Made by a program: the position numbers and the translations under genes. From IMG/VR virus record IMGVR_UViG_3300030294_000070, positions 1 through 44,082 of that record: a DNA stretch of 44,082 bases; one strand, given 5' to 3'. Position 1 is the first letter of the stretch. Each line of letters starts with the position of its first letter. Source of the DNA: a virus. Of this stretch, positions 1-44,082 are shown piece by piece. The notes below the pieces were generated by a model. The model ran no database searches and was not told where the DNA came from. It saw only the letters and a list, made by a program, of their open reading frames with translations.

Positions 1-2
1 CT

Positions 3-779
3 CAGGAAGGATACAAAACATTTGTAATTGAAGATAATATTGGCGGACGCTTCTCGGTTCTTACTCCGGTTGGTTTACTACCAATTGCTGTTGCCGGATT
101 TGATATTCGTCAACTGGTTGCCGGAGCCGCAACAATGGAAAATAAATGTGGACACAAAATCCCATTCGAAGTAAATCCAGCTGCTCAATATGCCGCCGTA
201 CGTAATGAACTTTACAAAAACGGAAAGAAAACAGAAATTCTCGTCAACTACCATCCTAAGTTACATTATTTCGGTGAATGGTGGAAACAGCTTTATGGCG
301 AAAGCGAAGGAAAAGAAAACAAAGGCATTTTCCCTGCTGCTGTTGACTTCACTACTGATCTACACTCAATGGGCCAATGGATTCAGGAAGGTGAGCGCAC
401 GATCTTTGAAACCGTAATTTCGGTAAAAGAAAGTAACTACACAAAAGTATTCCCCCACTCAGAAGAAAATCTGGATGGCTTGAACTTCCTTGCCGGAAAA
501 CGCGTAGACGAAGTAAACAAAATGGCTGAGCTTGGAACCATGATTGCTCATATTGATGGCGGTGTGCCAAATCTGAAAATTGAACTTCCAAAACTAAATG
601 AGTACTATCTGGGTGAGTTGATTTATTTCTTCGAAAAAGCTTGCGGTATTAGCGGTTATTTACTTGGAGTAAATGCGTTCGACCAACCAGGCGTAGAAGC
701 TTACAAGAAAAATATGTTCGCCTTATTAGAAAAACCGGGGTTCGAAGCTGAAACAAAAGCAATAAAAGCAAGACTTTGA
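3..779 (+). CDS. pgi: Glucose-6-phosphate isomerase, C-terminal part (5' end outside window)
   Basis: This enzyme interconverts glucose 6-phosphate and fructose 6-phosphate in the cytoplasm, a central step of glycolysis. The frame is open from base 3, so only the last 258 residues are visible. The stretches around [19 protein letters not shown] and [14 protein letters not shown] match the C-terminal half of bacterial phosphoglucose isomerase, with the usual conserved His and Lys region near the end. The gene ends at TGA 777-779 and is followed by a strong terminator. It is a host housekeeping gene and lies outside the prophage. The first ATG in the window (135) is internal. Confidence 0.95.
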
Positions 780-807
780 TCAGAAAAGATCAACTGTCTC
801 TAAATAA

Positions 808-845
808 AAAAGGTCATTCCAAATTAGGAATGACCTTTTTTATTT
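808..845 (+). terminator. Rho-independent terminator after pgi
   Basis: A hairpin with arms AAAGGTCATTCC and GGAATGACCTTT around a short AT-rich loop is followed by a run of T. It also faces the end of the minus-strand lipoprotein gene, so it may act in both directions. Confidence 0.85.
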
Positions 846-867
846 TTGCGAAAAAACAGTAGCAATC

Positions 868-1407
868 CTACTTTTTTGCTTTAATAGGAGTTTTCAATTT
901 AAATGATACATAATTCACCCCTGTAGAAGAAGTTCCGAAATTTGCATCCGATTGCAAATAAAATTTAAGTATCGAATTTGTACTGGCAGCTTTTGCAACA
1001 TAACTAAACGGGAAATAAGCATAACTTTGCTTTGCCATAAAAACAAATTTTCCAGCTGAATAATTTGAGCTTGCCTTTACAAAAACTCCATTCAGAGAAG
1101 ATTCTGTAGGCAATATAATCTTAGTTGAAATTGTATCATTCGGGCGGGTCAATGCAAAGCCAACAAGATTATTGGAAACGGCATTTAATACAAATTTAAA
1201 CTGCACCGTATCGCCAACAGAAATTGTATCCATAAGATAATCATAATCGTCCTTTCCTGCATAGGAAATTTTCAAAGTATCTTTTCCATTAGCAACAGGG
1301 GAACTATACAAAGACATTTGGGGTGTACTATTCGACTCCCCGGACAAAGCACACGCTGTAAAAGCGAGACAAAGAAGACCTAAAAAAATAATTTGATGTG
1401 ATTTCAT
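868..1407 (-). CDS. Hypothetical lipoprotein, 179 aa
   Basis: The N-terminus has a charged start, a hydrophobic stretch and a lipobox-like end (LAFTAC, Cys about residue 19), so the product is probably exported by Sec and lipidated. No catalytic motif is visible. The mature part is rich in Ser, Thr and Asn with alternating hydrophobic residues, suggesting a beta-sandwich. I do not recognise the family. It converges with pgi and lies just outside the left attachment site, so it belongs to the host. Its upstream region (1408-1580) ends at the prophage boundary, so the integrated element lies directly behind this gene's promoter region. I see no clear -7 box for it. Confidence 0.7.
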   Translation of the reverse strand: MKSHQIIFLGLLCLAFTACALSGESNSTPQMSLYSSPVANGKDTLKISYAGKDDYDYLMDTISVGDTVQFKFVLNAVSNNLVGFALTRPNDTISTKIILPTESSLNGVFVKASSNYSAGKFVFMAKQSYAYFPFSYVAKAASTNSILKFYLQSDANFGTSSTGVNYVSFKLKTPIKAKK

Positions 1408-1580
1408 GCGAATATAGTTTATTTGAAGTAATTACGCACGCAAAAGCATTTATTCGGTCTGTGTTGAAGATCTCTCTAAATGCTAATTTATGCCCCTAAA
1501 TTTTGTTTGTGCAAAAATACATAATCAGCATCAATAATCTCACGAATTCAGAATTAATTAAGAACTTGTAAGATTTCTAT

Positions 1581-1596
1581 TGTCGGGGTGACAAGA
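1581..1596 (+). repeat. attL core (16-bp direct repeat of the tRNA-Pro 3' end)
   Basis: TGTCGGGGTGACAAGA is identical to 43370-43385 inside the tRNA-Pro gene. The bases on either side differ apart from a TC two bases downstream, so the identity block is short and well defined. Confidence 0.88.
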
Positions 1597-1669
1597 ATCT
1601 TTTTACCACTTTTATTCCAATTAAAATGCTGATTATCAATATTTATTTATTACTATTTTTGTAAGTACC

Positions 1670-1688
1670 GTCCCGTTTAAGTCCCGGT
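1670..1688 (+). promoter_or_regulatory. Putative integrase arm-type sites, left side
   Basis: Two direct motifs, GTCCCGTT at 1670 and GTCCCGGT at 1681, lie 11 bp apart, one helical turn. A matching pair lies at the right end of the prophage (43296 and 43307). Paired, phased motifs on both sides of the core are typical of arm-type binding sites for tyrosine integrases. The assignment is an inference. Confidence 0.45.
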
Positions 1689-1699
1689 ACACGGAGAAT

Positions 1700-1726
1700 A
1701 AAATACAGCACAATAAGCTGTATATG
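1700..1726 (-). terminator. Possible terminator of the repressor gene
   Basis: Arms ATACAGC (1703-1709) and GCTGTAT (1717-1723) form a short hairpin. On the minus strand the second arm is followed by TTTTATT. It lies about 20 bp after the repressor stop codon. Confidence 0.5.
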
Positions 1727-1744
1727 AAAATACTACATGCATAA

Positions 1745-2155
1745 CTATCCTGCGTCCGCACTCCGTACGCGTGCACAAAGCTTTTTTAGGCGTTCAACCT
1801 CCATCTTCAATTCATATATTTCTTTTTGTTGTTTTCCCAATTCAAGTTGCTGCTCATACATTATTCTGAGTTGATCTTCACTTTTTATTGGTGGTGCATA
1901 TATTCCAATCGGAGTAGATGCCACTTCATTTTTGTTTAGTCCAGATTCTGGAGACTTTCCCGTTTTGTCACCTACTAATTCAGATATAGTTACATTTAAT
2001 ACTTGTGCTATTTTGTCCAGAGTTTTAATATTCATCGAATTGTTATCCAGCGATTTATAAAAACCCGGCTCTGATATCCCAATTCGAGACACCAAGCTTT
2101 TAATACTAATATTTTTATTAGCCGCCACCTCTTTAATATTCAATAAGTTATACAT
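1745..2155 (-). CDS. XRE-type helix-turn-helix repressor candidate, 136 aa
   Basis: Residues about 5-65 form a Cro/CI-type HTH: NISIKSLVSRIGISEPGFY followed by helices ending in TLDKIAQVLNVTISEL. A proline-rich linker follows. Residues about 95-130 (EQQLELGKQQKEIYELKMEV) form a coiled coil suited to dimerisation. There is no LexA-like peptidase domain, so induction by self-cleavage is unlikely. The gene is divergent from the early genes, and a perfect palindrome (2196-2208) lies between the two starts. By position it is the likely maintenance repressor of the lysogen; this is inferred. Confidence 0.8.
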   Translation of the reverse strand: MYNLLNIKEVAANKNISIKSLVSRIGISEPGFYKSLDNNSMNIKTLDKIAQVLNVTISELVGDKTGKSPESGLNKNEVASTPIGIYAPPIKSEDQLRIMYEQQLELGKQQKEIYELKMEVERLKKLCARVRSADAG

Positions 2156-2192
2156 GTACTAAAAAATAGTTTAGAAATAGACTTCAAAAAAG

Positions 2193-2223
2193 TTTGTTTT
2201 GTCAAAACTTTATTTTAGTTTTG
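2193..2223 (+). promoter_or_regulatory. Early promoter with Bacteroidota -33/-7 boxes
   Basis: A TTTG at 2193-2196 and a TAGTTTTG at 2216-2223 are separated by 19 bp, matching the TTTG / TAnnTTTG consensus of Bacteroidota primary-sigma promoters. The start codon of the first early gene is at 2256. Confidence 0.75.
2196..2208. promoter_or_regulatory. Candidate repressor operator (perfect palindrome)
   Basis: GTTTTGTCAAAAC is a 6-bp inverted repeat around a single T. It overlaps the spacer and end of the -33 box of the early promoter and lies between the divergent repressor and early genes, where a CI/Cro-type operator is expected. Confidence 0.55.
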
Positions 2224-2255
2224 CAGTACCAAATTAGTAATAAATTATTAAACCA

Positions 2256-2525
2256 ATGCAACAACAATCGGAAAATGATACCAAAATGAGTGATATTACT
2301 CATAGCGAAACTAAAAATGATATCATTATTGGCTTTTTGAATCATTACGATCTACAAAATGATACCAATAAAAAGATATTGCGAGACGCATTTCTCGACG
2401 AAACAGGATTGTCAATGAACACTTTTTATTATAAGTTGAGAAAGAAAAATTACAAGAAAAAAGAAGTGGAAGTATTAGCTAAAATTACTCACAAATTCAG
2501 AAATGATGATTCTAAAGTGCTTTGA
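2256..2525 (+). CDS. Small putative HTH protein, Cro-like by position, 89 aa
   Basis: This is the first gene after the early promoter, directly opposite the repressor. The middle (FLDETGLSMNTFYYKLRKKN) reads like a helix-turn-helix, with a basic stretch KKNYKKKEVEVLAKI after it. Position and size suggest an antirepressor or Cro-like role, but I cannot name a family. Its 3' end overlaps the next gene, whose ATG is at 2503. It may therefore be translated with the LuxR-type protein. Confidence 0.65.
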   Translation: MQQQSENDTKMSDITHSETKNDIIIGFLNHYDLQNDTNKKILRDAFLDETGLSMNTFYYKLRKKNYKKKEVEVLAKITHKFRNDDSKVL

Positions 2526-3060
2526 ATTTAATGTTCGACCAGGTGCGCTAGTAGAGGTAAGACATTACGACGAGCCAATATATGTACTCACCGAAAGTCA
2601 CAGAGATTTAGTGTCTCCACTATATTGCGAAATTAGAGAGCGATATCCCGAAGCATACTCAAATCTTTGTCCGAGATATAAAGACTCATTACAAAATACA
2701 TGGTTCTTTGAATTTAGGGTAGTATGTGGATTTATCAAATGCAACTGGGGTTCATTTGATGGACAATGGGATATTGACGAAAACGGTGATTGGCATTTTG
2801 AATTTCATCTTTGCCCGATGTTCGGAGAATGTAGATCAGAAAATAAATTATGTAATCCGAAAGAAAAATTACCATTGAGCGATAGTGAATTGAAAGTAAT
2901 CAGAATGATAGCAATCGGTAAAAAAGTAATTGAAATTGCAGATCGACTTTGTCTTGCTCAAAAAACAGTTGAAAATCATGTTTACAATATGAATAAAAAG
3001 CTTGGTACACATAGTAATTCACAACTAAGCAATTATGCTCATAGGAAGAAAATAATATAA
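2503..3060 (+). CDS. Protein with C-terminal LuxR/GerE-type HTH, 185 aa
   Basis: Residues about 125-185 form a LuxR-type DNA-binding domain: LPLSDSELKVIRMIAIGKKV, then EIADRLCLAQKTVENHVYN, the usual recognition helix signature. The first 120 residues contain Trp and Cys (WFFEFRVVCGFIKCNWG, LCPMFGECRSENKLC) and could form a ligand-sensing or metal-binding domain. It is not a PAS or response-regulator receiver that I recognise. The gene overlaps the preceding one by 23 bp and has two possible adjacent ATG starts. As an early regulator it is one candidate activator of later phage genes. Confidence 0.8.
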   Translation: MMILKCFEFNVRPGALVEVRHYDEPIYVLTESHRDLVSPLYCEIRERYPEAYSNLCPRYKDSLQNTWFFEFRVVCGFIKCNWGSFDGQWDIDENGDWHFEFHLCPMFGECRSENKLCNPKEKLPLSDSELKVIRMIAIGKKVIEIADRLCLAQKTVENHVYNMNKKLGTHSNSQLSNYAHRKKII

Positions 3061-3221
3061 ACCCCGACAAGGAACCCACAATGAAGCGTCATGGTGGTGG
3101 CAGAGAAAGACTGCCAAAAGGCAAAAAAAGGAGATAATCGGGTGATTAAAGGGAATCGAAGAAAAAGAATAATTGAGATTATTATATGTGAGTGAGTGAA
3201 TGATTCCCGACAGGCTTTTCC

Positions 3222-3249
3222 GGAGCGCAGCAAACTGCATCTCCTTTTT
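3222..3249 (+). terminator. Probable terminator of the lysogeny-switch unit
   Basis: GGAG..GCAG pairs with CTGC..CTCC with a small internal bulge, followed by seven T. It ends the unit formed by the genes at 2256 and 2503. Confidence 0.6.
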
Positions 3250-3328
3250 TTATTGAAAATCTAAACTCTATATAGTTTATCCCGGCATCCACAAATCGAA
3301 AGAAAATAGGAAATTGCCCGGATGAACC

Positions 3329-3370
3329 ACTACCGGTACTCTTTTGATTACTGATGAGAGTACCGGTAGT
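3329..3370 (+). repeat. Perfect 14-bp inverted repeat before the early operon
   Basis: ACTACCGGTACTCT (3329-3342) and AGAGTACCGGTAGT (3357-3370) are exact reverse complements around a 14-nt loop, 34 bp upstream of the next start codon. Each arm also contains the small palindrome TACCGGTA. The following T run is weak (TTTATT), so it may be a terminator or an operator. Confidence 0.6.
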
Positions 3371-3404
3371 TTATTCATATTTTAAATAATAAATAACCAT
3401 CAAC

Positions 3405-3665
3405 ATGAAACAATTAACAGAATCCAGTAAGACCGGTATATTCGTAATTATATCGATAATTTTCACTGTTATTTTTTACTTCATCGCAAAAAGCCAGTAT
3501 TCACTTGGCTACATTGCCACTGAAATAATCTGCGGAATACCTGTATTAACAATAATCGTGATCATGTCAATTAGAAGCTATAGAAAGATAAAATCTATAT
3601 ATAGACATCAGAATGATTTGTATCTGAAATCCGATATCGAAAAAAACGAACATAAAAAGAATTGA
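3405..3665 (+). CDS. Small inner-membrane protein, 86 aa, two TM segments
   Basis: Two hydrophobic segments (about residues 10-30 and 35-56) are separated by a short loop and followed by a long, charged tail (KIKSIYRHQNDLYLKSDIEK). The product is probably a membrane hairpin with cytoplasmic ends. It heads the early operon and is followed after 4 bp by the Cys-rich gene. I do not recognise the family. Small early membrane proteins of temperate phages often affect superinfection, but nothing here shows that. Confidence 0.6.
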   Translation: MKQLTESSKTGIFVIISIIFTVIFYFIAKSQYSLGYIATEIICGIPVLTIIVIMSIRSYRKIKSIYRHQNDLYLKSDIEKNEHKKN

Positions 3666-3669
3666 ACTT

Positions 3670-3894
3670 ATGAGCGAGATAACAATTTCACCCGATCAAA
3701 ATAGAATAATATCTGAAGGTATTGTCCATGTTTTCATACCGGAAAAAGATAGTAGCGAGCAATGCAAATATTGCTCGTTATTCAGCAAATGTGTTGAACT
3801 ACAATCCACGGTTGCAAATGAATTTCCATTTCCATGCATCGCTGAGAACCGCCTTGATGAAGATCATGGATTTTTCACGCAAATAAATGCCTAA
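3670..3894 (+). CDS. Small Cys-rich protein, 74 aa (paralogue of 8759-8995)
   Basis: The protein starts with ISPDQN, has a CKYCSLFSKC cluster and a later PC..NR.DEDHGFF end. The Cys residues (CxxC plus two more) suggest a small zinc-binding fold. The same layout recurs in the gene at 8759 (ISPDQN, CNECSFF, PCDFR.D..GYF), so the two are paralogues within one phage. Similar small proteins are common in Bacteroidota phages to my memory, without a known function. Its stop overlaps the next start codon. Confidence 0.65.
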   Translation: MSEITISPDQNRIISEGIVHVFIPEKDSSEQCKYCSLFSKCVELQSTVANEFPFPCIAENRLDEDHGFFTQINA

Positions 3895-4330
3895 TGATTT
3901 GATTATGGATTTATCAATATACGCTCCGAAATCATTTAGCGATCCAAAATGGATTGACCAATATATAGCCAAAATGGGCGAATCTGAATTTTGGTTATAT
4001 AAAAGTAAAGTCTATAACCTACTTGATAGCATGGAGGTTGGTTTTACATTACCAGTTACAGCATGGGCTGAAGTTTGGAATTACGACCTATTTATCAAAA
4101 TAGCATGTTTCTATATATCAGAATCAGACTGCTGCTATTCAATCAATCAGAGTCACACAATAATAAAAAGAAATTTCGATGCAAGAGAAATGGAGAAAAC
4201 ACTTACCCTACTTAAAGAAGAACGTGGGTATAAAATCCCTGCAAGAGATGGCAGAGGAACTGAACGAAAAAAAAGAGGATCTAAGACTATTTCTGCACCG
4301 GAGCCGGCTATTCAAAGTAAACCGAGATGA
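3887..4330 (+). CDS. Hypothetical early protein, 147 aa, overlaps next gene by about 150 bp
   Basis: The first 95 residues look like an ordinary folded protein (LLDSMEVGFTLPVTAWAEVW, DLFIKIACFYISES). It could be a winged helix, but I cannot name it. The last 45 residues (RGYKIPARDGRGTERKKRGS) are basic and low in hydrophobics, and they run over the better-looking frame of the next gene. Either the two genes truly overlap, or a one-base change has split one longer protein. The start at 3887 overlaps the preceding stop; a second in-frame ATG lies at 3905. Confidence 0.55.
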   Translation: MPNDLIMDLSIYAPKSFSDPKWIDQYIAKMGESEFWLYKSKVYNLLDSMEVGFTLPVTAWAEVWNYDLFIKIACFYISESDCCYSINQSHTIIKRNFDAREMEKTLTLLKEERGYKIPARDGRGTERKKRGSKTISAPEPAIQSKPR

Positions 4331-4562
4331 TAACCTTATTATACGGCTTTTGACGGTAAAATTCACCTATCCCGAATACTTTACCCCCACAAAACAGTTT
4401 TTTGTTGCTACCGGCATAAAGCAACGCCGGTGGTGGCAATTATATAAAGGAGAACAGAGAGCAACAGGGAAAGAATTATCTGCTGTCGTCCGGCATTTAA
4501 AAGTGAATGAGAAAGAAATACAAGGGTGGTTACAATTAGATTTATTTGAAAATGTACTATAA
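4179..4562 (+). CDS. Hypothetical protein with HTH-like N-terminus, 127 aa
   Basis: The stretch VGIKSLQEMAEELNEKKEDL, then RLFLHRSRLF, resembles a small DNA-binding helical module seen in Bacteroidota phage early genes. The C-terminal half (FFVATGIKQRRWWQLYKGEQ, then GKELSAVVRHLKV) looks like a second HTH. Together they suggest a DNA-binding regulator. No start upstream of 4179 is possible because of an in-frame stop at 4164; an alternative start is 4248. It overlaps the primase start by 11 bp. Confidence 0.6.
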   Translation: MQEKWRKHLPYLKKNVGIKSLQEMAEELNEKKEDLRLFLHRSRLFKVNRDDNLIIRLLTVKFTYPEYFTPTKQFFVATGIKQRRWWQLYKGEQRATGKELSAVVRHLKVNEKEIQGWLQLDLFENVL

Positions 4563-7500
4563 CGAACAAGATAGAGATAAAATTTTAGAAGCCACAAATA
4601 AAAGGCTGGTAGAAGTTATTGGTGATTTCATCCAGTTACGTCATAAGAATAACGAGTCTTCGGGCGAATGCCCGAAATGTCACGGAGAATACTCATTTAA
4701 ACTAAACACTGCAAAAGGTGTATTCAAATGCTTTAAATGTAACGGTATTAGCGGTACAACGGCATCGCATTTCCTTATGGAAGGTCAAAATATGCCTTTC
4801 CACGAAGCATTGGAATACCTAAACCACAAATTCAGTATTATTGCTGATATTCCTACAGTACCAGCTAAAAAAGTTGTTGCCAAAAAGACACATAAAAAAA
4901 CGGCAAGCTATTGCGATCGTATGTTGGCCGAATCCGGGCTTACCTATGCAGATGTGCAAAGTAAAATCGTTACGATTACCGAAAATCATACCACTACAGA
5001 TAAAAAAGTATTCCGTGCAGGAACAGTCAATAAATTTTTTGATACTGTTGACAAGGATGGGAAACCGTTAGAAGGAGATGACGTTATCATCGAATATTAT
5101 GATCTTAACGGGCGTCCGTGCCAGTATGAAGTATTGAACGAAAAGGGCAAACCAACTGGAAAGTTTAAAGATTTTGTTCGCGTTCGGTTCCAGTTTCCTG
5201 ACGAGCACAAAGATAAAAACGGGAAACCGGCTAAATACAAATCACCATACGGATCGGGGAACTTTATATATATCCCTGAAAAACTTCGTCAGCATATAAA
5301 AACAAACGGTAAGATAGAACACTTATTTGTCCAGGAAGGAGAAAAAAAAGCAGAAAAATCATGTAAGCACGGCATTTGGTCTGTCGGTATTGCCGGAATT
5401 CAAAATCTTGCACGTGACGGACAATTACCTATTGATCTTATTTCAATTATTCAACGTGGAGAAGTAAAGAAAGTGACACTCCTTTTTGATGCAGACTGGA
5501 ACGATCTGTCCAATTCAATAAAGATCAATGATTCAGTAGACCAACGACCTCGTAATTTCTATTATGCAGCCAAAAATTTCAAAGAATATATGCGAAGCCT
5601 GGAGAATCGCGAAATTTACATTGAAACTTACGTTGGTCACGTACAAAAAAACGCATTAGGCGATAAAGGAATAGATGACCTGCTTGCTCGCACGTTAAAA
5701 GGATCCGAAGAAACCTTACTCCAGGATTTGAATTGGCTTATTAATGAAAAAAATCTAACCGGAAAATATCTGCAGCTTTTCAAAATAACAGCAGTAAACG
5801 ACACAAAAATTCAGGAAATTTGGAACCTCAATAATCCCACAGCATTCGCTAAGGCTCACTTCGATGTGCTTCGTGCATTACCAAAATTTCGTATTGGACG
5901 TCATATCTGGAAATTCAATGAAGATGATGAGATAGAGAGTGCACAACCACTTGAAAGCGATGAAAAATACTGGCAGGAAGTACAAGGGTTAGATCGTAAC
6001 GGAAGTCCGAAACCAACTACCTATGAGTTCAAATACGGCCGATGCTTTACCTTCCTGCAGAACCGGGGTTATTATCGCATGATGAATCTGGACGGAAAAA
6101 CCTATCAGTTCATCCATATCAATCACCCGACGGTGCGAACCGTTGAGCCTTTTGAAATTCGCGATTATGTAACCGACTTTACCAAGGTAGCCGCTAATGA
6201 AGATGTGCTTGAAATGATTTACAAAGGCGGGGTTCAATACCTGGGACCGGACAAACTAAGCAACCTAAACTTTAACCGACCTACATTCGAAGATCCAAGC
6301 CGCGAATATCAACGTTTATACTTCCGCGAAGGTTGCTGGGAGATAAAAGCCGACGAAACCAAAGAGCTAGATTATACGGCGGTACCGTACAATATTTGGA
6401 ATGATCAGAAACACGATTTTCCTGCAGTACTCACTAAACCGCTTATCACTGTTTCTCTGAACAATGATAAGCAATTTAGTTACACCATTACTGCCGAAGG
6501 AAAAAGATGTCAGTACCTGCAGTTCCTTATCAATGCTTCAAACTTTACTTGGCGCAAAGAAAAACAGATAGCCGAAGGAGACAAAGAAGTAACCATTGAT
6601 CCGGATGAAGCGTATGAAAACATTCTCCATCTGGTGTCGAAACTAGCCGCTATGGGTTACCTTGCCCTTAGCGCAAAGGATCGGTCCGTATCGCGCGCCG
6701 TTGTGGCTATGGACGGAAAGCAATCGGAAGTTGGACAATCGAACGGACGATCGGGTAAATCTATCGGTGGTGAAGCCATGAAGCACATAGTACCTACGCT
6801 CTATATCGATGGTAAGAAAAAGGAAATTGAATCTGATCCCTTTATCTGGGACGGTATGACCGAAAAAACTAAATGTGTATTTATAGACGACGTTCGAACC
6901 AATTTCTCGCTTGAGTTCCTTTTTGCCAATATCACCGGTGATTGGAATGTAAACTGTAAAGGAGGAAAACGCTTCACTATTCCGTTCAACCAGTCAGCTA
7001 AGATATACCTCACCACCAATCATGCATTAAACGGCCGTGGTTCGAGTTTCTTGGATCGTCAGTACATTATTGCATTCTCCGACTTTTACAACGATGAGCA
7101 CAAGCCTAAAGATGATTTCGGCGGCTTATTTTTCGACGACTGGGATTTTGACCAATGGAACCTATTCTGGAATCTTTTGGCGAATTGCCTGCAAATTTAC
7201 CTGAAGTACGGTTGCATCCAGGCACCACGCGAACGGATAGAAACACGACAGCTTCGCCAGGATATGGGCGAAACATTCCTCAGCTGGGCAGATGAATATT
7301 TCAGCGAAGATCGCAAGCTAAATTGTAAGCTGATAAGGAAAACGCTATACGATGAATACATCAAATATTCCAATCTACCGAGTAAACTCGTATCTCCAAC
7401 GGCATTCAAAAACAAAATAAAAGCTTTCTGTACATGGAAAGGCTATAAATTTAATCCACATGTATTCGATCCGATCAGCGGTAAGCCATTGAAATACGAT

Positions 7501-7644
7501 AAAGACGGTCGTCCGGATCTCGATGATAAATCGGGAGGTGTAGAATATTTCTGGATTGGTACCCGACCGGTCGACGCTACCGACACTGCAGTAATTACTC
7601 CGGACAAAAAGCTTGTGCCGGCGGATGATAAAAAACCGTTTTAA
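4552..7644 (+). CDS. Primase-helicase fusion, 1030 aa
   Basis: The N-terminus has a CHC2-like zinc finger (CPKCHGEYSF and CFKCNG, Cys about 40, 43, 60 and 63) as in DNA primases. The middle has Toprim-like elements: VQEGEKKAEKSCKHGIWSVG and VTLLFDADW. Around residue 732 is a P-loop, GQSNGRSGKS, followed by a Walker-B-like CVFIDDV and a sensor region IYLTTNHALNGRG, as in superfamily 3 / D5-type helicases. It should unwind and prime phage DNA. It is the only clear replication enzyme, so host polymerase is presumably used. The ATG at 4552 is preferred over an upstream TTG at 4546. Confidence 0.88.
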   Translation: MYYNEQDRDKILEATNKRLVEVIGDFIQLRHKNNESSGECPKCHGEYSFKLNTAKGVFKCFKCNGISGTTASHFLMEGQNMPFHEALEYLNHKFSIIADIPTVPAKKVVAKKTHKKTASYCDRMLAESGLTYADVQSKIVTITENHTTTDKKVFRAGTVNKFFDTVDKDGKPLEGDDVIIEYYDLNGRPCQYEVLNEKGKPTGKFKDFVRVRFQFPDEHKDKNGKPAKYKSPYGSGNFIYIPEKLRQHIKTNGKIEHLFVQEGEKKAEKSCKHGIWSVGIAGIQNLARDGQLPIDLISIIQRGEVKKVTLLFDADWNDLSNSIKINDSVDQRPRNFYYAAKNFKEYMRSLENREIYIETYVGHVQKNALGDKGIDDLLARTLKGSEETLLQDLNWLINEKNLTGKYLQLFKITAVNDTKIQEIWNLNNPTAFAKAHFDVLRALPKFRIGRHIWKFNEDDEIESAQPLESDEKYWQEVQGLDRNGSPKPTTYEFKYGRCFTFLQNRGYYRMMNLDGKTYQFIHINHPTVRTVEPFEIRDYVTDFTKVAANEDVLEMIYKGGVQYLGPDKLSNLNFNRPTFEDPSREYQRLYFREGCWEIKADETKELDYTAVPYNIWNDQKHDFPAVLTKPLITVSLNNDKQFSYTITAEGKRCQYLQFLINASNFTWRKEKQIAEGDKEVTIDPDEAYENILHLVSKLAAMGYLALSAKDRSVSRAVVAMDGKQSEVGQSNGRSGKSIGGEAMKHIVPTLYIDGKKKEIESDPFIWDGMTEKTKCVFIDDVRTNFSLEFLFANITGDWNVNCKGGKRFTIPFNQSAKIYLTTNHALNGRGSSFLDRQYIIAFSDFYNDEHKPKDDFGGLFFDDWDFDQWNLFWNLLANCLQIYLKYGCIQAPRERIETRQLRQDMGETFLSWADEYFSEDRKLNCKLIRKTLYDEYIKYSNLPSKLVSPTAFKNKIKAFCTWKGYKFNPHVFDPISGKPLKYDKDGRPDLDDKSGGVEYFWIGTRPVDATDTAVITPDKKLVPADDKKPF

Positions 7645-7660
7645 AATAGACACAAATACT

Positions 7661-7882
7661 ATGGATATAAAACAAAAAGTTGGTCTCAGAGTGAAAGCAC
7701 TGGCCGATATCTCCGGATTGAGCATAAAGCACCTGGCATGGGACTCTAATCTGGACCCGGCCTACATATACTCAGTTATTCGCGGAGAGCGAAACATATC
7801 GCTAATAGCAATAGAAAAGATTTGCTCAGCCGTAGGAATAAGCGTTTCCGAATTTTTCAATGACACCGAATTTACAAATTAA
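7661..7882 (+). CDS. XRE-family HTH protein, 73 aa
   Basis: Nearly the whole protein is one Cro/CI-type HTH: KVGLRVKALADISGLSIKHL, LDPAYIYSVIRGERNISL, IEKICSAVGISVSEFF. It has no dimerisation tail. It follows the primase-helicase by 16 bp, so it probably belongs to the same early operon, perhaps as a Cro-type repressor of early transcription. The frame is open upstream to 7613, inside the primase gene; the ATG at 7661 gives the expected compact domain and is preferred. Confidence 0.8.
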   Translation: MDIKQKVGLRVKALADISGLSIKHLAWDSNLDPAYIYSVIRGERNISLIAIEKICSAVGISVSEFFNDTEFTN

Positions 7883-7906
7883 TTATACAACAAAATTTGA
7901 CACAAA

Positions 7907-8173
7907 ATGGAAAAAACAATCAAACCATTCAATTTTTACTTCAGCACATCTTCAGAACTAACCACAGTAGGAGATGCAAAACTAAACTGGCTAAGTGACC
8001 GAAAAAAAGTAAATGAGGAAGAGTTCTACAAAAAATTAGATGAAGAACTGGATAAACTGAATCTAAACGAGGAAATGAGATCCGATGCTATAAAATCAAT
8101 CAAAGAGGTATTATTTGAGAAAAAAGCCGCAATTACGGTGGGATCAACTTGCTTTGAATACTCAAAAAAATAG
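7907..8173 (+). CDS. Hypothetical early protein, 88 aa
   Basis: A small charged, mostly helical protein (FYKKLDEELDKLNLNEEMRS, DAIKSIKEVLFEKK) with a single Cys near the end. I do not recognise it. It lies 24 bp after the XRE gene and 27 bp before the FtsK-gamma-like gene, in the same direction, so it is probably in the early operon. Confidence 0.55.
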   Translation: MEKTIKPFNFYFSTSSELTTVGDAKLNWLSDRKKVNEEEFYKKLDEELDKLNLNEEMRSDAIKSIKEVLFEKKAAITVGSTCFEYSKK

Positions 8174-8200
8174 ATAACAAACAACTAAAATATATACAAA

Positions 8201-8752
8201 ATGAAAAAAGAAGATTTATTCCAGGCAATTGAATTGATTATTGAATATGGAGCTTCAACCCGAATGCTACAACTTAAATTGAACATTGGATACAATAAAG
8301 CCAATAAGTTTATGGATATGGCCGAACAAATAGGAGTTGTAGGCAAACTAAATGGCTGTAAAGACAGAGACGTTCTTATTACCAGCATAGACGAAATAAA
8401 CATGGTAAAGTTCCGTGAATGCTTTATTTTGTTGAACGCTACCCAGAAACGTTTTCTAATACGAAACACCTACGATACAGCGGTAAAAAACAAGCTCGAC
8501 GAAAAACTTCGAGCGGAATTTCAAAAGCATATTCATAAGATAATTACTGGGTTTGACATTCCGAAGTTTAAAATTTTACATGCTCAGATTCAGAATGAAT
8601 ATCTATCCGCCGGCGGAAGATGTAAACCATTTGAATACAGAGATAGCGTTGATCATTTCACACCAACCAGTCACCGGACTAATTTCATGATCTATGTTAC
8701 CGATGGATATTGGATTGAACTTATAGAAGTGAATGAAAATCCTTTTAATTAA
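8201..8752 (+). CDS. Protein with FtsK-gamma-like winged helix, 183 aa
   Basis: Residues 3-66 (DLFQAIELIIEYGASTRMLQ, LKLNIGYNKANKFMDMAEQI, GVVG, RDVLI) closely follow the gamma domain of the DNA translocase FtsK/SpoIIIE, including the hallmark IGYN(R/K)A motif. In FtsK this winged helix reads chromosome polarity sequences and activates XerCD. There is no motor domain here. Residues about 70-183 form an unknown domain with a Trp and acidic residues near the end (DGYWIELIEVNE). A DNA-binding role is likely. Whether it uses FtsK target sites is open. Confidence 0.75.
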   Translation: MKKEDLFQAIELIIEYGASTRMLQLKLNIGYNKANKFMDMAEQIGVVGKLNGCKDRDVLITSIDEINMVKFRECFILLNATQKRFLIRNTYDTAVKNKLDEKLRAEFQKHIHKIITGFDIPKFKILHAQIQNEYLSAGGRCKPFEYRDSVDHFTPTSHRTNFMIYVTDGYWIELIEVNENPFN

Positions 8753-8758
8753 TAAACC

Positions 8759-8995
8759 ATGAGTATAATCTGTATATCACCAGATCAAAATACTGTAACA
8801 GTACATATGATCGATTATGAATTTATCAAAACTACAGGAACTGAGTTTTACTGTAACGAATGCTCTTTTTTCAGGAAAAGGGTCTGCAGAGAAGTTCCTT
8901 GCGATTTTAGAACAAATCTGGGAATTCCGAGAACTGACCAGACAACCGGTTATTTTAAAAAGAAAAAACGAACACAAGAAAATCAAGTATTATGA
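8759..8995 (+). CDS. Small Cys-rich protein, 78 aa (paralogue of 3670-3894)
   Basis: It shares the ISPDQN start, a CNECSFF motif and a PCDFR..R.D..TGYF end with the protein at 3670-3894. A basic tail (KKKKRTQENQ) is added. Cys residues in CxxC and C...C spacing suggest zinc binding. The stop overlaps the ATG of the next gene (ATGA), so translation is probably coupled. Confidence 0.65.
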   Translation: MSIICISPDQNTVTVHMIDYEFIKTTGTEFYCNECSFFRKRVCREVPCDFRTNLGIPRTDQTTGYFKKKKRTQENQVL

Positions 8996-9651
8996 GACAA
9001 CTACCCGCCCTATTCTCCACACCCATGGTGCAAGCCATACTGGAGGACCGAAAAACGATGACCAGGAGAACTACAGGACTTGAAATTATAAACGGACATC
9101 CTGATTTATATTATTTATCCGGGGTTATAAATGGAACAAATTCATTCGTTTTTAAAATGACCGTGAATGTGATGGAAATTCCTGATATCTACATTACATC
9201 ACGGTATCAGGTTGGTGATCATATTTGGGTTCGTGAAAAATTTGAAACTGAGACTGACGGAACTGTAAAATTTTATGCTGGTAATATTGAAGTTGAGCAC
9301 AATACTGCTTATCGTCAGCTTACAAAATGGAAAACATCTATACGCATGCCAAAGGAAGCCGCCCGTATTTGGCTTGAGTGTACCAGAGTAAGATGTGAGC
9401 GTCTTATGGATATTACCGAAGATGATGCAATAGCTGAAGGGGTTTCAGAATTTGGATCTCTAACTAAGAGATATGTAGATTATTGTCCAGAAAATCATTA
9501 TACTAAAGATGAACTTAAATCGGGATATGTATTTGAAACTACAGCTGTATATTCATTTTTGACACTTTGGGAGTCAATGAATGGAATTGAGTCAGTAAGA
9601 TTAAACCCCTGGGTATTTATATATGAATTTAAACGGATAGAAAATCCATGA
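8992..9651 (+). CDS. ASCH/PUA-like phage protein, 219 aa
   Basis: The N-terminus (LPALFSTPMVQAILEDRKTM, TRR) and later blocks (GDHIWVREKFE, SIRMPKEAARIWLECTRVRC, ERLMDITEDDAIAEGVSEFG) are the pattern of phage ASCH-domain proteins, a PUA-related fold thought to bind RNA or modified bases. The exact function of these phage copies is unknown to me. It is coupled upstream (ATGA overlap with the Cys-rich gene) and downstream (ATGA overlap at 9648). Confidence 0.75.
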   Translation: MRQLPALFSTPMVQAILEDRKTMTRRTTGLEIINGHPDLYYLSGVINGTNSFVFKMTVNVMEIPDIYITSRYQVGDHIWVREKFETETDGTVKFYAGNIEVEHNTAYRQLTKWKTSIRMPKEAARIWLECTRVRCERLMDITEDDAIAEGVSEFGSLTKRYVDYCPENHYTKDELKSGYVFETTAVYSFLTLWESMNGIESVRLNPWVFIYEFKRIENP

Positions 9652-9875
9652 AAGCAAAAGATATTGATCTGAGTTTAGTTGGATCTGAAATAAAAATAAT
9701 TGCTCCAAAACATCCATGGGCTGGTAAAGTAGGAATTATAACAGGTTCTGAAGATTGGGGAAAGAAAGAAGGTCATGCTTTCCTCGTTGCAATAACCGTA
9801 GATGGAAAACCATGGGGATGCAGAGTTTTTAAACAAGACAAAATAGAAGTAATATGCCAAAACAAAACAAAATAA
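9648..9875 (+). CDS. Small SH3/KOW-like hypothetical protein, 75 aa
   Basis: The protein has a KOW/SH3-like rhythm: GSEIKIIAPKHPWAGKVGII, TG, then HAFLVAITVDGKPWGCRVF and DKIEV. Such small beta-barrels often bind nucleic acid or partner proteins. The start overlaps the preceding stop (ATGA) and its end overlaps the next gene by 22 bp, so it is part of a tightly coupled operon. Confidence 0.6.
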   Translation: MKAKDIDLSLVGSEIKIIAPKHPWAGKVGIITGSEDWGKKEGHAFLVAITVDGKPWGCRVFKQDKIEVICQNKTK

Positions 9876-10177
9876 TCGTTTGCGTGTCCACTGACGACAT
9901 GGAACGCCGGGCAATGGTACAACGGCTCATCATAAAGCTTGGATTCGCTCTAACGCCTGGAGATGCCGGTAAAATCATCAAGAAATCACCAGAGGACTTT
10001 GATATGAGTTCCGCTTACTTCGTCTTCGCTACGCATTGTAATCTGAATTCCAGTCCCAACATCACCCACCAACTCTACCGGCTGGCCATTCAAGGTATAG
10101 CCGTTGTAGTTGGAGTGAAAACGCTCAAACCTCAACATGAAATGATGTGTGAGGTATATTATCAGGGAGACGTTTAA
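9854..10177 (+). CDS. Hypothetical early protein, 107 aa
   Basis: The N-terminus (KIIVCVSTDDMERRAMVQRL) starts with a beta strand and helix as in a Rossmann-type fold, and the end (IQGIAVVVGVKTLKPQHEMM) returns to a strand. There is no P-loop. I do not recognise a family. It is the last gene of the coupled early run; a 184-bp gap follows. Confidence 0.55.
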   Translation: MPKQNKIIVCVSTDDMERRAMVQRLIIKLGFALTPGDAGKIIKKSPEDFDMSSAYFVFATHCNLNSSPNITHQLYRLAIQGIAVVVGVKTLKPQHEMMCEVYYQGDV

Positions 10178-10361
10178 AAGCCCTTAATAAAGGTCATAAC
10201 TTTCATAACGAATAGCCCGATTTTAATAATGAGACTTACAATTTCTTTGACTTTTTTCATGGATATTTTTTTCATAGTAATTAAGTATTTAATCATAAAT
10301 ACTTTTTAGAAAATCAAAAAACACATGTTTTTAAAAATTATTTTCAATAAAATCAACATTT

Positions 10362-10880
10362 ATGTACAAAGGATTAAATGAAACAAGCACATTAAATAAT
10401 CTTCAGCTAGTTATAGCCCGATGCCCGGGATGGTGTGAAGAAGGATATCAGATTGCCATTTGGAATGGAACTCGATTTGAGTATGGTGAGGCTCCAAATG
10501 ATAGCTTTCACGAACATGTAATTGCATTTTTACCACTCGATTCGGATGGAGTTCCAATAACTGAAAAGGCTGTAGAAACTTTTCACGGTGAGAGAGTAGA
10601 CGAAAATACTATTTTCCATTATATTGAAGCTCTTGATTGGGATTACGATGAAGATGATAACAAAGTGATAACAAAATTTCAACTTAGCTTCACGTTCTAC
10701 GACTGTCATTACTTTGTGGACGTTAGAGTAAAAGATCTCGATGGTAGCTACGGAAGCATATGTATGGAGGGTAATGGGACATTGTTTGATAGTTTTGAGG
10801 AATGGTGTACTGATGAGCACTGGGATTTCATACAGAAGAAATGCAGAGAGTATATTGCAAACTCAGTAACGGAGAAATAA
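10362..10880 (+). CDS. Hypothetical acidic protein, 172 aa
   Basis: The protein is rich in Asp and Glu (YIEALDWDYDEDDNKVITKF) and aromatic residues (NNLQLVIARCPGWCEEGYQI). No known motif is seen. An acidic, aromatic profile resembles DNA-mimic or DUF551-like phage proteins, but I cannot assign it. It is separated from the preceding gene by an AT-rich gap and is followed after 2 bp by the next gene, so the two probably form one unit. Confidence 0.55.
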   Translation: MYKGLNETSTLNNLQLVIARCPGWCEEGYQIAIWNGTRFEYGEAPNDSFHEHVIAFLPLDSDGVPITEKAVETFHGERVDENTIFHYIEALDWDYDEDDNKVITKFQLSFTFYDCHYFVDVRVKDLDGSYGSICMEGNGTLFDSFEEWCTDEHWDFIQKKCREYIANSVTEK

Positions 10881-10882
10881 AT

Positions 10883-11140
10883 ATGAAAGACATAGAATGC
10901 AAAGAAGTAATTATAACTACGCTGGAAAGACGTGGAAAAGGCACGGAGAATGATCCTATCCGTAGGGTTACACAGGTATACGAAAAAACCGGTGAATTGA
11001 TATCAGAAAATGATCCCATCAAAGATAAATTTTCAATAGAAGACATGAGACAATTTGCCCGACATTGCGTGGATCAAAAGCTTAGTGTAACCGATATCAA
11101 ATCAGAAACCGTAATCAAATGGGATGAATTAGTATTCTGA
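10883..11140 (+). CDS. Small conserved phage protein, 85 aa
   Basis: The stretch EVIITTLERRGKGTENDPIR, RVTQVYEKTGEL matches, to my memory, a small family common in Bacteroidota phages and of unknown function. A good GGAG precedes the ATG at 10883, which is chosen over an upstream ATG at 10841 that overlaps the preceding gene. It is the last gene of the early region; a hairpin terminator follows at 11160. Confidence 0.65.
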   Translation: MKDIECKEVIITTLERRGKGTENDPIRRVTQVYEKTGELISENDPIKDKFSIEDMRQFARHCVDQKLSVTDIKSETVIKWDELVF

Positions 11141-11159
11141 CTGACGAAAGTAATCATCA

Positions 11160-11195
11160 ATGAGCCGACACGTAGTGTGCCGGCTCATTCTGTTA
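11160..11195 (+). terminator. Terminator of the early region
   Basis: Arms ATGAGCCGACAC (11160-11171) and GTGCCGGCTCAT (11177-11188) pair with one mismatch around a 5-nt loop. The T content downstream is moderate (TCTGTT). Confidence 0.65.
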
Positions 11196-11256
11196 GTTGG
11201 TGTACAGAGTCGGTTGTAATATCACTCAGAGACTTTCTAAGACGGTAGTAATTCCT

Positions 11257-11410
11257 GAGCTGGCCTTTGGCCGGCTCTAATCTTCTTCGCGCGGTACGCG
11301 CAACCTTATTCTTTCTCTTTCTTTGCTACGGAGGAACGACGTAGCTTAACTCTGCATGAGCGGCTTTGCCGATCATGACCTTATAACCGGGGGGTTCTTC
11401 AATTCCCCCG
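11257..11410 (+). other. Cluster of five hairpins, possible structured RNA
   Basis: Consecutive stems lie at 11257-11277 (9 bp, TTT loop), 11289-11301 (GCGCG/CGCGC), 11325-11345 (GCTACG/CGTAGC), 11361-11371 (CGGC/GCCG) and 11388-11410 (CGGGGG/CCCCCG). The segment is much richer in GC than its surroundings. No promoter is obvious. Confidence 0.4.
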
Positions 11411-11936
11411 CACCCCCTTACTTCGTCTGTAAAATTTTGGACAATTGTACCGCGATTTCGAGCGATCAAACGTTCAAAAAAATAAGTTTCATACCGGGAG
11501 AAAGCGGGCGGCAGCCACCCCCTAAAAAAAGCGATATCTACCCCCTAAAACACGATCAAAACCAGATGGCATACATATAATATTTCTTTTTTTTATATTT
11601 TCTCTTTTTTGAAAAATGACTACTTAAAAATAAGAGATAAAAAAGTACAATCGTACAAAAGCCAATTTTTGAAACATAAACAAATTAAAATGAATAAATT
11701 AACTCAGTACACTTTTCGCACAAAAAAGCACGAATTGCACCAATCCGCACTAAATTGAATTTTGTACGCGAAGCAATGAAAAAAAACGCTTTTGTACGAA
11801 ATTTTGGACGGGTATATATTTCTCATATTCAACACAATAACAGCTATTACATTCCATTTTGCACAAAAGCACAAACTTATACCCTATATTTTCCCGTGGG
11901 GGGTATGTTCCGCTGATAAAAAGAAACGCCATTTAG

Positions 11937-11967
11937 TTGCAATTATCCGTAGTATTTTGTACCTTTA
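11937..11967 (+). promoter_or_regulatory. Promoter candidate for the 12029 unit
   Basis: A TTG at 11937 and TACCTTTA at 11960-11967 are separated by 20 bp, close to the Bacteroidota consensus. The start codon follows about 60 bp downstream. Confidence 0.5.
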
Positions 11968-12028
11968 AGATAGCACTTAAAATAATAGTATACAATGTTT
12001 TAATTTTCAAAAATTAATGATATAAAGT

Positions 12029-12595
12029 ATGAGTAAATTCAGCATAAACTTACCCTGTAAACCTTACGTTCGACGGTTTTTAGAGTTGAACTACGGATCC
12101 CCGGTTGATTTCACAAAGGATAAGACTCTATATATTGAGTTCAGAAACAAACTTGAGCGTAATTTAAAGCATAATGATGTGTATTATGGCAAGTTAAAAA
12201 TGTGTAGATATACCAGCACCGTAGAAATAAAAATCACTGAATCTGATTTTTATCGTTATGGCTGGGAACTTTCAAAAACTGAAATGGTGAACTTCAATAC
12301 AGTAATTGAATCAAGGGTGAAAATTTTCATGTATATAATTGTGAGTACACGCTTATCGTTCGGCAAATCTCTTACCGATTGTGTCAGCTATTTTCAGGAT
12401 AAATATGGATTTCCAGAGGAAGTGTGGCCAAAGGAATCCATAATTAAGGACTGCAATAGAAACCTAACAGTTACGAAGAATGATATAGTGGATAATATTT
12501 CTTCATTAATAGATAAAATAACAATAGCGAAATTGTCGGAAAAAAAGACAATATCGCACAAATGTAAAAAAGTGTATGAAGCAACTACAATTTGA
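12029..12595 (+). CDS. Conserved Bacteroidota phage protein of unknown function, 188 aa
   Basis: The N-terminus (LPCKPYVRRFLELNYGSPVD) and middle (DFYRYGWELSKTEMVNFN, then YFQDKYGFPEEVWPKESI) match, to my memory, a protein family found next to capsid genes in Bacteroidota phages and mobile elements. No catalytic motif is visible; the pattern could be a small DNA-binding or virion protein. It has its own promoter candidate and overlaps the next gene by 20 bp. The pair is closed by a terminator at 13074, so it is a two-gene unit. Confidence 0.65.
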   Translation: MSKFSINLPCKPYVRRFLELNYGSPVDFTKDKTLYIEFRNKLERNLKHNDVYYGKLKMCRYTSTVEIKITESDFYRYGWELSKTEMVNFNTVIESRVKIFMYIIVSTRLSFGKSLTDCVSYFQDKYGFPEEVWPKESIIKDCNRNLTVTKNDIVDNISSLIDKITIAKLSEKKTISHKCKKVYEATTI

Positions 12596-13049
12596 CTTTA
12601 CAAGTAATCTTGGCGGATTAGCTCGAATGTTTGCTATACCGACTTCTAGCTATCACCAATTACGTAGAGATTATACTACTTCATTGAATTATCTTGAGGT
12701 TATAAATCGAGATGATATTATTGATCTCTATTTTTCTGAAGATACAGAAGGTTTTAGCGAAGCATATGAAAAAGGGGTATATAAGGTAGAAATATCTGGG
12801 ATAGTACCGAAATCAAATCCATTAAATACTGATAAGCTTCGAAGGCTTGATTCAGAATATTGGTTTGTACTAATACAGGATAATAATGATTTTATCCGTT
12901 TGGCCGGAACTGAAGAGAATCAATTATCATTTTCACGGACCGATATCTCCGGTCAAATATCTTCAAGAAATCAAATCGAATTTTTGTTTTCTGGATCACA
13001 AACTGAGTCGTGCGCTTTCATCACGCTTGACGAAATGGACAAATTATAA
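12576..13049 (+). CDS. Conserved hypothetical protein, 157 aa
   Basis: The protein starts with MKQLQFDFTSNLGGLARMFA and contains SEYWFVLIQDNNDFIRLAGT, then DISGQISSRNQIEFLFSGSQ. This arrangement looks beta-rich, and I recall similar proteins beside phage head genes in this phylum. A structural or decoration role is possible but not shown. It overlaps the upstream gene by 20 bp, pointing to coupled translation, and it is the last gene before the terminator and the capsid promoter. Confidence 0.6.
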   Translation: MKQLQFDFTSNLGGLARMFAIPTSSYHQLRRDYTTSLNYLEVINRDDIIDLYFSEDTEGFSEAYEKGVYKVEISGIVPKSNPLNTDKLRRLDSEYWFVLIQDNNDFIRLAGTEENQLSFSRTDISGQISSRNQIEFLFSGSQTESCAFITLDEMDKL

Positions 13050-13073
13050 GATATACAAGGATTTTAAATGTTA

Positions 13074-13110
13074 AACAGCAGCTTGGTTTGTCCTTTCTGC
13101 TGTTTTTTTT
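13074..13110 (+). terminator. Terminator before the capsid unit
   Basis: Arms AACAGCAG (13074-13081) and CTGCTGTT (13097-13104) are exact complements and run into nine or more T. The loop and second arm overlap the upstream part of the capsid promoter (13090), so termination and initiation signals are interlocked. Confidence 0.85.
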
Positions 13111-13124
13111 TGCTTTTACTTTTG
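13090..13124 (+). promoter_or_regulatory. Late promoter element, capsid unit
   Basis: GTCCTTTC at 13090 and TACTTTTG at 13117-13124 have the same spacing as five other copies in this prophage (GTCC to -7 box start, 27 bp). The -33 box is TTTC here rather than TTTT. Confidence 0.6.
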
Positions 13125-13148
13125 CTGAAAATAATTAAATCAAAGTAG

Positions 13149-14264
13149 ATGTCAAAAAATTTATTTCAAGTAGTAATGCCTGTGGCCGATTATGGTTTAG
13201 GGTATAATTACATTAAGTATTTACTTGATAATGCAGATAAAGGTCCAGTTACATTTGAGGTGTCAAGTCTAGGTGGAGATCTTAATCAGGCAAAGCAGGT
13301 AAAGAAATTGTTTGCCGATCACGGAGATATAACACTTGATTTTTTCGGTTATTGCGCCTCAGCTACAACTGTTCTTGGCCATGGAATTCCTGTTGAAAAC
13401 ACCAGAATTTATTCAGATGCATGGTTTATGATTCATCAGCCCCTTGTGTGGGTTGAAGAATGGGGAAGGATGAATGCTGATGATTTAACAACAGCCATAG
13501 AGAATTTAAAAGCTCAGAAGGAAGGTGCTGAACTTCAAACTCTCCAAATGGCAAAAGAGTATGCTGACTATACTGGTCAGCCAGTCGAAAAAATGCTATC
13601 AATAATGAAAGAGGAAAAATGGCTTACTGCTCAACAGGCTGTTGATCTTGGCTTAGTTGGTAAAGTTATTCCCTCAGTGAAAGGTAAAAAGTCTGCAATC
13701 ACAAATGAGCTAAAAGAAATGATAGCTGCTTGTGCTCTTCCTCCTATTCCTGAATCATCATCAGATGAAGAGCAGGAATTTTCCCGTTTTCAAAAATTTT
13801 ACAATCGTATTACTAACAATCAAAAAAACCAAAAAATTGAAATGAGAAAAGATTTTTCTTTAATTAATCAGGTTTTGGCAGTTGAAGGCGTTAACGAATC
13901 GAACGGACAAATTACGATGTCTGTTGAGCACGTTATGGCACTCAATAACAAAATCAAGGCTGATGCCGATTCAATTAGTTCTATTACCGCCGAGCGCGAT
14001 ACTGCCGTAAATGAAAAAGCAACTGCCGAAAATGCTCTAACTGGTTTAACGGCCAAAATTGATGAGCTTGATCCAACTGTAAAAGCTGCTGCAACTACTG
14101 AAGCTAAAGTTGCTGCTATTACTGCTAAACTTGCTTCGCGTCCTGGTGCTAAGGTTGAGAAACCTCACGGTAAAGGAAGTGAAACTTCTGTTGAAAATTC
14201 AGTAGAATGGGGTGATATTGACTCATTACCCCATAACCAAGCTGCTGATAAAGAAATTTGCTAA
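13149..14264 (+). CDS. ClpP-type head maturation protease with scaffold-like tail, 371 aa
   Basis: Residues 1-180 are a ClpP/S14-type peptidase: SSLGGDLNQA, the nucleophile Ser71 in FGYCASATTV, and His96 in FMIHQP. Such proteases trim scaffold and capsid during head maturation. Residues 230-371 differ: helical, Ala-, Glu- and Lys-rich (ISSITAERDTAVNEKATAEN), as in capsid scaffolds. An in-frame ATG at 13842 (residue 232) could give the scaffold alone, as lambda C/Nu3 does. The capsid gene follows after 19 bp, and a late promoter precedes this gene. Confidence 0.87.
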   Translation: MSKNLFQVVMPVADYGLGYNYIKYLLDNADKGPVTFEVSSLGGDLNQAKQVKKLFADHGDITLDFFGYCASATTVLGHGIPVENTRIYSDAWFMIHQPLVWVEEWGRMNADDLTTAIENLKAQKEGAELQTLQMAKEYADYTGQPVEKMLSIMKEEKWLTAQQAVDLGLVGKVIPSVKGKKSAITNELKEMIAACALPPIPESSSDEEQEFSRFQKFYNRITNNQKNQKIEMRKDFSLINQVLAVEGVNESNGQITMSVEHVMALNNKIKADADSISSITAERDTAVNEKATAENALTGLTAKIDELDPTVKAAATTEAKVAAITAKLASRPGAKVEKPHGKGSETSVENSVEWGDIDSLPHNQAADKEIC

Positions 14265-14283
14265 CTATTACACATTTATCATT

Positions 14284-15240
14284 ATGGCTATTAACAAGAC
14301 AGACATTATTAAAGAGTACGGCGCGTATTACAAAGCCGGAAGTGCAAACGAAAAACGGTTAAAAAGGCTGTTACTATTCGGTCGTGAGACCACAAAACTT
14401 GCCACTGAGATAAAAACTGATGACACGCTTTATCAATTAGGGCAATCAAAAATTTCTTCATTGGTACAAAGTTTTCAAAAAGGTTTTACCCCTAAAGGTG
14501 ATTTGACATTTACACCGAACGAGATTCGTTTATTTCATTTCAAGGTGGATTTAGAAATTTACCCAGATGACATTTCAGACAGTTGGTTAGGATTCCTTGA
14601 GAGTAATTCACTTACTCGTAAGGAATGGCCTCTTGTACGTTATATCATGGAATCTCATTTCTATCAACAGATTGATGATGACATGGAACGCCTTGTATAT
14701 TACAAGGGTGTCTATGTTGCTCCTACAACTGGAACTGCCGGAGTTACTTCCGGAGCAATGAATGGTTTGAAAATTCAATTGCAATCTCCCAAGGTAAATC
14801 ATGTTGCTCTGGCACCTTTAGAAGCTTCAACAATTTATGATCAGGTTGAACTTTTCTACGAATCAATTTCGGAAGAATATCAAGGTCAAAAACTAATTTT
14901 TGGAATGTCACCAAGCTGGAGACGTAAGTTCCTTAAAGATAAGAGAGCCCTTGGTTATTACGAGAAAAAAGGGCCTGATGAAATTGATGATGGTATTGAT
15001 TTCACTCCATCTAGTGTCATCGGACTGCCATCTATGATCGGAACTGATGATATCTGGGCTACACCAGTAGGGAACTTCTTGCATATAACCAAAAAAGGAG
15101 AAAATGCATCTAAAGCTAACATTGAAGAATCTAAGCGTTGTCTTGCAATCATGACAGATTGGTATGAAGGGTTAGGATTTGGGCTTAATGAAACTGTTTG
15201 GACAAATGTTGCCGCAGTTGCTCCTGCTCCTGCTGAATAA
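14284..15240 (+). CDS. Major capsid protein (probable), 318 aa
   Basis: The assignment rests on position directly after the protease-scaffold gene, on size, and on a capsid-like composition: GDLTFTPNEIRLFHFKVDLE, a central ESHFYQQIDDDMERLVYYKG helix, and a C-terminal GLNETVWTNVAAVAPAP. It should form the icosahedral shell. The ATG at 14284 (MAINKTDIIKEYG) is chosen; the frame is open upstream to 14212 but that part overlaps the protease end. I cannot name the HK97-fold subfamily from reading alone. Confidence 0.75.
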   Translation: MAINKTDIIKEYGAYYKAGSANEKRLKRLLLFGRETTKLATEIKTDDTLYQLGQSKISSLVQSFQKGFTPKGDLTFTPNEIRLFHFKVDLEIYPDDISDSWLGFLESNSLTRKEWPLVRYIMESHFYQQIDDDMERLVYYKGVYVAPTTGTAGVTSGAMNGLKIQLQSPKVNHVALAPLEASTIYDQVELFYESISEEYQGQKLIFGMSPSWRRKFLKDKRALGYYEKKGPDEIDDGIDFTPSSVIGLPSMIGTDDIWATPVGNFLHITKKGENASKANIEESKRCLAIMTDWYEGLGFGLNETVWTNVAAVAPAPAE

Positions 15241-15266
15241 TATAATCTTTTAAAAACAAATTTGTT

Positions 15267-15848
15267 ATGTCAAAAAGAATATCATTAGATACCATCGACC
15301 ATGATTTGGATGGTGGTAATATGTCAGGAATTGTACCTCGCGTAATTTACGGCTATTGGGAAGATGTGGCTGCATGGCCAACAGAACCGAAACCGACAGA
15401 ACTAGCTGGAGTAGTCACTCCTATGACATTGGAACAAGCCGGTGCCCTTGTTGGCGATGTGGTTATGAAATCTGGAACCAAAGCGTTCAACTTTGATTTT
15501 ACAGAAGATGTTGGCAGTTTGAAAATTAATTCAGTTGGTGAAACTGATGCTGCTCATGTTGAGTATGATTTAAGTCTTACTAAAGCAAAAATTGCAAAGA
15601 AAATCTTAGGATTCCAAAATGCAGCTTTGGAACGCAAAATGTTCTTCATTATTCAGGACGAAAACGGGAACTATTACCTTATGGGTAATAAACGTCGTGG
15701 TTGTACTTATGTTACCGGTGGAGATGGAAATACTACCGGAGCAACTTCAAGTGATCGTAACCAATCTGTAGTGAATTTCAAGTTCCGTGCATCAAAAGGA
15801 TATCTCTACGAAGGTGACGTAGAAGACATTTTGGTGCAAGTTCCGTAA
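15267..15848 (+). CDS. Probable tail tube or other major structural protein, 193 aa
   Basis: The protein is beta-rich and follows the capsid gene by 26 bp. The segment FNFDFTEDVGSLKINSVGET, then LERKMFFIIQDENGNYYLMG, NKRRGCTYVTGGDGNTTGAT, fits the tail-tube pattern of a two-layer beta barrel with an exchangeable loop. A tube role is inferred from fold impression and position. It ends the capsid unit and is followed by a strong terminator. Confidence 0.6.
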   Translation: MSKRISLDTIDHDLDGGNMSGIVPRVIYGYWEDVAAWPTEPKPTELAGVVTPMTLEQAGALVGDVVMKSGTKAFNFDFTEDVGSLKINSVGETDAAHVEYDLSLTKAKIAKKILGFQNAALERKMFFIIQDENGNYYLMGNKRRGCTYVTGGDGNTTGATSSDRNQSVVNFKFRASKGYLYEGDVEDILVQVP

Positions 15849-15868
15849 TCGTTCTAAATTTAAACTGT

Positions 15869-15900
15869 AAAAGCTCCGCATACATGCGGAGCTTTTTTTT
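15869..15900 (+). terminator. Terminator of the capsid unit
   Basis: AAAAGCTCCGCA (15869-15880) pairs with TGCGGAGCTTTT (15885-15896) and is followed by further T. A late-type promoter begins at the next base. Confidence 0.92.
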
Positions 15901-15935
15901 GTACTTTTTTCGCACGGAAAAGCGCACGTACTTTG
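15901..15935 (+). promoter_or_regulatory. Late promoter element, packaging unit (divergent copy)
   Basis: GTACTTTT at 15901 and GTACTTTG at 15928-15935, followed by TGTAA, keep the 27-bp spacing of the other copies, with A instead of C in the GTCC block and G instead of T at the first -7 base. Confidence 0.45.
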
Positions 15936-15972
15936 TGTAAATTATTAATCCACCTAATTTTAAAAGTAAAGT

Positions 15973-16797
15973 ATGGAAGTAAACATTTCGCCTGAAGTTC
16001 GACAGAAAGTGGTTGACTGGGTAAATTCAAAATCAAAAGATTTAAACACCGGACTTGAAATATTGGCTTCAACCGGCTATAAGCCTCATGTGTGTGCCAA
16101 CTTTATTGCTCACAAAAGGCGCCAAGACATTCCAACTAAATTGGAATCTGAACTTCGCCTATATCTTCGCTATTATGCCAATCCTAGTAATTCAATTCAT
16201 CAAGATGAAGAATTGGAAACTGATGAAAAAAAAGAATTGAAAGTATTGGGTAATATTGAAAAAGAGTTGCAAAATGAAGAATATCCACCAATAATCAAGC
16301 AATTATTGACTGAGTATTCAACCGACTACACGAAACGAAGTATTGCTCATAAAGAATTGAAAGCCGTTGGCGAAGATAATTCGGAAGAGTCGTGTGAGAA
16401 ACGTAAAGAATTGCTTTTTCTTATTGCCTGTTCAAGCCTTCGTCAAGATGCATTCTGGAAAGCATTTGAGGCATTTAAAACAGATGGAACTTTGCCTAAT
16501 GACGAACTATTCGCAGATAAGTATATTCCTGCAGTAAATGAAGAAACTGACGAAAACAAAGAGAAGGAATCTGAATTTGTATTGGCTACTGATTTGGATA
16601 AACTAAAAAAACAGTCTGATAATTGGAGAGGTAAAATTTCCAAGGCCAAAAATCAATTGGATTTCTGTTCTGATAAAAAAGAAGACAAACCAAACCCAAT
16701 GCCGGCAGGTCCAAAACGTATCACTAAAGAAAAGAAAGTTGCTCAATTGATTGCTGAAAAGCTACAAATCGATACTGCAATAGCTAATCTTAAATAA
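15973..16797 (+). CDS. Packaging-region hypothetical protein, 274 aa
   Basis: A strongly charged, helical protein (KKELKVLGNIEKELQNEE, KLKKQSDNWRGKISKAKNQL) whose N-terminus (EVRQKVVDWVNSKSKDLNTG, LEILASTGYKP) looks like a small helical domain. A Lys-rich C-terminus (RITKEKKVAQLIAEKLQ) could bind DNA. It is the first gene of the unit that contains the terminase genes, so a packaging or scaffold-type role is possible. I do not recognise the family. Confidence 0.55.
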   Translation: MEVNISPEVRQKVVDWVNSKSKDLNTGLEILASTGYKPHVCANFIAHKRRQDIPTKLESELRLYLRYYANPSNSIHQDEELETDEKKELKVLGNIEKELQNEEYPPIIKQLLTEYSTDYTKRSIAHKELKAVGEDNSEESCEKRKELLFLIACSSLRQDAFWKAFEAFKTDGTLPNDELFADKYIPAVNEETDENKEKESEFVLATDLDKLKKQSDNWRGKISKAKNQLDFCSDKKEDKPNPMPAGPKRITKEKKVAQLIAEKLQIDTAIANLK

Positions 16798-16815
16798 AGC
16801 GCTATTATTTTAAAG

Positions 16816-16842
16816 TCAACCCGAGACAATGTTTCGGGTTGA
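16816..16842 (+). other. Hairpin between the 15973 gene and the small terminase
   Basis: TCAACCCGAGA and TTTCGGGTTGA form an 11-bp stem with one G-U pair and a 5-nt loop, ending 23 bp before the preferred start codon. There is no T run, so it is more likely a processing or attenuation site than a terminator. Confidence 0.5.
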
Positions 16843-16865
16843 TTGATACCTACAAACCTGAATAT

Positions 16866-17462
16866 ATGGCTGAAATGGCAAAATACCAAACTAAAAAAGG
16901 ATTGGCAGAACAACGGCACGAACTTATTTTAGCTCATATTCTAGATCCTGAAAACTCTCCGCTTCCGACAGAATATAAAGAACAGTTTAATCGGGTCGTT
17001 TCTGCAGCTAAAATGCTCGATGAGCTTCATCCTAGCAGCGTTTACCCTCGCTTACAAGCAAAGTATAACATAACACGAAATACGGCCAGAAATGACATTA
17101 AATTAGCTCAGGAACTATTCAAAAGCAAACATGAGTTTGATTGGGATTACTGGCAACAATGGCAAATAAAGGATTTGGTTGATACAATTAGAACCTGTAA
17201 GCATGCCGGTAAGCAAAAAGAACGCATTGCAGCTCAAAAAGTGCTTCGTGATGTGATAGGCGAAAAGGTAATTGGTTCCGAAGATCCAAAACGAATGGAA
17301 AAGAGCGTATTCAATATTCAATTAAATGACAATAAAACAATTGTTAATTTCGATTTAAGCACGATAAAAGGACTTTCATCTACTGAGATACACACAATAG
17401 TTGAAGCTATTGTAGCACCGGCTGAAACGGATGAACAAATTTTAGAAATACTAAATACATAG
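16866..17462 (+). CDS. terS: Terminase small subunit (probable), 198 aa
   Basis: The middle, YPRLQAKYNITRNTARNDIK, is a helix-turn-helix of the kind used by small terminases to bind the packaging site. It is followed by a long helical region (QIKDLVDTIRTCKHAGKQKE, RIAAQKVLRDVIG) and a tail that may contact the large subunit. It lies just before the large terminase with one tiny gene between. The ATG at 16866 is chosen; the open frame extends to a TTG at 16839 inside a hairpin. Confidence 0.7.
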   Translation: MAEMAKYQTKKGLAEQRHELILAHILDPENSPLPTEYKEQFNRVVSAAKMLDELHPSSVYPRLQAKYNITRNTARNDIKLAQELFKSKHEFDWDYWQQWQIKDLVDTIRTCKHAGKQKERIAAQKVLRDVIGEKVIGSEDPKRMEKSVFNIQLNDNKTIVNFDLSTIKGLSSTEIHTIVEAIVAPAETDEQILEILNT

Positions 17463-17464
17463 AT

Positions 17465-17587
17465 ATGAAAGAATATAGAATTACTAAAATAGTTAAAGTG
17501 CTATTTTGCTTTTCAGCAGTAGGAATAATAACTACTGCTATAGAAATAGTAAAATTTACATGTTGGTTGATTAGTATAATTGTTTGA
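17465..17587 (+). CDS. Very small membrane protein, 40 aa, coupled to the large terminase
   Basis: The 40-codon frame begins 2 bp after the small-terminase stop. It encodes a basic start (MKEYRITKIVKV) and one long hydrophobic segment (about residues 12-40, with a charged Glu-Ile-Val-Lys in the middle). Its TGA overlaps the ATG of the large terminase (TGATG), a typical coupling signal. No family is recognised. The exact fit between its two neighbours is the main argument that it is translated. Confidence 0.5.
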   Translation: MKEYRITKIVKVLFCFSAVGIITTAIEIVKFTCWLISIIV

Positions 17588-19311
17588 TGGAAAGTTACTA
17601 CGAGGAAGATATTTCGCTTAATTCATTTCAAGTTACAGCTCAACTATTCAAGGCTAAACTCAAGTACTTGATAGCAGGTCGTGCTACTGGTAAATCGTTT
17701 GTAAATGGTGCTGAAGTGGATGAAAACGTGCGTATAATGCCTCGTGGTATTACAACTGTTACTCAGGATACACTTGGTCAGGCACTAACAAAAACACTCC
17801 CGTCTACATTCAAGTATCTTGAAATGCTTGGATATAAGAAGTATGATCCGAAAACAAAATCAGGTGATTATGTTATTTGTGCAAAACCGCCTGATCATTT
17901 CTATACTCCATTTGAAAAGGTAATGAGCTATGAGCACATGATCACGTTTAGCAACGGTCATGCGCTTTATTTACTTTCCCAAAAAGCCGGTGCACGTGGT
18001 CCAAATGCTGATTATAATATCACTGATGAGGCTTTGACCATTGATAAAGTAAAGTTTGACCAGGAAGCTGCAGCCACTAACCGTGGTAATGAAGAAATCT
18101 GGGGCTTTAAGAGAAAAGACGGAAAACCAAAGCTTGAAAAACACCACGGTTCTACGTTCACTTCTTCCATGGGTTATCTTCCGGAACACAAATGGATGAC
18201 AGATCCGGCACAATACTACGAAGATGAAGCAGGAATTCGGATCTTTGAGGTTTGGAATAAAATTGTCAATCTTCAACTACAGTTAATACGTGCTAAAGTA
18301 GATAATGACGAAAGATTAGCCGTTGAATTATGGCATGAATCAGTACGATTACGTAAACAGATAACTCCATTTGTCAGCAAAGATGGAGTTTTGTTCATGC
18401 TCTCTAATGCCTTTGACAATATCCATAATATTGGATTCTCATACATAACAAAGATGTACCAGGTAATGGACATTGTTACGTTTATGATTGAGATCCTGAA
18501 CTATTACATTGATAAAGTAACTGATTGTTATTATGCATTAGATGAACGACATGTTTATTATAAAGCTGATAATGATGATTATATTAGAGGATTAGCCGAT
18601 AACAATGACTTTGATTGGGATGATCTTAAAAAACGTAATTCCTTGTATGATGCCGATTGCGATCAGAACCAAGCAATTGAGATTACACCCGACTGGGGAT
18701 CTAAGATATCACTCATTGAAGTATCTCAAGAACGAATGTATGATTTTGTTACCGGGTTAATACAAAAGACTGATAACAATATCAACGAGTTCTTTGTAAA
18801 GCCGGATGAGTATCCTGATACTATGATCAATGCATTGATAGATAACTTTTGCGATTACTATCGATATCACAAGAAGAAAGTAGTAGTATACACTGTAGAT
18901 ACTTATGGTGACATTAAATTAGCAAATTCAAAGAAGACGTACAATGAGCATGCTATCTCACGCCTTAAATATCATAAGTGGAAGGTAGAAATCAGAAAGC
19001 ATCCAGGTAAGGAACCACCACAAAACGATAAGTATTTGCTTTGGCGTTATCTTCTTCACGAAACAGATCCATCATTACCTAAGAAGAGATTCAATGGCAC
19101 GCGCTGTAAGTACACGCTTATATCTATGAATAACACATCTGTTATTCAAAAGCCTAATGGCTTATTCGAAAAGGATAAGTCAAGCGAGAAGCGTACATCT
19201 GTATTACCTGAAGAAGCAACTCACTTCAGTGATGCAGTTGATAAACGCATCTGGACTAAGTATGGTCAAGGGCTTAGGAAGAACTCTACATTCATTGCTC
19301 CTCGAATTTAA
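17587..19311 (+). CDS. terL: Terminase large subunit, 574 aa
   Basis: The ATPase part has a Walker A motif GRATGKS at residues 31-37 and a Walker-B-like YNITDEA around residue 145. The C-terminal part has acidic strands expected of the RNase-H-like nuclease: ITPDWGSKISLIEVS, VVVYTVDTYGDIKL and a late HFSDAVD. Length fits large terminases. The enzyme cuts concatemeric DNA and pumps it into the prohead through the portal. The ATG at 17587 overlaps the upstream stop; an in-frame TTG at 17584 is not needed. Confidence 0.88.
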   Translation: MESYYEEDISLNSFQVTAQLFKAKLKYLIAGRATGKSFVNGAEVDENVRIMPRGITTVTQDTLGQALTKTLPSTFKYLEMLGYKKYDPKTKSGDYVICAKPPDHFYTPFEKVMSYEHMITFSNGHALYLLSQKAGARGPNADYNITDEALTIDKVKFDQEAAATNRGNEEIWGFKRKDGKPKLEKHHGSTFTSSMGYLPEHKWMTDPAQYYEDEAGIRIFEVWNKIVNLQLQLIRAKVDNDERLAVELWHESVRLRKQITPFVSKDGVLFMLSNAFDNIHNIGFSYITKMYQVMDIVTFMIEILNYYIDKVTDCYYALDERHVYYKADNDDYIRGLADNNDFDWDDLKKRNSLYDADCDQNQAIEITPDWGSKISLIEVSQERMYDFVTGLIQKTDNNINEFFVKPDEYPDTMINALIDNFCDYYRYHKKKVVVYTVDTYGDIKLANSKKTYNEHAISRLKYHKWKVEIRKHPGKEPPQNDKYLLWRYLLHETDPSLPKKRFNGTRCKYTLISMNNTSVIQKPNGLFEKDKSSEKRTSVLPEEATHFSDAVDKRIWTKYGQGLRKNSTFIAPRI

Positions 19312-19609
19312 CGCAGCTAATCAATGTTAGTTAATTATATGTCAACGTACGGGGAATCGTGTGTTAAAATCATATATCCTTAATAAACGTGCGTTTTTTA
19401 GTGCTATTTCTATAGGGCGGGGCGTGCTGAATTGTTGAACTTTGGTCTGTGTTTATTGCGATTTAAAGTATAAAAACTATTGAACTGTAGAGATTTGTTA
19501 TATTATTAGCATTTTTTATATATTGAAAAAAGATTAGATCCGTGATGCTTTAATTTGTCCTTTTCCGTCCATCTGTTATTGGCGAAATTTGTATCGTAAA
19601 ATTAAATTT
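19312..19609. other. Noncoding gap carrying a late promoter
   Basis: This 298-bp stretch is AT-rich apart from a GC-rich patch near 19415 (GGGCGGGGCGTG). No gene or clear terminator is seen. Its last 55 bp hold a late promoter element. Confidence 0.5.
19557..19591 (+). promoter_or_regulatory. Late promoter element, portal unit
   Basis: GTCCTTTT at 19557 and GAAATTTG at 19584-19591. Over 49 bp (19554-19602) it matches 36198-36246 at 46 positions. It also shares the GTCCTTTT and TTTGTrT blocks and spacing with 23669 and 25958. Confidence 0.75.
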
Positions 19610-20677
19610 ATGGTAGAAGAAAGATTCCCTACATCTGGATTAAGTGCTGAATATGGTGACATAATTATGAATTCTGTTACCAAAACTGTTTCACTCGAAG
19701 TTTCGTACCAAGGTAAAATTATTTTATCTGAGATTTATGTTCCTGACTCTGATGCTAAAATTTACATTAAAGACTTGGGGATGCTTGCCATGAACTTTAA
19801 GAGTAAAGCCGATTTTTCTATTTACAATGGAATAGATGGAGCATGTGTTCAGCTTACGGTATCATTAACAGAAGGAAGTCAGGTAGTGTCTAAAGATGTA
19901 ACTATTTATCAATGCATTGTGGATTTTGCAGACTCTCTGAATATTGACTTACTGAAAACGATCCCGCTTTCAAGAATGACAAAGAAAAAAACTGGAGTTG
20001 GGAGAACTGAATTTACTTCATTTTATGGTGGGTCAACTGTAAAAGCTTATATTGTTAAAAAAGGTCATAATCAGGATATTGCTATTACTGTCAATATAAT
20101 TGCTTTGGCAAATCCAAATAATATGTATCGAATTAATGTTTCACCGGAAATAGTAGCTGCCTTAGCTGATTGTTATCCATCTGACTTAGTATATTATGAA
20201 ATTTACACAAATAAAGATCAGGTTATTAGATTTGTAATGGAGCAGCGTAGTTATCCGCAATTACGCACATTTGTTTTTCGGAATTGCTTTGGAGCGCAAG
20301 AAAGTTTTACGTGCACAGGTGATGAAGAGAGTTCTCGCAAATGGAGTCGTGAATATGGGCTTAGCAAAAATATAAATATTCAGCTAACTCGTGACCTCGT
20401 CAATTCAATAACTGTGAATACAGGATTAGTTACCAATAGATCGGTAGAGGCTTTGGAGGATCTTCTTAATAGTGATCAGTTGGCTTTACTAGATGCACAG
20501 GGATTTCAGGCTATAATTATTTTGGAAGAGAATTTTAAAAATAATAGCCGACGAGATGAAGTCAGATCTTTTGATTTCACATACAGATTTGCTGGATATA
20601 ACCAATTCAGAACGACTTATGCACCATTTAAAACCCCTAGAGTTTTTGATGATACATTCAACGAGACATTTAATTAA
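19610..20677 (+). CDS. Phage structural protein of unknown role, 355 aa
   Basis: A beta-rich protein with repeated strands (VSLEVSYQGKIILSEIYVPD, VQLTVSLTEGSQVVSKDVTI) and a C-terminal region rich in Thr, Asn and aromatic residues (FDFTYRFAGYNQFRTTYAPF). It is the first gene of the unit that ends with the portal. A role in the head-tail interface or tail is possible; no family was recognised. The ATG at 19610 is chosen because the longer frame begins with TTG inside the promoter -7 box. Confidence 0.6.
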   Translation: MVEERFPTSGLSAEYGDIIMNSVTKTVSLEVSYQGKIILSEIYVPDSDAKIYIKDLGMLAMNFKSKADFSIYNGIDGACVQLTVSLTEGSQVVSKDVTIYQCIVDFADSLNIDLLKTIPLSRMTKKKTGVGRTEFTSFYGGSTVKAYIVKKGHNQDIAITVNIIALANPNNMYRINVSPEIVAALADCYPSDLVYYEIYTNKDQVIRFVMEQRSYPQLRTFVFRNCFGAQESFTCTGDEESSRKWSREYGLSKNINIQLTRDLVNSITVNTGLVTNRSVEALEDLLNSDQLALLDAQGFQAIIILEENFKNNSRRDEVRSFDFTYRFAGYNQFRTTYAPFKTPRVFDDTFNETFN

Positions 20678-20679
20678 TT

Positions 20680-20964
20680 ATGGCTAAACCTACTAAAATA
20701 AGACGTAACCTGATGCTTAAGGAAATGGATATTAAATGGCTTCCTAATGAAAAGAAGGTGCTTTTTTCTATAAAGTTTATAGAAAAATCAGGGAAGCTTT
20801 TATTCTTTCCTTTCGCTTGTTCCAGGGGATTGCGATACAACATGGCGGAAGCCAGGCAACGTGGTATACAGCCGTGTGATGAAAAAGGGAATGCAATTGA
20901 TCATGTTTATCCGGTAGGGATTGACGCGATAATACTATACAACCAAATGGAAGTAATACTTTAA
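20680..20964 (+). CDS. Small hypothetical protein in portal unit, 94 aa
   Basis: The protein (MDIKWLPNEKKVLFSIKFIE, SGKLLFFPFACSRGLRYNMA) reads as a small alpha/beta fold, with a conserved-looking end HVYPVGIDAIILYNQMEVIL. It lies 2 bp after the preceding gene and 3 bp before the portal gene. This tight spacing points to co-expression of all three. I do not recognise it. Confidence 0.6.
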   Translation: MAKPTKIRRNLMLKEMDIKWLPNEKKVLFSIKFIEKSGKLLFFPFACSRGLRYNMAEARQRGIQPCDEKGNAIDHVYPVGIDAIILYNQMEVIL

Positions 20965-20967
20965 ACT

Positions 20968-22335
20968 ATGGATATATTATTCAATAAGAACGGAGCCCCG
21001 CTTATTATGACTTCACGTCATGTATTTGTAAACACTGTTGGTGCTCCTAAAGGGATAAGTACTGAAGAAAAAAAACAACTTATTCAAACCGTTGATACTA
21101 AACTTGATCAAGATTTCTTTTCTTTGTCTGGCATAAAGTTACTTTCGTGGAATTCGAATAATGATTTTCCGCAATGGGCCGACAAAATAATTACTTCTAC
21201 CAGTGTATTGAACTCCGGATTAAAGTTTATGCGGAATTTTACTATCGGTCAGGGGGTTTATGCGTGTAAAGTTACCGGATACGATACTGATGGGAATGAA
21301 ATATTAATACCTTATCCGGATCCGGCTCCTCAGCAACTTATTTCGTCTCCTAAAATTCGCAGATATTTCGAACTTGCAGCTCGTGATTATTTTAAATTCG
21401 GGTGTTCCGGAGTTCAGTTAGTCCCCAATGCTGACGGTAGTAAAATAATAGGTCTTAATGTGTTGAATGCTTATTTTTTCAGGATAAGCGAACGAGATTC
21501 AAACGGTTTAGAAAAATGCGTTGTGTCTGGTAAGTTTCCGGATACACCTTCCGCCGGCGATTATAGTGTGTACGATGTGCTGCTTGATTATGATCCTGTT
21601 ATGGATATGGATATTCGCAAATTTGAGGGAAAAGGAAAAGATAGTGCCATCTTTATGATTCGTGATTCCTGGAGTAACCGTGATACTTATTCGGAACCGG
21701 TGTGGTTGTCCGCCTATCTGGCCGGATGGATTGATATTGCAAAGTCAGTTCCTAAGTATCTTCAAAAAGCATATAAGAATCAGATTACATGCAAATTTCA
21801 TATACAAATACCTTATTCGTTTTGGGATAAGAAGTTTCCTGAATCTGATTTTGATGATCCTAAAGATAGGCAGGCTGCTATCGAGATGTATATGGATGAT
21901 ATCGAAACTAACCTTCTTGGTGCTGAGAATGCAGAAAAGCCCCTTTTTACACACTACGACACCAATGATCAGAATGGAAAGATCCAGGATGGATGGATAA
22001 TAACGAAGATTGACACAAATTCTAAAGATGCTGATAAACTTGTAACCAGTGCTGCTGCAAACTCAGAGATTCTTTTCGCATTAATGATTAACCCAAATGT
22101 GCTTGGTGCAGGTATGCCGGGTGGAACTTATGCCGGAAATCAGGGAGGTAGTAATATCCGTGAAGCTTTTCTGGTAAACATTGCCAATGCTTGGGTAGAT
22201 CGTCAGAACTTTCTTGATCCATTAGAAATAATGATTAGATATAATTACGGTTATGAAGATTGTGCACTCAGGTACCGTAACACAATACTTACTACCTTAG
22301 ATACGGGTAGTGGAACAAAGAAAAACTTAGCTTGA
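20968..22335 (+). CDS. Portal protein (probable), 455 aa
   Basis: The N-terminal half has the portal-type pattern of a long helical wing: FPQWADKIITSTSVLNSGLK, YFELAARDYFKFGCSGVQLV. The C-terminal third holds NPNVLGAGMPGGTYAGNQGG, SNIREAFLVNIANAWVDRQN, typical of portals in Bacteroidota phages. The portal ring anchors the terminase and forms the DNA channel. Size and closeness to the terminase agree. A terminator (22371-22404) ends the unit. Confidence 0.78.
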   Translation: MDILFNKNGAPLIMTSRHVFVNTVGAPKGISTEEKKQLIQTVDTKLDQDFFSLSGIKLLSWNSNNDFPQWADKIITSTSVLNSGLKFMRNFTIGQGVYACKVTGYDTDGNEILIPYPDPAPQQLISSPKIRRYFELAARDYFKFGCSGVQLVPNADGSKIIGLNVLNAYFFRISERDSNGLEKCVVSGKFPDTPSAGDYSVYDVLLDYDPVMDMDIRKFEGKGKDSAIFMIRDSWSNRDTYSEPVWLSAYLAGWIDIAKSVPKYLQKAYKNQITCKFHIQIPYSFWDKKFPESDFDDPKDRQAAIEMYMDDIETNLLGAENAEKPLFTHYDTNDQNGKIQDGWIITKIDTNSKDADKLVTSAAANSEILFALMINPNVLGAGMPGGTYAGNQGGSNIREAFLVNIANAWVDRQNFLDPLEIMIRYNYGYEDCALRYRNTILTTLDTGSGTKKNLA

Positions 22336-22370
22336 TAATTTCATTTTGTAAGTACATTTTATTGTTTGAT

Positions 22371-22410
22371 AATCCATTCTTGCTTGTGAAAGTAGGAATG
22401 GATTTTAAAT
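22371..22410 (+). terminator. Terminator after the portal gene
   Basis: AATCCATTC (22371-22379) pairs with GAATGGATT (22396-22404), with weaker pairing toward the loop, followed by TTTAAAT. It separates the portal unit from the small accessory genes. Confidence 0.7.
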
Positions 22411-22418
22411 ATATTTTA

Positions 22419-22426
22419 TATCTTTG
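22419..22426 (+). promoter_or_regulatory. -7 box of a host-type promoter for the accessory genes
   Basis: TATCTTTG matches TAnnTTTG exactly, 27 bp before the ATG at 22454. I see no clear -33 box. Confidence 0.5.
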
Positions 22427-22453
22427 TAAATCAACAATTCATATATTGCTATT

Positions 22454-22783
22454 ATGAAAATGAAAACTAGAAAAGCCCAATTATCAACTGTTATTCATGA
22501 GACTGAAAAACTAATCAATGATGGTCATTTGATTGTAGATTCGTTAAAAAGTCACATTATAGTTATAGATAGTTTTTGGATCCTACTTGATAAATCCGGT
22601 CAGGAAAATTTCATTCGGAATATGGCCAACTATTGTAAACTTAAAAATGCTTATGAAGGTGTTTTGGAAGATGATTATAAAGAATTATTGCTTATAGTTA
22701 AGAGTATTGACATGAAAATAAATAATGTGTTCAAACTTGTAAATGGTAAAATAGAAGAAATTGACTTGAATAAAACGTCTTAA
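22454..22783 (+). CDS. Accessory hypothetical protein, 109 aa
   Basis: A helical, charged protein (STVIHETEKLINDGHLIVDS, DYKELLLIVKSIDMKINNVF) with no known motif. It is the first of four small genes lying between a terminator and a late promoter, and it has its own -7 box, the layout expected for an independently expressed phage moron. The low GC and long adenine-rich codons stand out against the portal gene just upstream. Function unknown. Confidence 0.55.
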   Translation: MKMKTRKAQLSTVIHETEKLINDGHLIVDSLKSHIIVIDSFWILLDKSGQENFIRNMANYCKLKNAYEGVLEDDYKELLLIVKSIDMKINNVFKLVNGKIEEIDLNKTS

Positions 22784-22795
22784 TAATATACGTTT

Positions 22796-23095
22796 ATGAA
22801 ACGAAAAGTAATTGGTTTCGGATCTTATGGAGATGGTGACGATCTGGAAGAGGAGCAAAAAAAGGATAAGGATGTAGAGGCTTTGAAAACCTTAATCCAG
22901 TCTATATATTCGCCAGATGGCATTACGGAACAAAAAGAATTTAAAACTACCGCTGAGTTGATTTATGAGTTACGAGAAATGATACCAGCAACGGGAAGAG
23001 AAATGCGAACGGCTTTATCTGAAATGGGTTTTGAAATAAAATATATAGATGGTACTCCAATGTGGGTAATGTATCAATTACTAGAAGTTTATTGA
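22796..23095 (+). CDS. Accessory hypothetical protein, 99 aa
   Basis: The N-terminus is Gly- and Asp/Glu-rich (GFGSYGDGDDLEEEQKKDKD). The second half (TTAELIYELREMIPATGREM, RTALSEMGFEIKYIDGTPMW) resembles a small winged helix. It could be a DNA-binding protein. The gene follows the preceding accessory gene by 12 bp. I do not recognise a family. Confidence 0.55.
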   Translation: MKRKVIGFGSYGDGDDLEEEQKKDKDVEALKTLIQSIYSPDGITEQKEFKTTAELIYELREMIPATGREMRTALSEMGFEIKYIDGTPMWVMYQLLEVY

Positions 23096-23103
23096 ATTAT
23101 TTG

Positions 23104-23111
23104 TATCTTTA
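23104..23111 (+). promoter_or_regulatory. Weak -7-like box before 23124
   Basis: TATCTTTA differs from TAnnTTTG at the last base and lies 13 bp before the ATG at 23124. It is close for a promoter, so a very short leader would result. Confidence 0.3.
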
Positions 23112-23123
23112 TAAAAAAATAGT

Positions 23124-23378
23124 ATGAATGGGATATTTTCTTACGACCAAATAAAACGATCTACATTTTTATTTAAATGTGGAGAATATAAAAATTTTGT
23201 ATGTGCTACAATGTGCATGGATAAAGATAGGCAGAATGAGACATTATTTTTTAGAGTTAGTTGGGGTGATTCTCATGGATATGGCATTTCTATAATTGAA
23301 GCAATTAAAGATTGTACTAAAATACTAACTGAATTAGAAATAAATAATATTGCCAAGAATCTACAAAAGAAAAAGTAA
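23124..23378 (+). CDS. Accessory hypothetical protein, 84 aa
   Basis: A small alpha/beta protein (FKCGEYKNFVCATMCMDKDR, ETLFFRVSWGDSHGYG) with three Cys in the first half and a helical end (SIIEAIKDCTKILTELEINN). No known motif. It is the third of the four accessory genes, separated from its neighbours by 28 and 18 bp. Confidence 0.5.
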   Translation: MNGIFSYDQIKRSTFLFKCGEYKNFVCATMCMDKDRQNETLFFRVSWGDSHGYGISIIEAIKDCTKILTELEINNIAKNLQKKK

Positions 23379-23396
23379 ACTTATAAATTGATCATT

Positions 23397-23618
23397 ATGG
23401 AGTTTGACACCATGCATCCTAAAAAAGAGATAGACATTTTAGAACGTCATATATTAGCAGCAATTTCTAAGTGTTCTATATTTGAATTTAATGAATGTAA
23501 GAAAGTTTATCTTAGAGCTAAATCGTTCGATAAAACAATTGAAATATTAAAGCAGGCTGTAGAGCAGAAAAAAAGTCCACATATTATAATGGATGATCTT
23601 GGAATAAAAAGACCTTAA
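23397..23618 (+). CDS. Accessory hypothetical protein, 73 aa
   Basis: A helical protein (KKEIDILERHILAAISKCSI, ECKKVYLRAKSFDKTIEILK). The ATG at 23397 is chosen over an in-frame TTG at 23388. It is the last gene of the accessory block and is followed by a strong terminator. No family was recognised. Confidence 0.5.
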   Translation: MEFDTMHPKKEIDILERHILAAISKCSIFEFNECKKVYLRAKSFDKTIEILKQAVEQKKSPHIIMDDLGIKRP

Positions 23619-23630
23619 AATTAATGTACC

Positions 23631-23667
23631 ACAAAAAAGGTGAGCAGATCTGCTCGCCTTTTTTGTG
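23631..23667 (+). terminator. Terminator after the accessory block
   Basis: A long near-perfect palindrome, ACAAAAAAGGTGAGCAGA with TCTGCTCGCCTTTTTTGT, makes an 18-bp stem with one mismatch. It includes a T run and works in either direction. A late promoter starts two bases later. Confidence 0.92.
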
Positions 23668-23668
23668 T

Positions 23669-23703
23669 GTCCTTTTCCTCCCTTGTCATAAGTTTTAAAT
23701 TTG
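23669..23703 (+). promoter_or_regulatory. Late promoter element, connector unit
   Basis: GTCCTTTT at 23669 and TAAATTTG at 23696-23703 (an exact TAnnTTTG) with 19 bp between the -33 and -7 boxes. It lies directly after the terminator, 22 bp before the start codon at 23725. Confidence 0.72.
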
Positions 23704-23724
23704 TACAATCAAAATTTAAAACTT

Positions 23725-24675
23725 ATGATATTCTCCCCCGAAAAATGGAATAATGCCGGCGAAATACAGCCGTATATAAGCGTAGGCAAAGGTCTTAAAT
23801 TTGCTACCGTGCAGGCTCCACTCCTTAGCTCGTTTGAAATGTTTCTACGTCCGCTCCTGGGCGATGCGTTGACTGCTGATTTGATAGCCTATTATACTGA
23901 TGCCGATTCCGGTAATAAACAGAACCGTTTTGTGCAACTGGCTCAGCGGGCTAATGCATTACTGGCATTCTGGTATGACTATGATGAGATGCAACTGCTT
24001 ATCAGCGATACCGGTTCTAAGCGTCAGGAGTCAGATCATGAAAAAACACCTTATAAATACCAGGAGCAAGCTTTGAAAAACGGTTGGAAGGTAAAAGGTT
24101 TCAACGCCCTGGATGATGTGCTGTCTTTCCTGGAGTTGGAGAAATCTACCTTTGAAAATTATAATGGATCGGCATCTAAAACCGATATTGTTAGGACTAC
24201 GGCCGAAGTAGATAAGTATTATTTCATTTCTGGTAGCCGGATTATCCTGCTCCGTCTACGCCCGCATTTTCAAATCGTAGTTGACACAATTATTTCACCC
24301 CGACTTGGATCTATTTATACCAATCTGATTGCGGAACTGGTCAAAGAAACTCCGGATCCCAAATATACAAAACTTCGCGAAGCATTGATTCCTGTAGTTG
24401 TATTCTACAGTGTTGCCAGATTAATGCGTGAAACTGGTAGTTTGACCGATAAAGGATTGTTTTTTGAAACGCTTAAAAATACGGATGATGCTGTGAATAC
24501 ATCGCCGGTATCGGATGGTAGAATGAATACTCAAGCAACCATGGCGGAGGCTGATGCCATTAATTATTGGAAGATTGCTGAGAAACTTATGAAATCGACT
24601 TTGGAATATACCGGAAATACCGGAAGTAAAATGCCAAAGCGTGATAATAACGATAAAAAAGCATTTTGGGGATGA
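23725..24675 (+). CDS. Head-tail region protein, 316 aa (DUF6712-like)
   Basis: The protein starts with MIFSPEKWNNAGEIQPYISV and has a helical middle with LSSFEMFLRPLLGDALTADL, then RFVQLAQRANALLAFWYDYD. This reminds me of the DUF6712 family, found between portal and tail genes in Bacteroidota phages; the name is from memory. Position suggests a connector or head-completion role. The ATG at 23725 is chosen; the longer frame begins in the promoter. Its stop overlaps the next start (ATGA). Confidence 0.6.
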   Translation: MIFSPEKWNNAGEIQPYISVGKGLKFATVQAPLLSSFEMFLRPLLGDALTADLIAYYTDADSGNKQNRFVQLAQRANALLAFWYDYDEMQLLISDTGSKRQESDHEKTPYKYQEQALKNGWKVKGFNALDDVLSFLELEKSTFENYNGSASKTDIVRTTAEVDKYYFISGSRIILLRLRPHFQIVVDTIISPRLGSIYTNLIAELVKETPDPKYTKLREALIPVVVFYSVARLMRETGSLTDKGLFFETLKNTDDAVNTSPVSDGRMNTQATMAEADAINYWKIAEKLMKSTLEYTGNTGSKMPKRDNNDKKAFWG

Positions 24676-25457
24676 GAAACGTACGAGTAGTAGATCATAA
24701 GTATTTTTTATTCTTTGACCGGGTAATTGAAATACCAGTTCCGGAACGGTGGGAGGATCTGAATGAACGGCAATTTGAAACATGTGCCGGTATATATGTG
24801 AATCCGTTGCATGATGTTGACTTTATAAGTCGGTTTTTTGGATTGAAAAAACGAATTGTAAAGCGAATGACAAAGTTTGAACAGTATAAACTGACTGATC
24901 TTGTTGGTTTCGCCATGAGTCCCAAAGGAACGACCAATTTCTTTTTTATGGAAGAAATACCAGGAACAAATTTGCTATCTCCTGCATGTAAACTTCGTGG
25001 CGTATCTATCGAACATTTTTCGTTGTTTGACACGTTCTTTTTTGATTATGCGAATAATCCTACTGCTGAAAACCTGTGCCAACTGGTAGCTTCCATATAC
25101 CTGAAAAAATGGGAAAAGGTTACGGATATTGATTTTGAAAAACGGGTAAAATATGTTTCCAGGCATGTAGATAAATCTACCCAATATGCCATTTTTTTGA
25201 ATTACGTTTTTCTTCGTGATTGGCTTTCAAAAGCGTTTCCATTTCTTTTTCAAAAAGCGGATACTGAAGATAAACCGGAATCTAAACGTAAGACTAAACC
25301 GGCTTCTAGACCTAACCGTCCGGACTGGACTGCCATGATTGATAGCCTTGTTGGAGATGATATATTGAATTACGACCAATACAAAGAAATGCCTTGCATA
25401 TTGGCTTTTAAAACTATAAATAAACGAATTAAAGAGTGGAAAAAGAATGGAAAATAA
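24672..25457 (+). CDS. Phage protein of connector unit, 261 aa
   Basis: An N-terminal segment (IPVPERWEDLNERQFETCAG, FISRFFGLKKRIVKRMTKFE) and a helical body are followed by a Lys-, Pro- and Arg-rich linker (SKRKTKPASRPNRPDW) and a short C-terminal domain (LNYDQYKEMPCILAFKTINK). It could be a tail assembly chaperone by position and size. It is coupled to both neighbours: ATGA with the upstream gene and an 11-bp overlap downstream. Confidence 0.55.
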   Translation: MRNVRVVDHKYFLFFDRVIEIPVPERWEDLNERQFETCAGIYVNPLHDVDFISRFFGLKKRIVKRMTKFEQYKLTDLVGFAMSPKGTTNFFFMEEIPGTNLLSPACKLRGVSIEHFSLFDTFFFDYANNPTAENLCQLVASIYLKKWEKVTDIDFEKRVKYVSRHVDKSTQYAIFLNYVFLRDWLSKAFPFLFQKADTEDKPESKRKTKPASRPNRPDWTAMIDSLVGDDILNYDQYKEMPCILAFKTINKRIKEWKKNGK

Positions 25458-25956
25458 CAATTTATTAGCTGCTTTTACGGCCTATATAGAGACTTTGTGC
25501 ACTTCGCATGTAGAAATAAAGCATGTGAAGGATGATGAAGATAGCCGGCACTTTATAGAACTTAATACTGATCAGCAGATGCATTCGCTTAAAAATATCT
25601 GTTATCCGCTTGTTTGCATGGAAAAACTGACAATATCCTATACCGGTCCGGAAGATTCGACGAATAAAAACCGGTATTGCGAACTCATGTTCCTGGAGTC
25701 GGTGAGCGATACGACCGACTTTGATACGATACAGAAAATGACTAATAAGATGGAACGTATAGCTGAAGATTTTATCAAGAAATTTAAAGTGGATCGTAAG
25801 AACCGGGCTGCATATCCATTTTTAAAACGCCTAGTAATATCTAACATTGAATTGAATCCAATTGAGAATAAATCGATATCACTTTACGGTTGGTTGTTGT
25901 CTTTCAATTTTGAACTGCCATTTATAGAGACATTAGAGCCGGGACGCTTCGTTTAA
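25447..25956 (+). CDS. Probable tail-completion or connector protein, 169 aa
   Basis: The protein alternates strands and helices (YCELMFLESVSDTTDFDTIQ, KMTNKMERIAEDFIKKF) and ends with LYGWLLSFNFELPFIETLEP. That resembles small phage tail-terminator-type proteins, but I cannot confirm it. It is the last gene of the connector unit, overlapping the previous one by 11 bp. A late promoter begins 2 bp after its stop. Confidence 0.5.
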   Translation: MENNNLLAAFTAYIETLCTSHVEIKHVKDDEDSRHFIELNTDQQMHSLKNICYPLVCMEKLTISYTGPEDSTNKNRYCELMFLESVSDTTDFDTIQKMTNKMERIAEDFIKKFKVDRKNRAAYPFLKRLVISNIELNPIENKSISLYGWLLSFNFELPFIETLEPGRFV

Positions 25957-25957
25957 T

Positions 25958-25992
25958 GTCCTTTTTCCAGATTTAAGTAAGCCGTAATTTTG
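25958..25992 (+). promoter_or_regulatory. Late promoter element, adhesin and lysis unit
   Basis: GTCCTTTT at 25958 and TAATTTTG at 25985-25992, followed by TGTAA, show the same 27-bp spacing. The ATG at 26010 follows 17 bp later. No terminator separates it from the upstream gene. Confidence 0.7.
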
Positions 25993-26009
25993 TGTAAAAA
26001 GAATATGAT

Positions 26010-29000
26010 ATGACCGTTGACGAACTAAAGCAAGCTGCCTCGATAATTAAACATGAAACTGTAGAAAAGAACAATACAGCTATCAGAATAGGTACGTTCC
26101 TTGAAAACCTTATAGATCATTTTGAAACTACAGTACCCAAAACAACTTTAGATTTTATAGTTGATACGGTTAAGAAATCTACATCCGGCATACGGAAAAA
26201 TATGTCGGTGATTTGGACCGGTGATTTTTCGGGTATCCCTGAAGGCTTTGTTTTGAGTGACGGTCATAACGGCGTTCCGGTTAATGGTGTTACTGTTCCT
26301 GACTTTCGTAGCAAATTTATTGTAGGCTATGATCCACGAAAAGTGAATGATCCGCTAGAAAACTATGGTCAGATTGGAAATGTAGGCGGTGAATCGAAAA
26401 CAACACTAACCACTGATCAACTTCCGGCACACAATTTTTTTACTGTTTCTAAAATTGGTCGCGGTAATGCTGACACGTTAATAAACTCTCCGGAAGGTAG
26501 TGTATTAGCTACAGAAGCTACTGGCAATGTCCAAGGAGATGATAACAATGCGTATAAATTATATGCTGCACCTTCTGGAAGTGTAGCAAATAGTGGGAAA
26601 ACTAATACTATCGGAAAAGGTCTAGCTATAGAAAACAGACCCCCTTATTATGTTGTATACTTTATCACTAAGGTTTCGGATGATGTGGATGGTTCTGGAG
26701 TATATGTAGATTATTCGGCCGGATACGGCATTATTATCAATAAAGCTGATCCGTCTAAGCCAATTATATCTGTTGACACAGATAAAGTGGCAACAAAAGT
26801 AAATGGTAAAATTCCGTTATCAGAAATCCCAACTAACGAATCAACCGGCGGAACTCCTACGCTGAATGAAGAGTTTGGAGGTGGGAGAATACACCACATA
26901 TTCCAACCTGGCGAAACGGGATATAAGGCCGGCAAGAAAATGGTTCAGGTGGTAGCCAATGAAGATGTATCTGCGGGAGTGCGTTGGTCCTTTCCTTCCT
27001 TATTTGAAAATCCGTTTTATTATCAACAAAATGTCGGAACCACATCCACCGCAATTGGTGAAGGGAAAAATAACACAAACGAACTATTGACATTATTAGA
27101 TGCCAATGCCAACCCAAACGCGACCAATCAGTATGCAATAAAACTTGCCAGGTTATATAACGGCGGTGGTTTTACTGACTGGTCTCTGCCAAGTAAATCC
27201 GATTTACAGTTGCTATCGGCCCAGCACAGACCAGGTGGATCGTTAGCGGGTTTCTTGGGTGTAACAGGAACTCACGGTTATTGGTCATCTTCCGAAGATG
27301 GTAGTAATTCTTTCTATGTCCGGTTAGATGCTGATGCCGGAGGATCGGGTGACCGTTCAGCATTAATGGCTGTTCGCTGTGTCCGCATTGCTGAATATGG
27401 CAGTTCTGACGGTGTATTGCTTAAGTCTGAAGCAGCTGAAACTTTTGAAACGAAAGAGGATTTTGAGAAAACAATATCAGGTTTAATTTCAAAAGCCGAA
27501 GCCTCTGAAACTTATTCTAAAAAAATAGATTTAGATGCTAAAGCCAATAAAAGTGATGAAATAACAGTAGATCCATCTGATGCCGGTCACACTAAACCTG
27601 CAGACGTTCATTTAGCGCATGGGGCTGGAGTGGCTAATGTTGCTTTCATAGCTTATAGTGACACTAACGATGACCGAATTGATTTAACTTACATGAAATT
27701 AAAAGACTATGTAGGTGATAATGCAATTGGGCAGGTTAAAAATGCAGAAATAGCTGATGTTGCTCAAAATTGTGATAGAGCAACCCGTGATAGATACGGA
27801 AAAACAATAGACTTAACCTACGCAACAATAGATCAATTAAATAATGTTGTTGGTTCTGTTTATCGCGCTAAGGGTAATGTGGCTAATTTTAGTTCGCTTC
27901 CCACAAATCCAGCTAATGGTGATGTATATAATCTCAGTGATTCAGGAATGAATTATGCTTATACTGGGCATACTGTTGATGTGAGTCATCCGTATGATTC
28001 AACGTTATGGGATTCATTAGGCGGGGTTGTAGCGCTCGCTACACTTACTGAAAATGGACTACTTTCAAAGGCCGATTTTGCAATTCTACGTGGATTATCC
28101 GATAATTACGCCTCAAAAGTAAACGGTGTCGTTCCGTTGGATCAGATGCCGGTGAATGTCGTTACATCTGGCACGCCAACACTTGGCGAATCCTTCGGCG
28201 GAGGAGTAATATTCCGCATATTCCAACCAGGAGATGCCGGCTATGACGCGGCGAAGATAAAGGTTTTAATTGCTGCAACAGAAGATGCATCTGCAGGAGT
28301 TCGTTGGTCTTTCCCTTCACAATATGATGGTTACTTTTATCATCAACAATCAATTGGCACGACCTTAGATACTATTGGGGAGGGGAAAAACAATACAAAC
28401 GAACTATTGACATTATTAGATGCGAACGCAAATCCTGGGCAGACGACACAATATGCAATAAAACTTGCCAGATTATATAACGGCGGTGGGTTTACTGATT
28501 GGTTTTTGCCTTCGTATGGCGAAGCTATCGCTTTAAGAAGTTCATCAGTGCTTAACAATTATCTTAACAACGGTTATTGGACCTCTTCAGAATCTAACAA
28601 TGTCAACAACGATACTAAGTATATAAACCTTACTACCGGAAATATCGGCTTTGCGGACAGGTCGAATTTATTTGCTGTCAGAGCTATACGCGTGGCTGAA
28701 TATACCACAACAGATGGGGTTGTAATGCAATCAAAATTCAAACATATACTTGATTCATTTATCAGTTTCGCCTCTCAAGAAGAGGCTCACGATGGCAATG
28801 AAAACACAAAGGTTATGACAGCTCTACGTGTACTACAGAGCTGGTTGTATCAAACCCGAAACTATGCTATTCCTGAGTTGTTGACAAACGCTAAAACTGT
28901 CGTAGCTGCTTTAAATGACATCTACACTCGTAGTTTAAAGAGTCAAGCCGAATACGTTCTATCTGGACTAGACCAGGATATAACAATGGGTATGAAAGTA

Positions 29001-29297
29001 AGCGAAACAGTGCGCTACTCTCAATTATTTAAAACTGAAGATTTGTATCTTGAGTGTACCACCCCTCCTTCTGATTCGGCAATCATCGTTGACATTCAGA
29101 AAAATGGAGTATCTATATTTACAGCAATGCCACAGATACCTGTGGGTGAATTAAAAGTAGACATCACTGGAGTAATACTGGAACCTGGTGCGGGCACATT
29201 CAATGTAGGTGATATTAGAACAATAAGTGTAGTTCAGATGGGTATAAGCGAAACTGGTAAAAACTTAGTATGCTCAATCCAAATAACAAAGTTGTAA
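26010..29297 (+). CDS. Tail collar/adhesin with two FISUMP (DUF1566-like) lectin-type domains, 1095 aa
   Basis: Residues about 60-235 are a phage tail-collar region: GIPEGFVLSDGHNGVPVNGV, TVPDFRSKFIVGYDP, LPAHNFF and the end ENRPPYYVVYFI. Two copies of a C-type-lectin-like FISUMP/DUF1566 domain follow (about 282-463 and 722-900), each with YNGGGFTDW, a GYW(S/T)SSE motif and a final VRxxRxAEY. Between them are helical linkers and a short tail segment (YRAKGNVANFSSLPTNPANG). The C-terminus (GLDQDITMGMKVSETVRYSQ onward) may bind a partner. It probably recognises host surface glycans or proteins. Confidence 0.8.
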   Translation: MTVDELKQAASIIKHETVEKNNTAIRIGTFLENLIDHFETTVPKTTLDFIVDTVKKSTSGIRKNMSVIWTGDFSGIPEGFVLSDGHNGVPVNGVTVPDFRSKFIVGYDPRKVNDPLENYGQIGNVGGESKTTLTTDQLPAHNFFTVSKIGRGNADTLINSPEGSVLATEATGNVQGDDNNAYKLYAAPSGSVANSGKTNTIGKGLAIENRPPYYVVYFITKVSDDVDGSGVYVDYSAGYGIIINKADPSKPIISVDTDKVATKVNGKIPLSEIPTNESTGGTPTLNEEFGGGRIHHIFQPGETGYKAGKKMVQVVANEDVSAGVRWSFPSLFENPFYYQQNVGTTSTAIGEGKNNTNELLTLLDANANPNATNQYAIKLARLYNGGGFTDWSLPSKSDLQLLSAQHRPGGSLAGFLGVTGTHGYWSSSEDGSNSFYVRLDADAGGSGDRSALMAVRCVRIAEYGSSDGVLLKSEAAETFETKEDFEKTISGLISKAEASETYSKKIDLDAKANKSDEITVDPSDAGHTKPADVHLAHGAGVANVAFIAYSDTNDDRIDLTYMKLKDYVGDNAIGQVKNAEIADVAQNCDRATRDRYGKTIDLTYATIDQLNNVVGSVYRAKGNVANFSSLPTNPANGDVYNLSDSGMNYAYTGHTVDVSHPYDSTLWDSLGGVVALATLTENGLLSKADFAILRGLSDNYASKVNGVVPLDQMPVNVVTSGTPTLGESFGGGVIFRIFQPGDAGYDAAKIKVLIAATEDASAGVRWSFPSQYDGYFYHQQSIGTTLDTIGEGKNNTNELLTLLDANANPGQTTQYAIKLARLYNGGGFTDWFLPSYGEAIALRSSSVLNNYLNNGYWTSSESNNVNNDTKYINLTTGNIGFADRSNLFAVRAIRVAEYTTTDGVVMQSKFKHILDSFISFASQEEAHDGNENTKVMTALRVLQSWLYQTRNYAIPELLTNAKTVVAALNDIYTRSLKSQAEYVLSGLDQDITMGMKVSETVRYSQLFKTEDLYLECTTPPSDSAIIVDIQKNGVSIFTAMPQIPVGELKVDITGVILEPGAGTFNVGDIRTISVVQMGISETGKNLVCSIQITKL
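27075..27169 (+). repeat. First copy of a near-identical tract inside the adhesin gene
   Basis: It matches 28395-28489 closely. A 29-bp run at 27075-27103 and a 20-bp run at 27132-27151 are identical to the second copy. The offset is 1320 bp, a multiple of three. Confidence 0.8.
28395..28489 (+). repeat. Second copy of the near-identical tract inside the adhesin gene
   Basis: This is the partner of 27075-27169 in the second lectin-type domain. Recombination between the copies would remove 440 codons in frame and leave one hybrid domain. Confidence 0.8.
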
Positions 29298-29298
29298 C

Positions 29299-31464
29299 AT
29301 GTACAGATATGACCCATATGCATTAATGTCTGCTGACAAACCTATTGCAGTAGAGACTTTTGTGGCTCCTGATGACTTCAATCCTGATGCTCAAGAATTG
29401 AATATACTCAAGGCCTTCCAAAAGTACAAAGGAAAGGACAAGAGTCACATTTATTCTATCGTAGATTCAGTGACCACTACCAAGATACCGGGATACATGG
29501 GAGTGCGTCACGTGTACTCAGAGAACGGTGGCGCGTACAAGGATGTACAGGACAGCATCATAAATTGGACTGCTGGTAGTAAGAAAAGACATGTGATTGC
29601 TTACACCTCTCTGAATAAGTACTGGCCCGACTTACCTCTAGGCATGGAGTGGTTGTATTTCACTACCAAAGTAGGGTCTATTTCTGCATATCAAGTTAGT
29701 GACCTAAAGTATATTCATTGTGAGTCATTAGCAACCGTTGACAGCATCAAAATTGATGCTTTCAACGGTTGCAATTTGACCGGAAGGTTAACAATTCCCC
29801 CAAATGTAAAAGAGATAGGAGATTACTCGTTTGCCAATAATTCAAACTTACAGTATTCTATAATAATACCAGATGGTGTAACAAGGGTAGGCGCTTTTGC
29901 ATTCTTTAATTGTCAAGGGTTTACGGGGCATATTTACACACCTAGCAGCGTAAAGGTTATTGGTTCTAGTGCATTTCGATCTTTATCTAATGCGCAGGGA
30001 CCGGTCTACCTATCAGAAAACCTTGAGGAGATAGGGCCCGGAGCGTTTATGGAAAGCTCAAGTTTAAAAGGATCTTTAGAAATACCGATAGGTGTAACTA
30101 AGATAAACCCTTACACTTTTTATGGATGTGCTGGTCTGGACGGTACCCTTGCCCTTCCTAGTAACCTCACTTTGGTTGATGAGGGAGCTTTTACTATGTG
30201 TGGACTAACTGGTCCCTTACACTTACCTCAGTCTTTAGGTGTGATAGGCGCAAGCGCTTTTGCTTATTGTAAGTTTACAGGTCCTTTGCAAATAGGAACA
30301 AGTGTCACTGTGATAAGCAATAGGGCGTTTTATAATTGTACAGATTTTACGGGAAGCTTAGTTATTCCTGACAATGTGACTATGGTAGCCTCCTATGCAT
30401 TTGCAAACTGCACAGGGCTCAATGGGACTCTTACTCTAGGAGCAGGAGTAACACAGTTGTACGGCTATACATTCAGTCATTGTGGGTTCACTGGAACTCT
30501 TAAAATTCCAAATACTCTTCTAAAGGTCACTGATGCGGACTTTTATAAAACCAATTTCAGTTCTTTGGATTTAGGTTCCGGTATACAAGAAATAAATTGT
30601 ACTGGCGAAGGAGGAGGAGTAGGCCCATTCATGGAGTTAAACATAGAGGGACCCTTAAATCTGCCTGCTAGTTTAAATTATATAGGCGAGTATGCATTTA
30701 AGGGGTGTACCAAGGTAACTAAAATCAATAATCCGTCCCCTTCGGGAAACTTAACCTACATAGGGGATTACGCATTCGATGGATGCACAGGGCTAACTGG
30801 GTATTTATCTCTAAATGATAAAGTAACAAATATAGGAATGTACGCATTTAGAGGTTGCACAGGGCTAGTAGGGTTGCAATTGCCTTCCTCTTTAACTACC
30901 ATACAGTACGGTACATTTAAGGGGTGCACTGGACTGACAGGTACTCTACAACTAAAAAATGTAACTGATGTGATGGGTGCGGCATTTGCTTACTGTTCCT
31001 TCACAGCATTGCCGGCTTACGCGGCTACCCATTTAGTAAATATCGGAGGAGGGCCTACTGATGATTCAGGAGCATTTGCATTTAATAAGGCTTTAAAAAC
31101 AATACCTTTATTGCCAAAGCTGAAAACTGTAGGAGCTAATGCATTTCATGGTTGTGATTATTTAAATACTGTAACATTAGGAGTACTCACCCTATTGGAT
31201 CAGGGGGCTTTCAGTTATTGTACTGCATTGCGTGATTTCACTTTAGGAAATACTGATATTTTAAGAATAGGAGATCTTTGCTTTAAGAATTGTACATCAT
31301 TAGCAACGTTTACCCTTAAGATGCCTATACCTCCTCCTGCATCTGATAATGTTGTAGATGGAGTTCCTGTGGGAACTTGTGTCCTGTATGTACCTGCAGG
31401 TTCAATAGAGTACTACCAAGTAATAGCTCCTTGGTTACAGTTTGTTAACGTACTCGAATTATAA
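29299..31464 (+). CDS. BspA-type leucine-rich-repeat protein, putative tail adhesin, 721 aa
   Basis: After an N-terminal part of about 140 residues without repeats (RYDPYALMSADKPIAVETFV), there are many LRR_5-type units of about 23 residues, such as LTIPPNVKEIGDYSFANNSN and LALPSNLTLVDEGAF. The end (CVLYVPAGSIEYYQV, then PWLQFVNVLEL) is the usual BspA-type closing segment. There is no signal peptide, so it is not an exported host-type BspA. It follows the collar adhesin by 1 bp, so it is probably a virion protein, with the N-terminus as tail anchor and the repeats as receptor binder. Confidence 0.82.
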   Translation: MYRYDPYALMSADKPIAVETFVAPDDFNPDAQELNILKAFQKYKGKDKSHIYSIVDSVTTTKIPGYMGVRHVYSENGGAYKDVQDSIINWTAGSKKRHVIAYTSLNKYWPDLPLGMEWLYFTTKVGSISAYQVSDLKYIHCESLATVDSIKIDAFNGCNLTGRLTIPPNVKEIGDYSFANNSNLQYSIIIPDGVTRVGAFAFFNCQGFTGHIYTPSSVKVIGSSAFRSLSNAQGPVYLSENLEEIGPGAFMESSSLKGSLEIPIGVTKINPYTFYGCAGLDGTLALPSNLTLVDEGAFTMCGLTGPLHLPQSLGVIGASAFAYCKFTGPLQIGTSVTVISNRAFYNCTDFTGSLVIPDNVTMVASYAFANCTGLNGTLTLGAGVTQLYGYTFSHCGFTGTLKIPNTLLKVTDADFYKTNFSSLDLGSGIQEINCTGEGGGVGPFMELNIEGPLNLPASLNYIGEYAFKGCTKVTKINNPSPSGNLTYIGDYAFDGCTGLTGYLSLNDKVTNIGMYAFRGCTGLVGLQLPSSLTTIQYGTFKGCTGLTGTLQLKNVTDVMGAAFAYCSFTALPAYAATHLVNIGGGPTDDSGAFAFNKALKTIPLLPKLKTVGANAFHGCDYLNTVTLGVLTLLDQGAFSYCTALRDFTLGNTDILRIGDLCFKNCTSLATFTLKMPIPPPASDNVVDGVPVGTCVLYVPAGSIEYYQVIAPWLQFVNVLEL

Positions 31465-31475
31465 TTGCGGAAATC

Positions 31476-31823
31476 ATGGACGACTTAGAAAAAACAACAA
31501 AAGAACTATTGCAGGGGGTTAAAGGACCACAAGCTAAAGCTATAATAGTAATGTCTATGGCATTAGATAGTAAGTTGGATGCTATCCTAAATGCCATTGA
31601 GCGTAACCGCGCGGAGAATGAGGAGCACATGAAGGCTATTAAGAAGGAAACAGATGATCGGTTTTCTAAGCTAAAAGTCATTATGTTTTTTGCGGACCAT
31701 AAATACATCCTTGTAATCATTTGCATCCTACTGGCTTCTTACTTTGGTTTTTCTGATTCTGAATCTAAGAAGACAGCCTCTAATCTGGGGAAAGCAACAG
31801 AAATAATTAAATATCTAAAATAA
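31476..31823 (+). CDS. Membrane-anchored coiled-coil protein of the lysis region, 115 aa
   Basis: A helical N-terminal part (LDAILNAIERNRAENEEHMK, AIKKETDDRFSK) is followed by one transmembrane segment (about residues 76-93, KYILVIICILLASYFGF) and a short tail. The gene opens the lysis cassette, 11 bp after the LRR gene. It may be a holin-associated or antiholin-like protein, but the topology alone does not decide this. Confidence 0.6.
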   Translation: MDDLEKTTKELLQGVKGPQAKAIIVMSMALDSKLDAILNAIERNRAENEEHMKAIKKETDDRFSKLKVIMFFADHKYILVIICILLASYFGFSDSESKKTASNLGKATEIIKYLK

Positions 31824-31828
31824 ATTTC

Positions 31829-32215
31829 ATGAAAACATTTTTAAACTTAGTGCTTTTGATTTGGGCCGTAATCAAATCATTTTTCAAGAAGAATCATCAT
31901 TTTATCACTGTACCGTGTGCAATAATTTTATTTGCAGGGCTCGTCCCGGTTCTACGTTGGTTTGATCCTACTGCAGCATCTTTCGATGCGGGTATATTTC
32001 AAATCCCTATTTTTGCAAGCGTGCAATTCTTTTTTTATCTAGCCGTGGCTTGGTTCGCTTTTCGCTTTGTATTCGGGAATTTCTACAGGCATTTAATTAC
32101 TGATATGAAAACAGATTTCAAAAATATTACATCATGGGAAAAATTAAAATTATCGTATTCAATCTTCTTTTTATTGTTTGCGGCACTTGTGTTGCTTTCA
32201 ATCAAAATAGCGTAG
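31829..32215 (+). CDS. Holin-like membrane protein, 128 aa, three TM segments
   Basis: Three hydrophobic stretches are visible (about residues 5-17 with 26-44, 58-84 and 109-127). Small size, several TM segments and position directly before the endolysin suggest a holin that forms membrane holes at lysis. The last 82 bp overlap the start of the endolysin gene in another frame. No sequence family was recognised. Confidence 0.6.
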   Translation: MKTFLNLVLLIWAVIKSFFKKNHHFITVPCAIILFAGLVPVLRWFDPTAASFDAGIFQIPIFASVQFFFYLAVAWFAFRFVFGNFYRHLITDMKTDFKNITSWEKLKLSYSIFFLLFAALVLLSIKIA

Positions 32216-32655
32216 CCAATGTATACCGCCATGAAATTGGCGTCAGAGAGCTTACAGGTCATAACGACGGTGTACGTGTCGAGCAATATCTTGCCAGTTG
32301 TCACCTGACTAAAGGAAATCCGTGGTGCGCGGCGTTTGTTACTTGGAGCTACAAGCAAGCAGGTATAAAAACGGTTATTAGTGGTTATGCACCGAATTGG
32401 TTCCCTACTTCGTCTGTAATTTACAGCAGGAGAAAGAAAGGCGGATCAATCCCGGGGACAGCAGATGTTTTCGGGATTTACTTTCCGAAAAAAAATCGGA
32501 TCGCACACGTTGGTTTTATTGATGACTGGCCGGCAGGATCCTTCGCCGTTACGGTGGAAGGAAATACCAATGAAGCCGGATCCAGAGAGGGAGACGGTGT
32601 TTATCGAAAAAGACGTTTAAAAAGTCAAATTTATAAAGTAAGCAGATGGTTATGA
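32134..32655 (+). CDS. Secreted CHAP-type endolysin, 173 aa
   Basis: A signal-like N-terminus (MGKIKIIVFNLLFIVCGTCV) is followed by a CHAP/NlpC-like domain with the expected catalytic residues: Cys65 in NPWCAAFVTW, His125 in NRIAHVGFI, and Glu142 or Asn144 in VTVEGNTN. These enzymes cut peptidoglycan stem or cross-bridge peptides. Sec export would let it reach the cell wall without a large holin hole. Its start lies inside the holin-like gene, and its stop overlaps the spanin start (ATGA). Confidence 0.85.
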   Translation: MGKIKIIVFNLLFIVCGTCVAFNQNSVANVYRHEIGVRELTGHNDGVRVEQYLASCHLTKGNPWCAAFVTWSYKQAGIKTVISGYAPNWFPTSSVIYSRRKKGGSIPGTADVFGIYFPKKNRIAHVGFIDDWPAGSFAVTVEGNTNEAGSREGDGVYRKRRLKSQIYKVSRWL

Positions 32656-33227
32656 GAAACTTTTTATCAATATTCAATATTGTTATATTGCTTGCCATTT
32701 TAATGGCTGGATGCTCCAGTACTAAAAAAGTGGAGAAGTCGAATGTAGATTCGTCTATTGCTTCAGATACAAATATGAATAAGAAAACGGAAGAAACGCA
32801 AACCGGTAGCATTACCGACACATCCGTAAAAACGCAGGATAAAAACACATCAAAGGTGAAAGAAACTAAGGTGACGGATTATGACCCGACAAAACCTATT
32901 GTTCCTGGAACCGGTAAACCTCCAGTAGTGAAAGAAACCATTACTACCGAGAAAGAGGAAACTCAGGAAATCCTAACGCAAAAGCTAAACCTGCAGATCG
33001 ATTATACCAGACAATTAAAACAGACTATTGATAGCCAGAATAGCATAATTACAAAGTTGAAGGCTAAAACAGAAACAGAAGTGACTACAGTTATCCCCTG
33101 GTGGAAGTGGATCCTTGCCGGTATAGTAGTTGGCGCGGTGCTGACGTTCCTGATTTATCACTTTGAGTGGTACGTCTGGTTTTTGAATTTGATAAAGAAA
33201 ATTCTTGTTTGGATAGGTAAGGGGTAA
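32652..33227 (+). CDS. Unimolecular spanin candidate, 191 aa
   Basis: The N-terminus has a lipobox (ILMAGC, Cys21), followed by a long polar stretch rich in Lys, Thr and Glu, a coiled-coil part (LTQKLNLQIDYTRQLKQTID) and a C-terminal transmembrane segment (about residues 148-171, WKWILAGIVVGAVLTFLIYH). A lipoprotein with a C-terminal inner-membrane anchor is the design of unimolecular spanins such as T1 gp11, which join the inner and outer membranes during lysis. The ATG at 32652 is chosen because it overlaps the endolysin stop; an ATG lies 6 bp upstream too. Confidence 0.78.
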   Translation: MRNFLSIFNIVILLAILMAGCSSTKKVEKSNVDSSIASDTNMNKKTEETQTGSITDTSVKTQDKNTSKVKETKVTDYDPTKPIVPGTGKPPVVKETITTEKEETQEILTQKLNLQIDYTRQLKQTIDSQNSIITKLKAKTETEVTTVIPWWKWILAGIVVGAVLTFLIYHFEWYVWFLNLIKKILVWIGKG

Positions 33228-33251
33228 AAAAGTCCCCGCCTCCATTCTGTT

Positions 33252-33359
33252 CGTTTCTCAGGCATTACAGAATGATAAAGGTGCATACACACCACGACGA
33301 AGACTTAAATGTCTTTGAAGTTGGTGTGTATGCACCTTTTTATATTTGCCTGAGAAGCG
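33252..33359 (+). terminator. Three-tier hairpin at the end of the lysis unit
   Basis: Three nested stems share one axis: a 13-bp outer stem (33252-33264 with 33347-33359, one G-U pair), a perfect 18-bp middle stem (33277-33294 with 33322-33339) and a short inner stem (33300-33315). The middle stem ends in TTTTTATATTT. It can end transcription from either side, but it is larger than a normal terminator. Confidence 0.75.
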
Positions 33360-33400
33360 TCACAAAAATAGGTATTAGTTTTTAAATAAAAAATAGAAGA

Positions 33401-34231
33401 ATGAAAAATTACAATCAATCGCCTCTACCATTTCAGGGGCAAAAGCGTCGATTTATGGCCGACTTTAAAACAGCATTAAATGAGTTCAAAACTGCACCGT
33501 TATTTATCGACTTATTTGGCGGAAGCGGGCTGTTGAGCCAATGGGTAAAAGAACAGTTGCCGGAAGCAACCGTTATTTACAACGATTTTGACGATTATCA
33601 TTTGCGAATAGCTAATATTGAGCGTACCAATATGCTGTTGGCTCAGTTTCGCATTATTCTACAGAATTTACCAGCAGATAAGATAATCAGCAAAGAAGCC
33701 AAAGAACATATTCTACAGGCTATTACAGTGGAAGAAAAAACAACCGGGTATGTCGATTACATTACTATATCGTCGAGTCTGTTATTTAGCATGAACTACT
33801 CCACAAATTATGATGACATGGCCAAACAGACCATGTATAATTGCGTGCGAAAGAATGGCTATGAAGATGCAGCCGGCTACCTTCAGGGAGTCGAAATAGT
33901 GAAACAAGATTACCGGGTATTGTTTGATCGGTGGAAACATGTGAGTGGCGTTGTATTTCTTGTTGATCCGCCATACTTATCTACCGACTGCAGTACTTAT
34001 AGTAGCTATTGGCGGTTAGGTAACTATTTGGATGTGCTGAATGTTCTGAAAAGAACGAGTTACTTTTACTTTACTTCGAATAAATCATCAATAATTGAGT
34101 TGACCGATTGGATTGAAAAGAATTTAAAAGCTGATAATCCGTTTAAAGGAGCTACTAAAAAAGAAATGGTTGCAAGAATGAGTAAAAATACCGGTTATAC
34201 GGATATAATGCTGTATAAAAGGGTTAGTTAA
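33401..34231 (+). CDS. D12-class DNA adenine-N6 methyltransferase, 276 aa
   Basis: The order of motifs fits Dam/D12 enzymes: LPFQGQKRRFM, the S-adenosylmethionine loop LFIDLFGGSGLLS, and the catalytic VDPPY at about residue 188. The target sequence cannot be read from the protein. It probably protects phage or lysogen DNA from restriction or changes gene expression. No restriction enzyme gene lies next to it, so it is an orphan methylase. It stands alone between the lysis terminator and the DUF5053-type unit. Confidence 0.87.
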   Translation: MKNYNQSPLPFQGQKRRFMADFKTALNEFKTAPLFIDLFGGSGLLSQWVKEQLPEATVIYNDFDDYHLRIANIERTNMLLAQFRIILQNLPADKIISKEAKEHILQAITVEEKTTGYVDYITISSSLLFSMNYSTNYDDMAKQTMYNCVRKNGYEDAAGYLQGVEIVKQDYRVLFDRWKHVSGVVFLVDPPYLSTDCSTYSSYWRLGNYLDVLNVLKRTSYFYFTSNKSSIIELTDWIEKNLKADNPFKGATKKEMVARMSKNTGYTDIMLYKRVS

Positions 34232-34339
34232 TGTTTTAAGTGTTATATAATTTTCAAATGCTCTGGACTGTGAAGTTCGGAGCGTTTTTTTGACCGATGT
34301 TAAATCTTTGGCTTGAGTGAAAAATAATTTAGAAATTAG

Positions 34340-34370
34340 TTGCTCAATAAACAAAAGTTTATTACCTTTG
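34340..34370 (+). promoter_or_regulatory. Host-type promoter for the 34407 unit
   Basis: TTG at 34340 and TACCTTTG at 34363-34370 (an exact TAnnTTTG) are separated by 20 bp. The start codon follows 36 bp downstream. This form differs from the late promoter elements. Confidence 0.65.
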
Positions 34371-34406
34371 TTGCATCAAAAAGGATAACTAATAACAAGA
34401 AAAAGG

Positions 34407-34562
34407 ATGAACGAATATGTATCAAAAGAAAGACGAAAACTTGAAAAAGAGTTGCTAATGTATCTGCGAAAATACAGATTTTATTCAGCTAGATTTAAAA
34501 AGATTAGCGACTTAAATACAATCATCGACGAGATTGTAAACGAATTAAAAAAAGATGTTTAA
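34407..34562 (+). CDS. Small basic protein, 51 aa
   Basis: A short gene with many Lys and Arg and a helical pattern (VSKERRKLEKELLMYLRKYR, FYSARFKKISDLNTIIDEIV). It has its own promoter, with a purine-rich stretch directly before the ATG. It lies 49 bp before the DUF5053-like gene, with a hairpin between, so the two probably form one unit. A short DNA- or RNA-binding role is possible. Confidence 0.6.
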   Translation: MNEYVSKERRKLEKELLMYLRKYRFYSARFKKISDLNTIIDEIVNELKKDV

Positions 34563-34568
34563 CTTCAA

Positions 34569-34606
34569 AATCCTCTCTCTAATAAAAAAGAGAGAGGATT
34601 AAAAAA
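34569..34606. terminator. Hairpin between the two genes of the DUF5053-type unit
   Basis: AATCCTCTCTCT (34569-34580) and AGAGAGAGGATT (34589-34600) are exact complements. The T run lies on the minus strand, so full termination is expected only in reverse. On the plus strand the GAGAGAGG arm lies close to the next start codon and could affect its translation. Confidence 0.6.
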
Positions 34607-34611
34607 ATAAT

Positions 34612-35013
34612 ATGATAATGACAACAAAAGAGAAATTTGAACAACTGAAAGAGGCGGAACTAAAGGCGAAAACAAAAAAAGAACTTGACAGCATTCAACT
34701 TGAGTTTGATAAATTGGCTACATTAGACCCTGACGGCTTTGAAGATGCTTTTATAGATAGTGCAAGACAGACACTTAAGGCTGCAAAACAACTAAAGATA
34801 AAAGAACAGATAAAAGAAATGCAGGAAATTGTATCGATGTCGTTTATTGCAAAAACTTACTTCAACAAAACAAAAAGCTGGATGAGCCAACGTATAAATG
34901 AATTAAATGTAAACGGTAAACCTGCCCAGTTCACCCCTGAAGAAATAAACACACTGAATGAAGCTTTTAAAGATATTTCTAAAAGAGTAGGTGAGTTTCG
35001 TATTTCGTATTAA
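34612..35013 (+). CDS. DUF5053-like protein, 133 aa
   Basis: The C-terminal block MSFIAKTYFNKTKSWMSQRI, NELNVNGKPAQFTPEEINTL matches my memory of the DUF5053 family of Bacteroidota. It reads like a HTH module (SWMSQRINELNVNGK). The N-terminal half is a charged coiled coil (FEQLKEAELKAKTKKELDS). The family function is unknown to me; a DNA-binding role is likely from the HTH-like part. The ATG at 34612 or 34618 could be used. A terminator follows. Confidence 0.7.
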   Translation: MIMTTKEKFEQLKEAELKAKTKKELDSIQLEFDKLATLDPDGFEDAFIDSARQTLKAAKQLKIKEQIKEMQEIVSMSFIAKTYFNKTKSWMSQRINELNVNGKPAQFTPEEINTLNEAFKDISKRVGEFRISY

Positions 35014-35046
35014 TTAATCCTGACAAAGTCAGTGATATTAAGTGTT

Positions 35047-35075
35047 AGCCCTACAGAAATGTAGGGCTTTTTTTA
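35047..35075 (+). terminator. Terminator after the DUF5053-like gene
   Basis: AGCCCTACA (35047-35055) and TGTAGGGCT (35060-35068) with a GAAA tetraloop, followed by seven T. Confidence 0.92.
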
Positions 35076-35090
35076 TTTTAAGTAATTCCG

Positions 35091-35098
35091 TATATTTG
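35091..35098 (+). promoter_or_regulatory. -7 box of a host-type promoter for the secreted cargo gene
   Basis: TATATTTG fits TAnnTTTG exactly, 40 bp before the start at 35139. The -33 region is only T-rich because it overlaps the preceding terminator. Confidence 0.5.
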
Positions 35099-35138
35099 TA
35101 GCTTATTATTTAATATAAACATCTTAAAAATTGAGTTT

Positions 35139-36104
35139 ATGAAAAAAGGTTTACTATTGGTTGTTATGGCTGTAATACCAATCATGCATTTGTTTTCTCA
35201 AAATGAATATATAGTAAAGACTAAATCATTTGAAAATAAAAATGATACAATAAAACTTTCCTTAGAACAGCAATTCGTAAAAAATAATTTTCGTTATATA
35301 CCAATGAATAACTGGGATAAGAATATGAAATTTATGGTTGAGAAACCTTATGAATCGGAAATAAATACATACTCAATATATACTGATCACAATCACATAT
35401 ATCCTTCAATTGATAGAAAATTATTGGGAGATAAAATATTCACAATTGATTCTGTTTCTTTCGAACATATTGAAAGAATAGGTGTAGGAACTAAATTAGA
35501 GAAAATTATATATTTTAATTGCGAAGGTAGAACTTTTAAATATTCATTCTATAATAATGATGATGATTATCCATGTATTTATGATTTGATATATCTTGGA
35601 GACATTGAAAATTGTAGAAAATTATTAATTGGTAAAACATTATATACTTTAAACATAGACTGGCTACAAGATGGTGTTCAAGGAGTATCCAAATATAGTA
35701 GAAAATGGGTTCCTGTTATTATAAAGAAAATAGGGGTGGGTGATTCTCAGAATAGACCTATAAAAATTATATTTGAATATAATAAAAAAGAATTTTACAT
35801 CGAAGTGTCAATGTCAAAAACCAATTGTACATCAATAGCCGATAATGATGACAACTTTAATACAAATTTCTCATTTACGAATCCAAAATTGAGATATCCA
35901 AAAATACCTAAAGATATCTGGGACTTAATATGCATAAATCAAGTTAGAATTGGAATGACAAAGGCTCAATGTAGATTATCATGGGGAGATCCAGAAGATA
36001 TAAATAAAACTTCAGGGAATTGGGGTACTTCTGAACAATGGGTATATTCTGCTTCAAGTTACTTGTATTTTAAGAATGGAATTTTATCAACGATCCAACA
36101 TTAA
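35139..36104 (+). CDS. Secreted cargo protein with SmpA/OmlA-like C-terminal segment, 321 aa
   Basis: A signal peptide (MKKGLLLVVMAVIPIMHLFS) predicts export; there is no lipobox. The body is beta-rich with many Asn, Asp and Tyr. The C-terminal 60 residues (INQVRIGMTKAQCRLSWGDP, then EQWVYSASSYLYFKNGILST) follow the SmpA/OmlA-like pattern: a short helix, GMT, WGxP, then strands with a W-Y pair. It sits between its own promoter and terminator. That independence, and its low GC content, suggest lysogenic-conversion cargo acting in the periplasm. Confidence 0.68.
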   Translation: MKKGLLLVVMAVIPIMHLFSQNEYIVKTKSFENKNDTIKLSLEQQFVKNNFRYIPMNNWDKNMKFMVEKPYESEINTYSIYTDHNHIYPSIDRKLLGDKIFTIDSVSFEHIERIGVGTKLEKIIYFNCEGRTFKYSFYNNDDDYPCIYDLIYLGDIENCRKLLIGKTLYTLNIDWLQDGVQGVSKYSRKWVPVIIKKIGVGDSQNRPIKIIFEYNKKEFYIEVSMSKTNCTSIADNDDNFNTNFSFTNPKLRYPKIPKDIWDLICINQVRIGMTKAQCRLSWGDPEDINKTSGNWGTSEQWVYSASSYLYFKNGILSTIQH

Positions 36105-36168
36105 TTGAAAATATTTTCATTTTCATATATTAGATCCTGAATGACCAGGAATAAATACATTATTTAAT

Positions 36169-36200
36169 AGCCTCACCTTAACTGGTGAGGCTTTTTTTTT
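36169..36200 (+). terminator. Terminator after the secreted cargo gene
   Basis: AGCCTCACC (36169-36177) and GGTGAGGCT (36184-36192) flank a 6-nt loop, and nine T follow. The T run runs into the next late promoter. Confidence 0.93.
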
Positions 36201-36235
36201 GTCCTTTTCCGTCCTGCTGTTATTGGCGAAATTTG
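36201..36235 (+). promoter_or_regulatory. Late promoter element, tail unit
   Basis: GTCCTTTT at 36201 and GAAATTTG at 36228-36235. Over 49 bp (36198-36246) it matches the portal-unit promoter at 46 positions, although the two lie 16.6 kb apart and drive different genes. Confidence 0.75.
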
Positions 36236-36253
36236 TATCATAAAATGATAATT

Positions 36254-36724
36254 ATGAATGATCAGACGCCAAAACTTATAACTGAAGATGAATTCAATGC
36301 CAAGGTGAGAGGTTGGTCTATCTCTACTCGCGGTCGAATGGCTTCAAAAGCTCCTGTGTATTCGGGATCCGATTCTAAAACTAGAGCTTCCAAAAAACTA
36401 TCTCAATCTGTAATTTATAGTCTGAAAATGGAATTCGGATCGGCATCGCGTATTCGATTTTCATTTGAGCGACACGGTGTTTTTGTGCAATATGGAGTTG
36501 GCAGAGGGTATATCCGACAAGGCAATTCAGTTATAAAAGGATCAAGAAAGGGCGAAAAAATTGATGTCTCAAAAGGGATTAATCGCCACCCTGTCGATTG
36601 GTTTGATATTGAAATCAGGCAGGGACTTGCCCAACTAGCCGATATAACTCAAGAATATTACGGAGACTTAGCTATGAGACAATTGCTCTCGAAGCTGGAT
36701 AAATTTTTAATTCAAAAAACCTAA
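36254..36724 (+). CDS. Phage tail-region protein before the tape measure, 156 aa
   Basis: The protein (ITEDEFNAKVRGWSISTRGR, FSFERHGVFVQYGVGRGY) ends with a helical LAQLADITQEYYGDLAMRQL. Similar small proteins precede tape-measure genes in Bacteroidota phages, to my memory; their role is unknown. The ATG at 36254 is chosen, with 36245 as an alternative. The frame is open upstream through the promoter and terminator, but that part cannot be transcribed from this promoter. Confidence 0.6.
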   Translation: MNDQTPKLITEDEFNAKVRGWSISTRGRMASKAPVYSGSDSKTRASKKLSQSVIYSLKMEFGSASRIRFSFERHGVFVQYGVGRGYIRQGNSVIKGSRKGEKIDVSKGINRHPVDWFDIEIRQGLAQLADITQEYYGDLAMRQLLSKLDKFLIQKT

Positions 36725-36729
36725 CTGAA

Positions 36730-39700
36730 ATGGCTGAAAAAACGGCAAAGCGTGGAGTTTCTTTGTTCCTTGACGGAAAAGAAATAGTGAATTCCGTGAA
36801 AAGTATAAGTAGCGAAATGAAAAAGCTACAAAATGAGCAGGCTAAAATGACCATAGGTGCAGATAATTACATTGCTCATGGCCAGAAAATTGGTTATTTG
36901 AAGTCACTTATTAATGAACATGTTGATACTTTGAAAGATATAGCTTCAGAGTATGCAAACACTACGAAGGGGTTGGATGGATTTTTAAATAGAATGTCAC
37001 AGTTGCCAGGCGCAATGGGTTGGATAGGACGTTCACTAACAGGTGTTGGTGATAGTATTGATATGCTATTCAAAAACAAGATGATGCTTGGAGTTAGTGT
37101 TGCTGGAGCTTTGGTAACGGGATTTATAGGGTTGGTAAAACATTCGATGGAATTTTCCAAAGCAGTATCGGAATTATCCGCTCTAACCGGTGCTACCGGA
37201 AAAGACCTGGACTATTTGAAAGACAAAGCTAAGGAACTGGGAGGCCAATACGGCAAGTCTGCAACAGAAATAGTTACTGGGATGAAATTGGTTGGAGGTG
37301 CTAAGCCTGAATTATTATCCAATGTGACAGCTCTGGCAGATGTAACCAAAGAAGTATTGACATTATCGAAGGCTACCGGCATGGATATGACCGAAGCAAC
37401 AAATGATGTAACTACAATCATGAATCAGTTCGGATTATCGGCCCTGGAAGCAGATAGAACCGTCAATGTATTAGCTGCAGGGTCGAAGTATGGGGCAAAA
37501 GAAGTTGATTATTTGGGCGAGTCAATATCAAAGGTTGGAACTGTTGCAAAGTCCGCCGGACTTACCCTTGAAAATACTACAGCTGTTATGGAGCTCTTTG
37601 GCGAAAAAGGGATCAGAGCCGAAGTAGCTGGTACCGGATTTAAGTCAGTTTTAGTGGAATTGCAATCTGACACGAAAAATTATACAAATGGACTTTTTGA
37701 TTTAAATAAAGCAATTGACAATAATCAAAATATATCTGGAGATAATATTGCACTACAAAAGAAATTCGGAAAAGAGTTTTTTGGTTTAGCTCAAATTTTA
37801 TTTCAAAATAAGACCCGATTTGAAGAACTTTCAAAACAGGTCACCGGCACAACAGTTGCCGAAGAACAAATGCGCATTGCCACTGATAATCTTTCGGGTG
37901 ATGTAGACAAAATGAAAAGCTCATGGGATTCTTTTCTATTGTCGATTGAAGATGGAAAAGGGCCATTGGCTAATGCATCACGCTGGTTAGTACAATTTGG
38001 AAAAGATATGGTTGATGCTGCTGCATCTTGGACAAAGAGCAGTGATCAAAAAGATCAGGATTTACTTACTCAGAATGTAAATAGTAGAATTGAATCATTG
38101 AAAAAATTACTACCGGCTCAAAAAGATCAAACGAAATATTTGAATGATGAGATTACAGCCAACAGGCATATTTATCAAAACAAGCAAGCCAGAATGAAGC
38201 AATTGCAAGATGAAATAAGGCTGAATAAAGAACTTGGCGGAAGCTGGGAGAAATCAAATAAGCAAAAAACTGAGGAACTTAACGGACTCTCTGTTGAAGT
38301 ACAAAAGTCTATAGCCTATGTAAATGCAGTGGGTGGTCTGAAGAATGCATTAAATCTGAAGCCCGTGACAAAAACAGCTGCAGCTGCAACTACAGATACA
38401 GCTGCAATTCAAAAGAAAAAGGTAAATGCTGCCCTTAAAAAGTTAGAGACTGATAATTTGGAACAGATTTCTTCCATAAAAAAACGATATTTAAAAGGTG
38501 ATATCGTTTCTGAATATGATTATAATGAGGTATTGCTTGATCAACAAGATAAATATGATGAACTTCGGAAGAAAAAGCTTAAAGAGTTACTTAAAACAAT
38601 TACTGATCCCGGATTAAAACTAGAGCTAAACAAACAGATTGCCGAAATAGATAAAAAAGCTCTTGACAGACAGATTGAGCAAAATAATAAGATAAAAAAA
38701 ATATTGCTTGATGCTGATCCCATAAAGTCAGAAAATGAAAGTTATAATAACCGGCTTCGGGAGCTTGGACTATTTGGAGTTGAAAAAGAAAAAATGACTG
38801 CTGATCAGTTGGATACTCTGCGAATTCTGGAAGAACAACATACTGCCAATCTAAGCAAGTTATCTACCAAATCGGCCATTGCTCAGCTAAAACAATTGGA
38901 TAAAGATCAACAGGACGCTGAAAAGCTAGCTGCAGATAACAGATCTTCGGGTGAACTTAACGAGCAACAATATAAAGATAAATTACTAAGCATTGAGATC
39001 CAGTTTTTAAAAAAGAAACTGGCCATACAAGGTTTGTCGGCTGATGAAATTGATAAAATAAGCAAGTCGTTAACCGAAAAACTGGGAGCCAGTGCAGAAA
39101 AGTCAGCTCAAGAACAGTTGACTTTTAAAGAAAAGTACGGTATAGATGAACTTGGTAGGTTCAAAAGTCAAAAAGAGGTTGAATTAAAAATTCTTCAGGA
39201 TTATCTGAATAAAGGTATTGTTTCTGAGAAAGATGCATATAAAGTTAGGCGAATCTTAGCTTCAGCAGAATTCAAAGCAAAAACAAAAGATTTTGCTGAA
39301 ATCGCCAGTGGAATATCCGATGTTTCCGGAGTGTTTTCTAATGCCATCCAAGGGTTTCAGTCTGCTGAAGAAAAATCCATAGAAACTAAGTATCAAAAAC
39401 AAATAGATGCTGCTCAGAAAGCCGGAAAAGACACTACCAAAATAGAGGAAGAAAAAAACAAAGAGTTGGCTGCTGTCAGGGCTAAAAATGCAGATGCTAA
39501 TTTTGCATTGCAAGTCGCTCAGATAATTAGCTCTACTGCCGTAGCTGCTATCAATGCTTACTCGGCTATGTCATCTATCCCTCTTATAGGTCCGGTTTTG
39601 GGTGGTATTGCTGCTGGTGCTGCAGTAGCTTATGGTGCTTCACAGATTGCCGTTGCAGAATCGGCTCGCGAAGCAGCTAAGTCCGGATATTATTATGGTG

Positions 39701-40146
39701 GTTACACCGGTGGCGATGATCCGAATGAGGTTCGTGGACATTTTCCCGATGGGTCGCCTTATCATGGTAAAGAATTTGTAGCCACACACGTTACCACTGC
39801 TAATCCAAATACTAAACCAGTACTTGATGTAATTGATGAGGCTCAGAAGAATGGTACGGCTTCGAGTCTGACAAAAGCTGATCTGGCCAAAGCTATTGGA
39901 GTTTCGTCGGGTGGATATTACTCAGGTGGATATAAAAAAGCAGATGCTACTTCCGGATTGTCTTCCGGATCTGTTTCTACGAATGATATATTATTAGGTA
40001 TTATCGAACGGAATGCAACTGCAATGGACCGGTTGAACACTCATTTGGACAAAGGGATTAAAGCTCCAGTGTATATCTCCGGGTCTGAAGGAGTAGCAGA
40101 AAACCTGGACAGATATTACAAACTAATTTCAAACGCAAAGGGATAA
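36730..40146 (+). CDS. Tail tape-measure protein, TP901 type, 1138 aa
   Basis: Residues about 130-400 hold the tape-measure core: MEFSKAVSELSALTGATGKD, VTALADVTKEVLTLSKATGM and IRAEVAGTGFKSVLVELQSD. The middle is long and helical with many Lys and Glu (DKYDELRKKKLKELLKTI). A hydrophobic stretch near residue 945 (AISSIPLIGPVLGGIAAG-like) may enter the membrane during DNA injection. The C-terminal part is Gly- and Tyr-rich (SGYYYGGYTGGDDPNEVRGH). The length suggests a long tail. Its stop overlaps the next start (TAATG). Confidence 0.85.
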   Translation: MAEKTAKRGVSLFLDGKEIVNSVKSISSEMKKLQNEQAKMTIGADNYIAHGQKIGYLKSLINEHVDTLKDIASEYANTTKGLDGFLNRMSQLPGAMGWIGRSLTGVGDSIDMLFKNKMMLGVSVAGALVTGFIGLVKHSMEFSKAVSELSALTGATGKDLDYLKDKAKELGGQYGKSATEIVTGMKLVGGAKPELLSNVTALADVTKEVLTLSKATGMDMTEATNDVTTIMNQFGLSALEADRTVNVLAAGSKYGAKEVDYLGESISKVGTVAKSAGLTLENTTAVMELFGEKGIRAEVAGTGFKSVLVELQSDTKNYTNGLFDLNKAIDNNQNISGDNIALQKKFGKEFFGLAQILFQNKTRFEELSKQVTGTTVAEEQMRIATDNLSGDVDKMKSSWDSFLLSIEDGKGPLANASRWLVQFGKDMVDAAASWTKSSDQKDQDLLTQNVNSRIESLKKLLPAQKDQTKYLNDEITANRHIYQNKQARMKQLQDEIRLNKELGGSWEKSNKQKTEELNGLSVEVQKSIAYVNAVGGLKNALNLKPVTKTAAAATTDTAAIQKKKVNAALKKLETDNLEQISSIKKRYLKGDIVSEYDYNEVLLDQQDKYDELRKKKLKELLKTITDPGLKLELNKQIAEIDKKALDRQIEQNNKIKKILLDADPIKSENESYNNRLRELGLFGVEKEKMTADQLDTLRILEEQHTANLSKLSTKSAIAQLKQLDKDQQDAEKLAADNRSSGELNEQQYKDKLLSIEIQFLKKKLAIQGLSADEIDKISKSLTEKLGASAEKSAQEQLTFKEKYGIDELGRFKSQKEVELKILQDYLNKGIVSEKDAYKVRRILASAEFKAKTKDFAEIASGISDVSGVFSNAIQGFQSAEEKSIETKYQKQIDAAQKAGKDTTKIEEEKNKELAAVRAKNADANFALQVAQIISSTAVAAINAYSAMSSIPLIGPVLGGIAAGAAVAYGASQIAVAESAREAAKSGYYYGGYTGGDDPNEVRGHFPDGSPYHGKEFVATHVTTANPNTKPVLDVIDEAQKNGTASSLTKADLAKAIGVSSGGYYSGGYKKADATSGLSSGSVSTNDILLGIIERNATAMDRLNTHLDKGIKAPVYISGSEGVAENLDRYYKLISNAKG

Positions 40147-42005
40147 TGATACAATTTTTTATAGAAAATAATGAGGTTGTTTTATCCTCGGATTTTTCGT
40201 TTACCTGGACAGAAGAGAATCCGGAGATAACAAATGATGGAGAATTTTCATTAGATATGACTATTTCGCTTGTTCCTCCACAAAATGTTATTGCTTTCGA
40301 TTTTTTGAACCGGTTGAACAAAACTACAATTCCCAAAAAAGTAGACTCTAGATTAGTTATTGATGGTCAAAACCATTCGGGTACATTCGTTCTATCTACG
40401 AATGACGATGTAGCCGTTAAAGGGCAATTCCTTGCCGGAAATTCCGAGCTAAAATATATAGCTAAAAACGAAAAAAAGATTTGGGGTTTAGATGGTTGGG
40501 GAAGTGAAGATTCCATAGATTATATAAAGGCTCTTTTTTCGGTGGAGCATGGTGGATATGGAGAAGTTAGAAATGGACCTGTATGGCTTGGATTCAATAA
40601 TTATGTTTGTCCGCCTGTAAAGTTAGGTAATGAGATTGTTAATAATTACACAATACGGGATGGAAATGGTACTGCTTCGGATAACGGTGGAGTAGATAAT
40701 ATGTTCCCTATAAATGGGATTTCTGGGAAAATAATTATGCAACCATACATATTATACTATATCAACAAATTACCTGAATTGCTTGGGTACACGCTTAAAT
40801 ATAACATATTGAATACTGACGATAGAGCTCGAAGAATGTTCATAGTGAATTCATCAGACTCTCTTAATTATGCAGATGCTCTTCCGGATATGTCAGTATA
40901 TGAATTTATAGATGCCATCCAAAAATTTTTCAACGTTTCGTTTTTGGTTGATGCCAAGGACAAAAGTATATCAATAGAAAGTTTATCCTCAAATTTAAAA
41001 AATAAAAAGATAGTTGACATTAAGAATACCCTTACTCCATATACAAGAGACCAGAGTCAAGACTCAAAATCACTTAGATTTGATTTCTCTAAAATAAGCT
41101 ATGAAGTAGGTTCAAGCAACTATTACAAGTATCAAAAGTTGTCAGATGATATTATAAATAAATGCGAAATTAAGGAGTTTAATAATTTTACAACCCTAGT
41201 AAATTATGTAATGACACTCGGATCTACTTATATAGACAAATTATATATCTATAGAGACTTAGAATTTCAAAATGACTATGTATACGATTCGAGAACTACA
41301 ACAACGCTATATTCTCACTATTCTGGTCCGTACGGATCTCTACGTCTTCTTAATAAGTTTAGTTCTGTTGGTGATTCAGATAATCAAGAACTGATTCTAA
41401 AAGTACGGCCTGTTGAAGTAACAAAAGGTTCTACTCGAATACGTTGGACTATAAATGATAATACTACGACTGTTTATGGTTTTTTTCAGCTTCCAAAATC
41501 TAGCAATGAATATTATATAAAAAAGTATACTGGATTTATTGAAAGTGTAGAAAATGGAGATAGTGACATTCCTCGGCTTAGCGTATTGGAAGTTGCTTTA
41601 TATTCTGGCGAAATACAACTCTTCAACGAAAATAATTATGGAATTACGGTCAAAACTAAATATCCATTTTCGCATGTAGATACACAGCCGGATTTTAGTC
41701 TTGAAGGGGGGGGTGGATATGGATCACCATGGCCAGCGTGGGAAGCTTGGATCAAAGATAATTTTAAAGCTGTAGTAAAAACGACTATGTGTTTGAAAGG
41801 GTCAAACGGCATACTTTCAGACTATCATCAGAAATCTATCCTTGACACCTCTACTGAATATGTATTCACTTTAATAGATAGTCCTGATGTTAGGTCAAAT
41901 AACATATTCAATATAGATAACCTGAAATATTTTCCAATATCAATAGAGCGTGAGAAAAAGCAGACTATAACCCCTGCAAAAGCAACTTTTTATAGGATGC
42001 TTTAG
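40146..42005 (+). CDS. Distal tail / baseplate-type protein, 619 aa
   Basis: This is the last structural gene, directly after the tape measure, the usual place of distal tail or baseplate proteins. The N-terminus (VLSSDFSFTWTEENPEITND, GEFSLDMTISLVPPQNV) is beta-rich, and a long middle is rich in Asn, Asp and Tyr. The segment ALPDMSVYEFIDAIQKFFNV, SFLVDAKDKSISIESLSSN recalls gp27/gp44-like hub proteins. I cannot name a family. A strong terminator follows. Confidence 0.65.
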   Translation: MIQFFIENNEVVLSSDFSFTWTEENPEITNDGEFSLDMTISLVPPQNVIAFDFLNRLNKTTIPKKVDSRLVIDGQNHSGTFVLSTNDDVAVKGQFLAGNSELKYIAKNEKKIWGLDGWGSEDSIDYIKALFSVEHGGYGEVRNGPVWLGFNNYVCPPVKLGNEIVNNYTIRDGNGTASDNGGVDNMFPINGISGKIIMQPYILYYINKLPELLGYTLKYNILNTDDRARRMFIVNSSDSLNYADALPDMSVYEFIDAIQKFFNVSFLVDAKDKSISIESLSSNLKNKKIVDIKNTLTPYTRDQSQDSKSLRFDFSKISYEVGSSNYYKYQKLSDDIINKCEIKEFNNFTTLVNYVMTLGSTYIDKLYIYRDLEFQNDYVYDSRTTTTLYSHYSGPYGSLRLLNKFSSVGDSDNQELILKVRPVEVTKGSTRIRWTINDNTTTVYGFFQLPKSSNEYYIKKYTGFIESVENGDSDIPRLSVLEVALYSGEIQLFNENNYGITVKTKYPFSHVDTQPDFSLEGGGGYGSPWPAWEAWIKDNFKAVVKTTMCLKGSNGILSDYHQKSILDTSTEYVFTLIDSPDVRSNNIFNIDNLKYFPISIEREKKQTITPAKATFYRML

Positions 42006-42009
42006 AATA

Positions 42010-42050
42010 AAACTACCGTACAAAAGTTCAATTGTACGGTAGTTTTGTTA
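42010..42050. terminator. Bidirectional terminator between tail genes and integrase
   Basis: AAACTACCGTACAA (42010-42023) and TTGTACGGTAGTTT (42032-42045) are exact complements; T runs lie on both sides. It separates two convergent units. Confidence 0.93.
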
Positions 42051-42052
42051 TC

Positions 42053-43246
42053 TCAAAATTTCCCATCATGATTCTTTATTAAATCATTTGCTTCTTGTAA
42101 ATCGTGGGGCGTATATATATCAGTTGTCAGAATACTGGCATGCCTGGCTTGATCACGTACACTTATTTTATCCATTAACCGGAGCATATTAGTTATTCCG
42201 GTATCCTTTAAAGAATAAAATTTATATGCCTTGGTAAATTTCAAATCTTTTCTTACATGATTCTGCCAAAAGTCTCTGAATTGCTTTTCGCTTTTTAAAA
42301 CTACACCGGGTTTAAACTTATCTGAAAAAAGGTAATAATGACCAGGTGATTTGAATAAATTCAGATCGATCATTAGGTGAATCACTTTTGCCGGCAACGT
42401 GATTACTCCTGACGTTCTATTTTTGGAAATGCTCTCATCAATATATAAAGTTTGATTTTTCAAGGATATGTTTTCAATTTTCAATTGGCTCATTTCCGTA
42501 GGGCGGATGAAACAATAATGAAGTAAATAGGCCGCAAGAAGATAGTTCTTATTCTTCTCCTGCAGGTAATCTTTCAACTTCACAATGTCTTTATCTGCAA
42601 TGACAGTACGCTGCTTATGGATGTGTTTTTTACTGATCATTGGCATACCTTCCGTGGGTCTTACTTTCAAATATCGATGCTGAACAAGAAATGATGAAAA
42701 TGTACGTGCAAAACCTAAATAATTATTTCTCGTCTGTGCACTATTATCTCGACCCACGTAGATATACTCAAGCATGTCGTCTATAAATGTTTCATCGAAT
42801 TGATAGATGTAGACTATCTTATTCTTTCGTTGATCATTAAACTCTTTTATATTCCTAATATAGGACATATTAGACACATAAGTATCTTTTCTATGAATTC
42901 CATCTGCATGTAATTTTTGGCTGTAACGTTCATAATGCTCGCATACCTCCGCGAACGTATGATAAGCTTTTCCGTTTTCGCTTTCAATCCATGGATTCCA
43001 TCCGTTTTCGAGCTTTACGTTAAGCCTCTTAATCAATCCATCAGCATATTTTCTCCGTTCGCCAATCCTATCAATAAAATTTAACTTTATCTTTTTTCGA
43101 CGCATCTCATTTTTTGCCGGATCAAAAGCATTGAAACCGACATACCATTCTTTTCCTGTATGCAATTTTGGTGGAGTGTACGACATAATCTCCTTTGTTG
43201 ATCTGTCGTGAGTTCTGAGAGTTATGGGCATTTTTTTATTATGCAT
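42053..43246 (-). CDS. int: Tyrosine-recombinase phage integrase, 397 aa
   Basis: The N-terminal half has an arm-binding and SAM-like core domain (HTFAEVCEHYERYSQKLHAD). The catalytic half holds the first Arg in HYCFIRPTEMSQL, a box II written YSLKDTG, and the final RHASILTTDIYTP with the nucleophile Tyr. The usual HxxR of box II is replaced by YxxK, as I recall from other Bacteroidota integrases. It should catalyse integration at and excision from the tRNA-Pro site. No excisionase was recognised. A perfect inverted repeat overlaps the start codon; an in-frame ATG at 43231 is an alternative start. Confidence 0.9.
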   Translation of the reverse strand: MHNKKMPITLRTHDRSTKEIMSYTPPKLHTGKEWYVGFNAFDPAKNEMRRKKIKLNFIDRIGERRKYADGLIKRLNVKLENGWNPWIESENGKAYHTFAEVCEHYERYSQKLHADGIHRKDTYVSNMSYIRNIKEFNDQRKNKIVYIYQFDETFIDDMLEYIYVGRDNSAQTRNNYLGFARTFSSFLVQHRYLKVRPTEGMPMISKKHIHKQRTVIADKDIVKLKDYLQEKNKNYLLAAYLLHYCFIRPTEMSQLKIENISLKNQTLYIDESISKNRTSGVITLPAKVIHLMIDLNLFKSPGHYYLFSDKFKPGVVLKSEKQFRDFWQNHVRKDLKFTKAYKFYSLKDTGITNMLRLMDKISVRDQARHASILTTDIYTPHDLQEANDLIKNHDGKF

Positions 43247-43274
43247 TGATTGATAACCAGTGCATAATAAAAAA
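43232..43274 (-). promoter_or_regulatory. Inverted repeat overlapping the integrase start codon
   Basis: TTTTTTATTATGCA (43232-43245) and TGCATAATAAAAAA (43261-43274) are exact complements around a 15-nt loop. The first integrase ATG (43246-43244) lies at the edge of the stem, so in mRNA it would be partly hidden. It could also be a protein-binding site. Confidence 0.55.
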
Positions 43275-43295
43275 GATAAGTAATAAATAAACCGT

Positions 43296-43314
43296 GTCCC
43301 ATATCTGTCCCGTT
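43296..43314 (+). promoter_or_regulatory. Putative integrase arm-type sites, right side
   Basis: GTCCCATA at 43296 and GTCCCGTT at 43307 lie 11 bp apart, mirroring the pair beside attL. They are between the integrase start and the attR core. Confidence 0.45.
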
Positions 43315-43369
43315 AGTGTTTTTACGACAGCACATAAATATATGTAAATGAGACAATTTGGCGGTATTC

Positions 43370-43385
43370 TGTCGGGGTGACAAGA
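43370..43385 (+). repeat. attR core (16-bp direct repeat within tRNA-Pro)
   Basis: This copy of TGTCGGGGTGACAAGA is the 3' acceptor strand and part of the T arm of the tRNA gene on the minus strand. The match to 1581-1596 is exact. Confidence 0.88.
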
Positions 43386-43444
43386 TTCGAACCTGCGACC
43401 TCTACGTCCCGAACGTAACGCGCTACCGACTGCGCCACACCCCG
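43372..43444 (-). tRNA. tRNA-Pro (anticodon CGG)
   Basis: On the minus strand the gene folds as acceptor CGGGGTG with CACCCCG, D arm GCGCAGTCGGTAGCGC, anticodon stem TTACG with CGTAG around loop TTCGGGA (anticodon CGG, codon CCG), T loop TTCGAAT and discriminator A. It is 73 nt long. CCA is not fully encoded, as is common in this phylum. The T stem contains two G-U pairs. Prophage integration keeps the gene intact because the 16-bp core rebuilds its 3' end. Confidence 0.95.
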
Positions 43445-43623
43445 ATTTTCAGGTTGCAAAATTACAATATATATTTGTTTATATAAATTATTCAGATAAA
43501 AAAATGCTATTTATTTTATCTGAATGCACATCCTGATTTTAAAACAAAGAATTGAATTCCGATTTGCAATTTAAACAGAGAAATATGCCTACGAAAAAAC
43601 ATATATTTAACTTCAAAAATAAG

Positions 43624-43631
43624 TATCTTTG
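43624..43631 (+). promoter_or_regulatory. -7 box upstream of the HAD gene
   Basis: TATCTTTG fits TAnnTTTG exactly, 18 bp before the start codon at 43650. Confidence 0.5.
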
Positions 43632-43649
43632 CACTAAAATTTTAACTAC

Positions 43650-44082
43650 ATGTTTACAACCGCAATAGACCAATTTATCAAAATAAATAATTACCCTGCA
43701 TTTAAGCCAAAAGCTGTATTCTTCGATATGGATGGAGTGCTGTTTGACTCCATGAAGCATCATGCAACAGCATGGGTCAAAGCGCTACACAACAAAAATC
43801 TTCCGTTTACTGAATACGAAGCCTACATGAATGAAGGTCGAACAGGAGCGTCAACTATTGACGAAATATACATGCAGCAATATGGCAGAACAGCTACCGA
43901 AGATGAAAAGAACGATATATATAGGTTGAAATCTCAACTATTTGAAGAGTGTGGTAAAACGGAACAAATTCCTTTTGTATACGACTTACTGAAGAAAGTA
44001 AAGGCGCAAGGTCTACAAATTTTCGTCGTCACAGGTTCAGGACAACGAACCCTGCTTCATAGTCTGGAGGAAAACTTCCCCA
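43650..44082 (+). CDS. HAD-superfamily phosphatase, beta-phosphoglucomutase-like, N-terminal part
   Basis: The first 144 residues are visible; the gene runs out of the window. Motif I is FFDMDGVLFDS, with the nucleophile Asp and the general acid Asp two residues later. A helical cap region follows (HATAWVKALHNKNLPFTEYE), and motif II appears as IFVVTGSGQ. This matches the beta-phosphoglucomutase/phosphatase branch of the HAD family. The substrate cannot be read from this part. It is a host gene, divergent from the tRNA-Pro gene and preceded by a good -7 box. Confidence 0.85.
   Translation, partial: MFTTAIDQFIKINNYPAFKPKAVFFDMDGVLFDSMKHHATAWVKALHNKNLPFTEYEAYMNEGRTGASTIDEIYMQQYGRTATEDEKNDIYRLKSQLFEECGKTEQIPFVYDLLKKVKAQGLQIFVVTGSGQRTLLHSLEENFP

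Follow-up and report, generated by a model that had tools for sequence, protein, structure and literature searches.

Six sites in the window (the whole 44,082-nucleotide stretch of viral DNA analysed here) constitute a phage-specific family of late promoters in which a GTCC box is the defining conserved element, a conclusion that is well supported. These promoters probably depend on an activator, and the small basic protein encoded by gene 12029–12595 is the candidate that would read the box and recruit the host RNA polymerase.

Architecture of the six sites

All six sites lie on the + strand and outside long open reading frames (ORFs), with late genes directly downstream. Promoter 1 (13089–13124, +; TGTCCTTTC-N19-TACTTTTG) precedes the ClpP-like head protease gene at 13149, and promoter 2 (15900–15935, +; TGTACTTTT...GTACTTTG) precedes gene 15973. 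Promoter 3 (19556–19591, +; TGTCCTTTT-N19-GAAATTTG) stands before gene 19610, while promoter 4 (23668–23703, +; TGTCCTTTT-N19-TAAATTTG) directly follows a terminator hairpin and precedes gene 23725. Promoter 5 (25957–25992, +; TGTCCTTTT-N19-TAATTTTG) is found before gene 26010, and promoter 6 (36200–36235, +; TGTCCTTTT-N19-GAAATTTG) before gene 36254 and the tape-measure gene 36730. None of the six has the -33 element TTTG; TTTT or TTTC is found instead within TGTCCTTTT.

The first-pass annotation had placed the sites at 13090, 15901, 19557, 23669, 25958 and 36201, and these coordinates are correct, as is its description of GTCC (GTAC at 15901) followed by TTT[T/C] in every case. Promoter 6 is a near-copy of promoter 3, the copies at 19554 and 36198 being identical at 46 of 49 bases, as had been claimed. 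A constant distance of 27 bp from GTCC to a TAnnTTTG-like -7 box had also been proposed. The geometry stands, the distance from the G of GTCC to the start of TTTG being 31 bp in 6/6 sites, but a strict TAnnTTTG is present in only three (13090, 23669 and 25958), as follows from the 8-mers at +27, which read, in site order, TACTTTTG, GTACTTTG, GAAATTTG, TAAATTTG, TAATTTTG and GAAATTTG. The spacer of promoter 2 contains CGCACG twice (15911–15916 and 15923–15928); relatives carry GTCCTTTT at this promoter instead and retain the CGCACG repeats.

Other promoters of the same phage are built differently. An early promoter (about 2193–2223, near 2216, +; TTTG-N19-TAGTTTTG) is canonical and without GTCC, retaining the -33 TTTG, unlike the six late sites, and two accessory-gene promoters (33341 and 35091) also have no GTCC. 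The element is common to several late units and absent from early units.

A position model was derived from 32 non-redundant sites of the window and its relatives, selected through the columns GTCCTTT and [AT]TTTG with the remaining columns left free. Across these sites, the -7 consensus is (T/G)AnWTTTG, of which TTTG was a selection criterion, followed by TA and an A-rich stretch; the second -7 position is A in 31/32 sites. A T precedes GTCC in all 32, a feature overlooked by the earlier annotation, and the spacer between the two boxes shows no conservation. Applied to the 44-kb window, the two-box model, which contains five of the window's six sites, found six places above threshold, exactly the six sites, compared with 0 and 0 on two Markov shuffles of the window. 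The six sites are real and beyond chance.

Recurrence in related phages and rate in host genomes

Relatives were obtained by a search with the protein encoded by gene 20968, yielding 30 IMG/VR loci at 50–100% identity, and by a terminase-like query, which added a Dysgonomonas prophage. A search of related prophages for the pattern had been suggested as a check, and the element does precede orthologous late genes there: it recurs upstream of orthologues of genes 19610, 23725, 26010 and 36254 with a diverged spacer, relatives also have sites orthologous to promoter 1, and with three spacings allowed, a single one accounts for 68/69 sites. For the orthologues of genes 19610 and 23725, in phages picked by the gene 20968 product, the box is present wherever the gene starts a unit; where the gene has been fused into an upstream operon, the box is found at the head of that operon. 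Near-complete relatives have five to seven sites each, which lie on the late strand and, with few exceptions, outside ORFs. A pattern scan of viral contigs gave 52 matches at the phage spacing versus 34 and 36 at the neighbouring spacings; because true and chance matches are mixed in these counts, they show no more than that the motif extends past the nearest relatives.

Different phages have different words after GTCC (TTTT, TATT, TTTA), and the word is mostly uniform inside one phage. GTCCTATT makes up 5/5 boxes in G391 and every box in L275, ACACGCTGTCCTTTT occurs four times in L271, and in G535 five boxes of the GTCCTA type precede ORFs by about 40 bp, in the context CCCAC-GTCCTA. Phages with a GC content of 59–65% (L249–L254) retain TGTCCTTTT, together with a CAGCTTTGC-like -7 box.

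A scan of 198 Bacteroidales genomes (roughly 0.7 Gb) found 68 occurrences of the word pair, of which 22 had the phage spacing and 46 one of two neighbouring spacings, and the sole cluster, three sites in 7 kb, is a prophage (G022). The possibility that the pattern might be as frequent in the chromosome, which the first-pass annotation had raised against its own reading, was not borne out, the pattern being at chance level only, that prophage cluster aside. The scan excludes the GTCC pattern as a host promoter. The proposal that GTCC marks phage late promoters is upheld, since the element precedes late genes, is at chance level in the host and is absent from early and accessory promoters.

It is very unlikely that host sigma promoters of the ordinary sort, with bias in the -33 region and no need of a phage activator, account for the sites. 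Their -7 box agrees with the host TAnnTTTG consensus and their spacing is near that of the host, but GTCC lies outside the host consensus and is not enriched in host genomes, is retained in the GC 59–65% phages and is lacking from the early and accessory promoters of the same phage. Moreover, the GTCC box varies between phages in step with the 12029-type protein present.

A candidate reader of the box

Gene 12029–12595 (+) lies at the close of the early/middle genes, immediately ahead of the first late promoter, and encodes a 188-aa basic protein (pI 9.2), the candidate late-gene activator reading the GTCC box. The product has no match in PHROG, Pfam or NCBIfam, and its family is basic, 34/35 distinct members being above pI 8 (median pI 9.2). 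The association of this family with the GTCC box is well supported. Homologues are present in G001–G005 and in the structurally distinct G009 and G010, as in all near-complete box-carrying relatives, and the late genes of G009 and G010 are otherwise largely different. Through linkage to late genes, other genes of the same module could hitch-hike; late-module genes differ between G009, G010 and the window.

Two sets of loci bear on this association. In 17 loci picked by the 12029-type protein only, TGTCCT shows the strongest enrichment of any 6-mer in front of late ORFs (12/17 loci versus 1.5 expected; z 10.2, against a maximum z of 6.6 over 200 shuffles), the enrichment being weaker under a stricter definition of upstream regions. 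The second set, out-of-sample, was assembled from Bacteroidota genomes with a wider protein profile and comprises 13 usable prophage loci. GTCCT precedes at least two ORFs in 11/13 of these loci (47 regions), and the offset from GTCCT to (T/C/G)AnnTT is 27 bp in 21/25 cases. The two failures (L270 and L278), with no clear box, are both weak protein matches. L236 and L242 have a homologue and no clear box, and these loci are short or unclear.

Annotated phages were searched by tblastn. The G009-type protein identified the isolated phage Leef_1, in which a homologue (Leef1_39) occurs together with six GTCCTTTT boxes; the G391-type and G015-type proteins gave no match among annotated phages. The host of Leef_1 is Polaribacter. 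Phages B124-14, 11b and p00 have neither the 12029-type protein nor boxes. Phage 6H encodes a distant 12029 homologue, and ATGTCTTAAA, read by eye, lies 26–27 bp before -7 boxes upstream of three units, a lead towards a counterpart of the box. G008, G015 and G022, all with good boxes, have only a distant homologue at the corresponding position (hhalign E 0.0014, probability 17%), so the unity of the family there is partly positional. In the linear fragment G014, boxes are present and a 12029 homologue was not found.

An AlphaFold2 model of residues 1–112 of the 12029 product with 29 homologues (pLDDT 88.5) contains strand-helix-helix twice, and since there are two strands in total, these presumably pair; in the full-length model, conserved C-terminal helices follow the two beta-alpha-alpha units. 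This predicted topology is that of a single-chain ribbon-helix-helix (RHH) pseudo-dimer, which would suit an asymmetric box, and it provides a lead that the protein may have an RHH-like DNA-binding part. Foldseek searches of the PDB with the full-length and shortened models gave no significant match; the two highest TM-scores (0.35) were to MJ0366 (2efv) and to a chain in the F relaxosome entry 9f0x, which we take to be TraY, with non-significant E-values of 2.4 and 7.7. An internal repeat is not supported by the sequence (hhalign), and a comparison of 29 family members with Pfam gave no RHH match.

It is very unlikely that the 12029-type protein, as reader of the box, represses late genes instead of activating them. 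The data show an association only between protein and box, and a site overlapping -33 could block polymerase, but the late promoters look weak unaided because the -33 TTTG is missing, and gene 12029 is at the end of the early region, the usual place of a late activator, not beside the lysogeny repressor.

The first-pass annotation had suggested that a phage activator such as the LuxR-type protein may read GTCC. An activator is probable; the identity proposed for it did not hold up. The LuxR/GerE-type regulator (2503–3060, +) is a genuine phage regulator (phrog_10300, GerE domain) encoded beside the repressor in the early region; a two-profile search found its gene in several box-carrying phages (G001, G004, G005, G010 and G015), and Leef_1 has an annotated LuxR/GerE-type gene. 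The same two profiles did not find it in G003/G007 (Dysgonomonas), G006 or G009, all with boxes or clear variants, which makes the LuxR protein a poor reader candidate, and GTCC boxes are lacking in phage 6H despite its annotated LuxR gene. In addition, GerE-type proteins usually bind dyads, whereas the GTCC box is a single asymmetric word. Activation through this protein is thus highly improbable; it is more likely an early or lysogeny regulator, and the 12029-type protein is the better candidate reader.

The acidic 157-aa protein (pI 4.5) encoded by the last gene before promoter 1 (12576–13049, +) hardly qualifies as the reader, a role for which it would be a most unlikely choice. Although 12576-type genes adjoin the regulator gene in most box-carrying phages, the product following the 12029-type protein is acidic (median pI 4.7), and the C-terminal part of the 12576 product is similar to that of late gene 15267, which adjoins the likely capsid gene. 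The first box separates the regulator gene from the acidic gene in G535 and L247/L248, which makes the acidic gene itself a late gene, and the 12576 protein is probably structural, not the regulator. The DUF5053 gene (34612) and the FtsK-gamma gene (8201) were also considered as readers and rejected, neither being found across box-carrying phages.

Proposed mechanism and known systems

In the mechanism we favour, host RNA polymerase with its primary sigma factor would still read the -7 box, (T/G)AnWTTTG, and the -33 element TTTG would be replaced by the phage-specific box TGTCCTTTT. The reader, the product of gene 12029–12595, would be produced at the close of the early/middle genes and bind at about -39 to -31, where it would touch the sigma region by which -33 is normally read, or substitute for it, like MotA, so that the late units would come on together and only after the regulator had been made. 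A rigid box overlapping -33, combined with a retained -7 box, would imply direct contact with the holoenzyme. DNA binding, activation over repression and sigma contact by the 12029-type protein are what we infer from these features. Throughout the phylum, related phages would have versions of the protein that have diverged, with matching changes in the word after GTCC. It is conceivable, albeit a tentative view, that this amounts to a phylum-wide, phage-only code, in which small, possibly pseudo-dimeric RHH-like proteins appropriate the sigma holoenzyme at GTCC boxes and the variants represent separate activator/promoter pairs in phages ranging from gut to marine ones.

It is scarcely credible that GTCC, instead of belonging to a promoter, serves as a terminator, antitermination or RNA element of the Q/qut type: an intrinsic terminator directly precedes 3/6 sites (15901, 23669 and 36201) and the GTCC of promoter 1 lies within the loop of a terminator-like hairpin (CAGCAG..CTGCTG-T9), but the boxes at 19557 and 25958 are without any terminator, the conserved distance is from box to -7 box and not from box to hairpin, and a start codon follows 15–45 bp on.

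A phage activator acting on dedicated late promoters is of a known kind. The open-licence literature searched did not contain the GTCC box, the 12029 family or their distribution among Bacteroidota phages, nor any paper on such GTCC promoters, and as far as the searched papers show, late-gene timing in Bacteroidota phages is undescribed. The box and its candidate reader would allow late regions and operons to be called from sequence, would assign a function to a protein family without annotation and would offer phage-dependent expression switches for Bacteroidota. The activator-dependent system proposed here would also be a second natural case of a phage replacing an upstream sigma contact, in a phylum with unusual promoters.

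The host consensus in Flavobacterium psychrophilum is TAnnTTTG at -12 to -5, with a median leader of 24 nt (PMC9723704). The late sites resemble such Bacteroidota primary-sigma promoters (TTTG/TAnnTTTG) in their -7 box, its position and the short leader, and differ from them in having no -33 TTTG, in the conserved TGTCCTTTT and in not being host promoters. Among late activators of temperate phages, Mu C, P2 Ogr and, as a functional analogue, lambda Q likewise involve one early/middle gene beside the late region serving several late units; Mu C and P2 Ogr use dyad sites further upstream and lambda Q is an antiterminator, whereas here a single asymmetric box overlaps -33. With RHH proteins, especially the single-chain tandem RHH TraY, the 12029 protein would by prediction share the twofold beta-alpha-alpha unit and two strands, while the 12029 family has extra conserved C-terminal helices and no Pfam RHH match. 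T4 middle promoters rely on a MotA box and, with AsiA, on sigma appropriation. The present system differs from them in its Bacteroidota sigma and -7 type, in the word TGTCCTTTT, in serving late structural genes and in a 12029-type protein that is without detected similarity to any family or PDB chain. As in T4, however, a phage word shared by many units replaces the upstream sigma element at a rigid distance from a retained -10/-7 box, and a small phage DNA-binding protein is its proposed reader.

Hairpin and genes at the first late promoter

A terminator-like hairpin at approximately 13070-13112 carries in its loop the GTCC box, the phage-specific late promoter element, of the first late promoter (13089-13124, + strand), and the GTCC of the promoter likewise overlaps a terminator-like hairpin in the related loci L243 and L244; the end of early read-through and the onset of late transcription may therefore be coupled at this promoter. 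The product of the last pre-late gene (12576-13049) has a C-terminal beta-rich region in common with that of the gene following the likely capsid gene (15267-15848). Elsewhere in the window, the small phage protein encoded at 8201-8752 carries the KOPS-reading FtsK-gamma domain although it is not itself an FtsK protein.

Repeats and likeness within the spacers

The spacer between the GTCC and -7 boxes of the gene 15973 promoter (15900-15935, + strand) contains two CGCACG direct repeats (15911-15916 and 15923-15928) with a period of 12 bp, which are kept at the promoter of the same gene in the relatives L008, L002, L011, L014 and L019, while the more distant kin L240, L243 and L245 have AAAGCGA repeats at the equivalent position. 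The CGCACG repeats may act as an operator; alternatively, they may be a cos/pac-binding site connected with a terminase gene close by. The late promoters at 19554-19602 and 36198-36246 are near-identical across 49 bp, a stretch that takes in the otherwise unconserved spacer, and this likeness suggests a recent duplication or gene conversion.

Promoters and possible box variants in related phages

In several relatives, a small gene of 123-138 aa with its own GTCC promoter (G001 23023, G002 23180, G004 7676 and G005 10963) occupies a position ahead of the tail genes similar to that of the window's DUF5053 gene (34612-35013). Locus L278 (G932:C22:847900) encodes a weak member of the family of the 12029 protein, the proposed GTCC reader; beyond this gene, the word GTCCCGTG stands upstream of ORFs twice and may represent another variant of the box. 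In phage 6H (L256), a differing candidate late box, ATGTCTTAAA, precedes three units and co-occurs with a distant 12029-protein homologue (31122-31658, - strand).
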